Assembly (NCBI GenBank): GCA_018105865.1
Contig: CM030833.1
Coordinates: 13,443,381-13,507,380 of the forward strand
DNA: 64,000 bases
DNA from: Metaphire vulgaris
Taxonomy: Eukaryota; Annelida; Clitellata; Crassiclitellata; Megascolecidae
Reading direction: 5' to 3'
The stretch's first letter is position 1; each line of letters begins with the position of its first letter. The notes beneath the pieces are model-generated. The model was given only the letters and a program-made list of their open reading frames with translations. It searched no databases and was not told the DNA's origin. A program made the position numbers and the translations under genes. Of this stretch, positions 1 through 64,000 are shown piece after piece.

Positions 1-600
1 ATAAAGTCTTGATCTGTAAGGAAAGCAATTACTGATTATCACTGCATAATGAACATGAGAAAGTGCAGATATTGTAGAGTGCGAATAATAATGAAAAATT
101 TATAGAAAGTGTGAATATTGAAATTGCTAATTAATTGATTATCGGATACAATGCCTAGTAAAACGAACATAATTATAGATAATCTGTAGTCAATATAAGG
201 TTTAATGATGTAAATAAAGATACCAAAAGGAGTAAACCTCCACCAGTAGGTAGCTTTAATAAGTGTTTTTCTAGCCACCTTGACATTAGGGGAATTATGA
301 AATGTTGGGGGGGTGCGATGTCTAAGTCTCCAAAAACCTTGACAAGTAAAAGACAGGTTATCTTCCTTTTAAAATGGGCTGACAACCAGCCAAATATTTT
401 GAATGGAGGTGGGATTTTCTTATTTCTGGGGGTCAACTTGTGAAAAGTTATTCTCCCCCATGTTGACGCCAAGTTACGCCAGATTACGCCACTATATGTA
501 AGTAACAGTTAGATGGTATTAAAGCAGACAAATATATTTAGTTGCAGTAGTAAAGAAATGAGTGAAAGTCGGCTAATTACAAGGCAATTCAGCTTCTTAG
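1..600. other. No gene seen
   Basis: AT-rich sequence. A diverged hAT-like fragment ('ttctagccaccttgacat') may lie at 255-460. No convincing exon. Confidence 0.6.
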
Positions 601-707
601 CATGCTTTAACGTGGCTTAGGAGGCATTACTACCTCTGTGAAAGCCACTAGGGGCACTAACGGGGCTTGACGCTCCAGCACGTAACCCACTCTGCCATCT
701 TCCGCCC
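601..707 (-). mobile_element. tRNA-derived SINE, family A
   Basis: Reverse complement carries GGCGGAAGATGGCAGAGTGG, GTTACGTGCTGGAGCG and, after the B-box region, AGTGGCTTTCACAGAGG. Otherwise the first 1.5 kb shows no gene. Confidence 0.75.
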
Positions 708-709
708 AA

Positions 710-1519
710 AATTTTCTACGTTAAGTAATGCAACGTCTTAATTGCGAATCACCAAAACACAGCAAAACACTACAAAACACTACACAACATTTAAAAAATG
801 TAATCCTAGATATGTGTTCCAGGTCAAATCTGGCGTGAAATCTAGGAAGTTACATTCCTCATTTTCTTTTTGATAGTTAGTTTCTTGTTGGTGAGCACAA
901 TTTTGAGGCATTTTATCGTATACTCTTAGCCTGACTGTCTATATACTAACTTTTATCAACAAATATAAAAATAACTATATTCCTTAATATTACAACAGCT
1001 GGCTGTATTCCTTTAACAATGCAAAAGGCTGGCTGGTTGTTCCGAATCAACCACTGACGTCATAATTGGCGATGTTTGAGATAATGAGGCAGCAGTACAT
1101 CGAAGTTGACCAGCCTCTTAGTATTAAACAGTCTTGATGAAAGGGCGTCTATTCGATCGCACTGGGGAGCGGAGGCAGAGCAAAGCGGTAGAACAAAGGT
1201 GCGTCGGCCCGGCCTGGACCAAGTCGACAGCCAAGGTTTGTCTATTGCCAAACGATCGACCGCTACCCGGCCAGGGCCAGGGCCTGGGTCGCCCTGCACC
1301 CTGCATAGTCCACGGCCAAGGTTTGAACCGGTCAACGGACAAATCGCCCTGCCTAGCCCACGGGGGATTCCTGTCGCCCGAGGCGATTCTATTTGAATAT
1401 CTATATAAGCGAGAGTAAATCTAAATTTACGTCGCAATATTGCAAAAAATGCTGAAGATTTTGGGCGTGCAAGAAGAAGGAATGTCGTAGAAGCGTGGGA
1501 CTGCGGGTCGGCACGCGCC
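710..1519. other. No gene seen; GC-rich patch at 1130-1390
   Basis: The GC-rich patch opens overlapping ORFs on both strands (up to 161 codons) with no domain words. It resembles unassigned repeat sequence more than an exon. Confidence 0.5.
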
Positions 1520-1715
1520 TTTTTTTCTACAGTCAGGCAGTGCATTATATAATTATTGATTAACCCTAACCCTACCTAACCGTAACCCTATTATTTATGA
1601 ACCCTAACACTAACCCTAACCCTAATTCTAACCCTAACCTTAACCCTAACCTTAAAAAACCCTAAAATGACTTGCCAAATAGTCATATATTGCACTACCT
1701 GACTGTAGAAAAAAA
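1520..1715. mobile_element. MITE-like element with telomere-like core
   Basis: Inverted ends CTACAGTCAGGCAGTGCA (1527) and TGCACTACCTGACTGTAG (to 1708), extended by T7 and A7. The core (1560-1660) is degenerate CCCTAA repeats. No target duplication outside the T/A runs is evident. Confidence 0.7.
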
Positions 1716-1740
1716 GTCGCTCGCGGGGCACTGCGAGGCA

Positions 1741-1745
1741 CCACA

Positions 1746-1800
<55 letters not shown>

Positions 1801-2052
1801 CGATTTAAAGTGGTTCAGGAGGCCAAGTAAGCTTGTATGAAAACCACTGTAGTACTCTTCACATTCAATAACCTAGTTTTCCTAGATAACCTTTGAAACC
1901 GTTTACTGTTTCAACTGTCACTCCCACTTCGTCCAAACTGTTCCATTTGTCCACAACCCTTGCGCTAAAAAAATTTTTCTTTCTCGGTCCCACTCTTTGT
2001 TTAAACAATTTCCATTTGTGGCCTCTTGTTCTGCTATATAGTAGCAAAGGAT
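1741..2052 (-). mobile_element. Short CR1-like LINE 3' end with (TTA)n tail
   Basis: The - strand translation RVGPRKKNFFSARVVDKWNS and the following end are nearly identical to the CR1-like copy at 58.0-58.7 kb. The 3' hairpin region (1803-1850) runs directly into a (TAA)n tract at 1746-1799, read as (TTA)n in the element's sense. Confidence 0.85.
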
Positions 2053-2947
2053 GTGTACATGCGCGACCCCCCGTGGACTTGGTCCAGGCCGCCGAGTTGG
2101 GTGTGAATGTTTGTAACTGTGTATGCCTACTACTGGGTTAGAGAAATTAATATTATGGCTTTATTTTTGAAAATTTGGATTTTATTGCTTAATGTTTTAT
2201 AATCTAGGTCCCATGTTGTATTGCGGTATGTTAAATAATAAATATGGATGATTTACTGAGATATATATTTGATGGAGAGCTTTTTGCATTTAATACATGT
2301 CTAATTATGTTTCATTTTTGCTATTATATGCGCACGAATTACTTACTTACGGCATGTCTTAAAGTAGGTCTTGCTTCACTTCAAGATTTTGAAATTTTTG
2401 ACCAATCACACGCGTTTACCTCCGGTTGCGATTAGCCTAGCTGCCTATAGGCAGTAGCCGCCCACAGTCACGTGGTCTACATGTATGACGCTGTCTTAGT
2501 TCAGTTGGGTTCCGACTTCCGACTGAGCTGGAGAGACAGAGAAGACGTTCAAGACGTACACCAGGTCGTGATTCTTCGAATTGTTTGTGAGCTGTATTTC
2601 CAGAAGAAAGCAATTGTCATTGCTATTTGTAAATATATCTGATTTTGAAATAATAATCCGTAACTTTTTGGTATAAGCTTTTTCTGCTTTTGTTGTTCGT
2701 GTCTGTTTGTTTCACTGTGTTTGCAGCCTAGACCAATGCAACGATTTCGAGCCGACAACAAAACTTCTTGTCTTGCAGATCATTCGACCGTCAAGAAAGC
2801 AAAGTCAAATATCGATCCACACGCCATGCACATGATTTCGGTATAATATTTATGTAATATGAAACATATACCTTTATTAAGCGTCTTAAAACATGTTGTT
2901 GAAGAATGACAATAAAGGTAGCCTTAATATGTGACCGAATCTGGGAT

Positions 2948-3148
2948 AAGGGACCACAAGTCGCATCACAGTTTAGGCTGTAGAGGCACTTTAGTGTTGA
3001 TTGGTCATATATGGGTCAGAAGTAGTTCTGTGTTTCAGCCTACTGCTATGGCTCTCTAGTATTGGCCAGATGATTGCCAGCAGCGTGATTCACGTTTTTG
3101 ACCAGATTTTGCATATTAATTGAAGCATGTAAAAGGGACCACAAGTCG
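2948..3148. repeat. Two copies of GGGACCACAAGTCG upstream of the EnSpm-type genes
   Basis: The 14-mer GGGACCACAAGTCG occurs at about 2948-2961 and 3135-3148. CACTA elements usually carry subterminal repeats bound by transposase, so these could mark the element's 5' side. I could not find CACTA-type termini or a target duplication, so the element's limits stay open. Confidence 0.3.
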
Positions 3149-3319
3149 GGCAGGCATTTAAATGCCCTGTGTATGAATACAAGCTCTTACAAAGTTGCAA
3201 TTTGATGATGATTATTATAGATTATGCTAAAGACAACTATAAATTGTATTTTCTGAAGAGTATTAATGTTCAGTATTAACGAAAATGTTGTCTGGATGGG
3301 TTTAAATCATAGATATATT

Positions 3320-3560
3320 ATAATCACAAGATAGAGTCTGAGGTATCAGAAAGTGACGCCAGTTCGCATTGAGTGTGTGTCAAGAAATGTTTTCCCTGCA
3401 GACATATAGACCTAGCTGCCTGATAAATTTAAAGCCTGCAAACGACAATGGTATCCATGACAACATTGTACCAAATTGACGGATATTTGGCGTCAACTTT
3501 CGACGACTTTGCCATAGACAGACGGCATCTAGTGTTTATAATACATCTATGGTTTAAATG
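3320..3560 (-). repeat. Dispersed repeat shared with 43740-43985
   Basis: Reverse complement matches the + strand at 43740-43985 through 'aaactggcgtcactttctga', 'aaacatttcttgacaca', 'agactctgtcttgtgat' and 'catggtaacattgtac'. No coding capacity; nature unknown. Confidence 0.55.
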
Positions 3561-4508
3561 AGAATCTGTATCGAACTACTTTCTTAACCTTCGCTGCCAC
3601 GCCGTTTATTATTGTTTTTCGTAAGAAATAAATTTCTTGAATAATACTTGCAAATTCTTAACGATTTCTAGTTAAATTGCGGCGTTTTCCAGAATTTTAC
3701 AATTAGTCTTAAAATATTTATTATACTTTATCTATTTCAGTAAACATGAATAGAATTTCATCTGCATTGTTGTGCTGCGTTCAATAAATAACTTCTATGG
3801 CGCCACTATCATAATGCCCAGGGCATTAGCCGATGGCGTTGTTGTGAGAGACATTGGCCCTAGTTCGACTAAAACCCAGTGATTTGAGGCTTTACCCCAT
3901 TAATCGCTTATGACTGTTGAAGTACAAGATGCATAGGGCCTACCTTAAAATATTTAACACATAGGCTGGTTTTATTGTTGGTATAATTTAAAAAAATCGG
4001 ACCAAAAATGCAACATTATGTTTGGCGACAGGAGCTTCATTCTAGACCACACTGAGATTTATAAGTATACTCTGTATATTTTCCCCTGGTTGTACTCTAA
4101 ATTACCCAATTTCGACTGCTTAGTATTATTTTGGGAAATTTTCGTTAAGGTACTAACTTGTTTGCAGTTGCAAATCTATTTTTATTTATGAGCTGCAATG
4201 ATGGTGATGACTTGTGGTTATTAATAACACATACTGTCATAAAACTGACAAGGCTTTTTGTTAACAATGAAGTACTTTTAATGTTATGATGTGCCTAACT
4301 TACAACAAACTTTAAATTGCGATTTCTCAAAACGCAGTTTTTCTGCACTTGCATTATAATATTTTATTTCTGCATCAAATAGCAATATAAGAATGTGTTG
4401 TGGCTAATTGCCCTGGCCACGTCTTTGAGACCTCTGGTGTATACCGTATAGGCCTATACTGCATGTCAGTAGGCTATCACCTAAAAGTACTTGGATCTGT
4501 AGGCCTAT

Positions 4509-4912
4509 GTTTGTTAAAATTAATCGATTAATCGATTAAAATTTTGTCCGACCGACAAAATTTAATCGTCCGCTGCCCTACTTATTAATAGTAATACTCA
4601 GTATGCAATTTACATCTAGATGTGAAGTAACCATGAGCAATTAAACACTATTAAAAACAGCGAACTATAGTATGGTAGACAGTAGACACTTGACCACGCC
4701 ATGCATAGCAGTGATTATATAGCACAAGGATTTTCATTGGCGGTTAAATGTTAACAAAAGCTCGTGATTTCATTACTTTTCAAGCTCGGATTCTCTAATA
4801 GATTGAATTATTATTTAATTTATATTTTTATGCGATTAATAATTTTTTAATCGCTATTAATGGATTAACGCGTTAATCGCGCATTAATCGCGATTATTTT
4901 ACAGCCCTAATT
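4509..4912. repeat. Fragments of hAT-like elements made of TAATCGATTA words
   Basis: ATTAATCGATTAATCGATT at about 4520, ending GCTGCCCTA at 4579, and a second block ending GCGATTATTTTACAGCCCTA at 4911. TAGGGC termini with iterated TTAATCG words are a known style of hAT ends. A third block occurs at 16411-16465. Confidence 0.5.
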
Positions 4913-5131
4913 ATTTCTAATAGTTATAACATATATTTTTAATTCTCCAATTTGCTCAGGAAATATGAAGAATGTCATTGCAATTCAGCCGAAATTCTAT
5001 GTTCCATCCTGACAGCGGTGTGCTACTTTTCACAACTATTTCTAGTATTTTGTAGTTTTAAACTTTTATTATGCAATTAATGGTAGTGAATTATTAATAT
5101 ACATAAAAAGTCAAACTGTGCTGCTTTCAGG

Positions 5132-7695
5132 AATTGCTCGTTTGAAAACACAGCGTGTGGAAGAATCTGGAAATAATTCAAAAGGAGCTCTGAAGGTATG
5201 TCATATCTTCATTGCCATCTGTTAGCATTTAGTTTCTCGATCATTACGGAACACGTTAGGTGCCTTATGGATTGGACAATTTCTATAGCGCCCGACGCAC
5301 AGCGAGGGCTAAAAGTAAAAGGCGATGTTGACAACGTTGACAAGTCAATAATGAACGGAAGATGTTGGTCCAGGAAAGTAGTCCGCTCCGATGTGGTGCT
5401 GCGTACTGGTGTTCGTGTCTGACAGGACCTAAAGCAAATGATCAATAATGACATGACTACATTTACTAATTACTGACATAAGCCATGTAACCATCACTGT
5501 TTGCATTGAGTAAGACAGCATACAAGCCATAACCCACAGGGCCCATTGTCCATTATTTGCTTGCAGAAACTTCATTTCGCCGCCAGGATGAGGCGGTACA
5601 GAGCCAAACTGAAATTAAAACGAAAACAGCGGGAAGAGATGGAAAGATTTCGTCAAAGGTTACAACGGGATGAAGAAATCAAGCGACACCGTCAAAATGA
5701 AATCGGAGATGAAAATGGCGCTGAAAACGATACTGTTGCCGTGGTGCCGATAGAGCCTATCGCAAGTGCAGTACCAGCTGAAGTCTGTGACCTTAATATT
5801 CCTGTAATTGTTGCGAACCAGAAAGAGGAATGTCAGTAAATGACGTAGACGTTCTTCGAGAAGCTGCGATTGATCGCGACCAAGCACAAGCATAGTCAAG
5901 CTAGCGTTACAGATCTGCTGAAAGAATTGCAGTTGTGGTTTCCACAGCTGCCTTCTAATGCAAGAACTTTACTGGCTACTAAGACTGACTTCAAACTGTT
6001 GAAAGTTGCTGGCGGAGACTACATTCACATATCGATCAGGCATGCGTTACCCTTAGCACTCAAACGCTGCGCGTGACTGCTGAACACCTGTTGCAGTCCA
6101 CATTGCAGCTGCAAATAAACATTGACGGAGTACAGTTGACTGATGATCAGAAGATATCAGTTTGGCCTATTCTGGGCAAAATAATTAAACCGGTTCAGAC
6201 TCCAACTTTTGCTATTGGTGTCTACGGCGGTCGGAAGAAGCCAGCTAACTTCAACGAATACTTGAGTAATTTTGTTGACGAGTTGAAGGAAATAGCTGCT
6301 GAAGGTGGGATTTTCTCAACAATCACGAACTGTGTATTGCCGTTGGAAGTTATTAACATATGCTGCGATGCTCCTGCACGTGGAAACGTGCGAGCGATGC
6401 GTCGCGATGCATTCAATTTCCGTTATGGATGTGACCGTTGCTTAGCACTTGGCCAGTCGATTGAACATAGGATGACATTTGCCAATCTGCACGCACCACT
6501 GAGACAGGATAGTGACTTTTGCAGTCTAATTGATAGCGAAGACGAAGATGAATACCGTGTGAGTAAAAGTATTCTTCGTGACATTGGCATTGGTATGGTA
6601 TCACAGTTTCCTTATGACTACATGCACCTTGTTTGTCTTGGCGTTGTTCGAAGCATTGCCACAATGATGCACGTAAGTGAGAAAAAGTACAGAAGCCAAG
6701 GTAAATTGAATCCTATTGCTCTCACCCAAGTGTGCGAGCATATGGCAAAAATGTGCTAGTCGTGCATTCCTGCAGAATTCCAGCGTCATTGCAGAACTTT
6801 ATTCGAGTCCAAGTCCTGGAAGGCGACAGAGTCCCGCCAGTTTTTATTATATACCGGGCCTGTTGTTCTGGCGAGAGATGCTGTACCGAGTAAACAGTAC
6901 GAGCACTTCTTGTTGTTGTCTGTTGCCATCCGTTGTTTGTGCAGTCCAGGACTTTTAGGCACATACTTGCAATATGCTAAAGAAGCACTGTTTTATTTCG
7001 TGCAAATGTATGGAGATCTGTATGGTGACAAGTTTGTCGGGTACAATGTTCATTCTCTGATACACCTTGCTGACGATGCAAAGGCGTATGGCGTTTTAGA
7101 CAACTACAGCTGTTTTGAATACGAAAATTTTCTTGGTCTTGTTAAGGAGTTGACGCATAAACGAAAAACGTCGCAACACGTACAGCAGATATGTCGCCGG
7201 CTATCAGAACGTGAATTTCTGCTAGCAACAAACAGCAAACAGTCGTTACATAAGATGCATGGATCCTTACGTATGCAGAACAAAAGTGGCAACCTGCCGC
7301 CTGAACTGGCCAACTGTAAGGAGTACAGACAGTTATACTGGGACGGACAACTCCTGGCTTTGTGTGAAGCTGACAACTGCATTTTGCTTGATGGTGAATT
7401 CTGCCTATTGAGAAACATTGTTAAGCAATTTTCAACAAGCGATATTGTTACACTACTGTACCATGTGTTTGCCAAAAAAACAGATTTCTTCACTCTTCCG
7501 TTGAAGCACCGACCTGATTTTGCGGGTAAAAGACTGCACTCCAGTAGCGTTGGCATATGGAAGGTCAGCCAGTTGAACACCGTTGAACTGAAGCAGTCAC
7601 GTGTGGCAAGAGATAAGTCGATAAGAAAGTGCGTGTTGTTGCCCACGGAACACATTGGTACCTACGTGGCATTTGAAATGACTCATACAATGTAA
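5132..7695 (+). pseudogene. Decayed CACTA/EnSpm-type transposase gene
   Basis: Transposase of the invertebrate EnSpm/CACTA group, which cuts and pastes its own element; this copy looks dead. A short exon (acceptor ctttcag, about 5130-5194, encoding IARLKTQRVEESGNN) joins in phase to an exon from 5567 (KLHFAARMRRYRAKLK), a basic coiled N-terminus. The core carries family words: LQINIDGVQL, WPILGKI, FAIGVYGGRKKPANFNEYL, ICCDAPARGNVRAM, YGCDRCLALG, FPYDYMHLVCLGVVR, FLLYTGPVVLARDAV, GYNVHSLIHLADDAKAYG, FEYENFLGLVKEL. The ending CVLLPTEHIGTYVAF with the stop at 7695 looks like the natural C-terminus. Lesions: a reading-frame break with TAA at 5837, a second near 5885, a third near 6045, and a single in-frame TAG at 6757-6759 with reading resuming immediately downstream in the same frame. 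Sequencing errors cannot be excluded for single-base lesions. Confidence 0.82.
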
Positions 7696-7721
7696 CGATT
7701 GAAACTGTTTGTTGCTACAGG

Positions 7722-10572
7722 AAATACGAAAAGAACACGTGGAATTTGTCGTAGTTTCGTACGCTGATCCGACAACAAAAGTGAAGTATGTGTCAGCAGT
7801 GCCGAGCCACTGGGTCGACAAATCCGTCGTGTGGTATCCTCAACAAGACAAGTCCGAGAGATCGACACAGATGGTAGACAAGGACACGTGGAGACAATAT
7901 CCCATGAAAACTGCGCACTGGGATACTTTGACCAGAAATAAAAACGAGGCGAATAAGGTAGCGAAGAAAATAGGGGTCAGGGAACAGCAAAACACCAAGG
8001 CTCGTCTACAGAATCGAAGTGGACGTGCACCAGAAGCAGTCAAAGGCGTTGGCTAAGAAGTTTGAAATCCCGTCGGCACCGGAGCAAGCGACAACAGCCA
8101 AATGTCGGTTGTCACCAGGAAAACATAAGCAACCATCATCGGAGTCAATTAATCACAATGACAGAGATCTGACTTTGGCTGAACATACAGCCAAGAAGAG
8201 TCGACAGACAAACGAACCGACACAAGGTAACAAGACCGCTCGGTGTAATTCAGTCGGACCATGGCGACCTATTTCGCAACTAGCTTCTTCGTCTGCTACC
8301 GTGTCTTCAGAAATTAACGTTCCAACCAGAAGTCCTGAACCGGTGAACTTGGATTTGGGCAGTCCACATTCTACTAGCACTCCAAAGAGTGGCAATCCAT
8401 GTCCAAGTCGGAAATCGTCAGACAACACCTCGTAAGCATTACGTAAACTATTCCTATCATGAACGGCTGAAATAAAGCAGATACTATAAAAATTAATGCG
8501 GTGATTGTTTATTAATAAAAGCTAATTATGAATAATGAAGAAATAATAAAATATAGAGTTAATTAATATTCTACAAGTTCCATCATAGTCTAATTATACT
8601 GATTGCCTTTCTAATTTTTACTTTAATTAAGTATAGTCCCTCCATCTCCATCTATATCTAAACACTATTGTTGATATAGTCTTTTTAACCTACACCTAAG
8701 CCCACATACAAACTTAAGTTAATAGCAGATCAGTCACTTTGTTTTCAGGGATTCTGGTGAAATCTTGCTGATGGTTTTGGAAACAATGAAGAGTATGCAA
8801 TCCAGTTTAGAAAACGTTGTATGTCGTCTTACGTCAGTGGAGAAAATGTTGGCCGAGAGATCACTGGTGGCAAGCGAAACGTTCACATCAGCCGGTGATT
8901 CTGCAAGCATTTGGGCATCAACAAGCGCAGAGAGGCTCGACGAGAATCAGCGTGCCATGCTGCTTCAAAGACCAATGGTTTTCAATGGTGAAGAACAAAT
9001 ATTGCCTTTTAAACACTGTTTTAAAGGGAGGGAGGGAGGGAGGAGTGGGTGGGGAATGAATGTAGGATGAAGGGAAGCTATCAGGCCACCATCTCCCCGT
9101 TAAGCAAAAATTCGACTGACTTGCTTGCAGTAAAGGGCCTACTGCTTCTTCTCTGCAAATGCGTGAACTAAAATGTTCCATGTTACCAGTTCTGCTTTTG
9201 GCCTACAACTTCCACCATTGACATTGGGGCAGCAGTCGCAGCACTTAAACTTACTTGCCCACAAGTGACTGCCATAAGCTTGCATTAAATTTGACTTACA
9301 CATTTCATATTGTTGTAACAGATGACCAATGGAAAGAGTTAGAATCACAACTGGACCGTGAGCGGACGGCATGGCGCTTTCTTCGATGTTATGGTGACAA
9401 CGATTGCCGATCGCATAGTCAACAAGACGACCGTGCACAAGACAGCTAACGGCGCCTTACGGGCTATCTTTGACGAGTCGTACATTGCTGAGCGAAGTTA
9501 CGATGGCCGGATATAAGAAGGGTAAGAAACCAGTTCCAAAAGTAACTATTTGATTGTAAGAACGTTGACAGTTTCTTAGTCCAACAGCCACGAACGCATG
9601 TAGATCATCAAGTAGGGTTGGAGCCTGTACCCTTCTGTGGTTGCATGGTGTCAATTTGAACTGAGGAGTAAAACATATGAGTCTAAAACATAAAACTCTA
9701 TACATTACATTACATATCCCTATATTATTACAATATTTTGACAAATAATGAAAATAATTATTATTTCTGCTCTTTCTAATACCCCTAGGTGAATTTATTT
9801 TCAATGAATCGGCCGTAGGGAGAATTTATGTGAAAATGAATCTGTAGGGCGAACACTCTGGGGAGGATTCCTTTGTAGCACCGGCACTGGGGCCTTGGCC
9901 CCACACTCGTGGGTCTGGGTGAGCCACTGTGTATCTTGGCCTCTCCAAATTTTTTGGCATGAAATGTCCCATATTTTAAGCTTGAATATCTATATACACA
10001 CATATAAATGTATAATACATATATGTAATGTATATATATTTATAATAGGGTGGTCTTCAAAGAACATGAACAATTTGAATGGTCACAAATTCATTGTGCT
10101 AGATTTTTATTTTGTTCCTTTGGTTATCAGTATATTATATACTAAATCTCGCGCAGATTGGTAGGCATTTAGCGGTGTCACCATAGCAATGAATATAGAT
10201 ATATATATAGTTTGCTTGAACACATTTCTGCATAAGGCTTTGTCTTCTCATGTTACTTGAACAGGTCGCAATGATTCCGCCCGGGACTACTGCTGCGCTG
10301 GTCGTAGTTTTGTGACGATTGGACGTGGCGTAATCTACTGGGTGATCTATGAAGTAGTGAAACTTGCCTGCAGCGTTCCGGCGGGTGATGAGAAGATACA
10401 AAAGGCCATCCGTGAAGGAGTCAACACAATACGCTTACATGACAAAGATCGTCGAATGCGAGAAATGAGAAACAGACGTTCTGAACTGCCACTAGAGTCA
10501 AGATCTGATCATGATGACACTGATCACAATATAGAGTACGATAACAACGTCGAACCGAATGAGAGTGACTAG
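7722..10572 (+). pseudogene. Spliced companion gene of the EnSpm-type element, DUF4806-like
   Basis: Begins after an acceptor (ttgctacag) at 7721. The first block reads HVEFVVVSYADPTTKVKYVS then PSHWVDKSVVWYP, resembling the N-terminal 'VVPssWl...cyWP' block of DUF4806-type proteins. A basic linker follows (KNEANKVAKKIGVREQQN). The frame breaks near 8040, then a Ser/Thr-rich segment runs to donor 8431 (CTC|GTAAGC). This splices in phase to the exon at 8750 (DSGEILLMVLETMKSMQSSL, a coiled coil). A further exon after acceptor 9316 reads DQWKELESQLDRERTAW, then in a shifted frame VHKTANGALRAIFDESYIAE. A last exon (acceptor near 10265) reads SFVTIGRGVIYWVIYEVVK, then a charged tail to the stop at 10572. 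These suit the two-part DUF4806 C-terminal domain; a BEN-like reading of the third exon is possible. Exon ends at about 8990 and 9520 are uncertain. Function is unknown beyond association with such transposons. Confidence 0.55.
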
Positions 10573-10683
10573 ATCGGAAACATGCTATTGCTATGTTTTC
10601 TTACACGAATGTTTTCAATGCCCACATGTGTGTGATTTTGAATCATGAAGTCTAGTAGTGATGCAGAAGTGTATATAGGGGTG

Positions 10684-10985
10684 TCAGGTCAGGGTTTCTT
10701 CCTTTCGCTGTGTCCAGCTATCGACTTCTCCATGACATATCTTCAAAGTTCTCTGTCTTTTGCTATTTCTTAAAAGTTCATTTTCTGCTGCTATTACTTT
10801 TTTCTCCAATTCTTTTTTAATGGTCCAAGATTCACATTCATATATCATTATTGGTATCACACAAGTGTTAAGAATTCTTAGTTTTGTTTTCATCCCAATG
10901 TCAGGTCTTTTGAAGATTTTAGTATGTAGCCTGTTGTGGTTTTTTTTCATGCAAACGACATTTGGCATGTTTTTCCACAAATGTA
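10684..10985 (-). mobile_element. RTE/jockey-like reverse transcriptase C-terminal fragment
   Basis: The - strand translation MKTKLRILNTCVIPIMIYEC, then ESWTIKKELEKKVIAAENEL, is the typical post-thumb block of endonuclease-reverse transcriptase LINEs. It is 5' and 3' truncated and lies just past the EnSpm-type companion gene. Confidence 0.75.
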
Positions 10986-11715
10986 GAGAACAATATTATA
11001 CTCGATGAGGAATTTAAGATGAATGGGCATATAGTTAATGCATGTCATCGTATCACCTTCGTCTCGTGTACCAACTGGTCTACGCACCTTAAAACTGTTG
11101 GGATAAGAGGTTGATGTCATGTTTTATCTATTCTGCTCTCTTCTAATGCACATCGTTGCATTGCACAAAGGCCTACATGTTTTTTCTCACCCTCAACATT
11201 GCTCGTTTCTTTATGCATGAATTTCAGAACTTTTATGTAAATACAATTATACATAAGTAGCAAGCTTCTTTGATTCTTTTATTATTATTTAGATTATTAT
11301 GCCAGGTACGGAAAAATTGTGATTTCATTATAATTGTTTGTTAGAGCAATTGTGAATTGTACTTCCAGTAACATGTTGCTCTTGTTGGTATAGCTATATT
11401 ATTAAATATTGAATATCAAAGCAATGATTCGTTTTAGAGTAAACATGATTTAGACATATTGAAATGTTTCCTGTTTAATAATTAGTCACACATAGGAATT
11501 TAATTATGATATTTTCATTAATCTTTTAATAATGTGTTATTCCTTGTTACAATGTAATTTGGCTCACTGCTGTACTTTATTTTTCTGTATGATTGATTGA
11601 TTTGCATTGAAATACAAATTTATTTAATTGATTTCAGTCGCATTTCGTTTATATCATACAAAGGTTGGGGCGGAGAGGGACCGATGAGGCGTGGGGGGGG
11701 GTATGCCTGTACATC
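10986..11715. other. Gene-free AT-rich stretch
   Basis: No coding frame and no recognised repeat. It may contain the unplaced right end of the EnSpm-type element. Confidence 0.5.
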
Positions 11716-12105
11716 CGTTAAGAACTCGTAACGAACTCGTTACCAATCAACTATATAATTCATTACGAATAGTATAAACTTACTTACGAACTCGTAACGA
11801 ACTGCCTTTATAATGAGTTATTAACGTTACGAGTTCCATTACGAATATTATAATCTTCGTTACGAATTCGCAAAGAACGGGCTTTATAACGAGGTCCTAA
11901 CGAGTTTTTTTGCACGTTCTCGTTATGAACTCGTTATACGGGCGAGTTTCTCGTTAAGAACTCGTAACGAAGTCGTAACTAAAACTCGGTAACGAGGGCT
12001 CGTTACTTTTTATAACGAAAAGCGTCTACGCCTCGTTACGAGGCCCTCGTTACGAGGCAATGGGAGGCTCGTTATCGGCTCGTTACATTTTTTTACGAAC
12101 TCGTA
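11716..12105. repeat. Degenerate array of the word ACTCGTAACGA
   Basis: About 390 bases in which ACTCGTAACGA and variants (AACTCGTTACGA, CTCGTTACGAGG) recur in both orientations at irregular spacing. It abuts the gypsy-like coding remnant directly, so it is probably an insertion in that element. No clear target duplication was found. Confidence 0.7.
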
Positions 12106-13600
12106 ATAACTTTCCCGGCAAAGCAGAAATCGTGGATGTTTTGCCACATCGGTCGTTCAACGTCACGTTTCCTGATGGGAGCGTGAGACGCCGTACGTCC
12201 AAGCACGTGATGTTTTCATCCGAACCGTCGTTAGTATTTGTGGTTGAAAATGATCTACAACAATCGGGAAAAGAGAGGAAAATGGGAATGTCCTTTCGCG
12301 GCCACCGTACTTTCCACAGCGAGGCGAAGAGCGAGGCAATTATCCAGCCCCCGCCACCAGCGCCGCTCATTCAACGAAGCCATTAGGGATGTGCGGGTAT
12401 ACCCGTACCCGCGGGTATACCCTACCCGTACCCGTACCCGCGGGTACGGGTAGGGTAGGGTACACACATTTTACGGGTACGGGTCGGGTACGGGTACAGC
12501 GCTACGGGTACGGGTATACCCGTTTTACCCGAAAAGTTATATTTTCATTTCTCACTACTATAGCAAATTAGCAATGCAGTAATAGAAAAATAATATTGAG
12601 TAAAGTGTATTAGTATAACTTGTACATCGCGTTCAGTTTGTCAGACAGCATGCATTTTACTTACTGAAAACATAAAGGAAATACAGATGACGTAATCTGA
12701 CATCATCAGTAATAAATCTATAATGGCGTCCTCTGACTCCTCCAAGGACTCTTTGACCGAGAAAGTTCTTCTGGTAAAGTTTTGTGGTTTAACTTGAGTT
12801 CTAATGCCTGCTCATAGATAAATGATATATCTACTAAATATTTTAAACAAGCCCATTCATGTCGGCTTAGGCTAGCTGACTGATTATCCTGATTCCTAAG
12901 TACTAGATTTGTCCTAATCTAAGCATGCGTGCTATTTACAATGAATAGTTATCCCAATTTCGTAGCCCCTATTTCACTGTTGCCTCTCTATAGTCTCTAG
13001 GAACGGATACGGGTTCACGGGTCCATGTACAGGTCCTTGTAGTACTTGTACCCGTAAACGCACCTGCGGGTACGGGTCCAAAATTCCAAATCCAAAAACT
13101 CCAAATTCCAACCAAAGTCGGTTACGGGTGCGGGTACGGGTACGGGTACGGGTACACAGCTTACGGGTACGGGTCGGGTAGGGTATAGCGCTAGCGGGTA
13201 CGGGTAGGGTAGGGTAAAAAAGTTTTTCCACGGGTACGGGTAGGGTATGCATTTTGCTGTACCCGCACATCTCTAGAAGCCATGCCTGAAACCATCGCCT
13301 TCTGGCTTAACCCAAGTACGGTACGTTAAAGTACCATTATCTACCATACAATGAACAGTCGAACGCTACTAGAGAAACAACAGCGCCACCTGTGGAACCC
13401 TATAGAACTAGATTAGGGCGGATTGTTAAAAAGCCCAGTAGATACAAATTGTTCTGACTTTAAACACCAGGCGTATTTTGTGGATAACAAATGATGCATT
13501 TGAGGCCTGAACTGCTATTGACATATTGATTAGTTTAATTAGTAAAGTAAAGAGAGGGGGATGTAGAGTGATGGACATTTATAGACCACGCCTACTCTCC
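12060..13600 (+). mobile_element. 3' end of a Ty3/gypsy-like LTR retrotransposon, split by a hAT insertion
   Basis: At 12105-12260 the reading frame PGKAEIVDVLPHRSFNVTF, then DGSVRRRTSKHV, matches the integrase C-terminal module of Ty3/gypsy polyproteins. The frame is interrupted at 12384 by a hAT-like element. Beyond it, at 13380-13450, PPVEPYRTRLGRIVKKPSRY matches the arginine/proline-rich polyprotein end. A purine run (aaagagaggggga) at 13549-13561 looks like a polypurine tract. The 3' LTR would then start with TGTAGAGTG at 13562, but I cannot place its end or a second LTR. Heavily decayed. Confidence 0.65.
12384..13275. mobile_element. hAT-like non-autonomous element made of CGGGTA words
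   Basis: Terminal inverted repeats (TIRs) are TAGGGATGTGCGGGTA at the left and the inverse TAGAGATGTGCGGGTACAG at the right. The flanks are a perfect 8-bp target-site duplication, GAAGCCAT (12376-12383 and 13276-13283). The subterminal parts consist of iterated CGGGTA/TACCCG words, while 12530-12990 is ordinary AT-rich DNA without coding potential. It lies inside the gypsy-like remnant and is therefore younger than it. Confidence 0.9.
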
Positions 13601-13862
13601 AATAGATGAACACTTCACCAGCTTAGGCATATAGAAGCCAGCTGCAGTAGCATATAGTAGTTAGTTGATCTCCAGACGTTGACCTCTGAATAGAAGCAAT
13701 ATATATAGTCATATCTAACGGTGTCTCTGATTGCTGTACTCTAAACCACTATAGGCTCTCATGACAGTTATAGGCGTAGCTAAAGACGCCACATGCATAC
13801 TGTTTAAATCAATAGGTATTATAGATATAAATGAGTAATGGCCAGCAAATCTATGCAATGCA

Positions 13863-13870
13863 TTATATCA

Positions 13871-13948
<78 letters not shown>
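13863..13948. repeat. (CAT)n microsatellite
   Basis: About 28 pure CAT units; the histidine-rich ORF across it is an artefact. Confidence 0.97.
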
Positions 13949-14262
13949 AATTATCATCGTCGTTACATGTCGTTGTCGACCGCCGTCGTCGTCATGATCA
14001 TCATCGTAATTGCTCTCTGCCAAATCAGTGACAATTAATAGCTATAGTCAGAAAACATTTCGAGGCCTTTTTGTCGGATATTAGTTTTCTTCCTTCTCCA
14101 ATTGTCATTTGTTTTTCTTTCAGATCTTTTATGTTGCCTATCTATTTTTTTCTGGACCTGATTCTTTCTTACATTATTACATAAACGTCCTTGTAGGCCT
14201 ATAGGCCGATGTGTAGAGTCAGCTCGATCTTCCAAAGAATTGAGATTTTTTATCTAGACCAG

Positions 14263-14603
14263 TGGTCCTCAACCTGTAGGCCCCTAGTCCGCAGACCAAA
14301 AGTGGTCTGCGAAAGGAGGGTCTATAGTGGTCCGCGGCAAATTCTGAAAACAGTTAATAAAAAGACATATATATATATATATTTTCCATGTCAGTGGCGT
14401 AGCCAAGGGGGGTTTAGGGTTAACCACCCCCTGGGTGCCCTGACCTAACATTTTTCTTGTGGAGGCACTGGCGAGGGGCGAATATCACACGCGATGACCT
14501 TTTTGCTTATCAAGATTTTCTCAATTTTCAGGTCGTCCGCGAGAAAGTTTTGATTTTCAAAAGTGGTCCGCGAGGCAAAGGTGTCTGAGAACCGTGGACT
14601 GAT
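14263..14603. mobile_element. hAT-like MITE with a possible nested MITE
   Basis: Ends CAGTGGTCCTCAACC and GTCTGAGAACCGTGG, with internal 'gtggtctgcg' and 'gtggtccgcg' blocks. A second terminus, CAGTGGCGTAGCC, begins at 14395 inside it. Target duplications are not clean. Confidence 0.5.
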
Positions 14604-14859
14604 CTAAATTAATTTAACTAAAACCTCAAGGTGGGGTTTTAGTCTAAAATCAAATTGTAAACATTCAGGACATGGAAAGAATCACACGGACGGAAGAGAT
14701 ATATAACCAACGAAGACGCCTAGGCCTACGTGGTTGATCCGCCAATTAAGGGCGCATCTGCTTCTGAACCTGAACCTTATACAAGCTTGTCATTGGCTAA
14801 GGAGAATTTTTAATAGAAATTCTGTAAATTTGGGTTAAAAATTTAAGCTGTTGCAAATA

Positions 14860-15060
14860 TTGAAGAAAATTGTGACAGAGATTGTTGTTTGATCATGGTG
14901 CAGACAGCTAGCATAGGCCTATATATAGAGATACTGGAATAGAGAGTTCCAAAGTTCTGGTTTACCATATGAAAAAATACGGTTGCAAATTTTGAGATGA
15001 TTGATTCAGAGGACGGAGAGTGACACGAAATGAAGATCAGGCGAATGGAGAATTTTGTGG
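14860..15060 (-). mobile_element. L2-like LINE 3' end, inverted copy
   Basis: Reverse-complement match to the + strand copy that begins at about 15120: shared words are CCTCTGAATCAATCATCTC, AAAATTTGCAA, TTTTTCATATG and CTTTGGAACTC. It encodes the end of a non-LTR ORF2 (NQSSQNLQ-like, then RxFS-xxPELWNS). Confidence 0.6.
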
Positions 15061-15104
15061 CAGTATAGCGGCAGTTAGTTAGTTAGATAATTCCACAACA
15101 ACCT

Positions 15105-15532
15105 GGATCTACTAGATCCTCTTCTCATGTAACTCTCCTTCGACCTCTGAATCAATCATCTCTCAAAATTTGCAATCGTGCTTTTTCATATGCGGCACCT
15201 GAGCTTTGGAACTCAATTCCAATATCCCTTCGTTGTCTACATCAAAGCCAAACAACAAACTCTGAGTCACAATTTTCTCCCCTTCTTGCAACATCTCCTC
15301 ATGTTTTTCTTTCTAAACTAAAATCATTTCTCTTTATAAAATCATTTCCTCCATATAGCTATAGCGTCCTGCCCACTCGCCCTTTTTGATTAAGTGACCC
15401 GGCATGAATGACCCACCTTTGGCTATAGCTACTTCATTTGAGATTGAGCGCATAGGAATAAGGAGCTACTTCGGTGCATCTTTTGGAAGCGCTTTAGAAA
15501 TTAACGAGATTTTACTTACTTACTTACTTAGT
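15105..15532 (+). mobile_element. L2-like LINE 3' end with (CTTA)n tail
   Basis: Translation NQSSLKICNRAFSYAAPELW, then SKLKSFLFIKSFPP, is the usual non-LTR ORF2 terminus. A 3' UTR with 'taaggagctactt' and 'aaattaacgag' follows, then (CTTA)n at about 15511-15530. Confidence 0.8.
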
Positions 15533-15689
15533 GAATAGTCATCAGTTTTCGCAAGTAGATTGGCTTTGATGTGTGAAGCGGAGTCGTCGATTTAATTTTA
15601 TGTTAATGCGTTCTGTTATTTTAAGACAGTTTAGAATTTTGAGCAATTGTGATATATTGCAGTGAACATTTCCTCCATTTTGAGAGAGT

Positions 15690-16408
15690 TTGCTTACCTT
15701 GCCTAGATACTAAAACTGCCTCCACAATTGCCACCTCAATAGTCCACTCCAAATTAGATTATTGTAACTCCCTCTACTATAACCTTCCCAAAGCCTCTAT
15801 CAACAAATTGCAATCAATACAAAATGCACTTGCTCGTGCTGTTACTAAGTCACCTAAATTCTCCCATATTTCACCCATACTAAAATCATTACATTGGCTT
15901 AAAATAACTGAACGTATCCAATATAAGATAATAACACTTACACATAGCTCACTTCATCAAAACCTGTCTACCTTAGGTCACTATTAATCCCTCAGCCTCC
16001 TCGACCCACACGTTCGTCATCTCATCTCACTCTGTCACGCCCGCTAAATCAATCATCCCTGAAAATTTGCAACCGTGCCTTCTCATTTGAACTCTGGAAC
16101 TTGATCCCAGCTTCCTTCGCACACTTGGACACTTTCAAACAATAAAATCTGATTCCTCATTTCCTATAATTCCTGCACTTTCTCCTCAAGTCTTCAGGTC
16201 TAAGCTTAAATCCTTCCTGTTTCTTAAATCATTTCCGCCATAGCTGTAACAACCTAGCCTCACTGCCCTTCGGATATTGACTATTGCCTGGCTGATCCCA
16301 CACCTTTCCTATAGCTATTTTAAGAGAGGCTGAGCGCCTAAGAATAAGCAGCTACTGTTGTGCTGCTTTCCAAGGCGCTTAAATTATTACTTACTTTTAC
16401 TTTTACTT
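15690..16408 (+). mobile_element. Longer L2-like LINE 3' end
   Basis: Encodes the end of the reverse transcriptase thumb (TASTIATSIVHSKLDYCNSL, IQNALARAVTKSPKF, SLHWLKITERIQYKI) and, frameshifted, the ORF end at 16050-16240. The 3' UTR includes 'gagcgcctaagaataagcag' and ends in TTACTTTTACTTTTA. Related to the copies at 15105, 28085 and 57930. Confidence 0.82.
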
Positions 16409-16759
16409 TTATTATTTCGATTAATCGAATAATAATCGATGATTAACTCGATTAATCGATTATAAATATAGTCGACACTTGCAGGCCCTTCTCTCGTAAC
16501 TTGTTTATCGACAGTGTTCAGCAACACAATCTTAGATTGGATTGATTAAGTAATTTGATTTAATAAATCTAGTTTCGGCATAATCTGGAATCACTAAATT
16601 CATTCATGAATGCGTTGAATTCGAAGTAACGACCGAGACACGTCGTTAGTCGTTAGGTCCAGTCAAAGCTCAGCTATTTGACGATACATTCCTGCTGTTC
16701 AGCATACTTGAGTACAGTGAATTACGCATTTCATATAACGCTATTGTACCGAAGTCATT

Positions 16760-26219
<9,460 letters not shown>

Positions 26220-28080
26220 ATGACGCTGGTGCCAAGTTGACTTTTCCTTTGGAGCTGAAGACTGAGGCTGTATTGTGCAATGGTAAATCCAAAAACAACA
26301 GAATTTGTTGTACTTGGTGTACATTTTGTTGAGTGTTTAGTCATCGGCTTTAATTTTAGGGTCTAGGTAAGTCATCATGATTTCTTTAAAATTACTTGTT
26401 ATTCAAGAATATACTATTATGCTTCAATTGTTCGCCATTTCTAAGATGAAGATGATGATGTTGGCAACTGTGATGATTGCTTACTGCTGTAATGTTGCTG
26501 GAGTGCTTTAGTTTTAACTTGTTGGATTTAAATTGGATAATTTGTAAGACACTTTTCTGATTGCATTTTATAAAATTGTGATCGGCAGTGGCGTAGCGTG
26601 ACTTTTGGGGGCCCGGGGGCATCTTTGACATGGGGGCCCCAGAGTTTCGAGCTGACGAGCAAAAAATAAAAAACGTTATCGTCTCCACCTTTTTAACCCT
26701 GCAAAAAAAAAGTTATCGTCTCCACCTTTTTAACCCTGACGAGCAAAAAAAAGGTCCTCACCACATCATTTCTAGGGTTAGGATTAAGTTTAAGTTAGGG
26801 TTAACCCTAACCTAACCCTAGCTTAGACCCCTCTTCGGGCCCCCTCCCGGGGTCCGGGGGCTGTCAACAAAGTGCCCCCCACCCCCCTAGTTACGCCACT
26901 GGTGATCGGTACTTATTCGATTCCCAGTCTGGAATGTGACTGTACTGGTAATGATTATAGTCATTTTTGTTTAATAGTGGAATCATTATGATATGTTATA
27001 AGATTATTCTTTTGTACATCATTGTTATAATAATTTTGTTTTCATTTAAAATTAATTTTATCCTCTATAATTAATTGATATTATTACGTGGTTTTGTAAA
27101 GTATTGATCATTTTCATCCCATCAATGACTGATGCATATTTTCTAAACTCTGTGTGATCGATCTCTGTGGCCTTAGAAGTATAAATGGTTATGTTGATGA
27201 GAAGGATATTAGCAGTTTTAATTTGTCCTACGGCATTTCTTTTGTGATGTGATTTGTATGTATTGTAATGGGAATGGACAAAGCTAAAATATATTGTTCA
27301 GCAAAATTATGTACCGGTAATTAACTGGAGAATATCTTTATTTATTTATGAATTGTTTTTTAGTTGTACCCATGAGTCGTTACTTGATTTCTTTGTGATT
27401 TTACTGTTTTCTGTTTCAAGAATGAAAAAGAATATTTTTGAATGAACAAGTTGCACTACAGTATTTGAGTTTTATCATGCAGATACTTTTACTCTTGCCT
27501 GTAACACACATTAATCATTGTACTGAAAGGTAGTTGAGCATCCTTAGATAGTTATACAGCTTATATAAAAGATTTTTTATTGCTAGTAACTTGAGGAAGA
27601 AAAATATTGTTGATTATTTTGTTATAATGCATATAGCAATGTGTATATATTTCTTGCTTATAAATTTTTTGCTTTATATTTAATGTTCATGTTGTATGTA
27701 AGATTGTGTTTGATTTTCCAAGGGTGGTGGGGTTCAGACCAGTTACAAGCCAACATTTTAAACCACACATAAAGGGGTTTTGAACAACCAAAAAATAAAA
27801 TTCTTGACCACCCAGTTAGGTCATTCTCAATCTGCTGACAGATTATAAGGTAATGATGCGTAATCAAACTTTATGAAGGTAATAAATGCAATGTAGTAAA
27901 AGTTAGTTAATTCCTTTTAAGTGATTGCAGATAATTCTTGACAGTGCCTAAACACTAAACTGTAATACTGTGCATTAGTATGCTAAATTGAAAATGTGTT
28001 CCTTTTATGCATTAGGCAAGTATGCATAACTACTCATTTGCAAATAAAAAATATTTATACAATTCAAGATCATTTGGATA
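26220..28080 (+). other. Probable TMEM30A 3' UTR and convergent spacer
   Basis: No coding frame. AT-rich with candidate AATAAA at 27881-27886 and others. If that signal is used, the 3' UTR is about 1.7 kb and includes the hAT MITE 26586-26901. Confidence 0.35.
26586..26901. mobile_element. hAT-like MITE with telomere-like core
   Basis: Ends CAGTGGCGTAGCGTGAC and GTTACGCCACTG are inverted repeats, flanked by a perfect 8-bp duplication GTGATCGG (26578-26585 and 26902-26909). The core holds two inverse copies of the GACGAGCAAAAAAAGGTC module and TTAGGGTTAACCCTAACC. It lies in the presumed TMEM30A 3' UTR. Same family as 63032-63281, in inverse orientation. Confidence 0.93.
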
Positions 28081-28084
28081 AATC

Positions 28085-28552
28085 TGCTCTTATTCCTCTT
28101 TCAGTGCTCTTGTTACTGCAACTCTTCTACGATCTTCCTCTCATGTAACTCTCCTTCGTCCTCTGAATAAATCATCTCTCAAAATTTGCAATCGTGCTTT
28201 TTCATATGCTGCACCAGAACTTTGCAACTCAATTCCAGCATCCCTCTGCTGTCTACAGTACTCTACACCATGGTCAAATAACAAATTCTGAGCCACAATT
28301 TCCTTCCACTCTTGCAACTTCTCAAGTTTTTCTTCCTAAACTGAAATCATTTTTCTTCAAAAAATCATTTCCCCCATAGCTGCAACGTCCCAACCACTAG
28401 CCCTTTGGATTAAATGACCCAGCATGAATGACCCCACCTTTGGTTATAGCTACTTAATTTTAAGATTAAGTGCCTAGGAATAAGGAGCTACTTTGGTGCT
28501 GCTTTTGAAAGCACTATAGAAATTAACGAGATCTTTCTTACTTACAATTTGA
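28085..28552 (+). mobile_element. L2-like LINE 3' end
   Basis: Same family as the 15105 copy: NKSSLKICNRAFSYAAPELC, then LKSFFFKKSFPP, followed by the 'aggaataaggagctacttt' 3' UTR and a CTTACTTAC tail. It lies beyond the TMEM30A stop codon, in the convergent spacer. Confidence 0.8.
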
Positions 28553-28564
28553 TTTAATATGTAA

Positions 28565-28866
28565 TTCTTTGAACATCAATATTAAAGGTAAATGTGTGTC
28601 CATACTTGAATTGGAGCATAGGGCCCGGCACTCATCTCCGCTGCCAAGCAAGCTGCAACGCATGTGGCTTATTCCATTAATCTGAGGTAGTTTGCCATTG
28701 CTTTCTCCAGACCCGTGTTTTACCTTCACAGCCTAAGCTGCTACTCAATTTACCACTGCCCTCTAGTGGGTGAAGGCTTAGCCAACATTAGGGGCTCCAG
28801 CAGGAGTCGATCCCATTTTGTTGTCGTGCTGCTCTAGCTTCTAACAACCTGCCATATTCCCGCCTT
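28565..28866 (-). mobile_element. tRNA-derived SINE, family B
   Basis: Antisense head at its right end (ggaatatggcaggttgttag when reversed) and a degenerate B box (GGGATCGACTCC in sense). The body is diverged. It follows an L2-like 3' end directly. Confidence 0.6.
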
Positions 28867-29538
28867 CTGTACAAAAGTATCACCAAATGCAATTTGCAAA
28901 AACTTAAAAGCTTAAACTGGTTGCCTGTTGGACAAAGAATTGCATTAAATTGGTCTCTTCCTGTATAAAACACTGCAGAATGATCGGTATTCAAATTCCA
29001 CGTCAAACTGCCCAAAACATTGACATTTGGTTGATTTAATGGTAGATATACTCTGTCATATCTTTCAACAAATAGGTAATTCAAATCTAGGCTTAGAGGA
29101 CTTCTCTTATAACTTGAAACTTATATGCCACCTCATCTGCAGATGTTAAGCCAACTAGTTTGATCATACTCGTTCTAATAAATGGCCTTTACATTTTGCT
29201 TATTAGTATCATTGGTGGATGTCGCTTTTGTTAGTGATACAAAAGATTTGGCAGTGGGAGACTTCCCTAAATTTGTCAGAAAAGTAAACATATACAGAAA
29301 ATTCAAAGTTGGGAAATTTTGTTGATTGTCATATCTTCTATTTCTAGCATCTAGCAAACTGGAGTTTACGCTGCTTCGTGTTTAATAGGATTCAATTTTA
29401 TATTTAATATATATATATCTTGATGTCGTGTAGCAAAGGTATTTGATGGATAACAGTTTTCACACAATGCAATCTGTTCTGTTGGGTAAAACGTTGGTAA
29501 AATTATAAATTCATTTCTCATGATCATACTGAACTCTG

Positions 29539-29844
29539 CAGGCCCGTAGGAAGTGGGGTGCAGCTGCACCCCTGAAAAAAAATTAGGGGGTGTGCTGCAC
29601 CCCCTTGAAGGTCAGGCTGTTTTTGGGCTGTCAGGATTTTTAAAAAGAAGATAAAGGCAGGGTGATGACCTTTTTTGCTTGCTTGTCAGGACTTTTAAGA
29701 GGATAAAGGAAGATGACGACCTTTTTCTACTTGTCAGGATTTTTAAAAATTTATAAAAGAAGTTAAAATGACTTTCTTTTGCTTCTCAAGACTTTTAACT
29801 TGTAAAAACTGCACCCCTGCTAAAAATTCATTCTGACGTGCCTG
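29539..29844. mobile_element. hAT-like MITE
   Basis: Ends CAGGCCCGTAGGAAG and CTGACGTGCCTG, flanked by a perfect 8-bp duplication GAACTCTG (29531-29538 and 29845-29852). Contains at least two copies of the GACCTTTTTTGCTTGTCAGG module, each followed by ACTTTTAA-like sequence. Confidence 0.92.
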
Positions 29845-30078
29845 GAACTCTGTCCAGTAAACAATATATCCACAGTATTATAACTTTAGGTATCGTGATT
29901 TTCTTGAGGCATTAAATTCTATAATTCTATTACACTCAAAACTGGCTAATGCCATTTTCATGAAACTGTTTAGATTGAATGCATAATTAATGAACAGAAA
30001 TGAGCTACAAGCAAATATGTAGCCTACTACTAAAAATGATCTGTCATCACAATGCTGATGACATTGCAGAATGACATT

Positions 30079-30142
30079 AAGCAATTTGACTGTTTACATT
30101 AAAATGTTTAAAGCAATTTGACTGTTTACATTAAACTGTTTA
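30079..30142. repeat. Tandem duplication of about 32 bases
   Basis: AAGCAATTTGACTGTTTACA and the following ATTAAA(A/C)TGTTTA occur twice in direct tandem with one mismatch. Confidence 0.85.
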
Positions 30143-30180
30143 AAAGTTTCTTCTACTCACAAAACAAACTATCATAATAT

Positions 30181-30363
30181 TAGCATTTTATCCAGACTCC
30201 AGGCCATGGGGAGGGAGAAGTTGACTTGGCTGGAGGGGAAAACACAGTTCAATGCAAAAATTTGTGTCGGTGATGGGATTTTTTTTTGGAGGGGATGGTG
30301 ATATTGTGGGTTTTTTGGGTGGGGGAACAGAAGTTCCCCCTATCAGGCCTGTATAAAACACTG
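30181..30363. mobile_element. Relative of the 51729 hAT-like MITE, inverted
   Basis: Right end GGCCTGTATAAAACACTG and left end CATTTTATCCAGACTCC are inverted repeats. The interior matches the 51729 copy in reverse ('gttcaatgcaaaaattt', 'cctatcaggcctgtataaaa'). No clear duplication. Confidence 0.6.
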
Positions 30364-31556
30364 CAAAATCAATCAACTTCTATAGCGCCACTATCATAAT
30401 GCCCAGGGCATCAGCCAATATAAAATAGTTATGTAGATAGTTACTAATATTTTACAATAGCTATAAAAAGCTACATACAGTATATAAAAATTGAAAATAT
30501 GCTTATATAAAATGGCTTGTCTAGATATACTGGTTAGTCTAGATATACTTCTGCATGTCTGAATAGTCTAAAATATTTTACTAAAATGCCTTTACATAGA
30601 AAATGTACCATACATTTCTCTTTCCTCTGCAAATGTTTCAGCAAATTATCACAAGCAATTAATATATAATTCACAGAAATCTACAGAGCTGATATTTCTC
30701 TCTAGACAAATTACTTTTTACACTGTATATTCACCTCCATTAATATCACAATTACTGATTATATTCATTTTTTTCATATTATTTGATACAATTCAATCAC
30801 CAACAGATACATCTACTGTAGTGCTTGATCTAATATATAGTACTGTAACATGGAAATGTCCTATATAAGCACATCTTGGGAATCACTGGAAATTAATAAT
30901 AAAGCATAAAGTAGTGAATTTTGGGTTCTAAATACCTAAATATATTAATTGTCACCAAAAATTTTATCACAAAGCAAAATATTGCAAAGTACTGCAATAG
31001 AACAATGACCAGCTGCAATGTTTAAACTGTTGAATGATGTTATTAGTTGTTGATAAAACAGTTCACAAATTTTATCCACGAAGTAGGTGCCATGGGACCT
31101 TTGGATCATCTTCTAGCTATGCCCATGGGCTTTGATAACTTTGAATGATAAAAGTCAGTGTTTAAGTGGGTTCTAGATATTGAATATAAGTTGCCTCCTT
31201 CATAGCACAACGTATCAGTAATACAGAAGGATTAGTTGCAATGGGAAATTCTTATAGTCAAATACAATAAATCATGTCAACTTCCCTAACATCCATCTAA
31301 ACACAGCACTTAAACATCACTTCTCTCAAGTATGGACAAAACAACAACAAATATAGAAATATGATAACAATGATGGTGCACGTGAATAAATTCAGTTAAG
31401 TGCAGTTTAAAGCAACATACAGTACAAGGTGGTAGAATGAACTGTAATTCTCAAGCATATTGAAAATGCAAAGTTAACATTTTCAAAGACATTTATCAAA
31501 TTTAAAATTGCATGAATCATAAAAATAGGTAGCATACATACTTCAAAAGTGAATGG
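30364..31556. other. AT-rich spacer between the convergent genes
   Basis: No gene seen. Contains a short LINE-end-like fragment at 30375-30420. The polyadenylation site of the GlnT-like gene should lie here or in 31557-32244, but no clear signal was found. Confidence 0.4.
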
Positions 31557-32094
31557 CAGTGATGGGCAAAAGTTAACTAAAAATTAGTTAACTTTTAGTT
31601 AAACTACTTTTTTTTAGTTGCATCAAAAGTTAAACTGGTTGCCAGTAGTTGGGTAAAAGTTTAGTTAAGGCATTAGTTAAACTGATTTTTTTTAGTTAAC
31701 TTTTTTAGTTAAACTTGAGTTATTCAGATTCTATGTCAGATGAAAACTTTGATCAGTCTGTGTTTTTAAGGTATATTCTCAAGGAATGAAACATTGTAAC
31801 GTTGAAACAACCTCATTTAATATGCCGATCAGTGAATTTGTGGATATTGTGACAGCTGCTGTTTAAAAATTATAATCGTAAATCGTGTTCGTTGCAGCTT
31901 GTAACATAGTTTTACTAGCTCAGTAGCTCATGTCAAAGTTAAAAAGTTAAAATGTAAAAGTTAAACTGCTTTTAATTAGTTATCAGTTAAAGTTAAACTG
32001 CTACAGTGAAAAGTTAACATTACTTAAAAGAAACTTATGATTGCAAAAATTAGTTAAAGTTTAACTAAAAAAAATTAGTTAGTGCCCATCACTG
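31557..32094. mobile_element. hAT-like MITE built of TTAGTTAAC words
   Basis: Ends CAGTGATGGGCAAAAG and AGTGCCCATCACTG, flanked by a perfect 8-bp duplication GTGAATGG (31549-31556 and 32095-32102). The subterminal 150-200 bases on each side iterate TTAGTTAAC/GTTAAACT words. It lies just 3' of the GlnT-like stop codon, probably in the 3' UTR or immediately downstream. Confidence 0.93.
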
Positions 32095-32244
32095 GTGAAT
32101 GGTGGCATATAATATCTTCTCAAATAATTACTATCTTTACAAACTTACTCCTAGATAAAGTCTATTGCAGACTAGCCCTGCGATGATGTCAAGAGTAATA
32201 ACACAGATGATACACTGGATACGACAATTAATGCAATTACATTC

Positions 32245-32593
32245 TTAGCAGTTCATGTAGTAATCACGCTCCCATTGACTAAGATGAGACAGGTACATTT
32301 TCCATTCTTTTTCCTTTACATAGATGAAACCATTGACCAGAGCATCACCAAATGTTGATCGAAGGAACTGCGAACCTTTCAAAAGAGCCAGAGCATCGCT
32401 CAGTGATTCTGGAACTTTTTGAAATCGCTCCGGGTGCTTTGGGACTTCAAAGTCAGTGCGACTCCCAGGACCTGAGAATATAGCAATAAGACTGTTAATA
32501 AAATACCAGAGGGAAACCTATTTACTTGCTTACATACTATGTTATTCACTAGATATAACTTCACAAAATAGATTCTCATGCCATAGCCTGATC

Positions 32594-32665
<72 letters not shown>

Positions 32666-35600
32666 TTATATATATATGACTTCAAAATTGTTGTATTTTG
32701 CATTAGCAGCAACAAGCATGCTAAACTAATGATAGACTACAAGTTTAAAATAAGTTACACAAGGCTGTGCTGCAAGCTTTAAGCTGCAAGCGGATTCATC
32801 AAAACTGTGTCTTTCATGTATGAATCCTACTTAAGATTAAAATCATCAGCTGATTAAAATTTTCATGGATTGGCATATTTAAAAAAATTAAAATAATATA
32901 TAATTATAATTTTAAATTACTGATGGTATTTTGTGCTATTGAAGGAGGATTGCAATATAACTCATGCATTGCTGTAAAGCATGTCATCCATTATACAATT
33001 ATTATATGTGCTTTGAAAGCTAATTTAATGTCATTTAATATGACAGCAATACTGGTAACAGAATATTACCGATCTTGTTTTCAACGCCATCTAAGCCAGC
33101 TGCCAAGATAACAGCCTGAGTTAGATGTGGATTTGCACTTCCATCAGCAAGTCTGTGTTCAATTCTATTTCAGTAAACAAGAATCCAAATACCGGTAAGT
33201 AATTTTAATATTAAGGAATATTTTAATGAAAAATTAATCTAAAAATTCTGTGCTTTATTAAGTAACAAAGCTGTCTACCACAAGGGTTGTTTTGATAAAT
33301 GCCTGACAAAGCAGCAACACAATTATCAAAACATGAATAGCAACCAGTTGGTTGCAGGAACACAGGTCAGGACAGAACAGATCTGAGAATGATGGAAAAG
33401 CACTGGAGAAAAAGCTGATTCATAGTCATTCAGCTTTCACGAGTGCAAATGAACTTGAGGAGATATTACATTACATTACCAGGTACTTTTGGCTTGACTT
33501 TACAGTTTACACCAATTAATATTGCTTTATTGTTATGACCCTTTCAAAGTAATGGTTTGCACTTAAGAATATCTTTATTATTAGAGAACCAGTAATAAAA
33601 CATATAAGTATTTCAGATTCATTAAATTACAATGAGAGATTACCTGTTATTAGCTGGGACACGCAATAAAACTGTCCTGTTGTTGCCACCCCATGACACC
33701 GTATTTGGACACCAAGCACCCAAGTTCAAGCTGAAACATATCAATTTTATGGATCAATACACCTCCATTCATATCTGGTGAAAGTTATGTACACATTTGG
33801 CTGTCACCTTGCAAATGGAATCACTATGTATGTATAGGATTTTATTTCATTACCGGTACTATTCAAAGCATTCAGGAGTTCTCTCAAACAGATAAAGCAA
33901 TCAACGTTATCTAGGTTTTTTTATAGCCTAGGTGTTCTAACACGTTGGCAGCTGTTATTTCTCTGACCTACTTGAAGTTGAAAGTCCATAGTAAACATTT
34001 AAATTATCTTAGTGTTAAGGTTTTTTAATAGGCTCCTGATGTTTTGTAAATTTTAAACTCACTGCTCTCAATATAATTTAGATTAGCTAGAATGTAAAGG
34101 GGTTAAACCCTTGAATTAGATTCAGTTAAGTTGGAGTGGAATAGCTGGTATTTAGGGGATAATCCACAATCCACAGTGACTTCATGCTGATTTTTGTCCA
34201 AATGTTGCTGATGACATTTTCTAGCACAGTTTTCCACAATTCCCCCAGATGTTTTACTCCTTTGTCTCCTTGAGTGTTGATGGGTAAAAATGTCACCAGC
34301 TGTTTCTCATCATTTAAAATTTTAACTACTTTGAGAAAATGCAGTATATCACTCTGTAGTTATTTCAATGTTGAAAATGTTTAATCACATTGTTGTCCCA
34401 AAACACTAGAGTTAACATTACCAGTGGGTCATGGTCAATATAAATGCAGTACACACAAAAGATTTTGTTTTTATGGACTCCTCTCTTCAAATTACTGTCT
34501 ACAAGTACTTTGCTAAATATGTGCTATGAATTCCACATCAAAGAGCTCTTGGTAAATTTAATTCTATCACTCTATCACTGCTTGATCTTTGGAGGGGGGA
34601 TCTTAATCCCCACACAAGCAGAGGACAATCCCAAGTCTGGGTTGAAAATTTTGGTTTCTTCGGGTCTGATCTCCATTTGAGTTCGAAATAAGGCAATCAA
34701 TAATAATAATAAAATAATAAATAAAATAATTAAATAAAATAATAAAATAAGGCAGTTGGTTAGAGTAGTTCAGCCCCACTGCATTTTTGGAAAATAGATA
34801 AGTGAGTTTAATATATTTGAAACATTTTACCAATTGCTTATTGCCATTTCTCTTTCAGATTATTTGTATATATAAGTCAACATGAAGCTCATTTTCTAAA
34901 AGTGACTACAAAATATATCCAATATTTAGAAGTCCATAGATTCACTTAACAATAATTATTCCATCACATCAGTTTGTTCATAGCAATGCTCTGAATCCCA
35001 CTGATGCCACCAGTTAGGAGGGCAATCGCGGGTTTTGTGGTAATGGTTTATGGCCCATGACCACCAGAGGATCACAGGTTCTTACAGAATCCAGAGTTAC
35101 CCATCTCCTCAGTCCCGTCTTATGCCTATGTGGGGCACCGGGCACCTGGCGGCCTGTGGGGCCCTAGATGTGAAGATCAAATGTTGACAAGCAAAAAGAA
35201 AAAGGTCATCTCCAAACGTTTTTGGGTGTTGACAAGAAAAAAAAGTTTGCGCACGGCGCAGGGCCCCTAAGATGCGCGGGGCCCCGGGCACTGTGCCCGA
35301 TTTTTAACACGTAAAGATGGGCCTGCATTTCCTGTGCTGTGCAGTGTCTTGCTGCTTTTCTCTTCCCATCAACTTTTCTATAAACCAGTGACTAGCCTAG
35401 TGCATTGTCTTCCCAACACTTTAGAAAATTAATGGAAAAACTTTTGGAACCACTCCATAAGCCCAAATTAGACTACTAGGGTCAGCATTTGTACATGCTC
35501 CAAATCTCACAATTTGAATACAATATTGCCCTAATTTTTTGGCTGAGGCAGAGACCGTGTTGAAGAAGCTGGCGACTTTCTTCAGACCCCTTAATCCAGT

Positions 35601-38600
35601 GATTCTCAAACTGGGGTCCGTGGTTCCATAGGGGACCACCAAGCGGTTTCAGGGGGGACCATAAAGGGATTACTTTCTCAATATATCTCACCAACTCTTT
35701 GGAACACAAAACATACTATTGACCCTAAGAGTGCTGATTCTATTTGAATTTAAATTTGATGACTAAGATTTCTGATTTTCTGATTAAATAATTGAGTGAC
35801 AAAAAAGTAGCCTATGTATTAATTGCAGTTAATTTAAAATTCAAATTTTATAAGGTCTACAAGTCATCATAGACGTTTCTAAGGGACAACCATGCAAAAA
35901 AATCCTTAAAAGTTTGAGAACTGCTGCCTTAGTCACATCTGGAAAAGCTAGTTTATAGAAATCTAGGTGTCCCACTACTATGGAACACTGGCTACGCCAG
36001 TAGTGAGCAACATTCAAAAAAAGAACTTAATACCGCTTGTAGCTGTTTACAGTCGGACACAGAAAAGCACAAGATTCTTTCACGTGTTTCATGAGACCGC
36101 CCAGAAAATGGTAGGCTGTCTGCGAAATGCCCAGAGCCGGGTCAGATGCATCAGTGAAAAGGTTCTTGTCATTGTTGATGCTCCATAGCGATACATTAAC
36201 ATGAAGTCCATTTGCTTTCAGATAAAAACAATTTTCTATTAATATATATTTTATAAAACAATCAATAATTATTAGTATTATTATTGATAATAATATTACA
36301 GTGTGGCCGGATAAAAAAGTATGCCAACTCTGTTCACTATATAGCTTTAACAAAATTTGGCCAATTTCTATAAAAATTTGCAGTTGGGGACAGGAATAAA
36401 TTGACTTAAGATAGATACAAACATTATCTGAAAAAATTACAATTAATATTCAAAATGTCCACTGAAAGAATTGACACATGATTTCAGACATCATTGCCAT
36501 TTGCAATGGATCGTGGATCGTGGTGTGAAAATAAATAGCAGCTGTTAGCATGAAACAGTGTTAAAGGAGCTACTACCAGTACTACCAGATATTCGCTTTG
36601 TTTCTGGCGATTGGTACATTTTCCAACAGGATGGTGCCCACACATCGTGTTCGTGACACCACCTGCACAGGGAGACTCCTGCTTTCATACTACCCAAATT
36701 AGAATCAGACCCAAATTGTGGCCACCAAACTCAACAGATTTGAACCCAGTGAAATACTCTGTGTGGGGCATTTTACAGGAAAGGGTACCGGTATACAGGT
36801 CATGCATTTCCAATCTGAAAGAACTGAAGCAGAGATTGGCGACTCATGGGTGAGTGGGCAAAGCTTGAGCACAACGTCATTGCAGCAGCATCAGTGGTGA
36901 TGACGTCTGAAATCACATGTCAATTCTGGCAGTGGACATTTTGAATATTCATTGTAAACTTTTTCAGACTATGTTTGCGTCTATCTGAAGCCACTTCATT
37001 CCTGTTTCAAACTGCAAATTTTTATGGAAATCAGTCAAGTTTTCTTAAAGTTATAGTGAAAAGAGAGTTGGCATACTTTTTATCTGGACACAGTGTATTA
37101 TCAATGTTAGTAGTAGTAGTGTTAAGATTAGCCTAGCATTAGCAACAGCAGAAGCAGCTACAGCAGCATCAATGTAGACCTACATGCTACACAACTGATG
37201 AAGTACAGATAAGAACTCACAACAAAGAAGATTTGGAATAGGAACTGGCATAAATGTGATGCGAAATCCTTCCAGCTCAGCAATCTCCTACACATATAAT
37301 GGAAAATTCAAATGAAAATTTGTTACTGCAAATTTTTCAGTGGCTGTACTGAAATGACAGCAATCAATGAATTGATTGAATATACATAACCAAATTGAAC
37401 AGAAACTCTAACAAACACAACTGTTGCATCAGAACAGTTTAAGGCTACCCGGTAATCATAAATTGCAGTGATATCTATTATACATGCTGTAAATTGGCCA
37501 AATTAAATAATTTAAACAACCTAAATATCCAATATGGAGAATAGTTCAATTCTAATGGAGTCATAAACCAGGCAGAACAGAAATGAGAATAAGCCTTATA
37601 GAAGGATGAAAGAAAGAACAGACAGCATTGACTTAAGAACTAGTTTGGAATAGAAGATGCAACATATATAAATAAGAAGGGACTGCTGTGCTTTGGGTAT
37701 ACTTAACAAAAAGAGTCAAATTACTTGACAAATAGTTTCAAGCCATTTTAAAACAGGAGGAAACTGACTGCATGTAGCCTGAATGAATGCATTCAATAAA
37801 GATATTAAGACACTTGAAATGTATGGCTATCATGTTCAAGATTTAACACTTTGGAGAAGGCCAATGTCTGCTAGGCTTGCTGGCCTACAGAGTGCAAGTG
37901 TAAAATGGTATCAATGGTGTCCATTGTTTGTCCTGAAAAACAAACCAAATTCATTCTGCTTTGAATGATAATTAATTCAAAATGTAGGCCTACATTCATT
38001 ATGTTAGTATTGAGCTTCAATGTCCTTAACTGCTGACATTTATTCAAAAATCAACTCTGTATGCATTTCACAAGTAAGTCCGTGTCACATTACACTAAGA
38101 TTACCGGTACATACAGTGTGTGTATTCTACCACAAGCTAAGGAAGCCTGGCGAAATCTTTACCTTAATCATAAATTTCATGAAAGCATGACGATCAGCTG
38201 TTGTCAGTGCATCAGCAAATCCATAATTGATTTCATACTGACAGCACGCTGCTTCATGATCAACCTGACATTGCACAGTGAAACTGACAATAAATAGTTA
38301 ACCATAATCCATCATATGGTAATACAGTGGAAATCTACTTTGTCCAGATAAAAGTCGTTACCCAGTACTTCATTACTATTAAGATGGAAACCTACCACGA
38401 AACTTTTCATTTCATTCTAGATGATGGCCAAGCTTGGCCCAGTCCATCAGAAGACCAGCAATTATTAATAATTGTCAATAATTCTCAATAAAAAGATGAA
38501 AATTTCGTTAAACCAAAGGCATAACATCAGCCGGTCAGCAAAGCAGCAGTCTGACTACTTCAGCATAGCTCACCGTAGTATTAATCAACAGCCAATTACT

Positions 38601-40554
38601 CTAAACTAAAAGCAGAAGTGAACTGAGTCAGCAGGCTTAATTTAAAGTTAAAATCCAAAAACCAAAAACAGATTTAATTTAGAATATGCCAGACTTTCAA
38701 GGCCAATAAAATGTCCAACTATGACTAATAAAGTCATGGCTTTCAGTAAAAGCACAAGCCTATTGCTATATCTTTGAATTCCTATAAAGCTGGTTTAAGC
38801 ATAAGTGTCCGTAGGGTCTACTATCATGAGTTCAAATCTGAGGGTAATGGAAGATGGCAGAGTGGGTTACAAGCTGGAGCAGTAGGCTGATGGAGCAAGG
38901 TTCAAGCCCCATTAGCGCCCCTAGTGGCTTTCACAGAGGCAGTAATGCCTCCTAAGCCACTTTAAATCATGTTAAGTAAGTTGCTTCCATGAGTTCCATC
39001 CAGCCACGCAAATACCATACTGGGTATCAATCCATGCATCCATCCATGCATCCACCCATCCATCCATTCATGCATCTATATTCATTCACCCATCCATCTA
39101 TCAATTCTATCCATTCATGCATGCATCCACCTACCAACCCACTTATCTACTCATCCATCCACCCACCCACCCACTTCCTAGTTCTTAGAGAGTTGCTGTT
39201 ATATTGACACACTGGCAATGGTGCTGACCTGGTAAGGTTCCCAGTTGAGTTCCTCCATAACGTCATAAATTTTCATAATAACGTTAGAATTTCTCATAAT
39301 AGACAGTGGTTCCTGTAGAGACATCGGTTGTTGGGCATCCAATGGATCACCAATTGCCGATCCATCCTTGTTGAGAAGAGTGAATTCAGCTGAAATAAAG
39401 CAGCCAATTAGATAGTAACGATCTTTGTATTTGGAATAATGCTGCCAGCAGTTGCAAAGTGCAATGCAAAATGTAGAGTGCAAACCCCATGCACTTGTAG
39501 CAAGCCACTCTCTGTAAATGGATCCAAAGGGTCTGATTAAATGATTATTTTATAGTTGAGCTTATAGTGCTTAGATATCTATGCACTAAGGTTGTGCTAT
39601 ACACAAAGATAGCAAGAGATGGTTCTCCAAACCCATTTGCATAACATCAGATCAATTCCATCAATCAATTAGAGTGAAAAACAGCAATACAAACAGCAAG
39701 ACAGAGGAAGATTTGACATTATTGATGCTCACATATTTGTAGACTAGATAGGACTATTCATTTATCATCATAGAATGAAGCAGACCTAGTTCATTTTCTT
39801 GAGTGCTTATGCCTTGCAAATATTATATATACAAAACAATACACAGAGAGTTGTCCTTACTAATATAAGCAAAAGTAATCAACATAGTTTTTGATGGATT
39901 AGATGCATGTTTTGATGGTACTTTAGTTGAAAAAGCCATAGAGTGAATGAAAATTTTAAGGCCACTTAAGGCTTAGGTTAGCAATCACCTCTTGCTCCTT
40001 CCGGATTTCCTATTAATTTGGCGCAAATTCTTTGATTGGTTTAGGCTCGAATAGCAGGAGGCCCTGGATCATTCATATCTATGCCGATAGTAAAATCACA
40101 TGCCATATTCTACTTTGCGTACTAAGGATAGCATGTCATTTGATTCTCCGGCAACAAAGCAACACAACTTCACCGGTTATTATATTGGTACTGCAAAAAT
40201 AATAAATTCTAGTGAAATAATGAATAAAATGATATTGCAACATACGTTCAATTCCAGATTTCATAACAAATCCCATATTTCTTGCCCTTTGCATTTGACG
40301 GATGAGAGCTCGACGAGGACATTGTGAAAACGGCTTCCCATTCAAATACAGATTGCTGAAATTCAATTCAAAAGCAATACAGTTCGAATAACAATTTCAA
40401 TGTCTTATGACAGTTTAACACTAAATAGATTGTACTGGCTCCAGAGCTTCCATGGCAGATCTCCATTTCTCAAAAAAGTAAAAAGAAATTACCGTAGTTA
40501 ACAGATTTGAAGCAGTGCAAATGGCTACAACTGTAACCTATATAACTATAACTA

Positions 40555-40594
<40 letters not shown>

Positions 40595-42464
40595 TTATGC
40601 CCTCAGTACTTAGTTCCCGAGGACTTATTACAAGAAAGTGTCCGGAGACAGAAGAATATATACTTTTCAGCTCTCGTCTTGATCCGGACCAGAAGCAGAG
40701 AAAGTCCCTTGGAAGGCAATCGCATTAAAGCGTTGTAAGATCATCGAAATACGTTGGAGCAAAAACTTCTCTCTCTAGTGTCTCCGGAAAGTACGGAAAG
40801 GTGACGGCCCAACTCTTTATGAAAGTGAGTGCGTCGTGACTGATAGGACCAAGAGTCTCGAAGGCCAATGGCAAGAAGGAATAGTCGGCCGACAAGTCAG
40901 TGTACTTGGCGATTTTCTCACTGATGCTGCTTCAGCAGCGGCTCCGGGAGAGAGACGTCACTGGCAGATGAGTGGCAGCGACTGTGTCTGCCACTGTGAC
41001 GTCCCACACCAGGCAGCGGCCGGCTTGCCACGGAATCATGGTCATGCCGTCCGGTCTCTTTCCATCGGATCTGAGAAGACCGGGCGGTTCCTTGGCCGAT
41101 GGTATGCCAGCTCGTACCAGGGCCCGGTAGACTACGTCATTGAGCATGGAATGACGTGCAAGGCGACCTGGTCCGAGTTTGCAGGAGAGTCCATGGGACC
41201 CATTCTCCTGGACCTGCTCTCCACAGGGACAGAGATGCCGCTCACAGATAAAAGCGCCAAGACGGAGACCCACTGCAACTCTGGTTGTCTCGTCGTCCAA
41301 GCGCAGACCGCAAGAGCTGATGGGCAGCGCATGAAGCCAGTCGCTGGCGTGTTCCGCTGCCACTGCTCTTAGGCGGGCCTGATGGTATTGGCTAAGGTCG
41401 GAGCTAAGCAAGTTGGAAATCTCCCTGAGAATTATTGGGCGGTCCCAAGTGGCCTGCTTATCGAGTGAGCCTGATGCTGGAATGGGGATCTGGCTCTCTA
41501 GGCTCCATTTGGTGAGAATTGCAGCCTCGTGTGAGTCAATGGCCAGCCCAGCCTTCTGGAGAATGGATGACTGGAGTCCGCGGGTGCTCGCAGCTGAAGC
41601 CAAAAAGGCAGAAGATGCCAGCGAAGACACCCGACGAATGCCCAGTCCGCCATCTCTAATAGGCAGCGTGGCCTGAACCCATTGGTGGTCTGAGAGGCGC
41701 ATGTTTAGGATCCTGCTCAGTCCCTGGCGCATTGTGTCGTCAAAACTTTCCAGTAAAGGATGGCCGGTGCAAGGAGTGCAGCGCAACGTGTACAGCAGCT
41801 TTGTGTGAGTGAGGGACATTTTAAGAAGGATTAGGGCGTCCTGCGTGTGTATTAATGGTAAGCGGCTCAGTGCAGTGTGCAGTTCGGTTATGCGCCGCGA
41901 CATAAGGGTCTCGAAGGCCTCCGCGGTAGAGAGGGGTGCCCCTAGCAGGGTGGCTTCCTGTGGGTGGATGCTCTGAAAGTGTTCGAGGACGGTGTTGGCG
42001 ATTGGAGCCGGGCCTTTGCAAACTACCTCGCACTTCTGATAGTTCAGTGAGAGGCCTAGCTCTGCACACCCTTCCTCGAGAACAGAGACATCTCCTGCCA
42101 CGACCTTTGCCTCCCCTCCCAGTGTGATGTCGTCCAGATACCCCAGTGTAAGGGTTGCTTTCAATTTCTGGAGGACAGATTGCACTGGGAGGCAGAAGAG
42201 GAGGGGGCCTAAGGGGTCCCCTTGTTGCGGGCCCATTTGCGATGGTAACAGATAGTGACCGAACTTGAGACTGCTTGGACTGCCATACGACAAATGTCCG
42301 TAGGCCGATAGCTCTGGCAGCAAATCTGCGAGGGCCGTCAACATGCTGTCCCTTAGCACGCTGTTGAAGGCGTTGCTAAAGTCGAGCTTCACCAGGACGT
42401 GGTTGTTGGGCATTGCCTCTAAGTAGCGTCTGGCTGAGTGAACGGCGGCCTCGCATCCACTGGG

Positions 42465-42506
<42 letters not shown>

Positions 42507-45500
42507 CATATATATATATATATATATGCAATATATATATGCAAAATATATAATGCAATATATAACTATAACAGCAAGACCATTTAATTAATAACCGAAT
42601 ATCAGGCTGCATTTCTTTTTACATGCAATAAACTCAGAGCTCAAATTACCAGAGAGCCATTCACTGTTTTTTAAACTATAAAGGAAGCTCTTACGAAGGT
42701 TAAAACTCAAAATCCCAAAGGGGATCATCGGTTACAGATGGTAGCCGCCCCCATTATGACCACCCCCATTATGACCACTCCCAATATGGCTGCCTCTGTT
42801 ATGCAGCTAGAAATTATGCTGAGATCATAATATGTATACTTATTTTGCTGACTTATTTCACTATGCTGTAGAATTTGAAAAATGTCAGGGATAACATAGA
42901 AGGGACAGAGGCCTATTTGGTTGGTTTATTGTTAGCCTAATAGCTAATATTGCTTCTAAAATAAATTAGATAATGCTACACAAATTCTGTTTGGTATGTA
43001 CTAAATAGCTTGACTTCAAACAGAGATTCATTTATTATTTGGCTTAGGGGCCGTCCATTAATTATGTCAACAATTTTTTGGCAATGTTTGACCCCCTCTC
43101 CCCCTTGTCGACAACTGTCAACTTTCAGTTACCCTAACTTACCTCCCCCCATAATTACGTCAAAAACTTTTGAACCTCCCCCCTAAGATCAATTACAGGT
43201 CCCAATAACAAGGTTAATATTTTTCGCGGTGACCATTTTTTCCATTTATTGCTCATCTAGTGTCAAAATGTGGTGGTGATGACCTTTTTTACCATGCTTT
43301 TTTCCATTGTAATAATTAAGTAGTATTCCATGAAATTTCCTATTTTTATTATTTGTAAAAAGTGAAATTGTTGACGTCAACTTCTCTTGACCCCGCTCCC
43401 TCTGTCAACAACTGTCAAACTTTTTCAAACCCCTTCCCCCTAAATTGTTGACGTAATTAATGGACAGCCCCTTAATTATGCCTTACTATTGACTAATCAC
43501 ATACTCTTTAGTCTGTACCATAGCAAAATTAAGTAGGCTACTTGAGTTAGGCTACTGCATAATATCAACATAATAAATGATTGCAAATATGGATTCAAAA
43601 GGTGCCTACAGTTAAGTGATTGCAAACTAGAGATTACAGTTAAAAGTGGCAAGGCCGTAGGCAACACCAGTGATTAAGTCAACTGAAGAAATATGTCCAT
43701 TCTGGTAGCGCTGACCAACATGTGTGACAATACTCCATGGATAGAGCCTACAGTATCTCACTGTTGTCATGGTAACATTGTAACAATTGTCTAGATCTCC
43801 AAAGAGTTAGGTTATCATCTTTGAAACAACACTCACGGTAAAATGGCGGAAAATTGGCGTCACTTTCGATTGTTAGACACAATGGTTAGACACTCTGCAG
43901 GGTAAACATTTCTTGACACACCCAATGCAAACTGGCGTCACTTTCTGATACCATAGACTCTGTCTTGTGATAAAGTCTATGGCTACTACAGCTATACTCT
44001 GGTCACAGTGGCAGGTTGCTTGTTCCCCCTCCATCCAAGACCGTGCAACTTGGCGGGAGATCCGTTAGACCGTACGTTACGCGAGGGAACTCTATCCTCT
44101 GGAACGCCTATATACCTAACAACGTGTCTATTGAATCTAACCTCGAATTGTTTGCAAAGAAGCTTAAAACGTACTTGTTTGATATATCGTATAAGTGCAG
44201 AATGTAAAGTGCTCTTGACTTTTGCCCTCAGCTGTGATTATTGCGCTACACAAATTGGCATTTTAACATAACATAACATCAGGTCCGTCTTTATGTGTTG
44301 GAAATTTGGCACTGTGCCCGGGGCCCAGCGCATCTAAGGGACCCCACGCTCTCCAGTCTTTTCATGTTTTGACCTTTTAAACCTCTTTTGCTTATAATTA
44401 TCATACTGCTGGAAGATAAATTAATTGAAAGATCAAGCACCAAAAACGTGATTATCTTTTCTTCTCTGCGTCAACTTTTTCGAGCATCAGAAAAAACAAC
44501 GCTTTTTCACCCCCGCCGAGGCCCCTCAGGCCGCCAGGTGCCTCACACTGGCAAAAGACGGGCCTGGCTATATTATAGCCTATATTTCCGCTAATATATC
44601 AGAGCTGAGAGTACTTTCAGAATGCCGGGCGGGGGCGGTCATAACTGGGGCTGTCATAACTGGGGCAGTCATAACGGTGGTGGTCAGTGTTTATTCTATA
44701 GGCCTCCTCTGGGGGAATCCCCCCAAGTTGTAAAATTCTCTCCCAAAATTTCTATATGTTGCATTGGGGGATGGGAATTTCCCCCCAAAAGTGTGACGAG
44801 TGGGGGGTTTTCTTTTAAGAGGGGAAATATAAGGATTATCATTATTTTGCTTGGAGCATTGTGGAGGAGGATATGAAATAAAAGTAGATTACCTGTTTTG
44901 CTTGTCACCACATCCGGGAAAGAAAAAAATATAAAAATACAAAGGTAACGACCTTTTTGCTTGTCAAGGTTTTTAGGAAGACAAACCTTCCCCCAAACAT
45001 TTCAAACCCCCATGTCAAGGTGGCTAGAATAAACACTGGTGGTGGTCATAATGTGAAGCTGTGAGCCTTGGTGGCCTAGACAAACAGGCCCTCCGAGAGG
45101 GGGCAGGGGGGCAACTGCACAGGGGCCCGGCGGTCTGGAGGGGGCCCGGGCCGATGATGAATATGTATAATTAACAATAAAATGAATAATAACACTAAAG
45201 AATGGTTAAAATGTCAGTTCAGCAGAGGGGCCCGGCGAGCACAAGGGGGCCCGCGGGACAGCCGACAAGCAAAAAAAAGGTCGTCAACACTCCTAAACGG
45301 CTGACGAGCAAAAAAAAGGTCGTCAAGAAATTATTACTTCTCAAGGGCCCGTCGGCCATTCTGCACAGGGGCCCGGAATTTCTCTCGGAGGGCCTGTAGA
45401 CAAATCTCAGCATTCTCAGAGGAGTCGCAGACCAGGTCTCGAGGCTTAATAACATAATAAGGATCTAACTCAACAAATAGAAAGCACAAACTCCTATCGC

Positions 45501-47783
45501 TTCGTGCGCAACATTACAGTCTACTGAGTCTAGGCCACTCTAGGGACTAGGGCCATCGCTTCTAACTCGATCGTTTTCTGCTTCTGTGTTCAAACTTCAA
45601 AGGCAATGAAGAGTTCGGGGCGCAGAATCGTCGACCCTATTAATTTTGTTCCGTAAACTCTTACTCTGAAAATTAAATGGTTTCGAAATTTAAAAAAACA
45701 TTGCCAATTCTTTGTTAACCGGGCGACTGACCCTGCTACTGCGTTCATTATGGCTGAGGATGAACGCTGCCTTATAATGACGCTCCATGATAATGCTCGG
45801 TCGTGTTAAAGCAAGACAGTTAGCAGTGGCGTAGCGAGGCAAAGTGCCGCCTAGGGGCGAGAAAAAAGTGCCGCCTCCGAAAATTCCTGACAAGCAAAAA
45901 CAACCTTATCAACTTCCCTATAAATTTCCTGACCAGCAAAAAAAGTAAAAATTAAAAAATTAAAAAATCTCGAAAATGCGCCCGGGGCGGTTCGCCTCCC
46001 CTCTGCCCCCTCGCTACGCCACTGAAAGTTAGTCAGGCAATCGTGATTAGATCAGAAGCAAAAATCTGTTGAAAATGGAAGCACGCATGTACCCCACCCC
46101 CAGCAATCTATCGGTAGAGGATTTTTTACAGCTGCGCAATCCTAGGACCGCTCTAAATCCTTTTTCCAGCGAAGTCTCGTTCGTGTGTCGACGCACGTTC
46201 GTTCGTCTGAGTGTTCGTGAAAAACACGGTGGTAGAATTAATCGGTCCCAAGTGACAGAAATCGATGCAAAATGTCCTTCCAATTTGGCGCTTGAGTCCG
46301 GACGCAACTTGCCCATTGATCTGCGATGGAACGGGCGTCATCTGGACAGCTTTCCGGTGGTCAGTCGGTCCCCCTCCTCCTCCCCCCCTGACCAAATCGC
46401 GGACCATCGCTTTCCACGGACGCGTCTCAATCACTCCACTCTGAGAAAATCCCCGGGACCTTGCGTTGCCATGGCAACTCATTGGTATGGAAATTGATGA
46501 TAAATATTGACGGATAAATCTGTGGATGATTCTGTCGGCTTTGAATCGGATTCAAGCTGCTATCGCTTACTTTAAATGCAAACACTATACGTGTACACGT
46601 TTCATGCATGTTCCACAATCACAAGTTAGGCTACGTGCAAACATAATGTAGCCTATAGGCCTACGCCACAGTGTTGCATGCACACGCAGGGAGTGGGCTT
46701 TAAAATGCATGGTTTGTGCAACGCTTTATGCTGATGCCCAGTGAATTTTATGAAGGCGCTATAAGAAGCAAACATTTTTACCTGTAAGTTTTAGGATTTT
46801 GTATAAAAAATATTTCTAAAACCAACAAAATAACTTCTATAGAGCCAATTTAGTAATCGCACACGGCAACAGCCGATGGTAGCGCCGAAGCGGAACTGCA
46901 ACCCCCATTGTCAAATCCAATCTAGATTAACTATGGTATAGGCCTAAATTCTAACAGATCCGAGAGAACTAATTATGTCCGTAGGCCCTATGTTATTACA
47001 CTGTGTCCACTAACAACCAAATCATGGTATTCGGGCAACAAGATAGTGTTCACTAAGAGCGTGACAGTCAACGGAGACAAGATCGCACTCGTAACGGAAT
47101 TCGAATACTTTGGGAGTTTTACTGGCATACGATAACGACTGCAGCCAGGAGATAAAGAGAATAGCAAAAGCAACGGGAGCTCATATGCGTGTGGACAGTA
47201 GGGCCTATCAGCTAGCGCGAGTGAAGAAAATGGTGTTTTTTATAGGACGTGTAAGAAAACTGGTTCTTGAATTACGATAAGTGGCAGGCTTTAAAACAAT
47301 ATGGAAAAAAGGTAATGAAAGTCGAAACCAAACTGGAAATATTAAGAACGTGCATCTTCAGTGTAGGCTACTCAGTGGCGTCATTTCACACTTTTCTTGG
47401 GGGGGGCGAGAAATTTTGTAAAATTTTCTTTTCAAATTTTTTAAATTTTTTTTGAATTTTTTGACTGAGTTAGTTTGAGTTTCAAAAAAAAGTCGACGAC
47501 CTTTTTTTTTTTTTTTTTCGTCAGTTCTCTTTTTTTACGTTTAATTACAATTACAAAAAATAGTTGACGACCTTTTTTTTTTTTTTTTTTTGCTTGTCGG
47601 CCCTTCTTAGGTTATTAATACATTAGAAATTAATATTTTCATTTCTGGCTAGAATAAACACCCTGTTTTGTTGTTGTTGCTATTAATACATTATAGATTA
47701 ATATTTTCAAAGTCGACCCCAAACTGGAAAATGACGCCTCTGAGGCTACTACTCCACGCATCAGAAACTTTGACCATTAAATA

Positions 47784-47820
<37 letters not shown>

Positions 47821-50800
47821 AAGAGCGTCTGCTGGCTGTTGAAATGGCGGCAAAAATAAAGAACACAAAGATACGAGAAAGAATCAAGACCAAAATAAAC
47901 AAGCATCATGCAAATTGCAAACATTGATACGGAGAAACATGACCTTCTTCGGGCACGTAGGCCTATACAGGATGGAAGACAATAGACTGTTGAAGAAGAG
48001 TATGCTAGTAACAATGGTTGTAGAAAATCGAAGAGGCAGAACGAGAAGAGAGTGGTTAGATGACGTCGTGGAATGGTGGCATGCCGAGCTACACATCCTA
48101 ACCAGAGCAACGCAGGATCGAAAAAGATAGAGGCAAATTGTGAATCAGGCTGTCGACACCTACGGGTACACTGGATGATGATGATGATGACGATGACGAC
48201 GACGACGATGACGACGACGACGATGATGATGATGATTGCGTGAAGAAAAACGGTACGGTTCTCGTAAATTGTCGGCAGAACTTCCAAATAAAAACTGGTG
48301 TCTTGGTAATTTAGACTGGTTGCTTCCAGACTTGGAACCGGGTCACTGGGTCACTGGCCCACTGGGTCAATGGGTCATTCGGGTCATCTTTGTCCACCGG
48401 GTCAACGGGTCTCCGGGTCATCCTTATGACCCGGTTATAGACCCGGTATTAGTTAAAATCTTCGTCAGATGCTAAGCATGCAGAACTGCAGGTTCATCAA
48501 TCCCGGAAAGGCTGGAGAGACTGTCCGCTTGAAGGCTTGATATTAGTTAGGTCCACAGATACAAGTAGGCCTAATTGATTTTATCACCGAGGCCGGTATA
48601 TTGGTATTATATACTCTATGGAATGAAAAATTCTATGGTGTGATGACACAGAAGGCATTTCTTATAACTTCGTTATGACTTTGGGTGAAATTATGATTTG
48701 TTTGTTTTATTTTTTTTTGTTTTATTTGCGTGTCGTCTATTGAAAAAACGCAAAAAATAATTTAGGACGCTAAAAGCCCATTTTACCCAGGATTTGGCAA
48801 GTGGGGGGGGGGTTGGGTTGGGGTGGCAACTTTTAATCATGGAGGGCCAACCATTTGTTGTTAGGTATGTAGTATTAAGTATAGGTCCCAACAGGGGGCC
48901 ATCAGGGGGCAGGCACTCAATAGGGGGTACGGACCCCCCGGACCCCTCTGTGGAACCGCCACTGCGTATAGACTACTGTAACTTTGCAGAAAGAGATTTT
49001 GCTGGAAAACAGAAAACCAACGGGCTCACAAGAACCTCACTCAACAAATAGAAAGCACAAACTTCTATCGCTTCGGGCGCCACATTAGGCTTACAGTCTA
49101 TAGATAGGGTAATCACTTCTAATTCGACTCGACACGGGCTGGTAGAATCACAGGCTTAAATGAGGCGAGAAATAATCATTTTTGCAGACACGAGGTTATA
49201 ACGCTACGAAATATCATTGTGCACAACTATGTTATTAGACCAACTCAGAGTCATGTCATAAACAGGTCTAGACCTGTCACCAGACCAGATTGTCAAGGTC
49301 AAATTGAGAAGGATTTCTCATATCAACTGTATGAGAACTCAGTAATTTATTTCAATCCAGCCGATAATTCACTGAATGATTTCCACGTCGAAAGCTAAAT
49401 TAGCGTTTAACATGACTGAATAAATCTGAACTGAATGACCCGACCAGCTCTAAACTTTGCGAAGCCCGATTCAATAGATTTGGCGAAACGTAGACTATAG
49501 AAAGCGCCTTCGAGTTTCATAATCTCGCCTTTTTCATCTGCATCGTCGCCTTTCTTCTCTCATCATTACGCCTAACGTCAAGGGCACTCAAACTTTTTAA
49601 AGCCGGTCCACATTGGGTCTTCCATTGTTCGCGAGGGTCCATAAGTTCCTAAGCCTACTACGGCGTAGTAGGTAACTATGAATAACAACTGGTTCTCTCA
49701 ACAGACTGTTATAAGTGAACCAATGCAACAGATACAAATAAAAATCTCAAAAGGGGCTGTTCATTAATTATGTCAACAATTTTTGGGCAATTTTTGATCC
49801 CTCCCCTTTGTCAACAACTGTCAACTTTCAGTGACTCCCTTATAATTATGCCAAAAACTTTTGACCCCGCCCTCCAACTAAGATCAGTGACGGGTCTCCC
49901 TACAAAGTTTAGAAGGTTATTATTTTTGCGGCGATGACCTTACTTACTTTCCCTTACTTTTGTTCATCAAGTGTCATAATGTGTTGGTGACCTTATTTTT
50001 TGCTTGTCAGGCTTTTTCCATTGTAATAAATAGTATTCCATGAAATTTCCTATTTTTATCATTTGTAAAAAAATGAATTTGTTGACGTCAACTTCTCTTG
50101 ACTCCCTCTCCCCCCCCTCAACAACTGTCAAACTTTTTCAAACCCCTCCCTCCTATTTTGTCGACGTAGTTAATGGACAGCCCCAATGTGAATAATAAAT
50201 TTTAGACTTTATGATAGATTAGTGGCAATACCTCACCAGAAAAATGCTTTCTAGGTCATTAGTTAGCTTTCGTAACGGGATCTGGGGATATTGTTAATAG
50301 GCCTAATATTAGAAATAGACGGGGAGCTCTGGTAGGCCTACATATTTTAAAGAGTAGGCCAAAGTAAGTTAATATTTATAACAAAAACGACGACGACCAC
50401 CACAACAACAACAGCTGGATTTTAAGTGGTTTAGTGTGGGTTTTCCTGTGTTGAGAACCACTATAAAAATCAGGTTCAACATTTTTAATAAATATATCCC
50501 AAGAGCTTTGGCGATCAACATGAACTATCCTTACGGTCCGGACTGTGGACTGCTGCCCGCGGTTTGAGTATAGACCCTAACCCTGCCTAACGTAATCGTA
50601 TAGTACGGTATTAGTACCACTGTTTAAAGCAAACTTCTGTTTGACGCATGCTATAGCTTGAAACAGTATTTCCCAGTCCGTCGAAAATAAATCGAAAGTC
50701 ACAGTTGCACCCTGTTGTTCTCTAGATTAGATAAACGAATTTCAAATCGTCTAAATGCAAGTACACGTAATGTTCTAAATTTCACCAGTCTACATATAGG

Positions 50801-51071
50801 CTACGGGTGAACGTTTAGGCCTACTGGTAAACGGATAACGAGTATGGGTAGAACTCCCGTTCTCACGGCGTTCCATCATCCACTGCTGTGCCTATTGGAC
50901 TGACAATTACCATAATGGCATGATCTCAAATATCAAGAAATAGCTATAATGACATCGCAACAGATATATTAATATTAACAATAATAATATTTTTACAATA
51001 ATAATAATGCTTTCGGGCAACGCTATAGAAATTTCGTGTTTACTTTTTTACTTACTTACTTACTTACTTAC

Positions 51072-51140
<69 letters not shown>

Positions 51141-54100
51141 GGGCGAATTCATGTAGGCCTACATAAATCAGCTAACATTTTTCTTTTTATTTCTCGTCGT
51201 GAAATCGAACATTTCACACTTTGTTTGGCCTATTGCGTCCTTGTCTATATTCTCTACGGTAAATCGTGCTGCGGCGAACCATCGATCATTTTTCACACAC
51301 GCGATGTAGTTTGTAGGACAGGACAATCGCCGGACTAATCTCCTTAATCACCCATGGGTTCGGACGCAAATCAATCATTTCCACCCCTGGGTGGGGGGGG
51401 GGGTAGTCACCGACTTTTAGACTAAGCTACGAACTTAGGAGGCCATCACATTTATCAGTGAGGCCTATTGGTCGTAGTCGAGCAATCGGATTTGAAACGG
51501 AAATACAAGTCAACTTTGAGGTTTTTGTCAGCTTTAATTGACAAATGCATATATTTAAAAGTCAATCGCGAACCCATTTGAAATAGGGTTTTATTTAGAA
51601 TCCGCCATTATTTTTTCTAAATAAATACTGACATAAATTACTAAATTAGTTACTATTAACTAATTAAAACTAAAACTAAAATTAATTACTATGCCTACTT
51701 AAACTCTATACTCTCCCAATCTCCCAAGCAGTGTTTTATACAGGCCTGATAGGGGAAATTCCCCTCCCAAAAACACAACAATCCCCCTCCCCAAATCCCA
51801 ACACTGACATAAATTTTTGCATTGAACTACATGTCTCTTCCCCTCCATGCAGTCCAGTCAATCTCCCCAGGCCTGTGATGTGGATAAAACACGGCTCCCA
51901 AGAGTAGACTGTTAAGCAATCAGACTTCCCGAAGAACAACTAAATGTTCATAGCAGCGCCGTCTGGTGGTCGGGTTGAGCAGGAGGATCGCGCGTACAGA
52001 GTTGGTCTGTTGGCTTTTGGCGTATAGTGCTGTGGAGATGCCGCCTAATTTTTCGCGGATTGTTGTCTTAGTCGCGGACTCGCGGCGTTGTCTCGCCACC
52101 GATGAAGCAACGAACAGAAACAGCGTGTCACAAGTGACTGCAATATATGACTCAGAGCCATGCAGGAGCCCTGACTCTAAAGGACTCCGCTCCACTCCGA
52201 GTCTCCGGTTTATCGGCAAGATTACCGGCATGTGGCTGTGCAAGACATCGTGCGACCAATGGCCTGCATGAAAGCTTACAAGAAGATGGTCTATACTAGA
52301 AACAGTTCTTCCCGTCAATTAATTATGGAACCTACTCTAGTATCCAATGCAGTCGGATTAATTAGCTAATCACTTCTGCTCTAGGTGTCTACGTGACAAA
52401 ATCACGAAAATTTGTGCATGCATTATTCATATGGTTTTACAGGATATCGTGCGCAGTGGCTATTCTAGCCACCTAGACATTGGGGAGAGTTTAAAATTGA
52501 GGGTGAAACAGACATTGGGAGGTCATAATACTGGCCAAAATGTCTAAATTTTTGGAAGGATAATTCAAAATGGGGGAATTCCCCACCCCAGAGAAGTTCT
52601 AGAATAAACACTGATCGTGCGGAAGAATGGCCTGGAGCAGTGAGGTAAGGGCCTAGCTGAATAAGACTTAGTCATGGGCTCCGCGGTTCAATTTTTCGCC
52701 ACAGAATACACGCGTTGTTCTGAAAGTCAGAATAAAAATGGCTGTTGAAATCTTCGCCATCATCTTTGTCCATCTTGGAAAGGGCATTTAGTATGCCCTT
52801 TTAATTGCCCATCGGAAGGATATATGGGAGGAAGGATAACCAGAGGAAGACCCAGGACCATATTAAGGCGAGGACTGAGGGGGCTGTAGCCCCCGGCCCA
52901 TCATGAAAATAGGCCCACCGATTTTCGAGATAACCTTTTTTTTGCTTGACAGCACGATTTGAAAGGGCGATGACCTTTTTTGCTCGTCAGAGATTTTCAG
53001 TATTAGGCGACGGCCTTTTTTTCTCAGCCCCCCGGCCCACTCGGACCTTAATCCGGCTCTGAGAAGACCGGGTACGTCACTGCTGCACTGGATGCTGACT
53101 AAAGACGGATACAAAGGATTCAAAGACCCAAGCTGCTGAAAGAGAAGGATGACGCCAATGGGAACCAGGACCTGCTTCCGGGCAGAGAACTTAAAGAAGA
53201 AGAAGAACTGCTCATTGCATTAGGCAGAGTCAACGAAATCTCCGTCGATGCAGAATGACCGAACTCTCATTCGTTACATCAGAACCACTCAGTTAGGCTA
53301 CACACCAAACAACCGAGCGACATCACCTTAGGCGGAATCACGAAATTCCTTTCTCCTCGCGAGAAAATGCTTCTTTCCGTTTCTCCAGGTAGCCTACGAT
53401 AATATATAGGTCCATGCCAGCCAAATGCCCTTCTAGTAATAGCAAATTTTGTAGTCATGTGGTCGCGGTGGCCAAATTGTGGCATTAGGACTTTTGAGGC
53501 GAACTTGAAGGTAGATACTAGATACATTTTACTGTCCCTAACGCGCGCTCAGAGATGAAAATAGGTCACTCGGAATGACTCATGAGTCCATGACCCATGT
53601 TGCGCATGAATCATGACCCATATGGGTCCGGAGAATTTAAGACTAAATATCTATTGTATTTTTTCAAAGCTGTCAAGCCATGTCTAAATTGACCAAGAGT
53701 GACGTAATTACCATAGAGGAGATACAACAAATGCATTGCGAATGTTTATTTGCCAAAGAGCGTGAACTTGTGATGGCATGCGCTGCATAACTGCGCGGTC
53801 GAAGTCCCAAAAATTGTATGGGTCATGGGTCAAGATCCACTGTATTGGTGACCCATTTGACCCAGTGGCGCCCACAGAAATTTTTCCAGGGGCGGAGCAA
53901 AATAACACAATGGTCACGGTTAATATAGATTTCAAGATATTCAATTTCACTGTTCTTAGCTAAAGATCAGTTTCAATTTTACTTTATGTAGGTTATCAGT
54001 AGTGTTTTAGTGTGTTGGTTAAAAGTCAAAATATAATCAGCTACAAAAATAGATCTGCATTTTCCAGAGGGCAAGTGTCCCATCTCGCCCCAATGCGCGG

Positions 54101-56373
54101 TCGCAGGGTTTAATCTAGGCCGTTTCCGGGGAAAAATTGCCCCTTTTCTCCCGGAAATTTCAAATTCACCCGGAAATTTTGGCATACTGCATCAACTAAC
54201 ATCAGCTCCCTAGCTGACTTCCCCGCGGCCTTGTCAGTCCCCGGAGTCCAGAGTCTAGATTAAACACTGCGCGTCGTGCGCGGGCGTTCATGGTCTCGAC
54301 CAGGATGCGATTTGTGACCTGGAGCAGTGGGGAGGGGACATGTCGAGCTTCGGGGTTGTAGTTGTTGAGGAAATGTAGCAGTGAGAGGATGTAGCTGTGG
54401 GGGGATGTAGCAGTAGGGAGGATGTAGTTGGGCAGTGGAGGGAGGAGATTACCCCTCCCACTACAAATCGCGCCCTGGTCTCGACATAATCTGCTTAAAA
54501 TATGAAATTATATCGTCTAGACTATAGACATTAAAGCCACGGCAGTTTACAGCCTCAGTAGGGGTGTCGGCCAGCGTTCCATAAATACACATACACTGCT
54601 AGTTGGGGGTTTAATAGTGGCGCCGTTCAAGCCTGTGTTAGAACAAGGCGATTAGACACAGTCAGCGCGTCCTATAGGCCTATATTAACCCCTGATGGTC
54701 AGCGACATCTTTAGATTTTTTGGACGCCCTAGGCAGATTTGAATTTTCGCCCATTCACACACGGTCTGTAGTCTGTTACGGTAACGGTGCAACTGCCAAA
54801 CGCTAATACGTTATGCCTACCGTAAGACGATATTTCACATAACAAATAGCAAGTCTGTTAAAAATATGAAAGTAGGGCCTACCCACTAATTTTAGTCTAT
54901 GTGTTATGACTAGCAAGATTAAAATTACGACACCAAAAGTGCTCATGTCAGTGACGTCATGCAGCCCGCTATTATTTATGCCAAGAATAGCAAAGCAAAG
55001 AAAGGAATATTAAATTATATGCATTCGTTCATTATTCTATCAAAAACGCGCCTCAAAATGTTTTTTCGTTCCCGTTTTATTTCGCCCCTAAAAATTTTTC
55101 GCCCCTAGGCAGTGCCTGAAACTGCCTAAGCTTTAAGGTGGCCCTGCTGATGGTTAGCGGCGCTGTCGAGTAGGCCTATCGACCTCTTTAGATTGGAGCG
55201 GCATTTGAGCTGAAAGCGACCGACGCGCTGATAACAGCCAACAGTCGCGTCACGTGATTTCGTTTCAAGTCGTTTTGATTACATCTTGACCTACTTAAGT
55301 CAATCTACGTTGGTCATGTCGCATGCTAACGTGCAGTCTCTGTACCGTAGGCTGAGAAGCTATTGACGTCGGCGTACGTCGTTTGACGTAATGAGTGCAG
55401 AGCGTAGCAGTCACTATCATGGGGGGGGTGACATTCGCCCAAACTTGAAGAGTTTCAAGAACACCCCTGTTCAATACTACTGAATCAAACGACTGAACGA
55501 AAGTAGGCTAACGCTCTCCTATACATATATGGCAGTGCGTTACTGCTCCAGGATTTGGCAAGTGGGGGGTGGGGCGTTGCGGTGGAAACTTCTAATCATG
55601 GGGCCAACCATTTGTTGCTAGGTATGTAGTAGTAGTAGTAAGTATATGGTGCCAACAGGGGGCCACTGGGGTCAGGCATTCGATAGGGGGCACGGGCCCC
55701 CGGGCCCCACATATGGAGCCGCCACTGATAAATGGACAATTCTCAGATTCCAACCTTCCATCCTCCAACAATGGTACCCTCTGTGAAAGATATAATGAAG
55801 ACAGTGGAAAATTTGCAAATTTTTGACAAATTTTTGCAAATTTTTGACAAATTTTTGCAAAATTTTCACAAATTTTTGCAAATTTTGGGCAAATTTTAGG
55901 CACTTTTGCAATTTTTTGCAAATTTTTTGCCAATTTTGAGCAATTTGGCAAATTTTAGGGCCAATGTTGGAAAATTTGCATTTTTTAATATTTTTTGGCA
56001 ATTTTGGCAATTTTTTTGCACATTAATACATTATAAATTAATATTTTCAGTGTCAGCGTCCTCAACGTTTTCATGACATCGACTGATTGATTGCCTTTCC
56101 CCTTCAGTTGAATAATCACTTTATGTACTAATTTTCAGCCAAGTCGACTGAGTAAGCCAGAAGCAGGAATGACTTAAAGTTTCTGCCGGTGCCCAGTTTT
56201 CAACCTTGAACCTCGACTCTGGACCACCATAACCATATACAAAATGTAACTGATATATAATATTTCATAGCAATAATTAATTAATTACATGTTACGCATG
56301 TTCCATTCATGCTCATAAGCCAGAGCGTTGGAAAACAGAATAGAAAACAAAAGCATAAAAACGCATTTTCAGA

Positions 56374-56429
<56 letters not shown>

Positions 56430-56788
56430 TGTCGGTGTGATGTTAGTTACCTGGACAGCCATCCATATTCCCGTTTCCACGGAAGTTGTATCAAGGTGTT
56501 TGGATCAGGTACGATGTTCATCTCTGGATCGGCGCCATCCGCTTTGAAGAACATCGCCGCCGGAACCCCGCACCCGCGTCTCTGGACATCGCGGATCGCC
56601 CGACGGGGCACCACCGAGACGCGGTTGTCCGAATTCAGAGTGCTGTAGGAGACGAGGAAATACTTGATGCCCAGTTCCTTCGCCTTCGTCTCCAGGTCGA
56701 CGTCGCCGACTGGCAGCGGAAGCGGCGTCCGATCCGGGTCCAGATCCGTGAATCCGGACTCGGCTCTGCTACCGACGAGATCCGCCAT
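32245..56788 (-). CDS. GlnT-type glutamine synthetase family protein (type III glutamate-ammonia ligase-like)
   Basis: ATP-dependent ligase of the glutamine synthetase (GS) superfamily; by family it condenses glutamate with ammonia or an amine, and the substrate here is not known. Coding exons in transcript order: 56788-56451, 40355-40246, 39389-39229, 38264-38163, 37287-37221, 36214-36034, 33730-33644, 33164-33070, 32471-32245. All are GT-AG; phases close to 455 codons, the usual GlnT length. The N-terminal beta-grasp region ([31 protein letters not shown]) matches GlnT rather than animal GS. Metal and catalytic positions are present: E149 and E151 (GIEPEF), E207 and E214 ([11 protein letters not shown]), H264 ([10 protein letters not shown]), R320 (NSYKR), R338 ([10 protein letters not shown]), E351 and R353 ([15 protein letters not shown]). 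Oddities: the usual FMPKP is FMPVP, and the GQ before E214 is CQ. The C-terminus ends [11 protein letters not shown], as in GlnT. Intron 1 is 16 kb and full of repeats. It could instead be an amine-specific gamma-glutamyl ligase such as gamma-glutamylmethylamide synthetase. Confidence 0.93.
32597..32656. repeat. (TA)n microsatellite
   Basis: About 30 TA units ending in ACACACAC, in intron 8 of the GlnT-like gene. Confidence 0.97.
35110..35325. mobile_element. hAT-like MITE
   Basis: Ends CAGTCCCGTCTTATG and AAGATGGGCCTG, with a near-perfect 8-bp duplication CATCTCCT/CATTTCCT. The core has GGGGCCC palindromic blocks and inverse copies of the GCTTGTCAAC module. In intron 6 of the GlnT-like gene. 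Confidence 0.8.
35597..35926. mobile_element. hAT-like MITE, CAGTGATTCTCAAAC ends
   Basis: Ends CAGTGATTCTCAAACTGGGG and AGTTTGAGAACTGCTG, with 8-bp duplication CCTTAATC/CCTTAGTC (one mismatch). This terminus type is typical of Charlie-like hAT elements. Confidence 0.85.
36299..37095 (+). mobile_element. Internally deleted Tc1/mariner element
   Basis: Inverted termini of about 45 bases (left CAGTGTGGCCGGATAAAAAA, GTATGCCAACTC; right the inverse, GTATGCCAACTC, AGATAAAAAG) are flanked by TA on both sides, the mariner target. Inside, [12 protein letters not shown] and [19 protein letters not shown] are the second and third catalytic blocks; the third residue is D, so a DDxD group. The N-terminal helix-turn-helix region and first catalytic D are missing, and several frameshifts are present. 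It lies in intron 5 of the GlnT-like gene. Confidence 0.9.
38843..38985 (+). mobile_element. tRNA-derived SINE, family A
   Basis: Close relative of the 16847 copy: TGGCAGAGTGGGTTACAAGC, GGTTCAAGCCCC, then AGTGGCTTTCACAGAGGCAG and GCCACTTTAAATCATGTTAA. It lies in intron 3 of the GlnT-like gene, antisense to it. Confidence 0.8.
39026..39176. repeat. Imperfect (CATC)n tract
   Basis: About 150 bases of CATC/CATG/CACC tetranucleotides, 150 bases from exon 3 of the GlnT-like gene. Confidence 0.9.
40559..40591. repeat. (TA)n at the 3' junction of the RLE-type LINE
   Basis: About 16 TA units following CTATAACTATAACTA. Confidence 0.9.
40610..42465 (-). mobile_element. 5'-truncated non-LTR retrotransposon with RLE-type C-terminus
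   Basis: One open frame (42509-40932, - strand) covers reverse transcriptase blocks [28 protein letters not shown] and [11 protein letters not shown]. It then has a thumb, a cysteine/histidine cluster ([17 protein letters not shown]), [24 protein letters not shown] and VWDVTVADT. The last blocks look like a PD-(D/E)xK restriction-like endonuclease rather than an APE endonuclease. After a frameshift near 40931 the C-terminus continues ([20 protein letters not shown]) to about 40700. The element is cut at its 5' side precisely at a (TA)n tract and ends 3' at another (TA)n tract. It lies in intron 1 of the GlnT-like gene. Confidence 0.85.
42472..42540. repeat. (AT)n at the 5' junction of the RLE-type LINE
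   Basis: Interrupted (AT)n tract directly at the truncation point of the retrotransposon frame. Confidence 0.9.
43048..43472. mobile_element. MITE with GGGGCCGTCCATTAATTA ends
   Basis: Inverted ends GGGGCCGTCCATTAATTATG and TTAATGGACAGCCCC, flanked by TTA on both sides. A 3-bp duplication would suit PIF/Harbinger. The interior has GATGACCTTTTTTACCATGC, a diverged form of the recurrent module. A second copy lies at 49753-50185. Confidence 0.7.
43740..43985 (+). repeat. Dispersed repeat shared with 3320-3560
   Basis: Second copy in the opposite orientation. Immediately upstream of the LINE 3' end that begins at about 43990. Confidence 0.55.
43990..44280 (+). mobile_element. LINE 3' end with (ACATA)n tail
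   Basis: [14 protein letters not shown], then [12 protein letters not shown] and [14 protein letters not shown], followed by 'gtaaagtgctcttgac' and an AACATAACATAACAT tail. It is the same family as the copy at 61.0-61.4 kb. Confidence 0.75.
44281..44567. mobile_element. hAT-like MITE, CAGGTCCGTCTTTATG ends
   Basis: Left CAGGTCCGTCTTTATGTG and right AAAAGACGGGCCTG are inverted repeats resembling those of the 35110 element. No target duplication is visible, so the ends may be eroded. It starts right at the (ACATA)n tail of a LINE end. Confidence 0.5.
44685..45038. mobile_element. hAT-like MITE, CAGTGTTTATTC ends
   Basis: Ends CAGTGTTTATTCTATAGG and GGCTAGAATAAACACTG, flanked by the perfect 8-bp duplication GTGGTGGT (44677-44684 and 45039-45046). 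It contains one module copy, GACCTTTTTGCTTGTCAAGG. Related to 52454-52613. Confidence 0.93.
45085..45396. mobile_element. hAT-like MITE
   Basis: Ends CAGGCCCTCCGAGAGG and CTCTCGGAGGGCCTG, flanked by the perfect 8-bp duplication TAGACAAA (45077-45084 and 45397-45404). Contains two inverse module copies (GACAAGCAAAAAAAAGGTCG and GACGAGCAAAAAAAGGTCG). It lies only 47 bases from the preceding MITE. Confidence 0.94.
45405..47000. other. Intron 1 stretch of the GlnT-like gene without recognised exon
   Basis: Besides the MITE at 45824, the segment 46069-46497 is GC-richer and open for 142 codons on + and 109 on -, with no domain words. Status undecided. Confidence 0.4.
45824..46024. mobile_element. 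hAT-like MITE
   Basis: Ends CAGTGGCGTAGCGAGG and CCTCGCTACGCCACTG are perfect inverted repeats. Flanking 8-mers are ACAGTTAG and AAAGTTAG (one mismatch). Contains inverse module copies CTGACAAGCAAAAACAACC and CTGACCAGCAAAAAA. Confidence 0.9.
47373..47742. mobile_element. hAT-like MITE inside a LINE fragment
   Basis: Ends CAGTGGCGTCATTTC and AAAATGACGCCTCTG, flanked by the perfect 8-bp duplication AGGCTACT (47365-47372 and 47743-47750). Contains two long-T versions of the module (GACGACCTTTTT... then CGTCAG or GCTTGTC). Confidence 0.93.
47787..47818. repeat. (GA)n microsatellite
   Basis: About 16 GA units within the LINE fragment region. Confidence 0.95.
48323..48450. repeat. Iterated GGGTCA words
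   Basis: GGGTCACTGGGTCA, GGGTCAATGGGTCATTCGGG and TCATCCTTATGACCC: the word GGGTCA(T/C) recurs about ten times, turning to its complement at the right. Possibly one end of a hAT-like element related to 53560-53870. Confidence 0.6.
48787..48965. repeat. Dispersed repeat, 'ccaggatttggcaagtgggg' family, copy 1
   Basis: About 180 bases shared with 55550-55730: CCAGGATTTGGCAAGTGGGG at the left, CCAACCATTTGTTG in the middle, a GGGGCC-rich part and GAACCGCCACTG at the right. The right end looks like a hAT terminus; the left end does not, and no duplication is found. Confidence 0.6.
49753..50185. mobile_element. MITE with GGGGCTGTTCATTAATTA ends
   Basis: Second copy of the 43048 family: the same 'ttgttgacgtcaacttctc' interior and TTAATGGACAGCCCC terminus. 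It carries a GTGACCTTATTTTTTGCTTG version of the module. Flanking duplication is not clear. Confidence 0.7.
51053..51140. repeat. (TTAC)n followed by (TAA)n
   Basis: CTTACTTACTTACTTA then about 25 TAA units. The first part resembles the L2-like LINE tail of this window. Confidence 0.95.
51729..51894. mobile_element. Short hAT-like MITE
   Basis: Ends CAGTGTTTTATACAGGCC and GGATAAAACACGG, flanked by the perfect 8-bp duplication CTCCCAAG (51721-51728 and 51895-51902). A relative lies at 30181-30363. Confidence 0.9.
51895..52450. other. GC-richer unassigned segment in intron 1 of the GlnT-like gene
   Basis: 51955-52270 is CpG-rich relative to its flanks and open on both strands (132 codons on -, 101 on +) without recognisable motifs. 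It could be an alternative first exon, a CpG-rich regulatory element or an old repeat. Confidence 0.35.
52454..52613. mobile_element. Short hAT-like MITE
   Basis: Ends CAGTGGCTATTCTAGCC and GTTCTAGAATAAACACTG, flanked by the perfect 8-bp duplication ATCGTGCG (52446-52453 and 52614-52621). Confidence 0.92.
52780..53220 (+). mobile_element. LINE 3' end with (GAA)n tail, split by a hAT element
   Basis: Reads like the '[10 protein letters not shown]' end of a LINE ORF2, interrupted at 52853-53061 by a hAT-like element. It resumes at 53062 and ends in AAGAAGAAGAAG near 53205. Short and frameshifted. Confidence 0.5.
52853..53061. mobile_element. hAT-like MITE inside a LINE fragment
   Basis: Ends CAGGACCATATTAAGGCG and GGACCTTAATCCGGCTCTG, 8-bp duplication GGAAGACC/AGAAGACC (one mismatch). 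Contains three module copies (ACCTTTTTTTTGCTTGAC, GATGACCTTTTTTGCTCGTC and a shorter GACGGCCTTTTTTTC). Confidence 0.88.
53070..55550. other. Intron 1 stretch of the GlnT-like gene, no exon seen
   Basis: Mixed diverged repeats (a CAGTGGCGCCC hAT-like end at 53864). No coding exon is supported. Confidence 0.5.
53560..53870. repeat. Inverted ATGACCCAT/ATGGGTCAT word clusters
   Basis: Left cluster ATGACTCATGAGTCCATGAC and right cluster ATGGGTCATGGGTCAAG face each other across about 180 bases. Looks like the subterminal parts of a MITE; ends and target duplication are unclear. Confidence 0.5.
55550..55730. repeat. Dispersed repeat, 'ccaggatttggcaagtgggg' family, copy 2
   Basis: Same orientation and extent as the 48787 copy, ending GAGCCGCCACTG. 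The GGGGCC-rich segment includes a GGGCCCCCGGGCCC palindrome-like stretch. Confidence 0.6.
55796..56014. repeat. Degenerate AATTTTTGCAA tandem array
   Basis: Irregular iterations of CAAATTTTTG with GACAAATTT variants over about 220 bases. Low-complexity, no reading significance. Confidence 0.85.
56376..56428. repeat. (TTA)n microsatellite next to exon 1 of the GlnT-like gene
   Basis: About 17 TTA units, 20 bases from the splice donor of exon 1 (intron side). Confidence 0.96.
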
Positions 56789-57230
56789 TTTTCTGACTGT
56801 CGCCGTCAGTTGACGATACAGAAGCAGCAGAAGACGATGACGATTGACAGAAGGCGTCGATCGAGTGAGAACGAGGAGCGCCTCTCTCTCATAGACGACG
56901 CTACTCGAAAAACCTTAACACTAACACCACTTCAGAATCTCATCACATGCGCACACACACATGCACGCACACACGGACGTCGAAGCCCCGCCGCCTGGCG
57001 GAGAGAGAGAGAGGGGGGAGCGGCGCGATAGCCGTCGTCGACCCAGCAGCCCGGGCCTCGTCCGCTTCGACCCGACGACAGTCCATTGAACGGTATGCAC
57101 GTTGCGGCGACCATGTTCATCTTCTTCGCGCAAAGAACGGACGATGGTCTGATATCTAGATTACTTCTTCTCAGTTGAACGAATATTTGTCTTTTGCATT
57201 TGATTCAATGCGAGCGATCGATAGAGCGGG
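56450..57230 (-). promoter_or_regulatory. CpG-rich 5' end of the GlnT-like gene
   Basis: The first coding exon and about 440 bases upstream are strikingly GC- and CpG-rich compared with the AT-rich surroundings (for example around 56530-56780 and 56985-57110). This is what an unmethylated promoter or CpG-rich transcription start region looks like. No TATA box stands out. The exact start site is not visible. The boundary on the right coincides with the left end of a 2.6-kb hAT-like element that begins at 57237, so that element sits only about 450 bases upstream of the start codon. Confidence 0.45.
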
Positions 57231-57658
57231 CATCAGCAGGGGCGTCTATCCTAAGGGGCAATGACGCACGTTGCGTCATTGAAATTTCGGGGGGAGGGGA
57301 TTTTTGTTTTAACTTACATTTTCTATAATTCAATGCACCAGCCAGAGCCAGTCACAGTCGGCCATGAACAACATTATTAGCAATGCTGGACTGCTGGTGC
57401 CGGGTGACCGTGATGCTAATTAAAGGGCCGCTAACGGAAGTGAGTATTGTGGATGGTCGCTTGGTCGAAGAAGATAGTAATTAGTAATTACTGTGCGCAT
57501 TGCGCATCTTACTTATTTCTGCATCCGCTGATTTGCACACAGCTGAACTTTGACGTCATAATTTACACAGTATCCGCAAATTTTGCAAACACGAACAGTA
57601 AAGCTGTTGTAACTAGTTCTTATTAAAAATTACAGTTACAATTACTTAAGTTCTAAAT

Positions 57659-57895
57659 ATGCCACGTGAAACAACAATTTACAAGTATAAGTGCTGGGAA
57701 CCACTATGTGGTAATCTCGTCCGTTCAGACAAATGGAAGTCGCATTGTCATTTTTTTGTCAATCCCATCACAAGTGGAAAGCTGCAAGGTAACCTTAAGT
57801 CTAGTCTATACTATACCAGTACAGTACTCACTGCAACAATTATTGTGAATGACCCATATCACGGATTATGCTTATGCTATTGTCAAGCCTATTGA
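57659..57895 (+). CDS. Small zinc-finger-like ORF inside the 2.6-kb hAT element
   Basis: A 78-codon ORF starting MPRETTIYKYKCWEPLCG. Residues C12, C17 and the later H/C pair in SDKWKSHCH resemble the zinc-binding start of BED- or C2H2-type domains found in hAT proteins, but it is not a clean match. A possible splice donor (G|GTAACC) falls at about 57788, after which the frame looks random. Probably a relic of the autonomous element's first coding exon. Expression unknown. Confidence 0.25.
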   Translation: MPRETTIYKYKCWEPLCGNLVRSDKWKSHCHFFVNPITSGKLQGNLKSSLYYTSTVLTATIIVNDPYHGLCLCYCQAY

Positions 57896-57929
57896 CATTG
57901 ATTACGGTTGATTGATGTTAAAGTAAAGT

Positions 57930-58735
57930 AAGTAAAGTAAAATCTCGTGGATTTCTATAGCGCCTTGGAAAGCAGCACAACAGTAGCTGCTTATTCTTAG
58001 GCGCTCAGCCTCTCTTAAAATAGCTATGGGGAAGGTAATAATAATGTGATTTTAAGTGGTTTAGGAGGCTAAGTAAGCCTGTGTGAAAACCACTGATGTA
58101 ACCATCTGCATTCAATAACCTAGTTTATCTAGATAGCCTTTGAATCCGTTCACTGTTTCAACTGTCACTCCCACCTCGTCCAAACTGTTCCATTTGTCCA
58201 CAACCCTTGCACTAAAAAAGTTTTTCTTTCTTGGACCAACCCTCTGCTTAAACATTTTGCACTTGTGGCCTCTTGTGCTGCTATAGTGTGCCAATGTAAA
58301 GAATCGATCGTATGGCACATCTACTTTCCCAGTCATTATTTTGTATGTTTCTATCAAATCCCCTCTTTCTCTTTTCCTTTCTAATGTTGTCAGTCCACAA
58401 TATTGAAGTCTTTTTTCGTAGCTTAAATTATGGCACCCATTGACCATCTTCGTTGCTCGTCTTTGCACTTTTTCTAAAAGTTCTATATCTTTTTTCAAGA
58501 ATGGATTCCAAGCCTGAACACAGTATTCCAGATGAGGCCTTACTAATGACTTATAAAGTTTAATGATTATCTCTTTGTCACGACTCACAATTGTCCTTTT
58601 CACCATTCCCAACATTTGGTTTCCCTTTTTTGCTGCCTCCATGCATTGGTATATTATCAGCCAGGCAATATTCAACGTCCAAAGGGCAGTGAGGCTAGGT
58701 TGTTACAGCTATGGAGGATATGATTTGATATGTTA
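57930..58735 (-). mobile_element. L2-like LINE 3' end split by the CR1 copy
   Basis: The two parts, 57930-58035 and 58655-58735, match contiguous sequence of the L2-like 3' end at 16235-16400 on the opposite strand ('agctgtaacaacctagcct', then 'tagctattttaagagaggc'). The CR1-like element sits exactly between them. Confidence 0.8.
58036..58654 (-). mobile_element. CR1-like LINE 3' end
   Basis: Open frame 58675-58112 on the - strand carries the CR1 C-terminal words AAKKGNQMLGMVKRT, LYKSLVRPHLEYCVQAWNP, EKVQRRATKM, LTTLERKRERGDLIETYKI and NFFSARVVDKWNSLDEV. The 3' end has a hairpin-capable sequence (AGTGGTTTTCACAC then CCTCCTAAACCACTT) and a short (TTA)n tail near 58045. It splits an older L2-like 3' end into 57930-58035 and 58655-58735, which dates it as younger. 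Confidence 0.88.
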
Positions 58736-59158
58736 TTGCTGCTAGTAAAATTTACAAGTACAACAAAAATTATGACTATGAGTCAGTGAGTGAGTCACAT
58801 GTTTGCATGGGTTGATTAAGCTCTTTTTCCCGTCCAAATGCAGACATTGAAGGTCTGCGGTCAGAGCATGAGAGGAGTTATTTCCAGCTGCATTTACGAC
58901 TGCAATGGCATCATTCATCAAGCGTGCGTTATGCTATCCTATTGCTCAAAGTCAAAAATGTTATCTAAGAATAAGATTTTAGTCAGATCTTTTTCTTTCT
59001 GAGACTTCGTGTACCACATATAGATACAACTTGTTCAGAAATACTTTGCTTAGTGTATCTCAATTCATTAATTACACTGCTGCGATCTATATAGTCTACT
59101 GTAGCTTGTTTGATGTTGCTGCCAAAATTTCACACTGTAATTTGCATGTATCCCATAT

Positions 59159-59348
59159 CAGGGGCGGCGCTAGGAGGGTGGGTCCGCGGGTCCGGACCCA
59201 CACAGCCTCGGACAGGAGCACCCAAGCAAATCGTGCAAATACGCAGAGAAATTTTGATTGGGGAGGGGCGAGGGGTAGTCTGAGCCGGGTCCTGGCTGTG
59301 TAGATTCCATTAGACCCACCCAGTCAACAAAACCGAGCGCCGCACCTG
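59159..59348. mobile_element. hAT-like MITE nested in the 2.6-kb element
   Basis: Ends CAGGGGCGGCGCTAGG and CGAGCGCCGCACCTG, flanked by the perfect 8-bp duplication TCCCATAT (59151-59158 and 59349-59356). Confidence 0.92.
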
Positions 59349-60039
59349 TCCCATATTGTAAACAAAAAATTACAGACTACCTTACCTACCGTGGGCCTGG
59401 CGCTGGCTCGTTGTTGATATTACACTTAAAAGTGGAAGAAGAGAAGTTTTCAAAACTTTGGGTCAAAGGACACAAATACTGATGTTTACGTATTTCTTTT
59501 AATTGCGTGTAGCAGTTGAATGATTGATTTCAGGCCTGATTCTAATACCAATTTTATCCTTCTAAAGTTGACCAGGATGCGTGAATTTGCTTATAAAATT
59601 TCAAGAAAAAAAAATTTTTTTTTTGGGGGGGGTTACACCCCCCCGAACCCCTTTGGTAGGAGGTGGTACAACCCCCTCCCTGCACCTTCCCCCGTTCGGC
59701 CTTCGGCCTTGCGCGGTATGATTATGATATAATATGCCAGCCATTGGGGGGAGAAGAGGATTTTGCGTCATTGCCGTTGGGGGGATAGACGGATAATTAG
59801 ACGCCCCTGGGCATCAGTGGGCGTGATATTTTTATTATCTGTGGGTGTTTACGACCCTTAGACGAACTGTCAGGTCCGCTCGGCTATAATCCAAAAACTC
59901 CCCGAACCTTGTTACCGTCAATCGTAAACCCGTGAGCGAAAGCGAGAGCGAGATATTAATTAAGCGAACTGGATTTTTTCCAAGCCACAATTAGCGGGTC
60001 GGACTGACTCAGAGCAAGCCACATTTTTACATTAAAATT

Positions 60040-60296
60040 TTTCGCATAATCTGCGGCTATTTGCCAGTTAAAACCTCGGTAGGTGATCGTACCTTTCGAG
60101 TTACTGCCGCGAAGACCTGGAATAGTCTGCCTTCTACTATACAAAACTTGTCATCACTCATCACGCGATACGTTCAAGAAGCACCTGAAGACATATGGTT
60201 TTCCAGACCAGCTACATGTCTCATGTTAATAACTAACACTGTAATGTGTTCACGCAGTCCGCTATTGGATAAGTTACCACATAAATCTTAACTTTT

Positions 60297-60327
<31 letters not shown>

Positions 60328-60330
60328 CTA
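60040..60330 (+). mobile_element. LINE 3' end with (CAA)n tail
   Basis: VGDRTFRVTAAKTWNSLPST is the common ORF2 terminus of CR1/L2-group LINEs. It runs into (CAA)n at 60297-60327. Frame is lost before the LKTYLF block. Confidence 0.6.
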
Positions 60331-60366
60331 CTACTACTACTACTACTGCTACTACTATATACTAGG

Positions 60367-60444
<78 letters not shown>

Positions 60445-60446
60445 AC

Positions 60447-60491
<45 letters not shown>
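60297..60491. repeat. Composite (CAA)n (CTA)n (ATA)n tract
   Basis: Three abutting trinucleotide tracts. The CAA part is probably the tail of the LINE end at 60040-60296. Confidence 0.95.
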
Positions 60492-60493
<2 letters not shown>

Positions 60494-60561
60494 AATCAGC
60501 AGTTTCGTTTGCGCTACAAGCGCAGAATACACGCGTTGTTCTGAAAGTCGTAATAAAAATG

Positions 60562-60915
60562 GCTGACTGACTGACTGACTGACTGACTGACTGACTGACT
60601 GACTGACTGACTGACTGACTGACTGACTGACTGACTGACTGACTGACTGACTGACTGACTGACTGACTGACTGACTGACTGACTGACTGACTGACTGACT
60701 GACTGACTGACTGACTGACTGACTGACTGACTGACTGACTGACTGACTGACTGACTGACTGACTGACTGACTGACTGACTGACTGACTGACTGACTGACT
60801 GACTGACTGACTGACTGACTGACTGACTGACTGACGATGACTGACTGACTGACTGACTGACTGACTGACTGACTGACTGACTGACTGACTGACTGACTGA
60901 CTGACTGACTGACTG
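60562..60915. repeat. Very long (TGAC)n microsatellite
   Basis: About 350 bases of TGAC units with a single interruption near 60834 (GACGATGACTGA). It begins right after a 40-base sequence also seen at 52702-52743. Confidence 0.97.
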
Positions 60916-61029
60916 ATCACAAGAACTCTTTCGGATAATTGATCCACGGTGGTCAGAAGTAAAAAAAACAGCTATAGGCCTAATAAACTACTTTCAGCGC
61001 ACAGTATAAGCCAAGGCCTAGTTTAACGT

Positions 61030-61442
61030 TTAAGGCCTAGTTTTATCCCTGAGCGCATCATCTACAAGAGATGCTGCCTGACATTCCGGGCCCTCAATGA
61101 TCCCGCCTGCCCAGTCTACTTGGCTGAACTTGTGCATAGGCCATCGCTTACTGACTGTCGGCGGCAGCTTCGTTCATGTAATCGGGTCCAATTGGTTGTA
61201 CCCCCTCCATCTAAGACAGTGAAATTTGGGGAGAGGTCTTTCACCCGGGGGAATCCCCTCCTCTGGAATTCGCTGCCCGACATTGTGACTAACGCGACTA
61301 GTCTAGAAATGTTTGCTACCAGACTAAAGACGCACTTGTTTAACATCTCATTTAAGTGCAATCTGTAAAGCGCTCTTGATCTTGGCCTGCTGTGATTATA
61401 GCGCTATATAAGTTGGCATTTTAACTAACTATTAACTAACTA
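61030..61442 (+). mobile_element. LINE 3' end with (TAAC)-rich tail
   Basis: [50 protein letters not shown] and LKTHLFNISFKCNL form the end of a CR1/L2-group ORF2. The tail is TTTTAACTAACTATTAACTA. Related to the 43990 copy; together they define a family by the shared 'VPPPSKTV' and 'KCxx-stop'. Confidence 0.8.
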
Positions 61443-61959
61443 ACGTGCAGCGATACACAAAATGTGCAGTGATAAAATGAAAATATGCAGTGGTAAAACG
61501 CAATTTTCTGCGCTTTGTGCACTGATAAATTTTCCGGACGACCCTTTTGGCTTTTTTTTTCGCGGATATCCACAAATTTTCTGAGTTTAGTGCAGTGATA
61601 AATTTTTCTTAAAACAGTCTCTGCACAAGCCTAGTCATTAAAATAGCTATCACTTTCGTCTTACGTGCATTCGTCACAGGTGACTGAATACTAGGCCTAT
61701 TTACCATATTTCAGATGTTACTATAGGCTACATCAAAAGCAGTATTAGGTCAACAACTTAATTGGCCTTCTAAAGCCAGAGGTTTAAAATGACCCGCATT
61801 CCTGCACATTGTCCACTGATTTGAAAAAGGCCCCGAGGAAGATCAGCCAGGGTTCTGCTTCTTAATAACATCAGCCAATATCATTTAACATGTTATTGTT
61901 ATTAACTTATTAAGCATGGAACTAAAGAAGAGACTGATGAAAGACGTTGATATGGATCG

Positions 61960-62830
61960 TGACCGTAAATATGTCGGAAACCTGGACTTTACAGAAAAAG
62001 GACATTCAAAAACTGAAGCATTCAAAATTTGACTAGGTAGGAAGGTGAAAAAGATCAAGTGGACAGACGAGAAATCAAACGAGGAGGTACTGCAGATCAA
62101 AGATGTAAAAAATGTTGGAAAAATAATTTTAAAAACGTTAAAAAACGTAAAAACGTTACAAAAATAAAAACGTTAAAAAGCGTTGAATAAAAAACGTTAC
62201 AGACGTTTATCTAAGCGAGGTTAGGGAACGTGTCTTACCCACCCACGGAGAATTAACAAGCAAGTCACACTCAGAGCTCGAATTGCTGGGGGGTTGGAGG
62301 GGTGGGTTCAGCCCCCCCTTTAAAATGGCAGACCCTCCCTAGAGAAATGCAAAAAAGTTTTGCAAATGACAAAAGTGTAAATTCTTAAAACACCACGCAC
62401 GCCATGACCCCCTTTCATTTTCTCACAATTCGAGCACTGGTCACACTATGAAAAACGACTGTGAAATGAAATAAACAGCAATATTACTGGCTTGAATTGC
62501 TTAATCTATGTTGCAAATAAGTAAAGCTGCATGACCTGCTAATAAACAATCAACTATACTCTATAGCTAAGCAGCAGAAAGCTAATTAATTAGCTCGTTT
62601 TAGCTGGCTTAAGAAGATCTGTGTTTTTATTTTGGCCAACGTTTTTTATAATAAAAAACGTTGACAAAAATTTAAAAAATGGATAAAAACGTAAAAATGT
62701 GGTGGAAATAAAAAACGTAAACAGATGGGAGAAGAACAAAGACAGAGGAACTGGATTGGACACGTGCTAAAAGTGAAACATTGCTTAGAACAGTAAAGGA
62801 GGGAGGTATAGGCCTACCAGAAAATGGCAG
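61960..62830 (+). mobile_element. RTE-like LINE fragment with insertions
   Basis: VKKIKWTDEKSNEEVLQI at 62046-62100 and, about 600 bases on, QRQRNWIGHVLKVKH at 62735-62780 are consecutive blocks of RTE/BovB-like reverse transcriptases. The DNA between them holds AAAAACGTT word repeats and a 168-base hAT-like element. Confidence 0.6.
62272..62439. mobile_element. Short hAT-like MITE
   Basis: Ends CAGAGCTCGAATTGC and CAATTCGAGCACTG, flanked by the perfect 8-bp duplication GTCACACT (62264-62271 and 62440-62447). Confidence 0.92.
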
Positions 62831-62937
62831 AAGACAGACAATTGAGGAGCTGGGCACCCTATCCGGGCTGGGATCAGCCATGAGATTTGCGCAAAAGCGT
62901 TGATCACTTTTTTCGGGGAAGGGTAAGGTGCTTTGTA

Positions 62938-63350
62938 AAAGTAAAAGTAAAGTTTTCCCGTGTCCGGATTCGAGCGTTTGCGCCGGTGCTGATCTCCGGC
63001 CACTTATGCATAGGCTACAGCGACGCGGGTGCAGTGGCGTAACTAGGGGCCGGGGGGTACTTTTTTGACTGCCCCCCGGGCCCCGGGCGGGGGGCCCGAA
63101 GAGGGGTCTAAGCTAGGGTTAGGTTAGGGTTAACCCTAACTTAAACTTAACCCTAACCCTAGACCCTAGAAATGATGGAAATGATGTGGCGAGGACCTTT
63201 TTTTTTGCTCGTCAGCTTGAAACTCTGGGGACCCCATGTCAAAGATGCCCCCGGACCCCCAAAAGTCACGCTACGCCACTGCGCGGGTGGCATGCACCAT
63301 TGGCATAGAGTAGGCTGCTAGCCAAACGTCTAAACACGCTGCCTCCTCGT
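62938..63350 (-). mobile_element. SINE family B copy interrupted by a hAT element
   Basis: The parts on both sides of the hAT element at 63032-63281 together match the body of the 19259 SINE on the opposite strand ('cagcgacgc', then 'ggtggcat', 'agagtagg', 'gccaaac'). The 8-bp duplication CGCGGGTG lies inside the SINE, so the empty site is readable. Confidence 0.7.
63032..63281. mobile_element. hAT-like MITE with telomere-like core
   Basis: Ends CAGTGGCGTAACTAGGGG and GTCACGCTACGCCACTG, flanked by a perfect 8-bp duplication CGCGGGTG (63024-63031 and 63282-63289). Inverted relative to the 26586 copy, with the same TTAGGGTTAACCCTAAC core and the ACCTTTTTTTTTTGCTCGTC module. It splits a SINE. 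Confidence 0.93.
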
Positions 63351-64000
63351 AGCTACGCCAATTCTGAGTGGTCTGCCCTTTGTCTTTTTTCCTGCTTTGT
63401 AAACATAATCGATACAGGCCTGTGTAGGCCTAGTTGTATTAAAGCTTTGGGCCACTCAGTACAAAGTCACAGGGCTTTTTTTCTAGGACAAAAGGTTTGG
63501 GAACTCATCTTTTTTTGCTCATCAACAAAACAGGTGTGGGAACGCCGTACCTGTACGTTCCTAAACGCATTATAACTTATCCATAATTATATATACAACC
63601 TGGCAAAAAAGGTGCGGGAACGCAGTTCCCGTGAGTTACCACTGAAAAAAGCCTGAAAGTCATAATAACAGTCTTTTAAATATACACACGATTTCACCGT
63701 CTACTTCTAATATTAGGCCTACACAAAATTTCTGCGGTTGGTGTCCAACCCAAAACCAGCTGGGGAGCTTACAACGCTCCCCTACCCGTCTAGACTAAAT
63801 GGGATGAACGAGTCAGTCTTGATGTCCACTATATATAGCGCCGCCGCTAGAGGGGCTCTGCACGACTGCACCAGACCCGCTGGGAGCATCAACGACCTTG
63901 AAAACACATAATATTGTGCAGTTGGAGGGGCGATATTCTGTCATGTAGCCTGAAAACTATGCACTAAATAGCAAGATTTGAATCTAATATTATCCTAAAA

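What the first reader, a model, noticed from the sequence alone, without database searches (positions are those of the whole stretch)
32245..56788. An intact, intron-rich animal gene of the mostly bacterial GlnT glutamine-synthetase type
The nine exons join to a 455-residue protein with GlnT-specific words ([17 protein letters not shown] followed by the [13 protein letters not shown] block, [11 protein letters not shown]) and all GS catalytic positions. GlnT proteins are known mostly from bacteria, where they act as type III glutamate-ammonia ligases or gamma-glutamyl-amide ligases. Eight spliceosomal introns rule out bacterial contamination. This implies an ancient transfer or a patchily retained eukaryotic lineage.
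Basis: partly seen in the sequence, partly recalled or inferred. Interest (0 to 1): 0.8.

Follow-up and report, generated by a model that had tools for sequence, protein, structure and literature searches.

The report
Bacterial-type amine ligase gene in annelids
An annelid worm carries two intact, intron-bearing copies of a bacterial-type relative of glutamine synthetase, most likely gained long ago from bacteria and since changed around the site that should hold its amine substrate.

Summary
Nine minus-strand exons (56788 to 32245) with eight GT-AG introns join to an intact 455-residue protein. Its best family model is type III glutamate-ammonia ligase (GlnT), though 426.7 bits is below the 469.6 cut-off. 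The genome holds a second intact copy with all eight introns at the same positions and phases, dN 0.073, dS 1.92. Erythrocruorin-linker matches and named relatives (Helobdella, Capitella, Dimorphilus) point to an annelid. The annelid proteins form one clade (100/100), sister to proteobacterial GlnT/GmaS and nested among bacterial type III enzymes. Joining it with the worm's own lengsin-like genes is rejected (p-AU 1.85e-05); vertebrate lengsin itself was not in the trees. RhGmaS, inside the sister clade, prefers methylamine (Km 27 uM) to ammonium (8.7 mM). The annelid proteins keep its metal, phosphate and acid-base residues but change Lys30', Tyr147 and a conserved Asp, and lack six loop residues. 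Best reading: bacterial descent by transfer, now probably a gamma-glutamyl-amine ligase with an altered amine site; the amine is unknown. A 2021 Riftia paper already noted annelid class I genes near prokaryotes.

The parts
56451..56788 (-). exon 1 with start codon; N-terminal domain, [12 protein letters not shown]
   Evidence: tblastn E 7.3e-14
40356..56450 (-). intron 1, 16,095 bases, GT-AG; holds a reverse-transcriptase open frame at 40935-42587
40246..40355 (-). exon 2
   Evidence: tblastn E 0.009
39229..39389 (-). exon 3; holds the second Glu of the E-x-E metal pair (first Glu ends exon 2)
   Evidence: tblastn E 8.1e-9
38163..38264 (-). exon 4; DHE and CQYEIN, metal and acid-base residues
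   Evidence: tblastn E 2.0e-9
37221..37287 (-). exon 5
   Evidence: tblastn E 0.021
36034..36214 (-). exon 6; [10 protein letters not shown] (HxN) to NSYKR
   Evidence: tblastn E 3.4e-15
33644..33730 (-). exon 7; [18 protein letters not shown], loop shortened by six residues against bacterial GlnT
   Evidence: tblastn E 5.9e-6
33070..33164 (-). exon 8; RIEHRLADG, metal and glutamate-binding residues
   Evidence: tblastn E 8.6e-7
32245..32471 (-). exon 9 with stop codon; [11 protein letters not shown]
   Evidence: tblastn E 2.2e-7

Best explanation
A working annelid gene that descends from a bacterial GlnT/GmaS-type ligase, probably by transfer before the sampled annelid lineages split, then gained introns and was duplicated. 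The protein most likely makes gamma-glutamyl phosphate from glutamate and ATP as its relatives do, and passes the glutamyl group to an amine other than ammonia or methylamine, since the residues around the amine differ across the annelid clade. Shown: gene structure, second copy, purifying selection, tree position, residue changes. Inferred: transfer as the route, enzyme activity, change of amine. The amine is not known; a small biogenic or dietary amine is a guess.
Against: No activity or RNA data. The clade is sister to, not inside, the sampled proteobacterial GlnT, and some inner nodes that order the outer bacteria are modest (88/79, 89/92, 92/57), so no donor can be named. Asp177 and Glu186, the proposed MMA deprotonation and catalytic base residues, are kept, so methylamine is not excluded. 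The score is under the curated cut-off for the family (19). One member, P0121, has lost Asp177, Arg312 and Arg317 equivalents, so not every member need be active.
Confidence: 0.6

Rival explanations
1. It is still a methylamine or ammonia ligase like its bacterial relatives, an extra nitrogen-scavenging enzyme beside GSII, and the pocket changes are neutral.
For: Asp177 kept in 8 of 9 and Glu186 and Asn188 in 9 of 9 annelid rows; RhGmaS itself accepts several small amines and, weakly, ammonium.
Against: Lys30', Tyr147 and the Asp at 22, each invariant in 95 of 95 GlnT rows, are replaced in every annelid row that reaches them; the genome already has GSII exons at three or more places.
Confidence: 0.22
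2. It is a non-enzymatic or regulatory protein, as lengsin is held to be in the lens (recalled).
For: Several conserved active-site positions changed; class I relatives have lost catalysis before (recalled).
Against: All six metal ligands of RhGmaS are kept in 9 of 9 annelid rows and both phosphate arginines in 8 of 9; dN/dS about 0.04 between the two copies.
Confidence: 0.12
3. The gene was inherited from early eukaryotes and lost elsewhere, rather than transferred from bacteria.
For: The clade is sister to, not inside, the sampled proteobacterial GlnT; the Riftia paper invokes loss in other lophotrochozoans for annelid group I genes.
Against: The outer branches of the type III tree are bacterial where named; no other eukaryote is named in the best 120 hits of three searches, though those lists are capped and one search did not list the known member P0007.
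Confidence: 0.12

Closest known systems
Bacterial type III glutamate-ammonia ligase GlnT and GmaS (RhGmaS, PDB 7cql), TIGR03105
   Same: Nearest relatives: 42-48% identity over the full length, same fold, metal, phosphate and acid-base residues kept
   Different: Separate sister clade; score under the curated cut-off; amine-site residues changed and six loop residues absent; spliceosomal introns; no check of partner genes in the worm was answered
Methylovorus mays GmaS (PDB 9qur)
   Different: Lies outside the GlnT plus annelid group; joining it with annelids alone is rejected, p-AU 0.0015
Lengsin (PDB 2j9i) and the worm's lengsin-like genes
   Same: Class I glutamine synthetase superfamily in animals; also Asn in HxN
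   Different: 27-32% identity to the lengsin-like genes; 27.4 bits to 2j9i against 83.6 bits for L004; grouping with the lengsin-like rows rejected
Annelid group I glutamine synthetases of the Riftia genome paper, PMC8789280
   Same: Annelid class I genes reported as close to prokaryotic group I (passages only)
   Different: The paper speaks of lengsins and of secondary loss, not of GlnT/GmaS descent; whether its genes are of this clade could not be checked, as its supplement is not open here

Membership tests
Type III glutamate-ammonia ligase (GlnT, TIGR03105) | Score over the curated cut-off | tested here: not met
   426.7 bits against 469.6, best of four families listed
Type III glutamate-ammonia ligase (GlnT, TIGR03105) | Groups with GlnT in trees | tested here: met
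   Sister to bacterial GlnT, together 100/99 and 100/100
Type III glutamate-ammonia ligase (GlnT, TIGR03105) | Active-site residues of RhGmaS, amine site included | tested here: not met
   Core kept; Lys30', Tyr147, Asp22, Gly231, His237 replaced and six loop residues absent
Type III glutamate-ammonia ligase (GlnT, TIGR03105) | Ligase activity with ammonia or methylamine | not testable with these tools
   Needs the purified protein
Lengsin | Groups with lengsin | tested here: inconclusive
Animal GSII | Groups with GSII | tested here: not met
   Two bacterial GSII rows lie at the far end of the tree, best GSII match E 1.0; the worm's own GSII exons are other loci

The most novel reading that the evidence does not exclude
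Annelids turned a captured bacterial alkylamine ligase into a gamma-glutamyl ligase for one of their own amines, giving an animal a GS-fold route to make or inactivate gamma-glutamyl amines.
Probability: 0.3. Interest if true: 0.75.

Novelty: new variant of a known kind. Interest (0 to 1): 0.55.

Why it matters
It sets a bacterial-type amine ligase apart from the lengsin-like genes among annelid class I glutamine synthetases, gives a well-supported case of an old bacteria-to-animal gene transfer followed by intron gain and duplication, and points to residues and amines that can be tested directly.

Tried and rejected
Bacterial contamination: rejected, given eight introns, a 30.9 Mb contig and a second copy on another contig. 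GSII: rejected. Lengsin: rejected only for the worm's own lengsin-like rows; I tried to bring a solved lengsin into view for the tree, but it ranked too low to be printed. First idea that the active-site flap was lost: withdrawn, because one search shows that the annelid loop is as long as that of GSI, GlnT having six residues more. The loop count (length 5 in 8 of 344 listed proteins, all of the annelid clade; 11 in 310; 12 to 19 in 5; pattern unmatched in 21; and 11 in 79 of 80 bacterial loci, 1 unmatched) is not comparable for GSI-type rows, where the pattern ends elsewhere. Whether the worm has the FMN glutamate-synthase partner did not complete. A paper search on gamma-glutamyl amines in annelids (listing only) showed nothing direct.

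Full report
Observation. joins nine minus-strand exons, from 56788-56451 to 32471-32245, into 1368 nt with one terminal stop, 455 residues; all eight introns are GT-AG, 479 to 16,095 bases long. Two bacterial GlnT proteins find all nine exons in order by tblastn, the weakest at E 0.009 and 0.021. Intron 1 holds a reverse-transcriptase open frame.

Family. NCBIfam's type III glutamate-ammonia ligase model is best, 426.7 bits, under its cut-off of 469.6; the next is GlnA at 249.4. Pfam gives Gln-synt_C, 299.3 bits. The best solved structure by sequence is RhGmaS, 373 bits; lengsin 2j9i gets 27.4.

Host and second copy. The window lies on a 30.9 Mb contig of a 728 Mb genome. PF00120 gives nine matches there: three for the window gene, three for a gene on contig 34, two on contig 39 and one on contig 1. 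The contig 34 gene (1241454-1251093) has nine exons, 462 residues and all eight introns at the same codon positions and phases; 397 of 455 aligned residues are identical; dN 0.073, dS 1.92 by a Nei-Gojobori count, dS being near saturation. Both copies have thus been kept under purifying selection. The other three are uninterrupted open frames that I call lengsin-like: they match lengsin 2j9i at 83.6 bits (L004) and 95.9 (profile of three), but GSI enzymes better, so the label is tentative. GSII exons lie in three clusters and one single match; one of them, checked, matches animal-type GSII structures at E 1.3e-41. Erythrocruorin linker family PF16915 gives eight matches; that this family is annelid-specific is recalled.

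Relatives. Three protein searches list eight distinct annelid-clade ids among their best 120 each: P0001-P0007 and P0121. Searches scored only the 8000 candidates sharing most words; one search scored all of 1244 candidates for one region but did not list P0007 among its best 120. So absence from other animals is indicated, not proven. Listed bacterial GlnT are 42-48% identical over nearly the full length, Methylovorus GmaS 35%, lengsin-like genes 27-32% over parts, GSII not significant.

Trees; quick tree of 91 rows, using 28 of the 80 bacterial loci; annelid rows one clade, GSII at the far end; careful tree of 60 rows after dropping 31 (P0121, GSII, long rows, near copies): annelid (8) 100/100, bacterial GlnT (31) 100/97, both together 100/99; annelid plus lengsin-like rejected, p-AU 1.85e-05; annelid plus Methylovorus GmaS rejected, p-AU 0.0015; 66 rows with Chloroflexi, actinobacterial, cyanobacterial, planctomycete and other type III enzymes, rooted on GSI: annelids (9, 100/100) join proteobacterial GlnT at 100/100; outside come unnamed and named bacteria, the ordering nodes ranging from 88/79 and 92/57 to 98/94. 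This nesting is the argument for transfer. A donor cannot be told.

Active site. Residue roles come from PMC7948447 (outline with abstract, and sections 4, 6 and 7 read). The chain letters run 20 ahead of the paper's numbers (E142 for Glu122), so 20 was taken off. In the alignment (9 annelid, 95 GlnT, 3 lengsin-like, 7 GSI rows), E122, E124, Y174, E179, E186, N188, H235, S239, R288, E325 and R327 are kept in 9 of 9 annelid rows; D177, R312 and R317 in 8 of 9, P0121 being the exception. H237 is N in 9 of 9, as in 2 of 7 GSI and 3 of 3 lengsin-like rows. D22 is T or P and K30 is S or C (2) in the 6 rows that reach them, against D and K in 95 of 95 GlnT. Y147 is replaced in 9 of 9 (Q or H in this alignment; the exact residue depends on a gap), W189 is F or Y, Q175 is E in 6, G231 is A or S. 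Six residues of the Lys287-Ile305 loop, which moves on ATP binding in RhGmaS, are absent in 9 of 9; what remains is as long as in GSI. The paper puts Lys30', Tyr147, Gln175, Asp177, Glu179, Glu186 and Asn188 in the methylamine pocket; of these seven, two are replaced throughout, one in part, four kept. That D22 matches the ammonium-binding Asp of GSI is recalled.

Bacterial context. Within the fetched flanks (3 kb wanted each side, less at contig ends, for example L031 and L066), 73 of 80 GlnT loci encode an FMN glutamate-synthase-like protein, 65 a GXGXG-like and 64 a GATase-like one, 64 all three (domains named on L026). These recall the N-methylglutamate synthase genes of the methylamine pathway (recalled), in line with RhGmaS: Km 27 uM for methylamine, 58 uM for ethylamine, 8.7 mM for ammonium.

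Literature. Seven searches (listings only) led to one near report: PMC8789280 (passages read). It says that only annelid orthologs lie near prokaryotic group I, infers loss elsewhere, and counts seven lengsins in Riftia and 13 in Lamellibrachia. I saw no report of a GlnT-type gene in animals in these searches; most subscription papers are not held.

Verdict. A real, functional-looking annelid gene of bacterial type III descent. Transfer is the better-supported origin. The catalytic core is kept and the amine site changed, so the most likely activity is gamma-glutamyl transfer to an amine not yet known.

Noticed in passing
L004, L005, L006 (own genome, contigs 39 and 1): Three lengsin-like class I glutamine synthetase open frames, uninterrupted over the domain, two of them as an inverted pair about 21 kb apart.
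   Followed up: partly
L132-L135 (own genome, contigs 6 and 11): GSII exons in three clusters, so the worm has two or more ordinary glutamine synthetase genes.
   Followed up: partly
window 40935-42587 (-) and 17152-17514 (+): Reverse-transcriptase open frames (RVT_1), the first inside intron 1.
   Followed up: no
window 5989-7692 (+): Two adjacent open frames of 256 and 311 residues without a Pfam match; perhaps a transposon or an unknown gene.
   Followed up: no
window 60563-60916: CTGA repeat, 89 copies.
   Followed up: no
L017-L096: Records call the bacterial proteins glutamate-ammonia ligases where annotated relatives were seen, yet 73 of 80 loci have an FMN glutamate-synthase-like neighbour and the characterised member prefers methylamine; many may be amine ligases misnamed.
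   Followed up: partly
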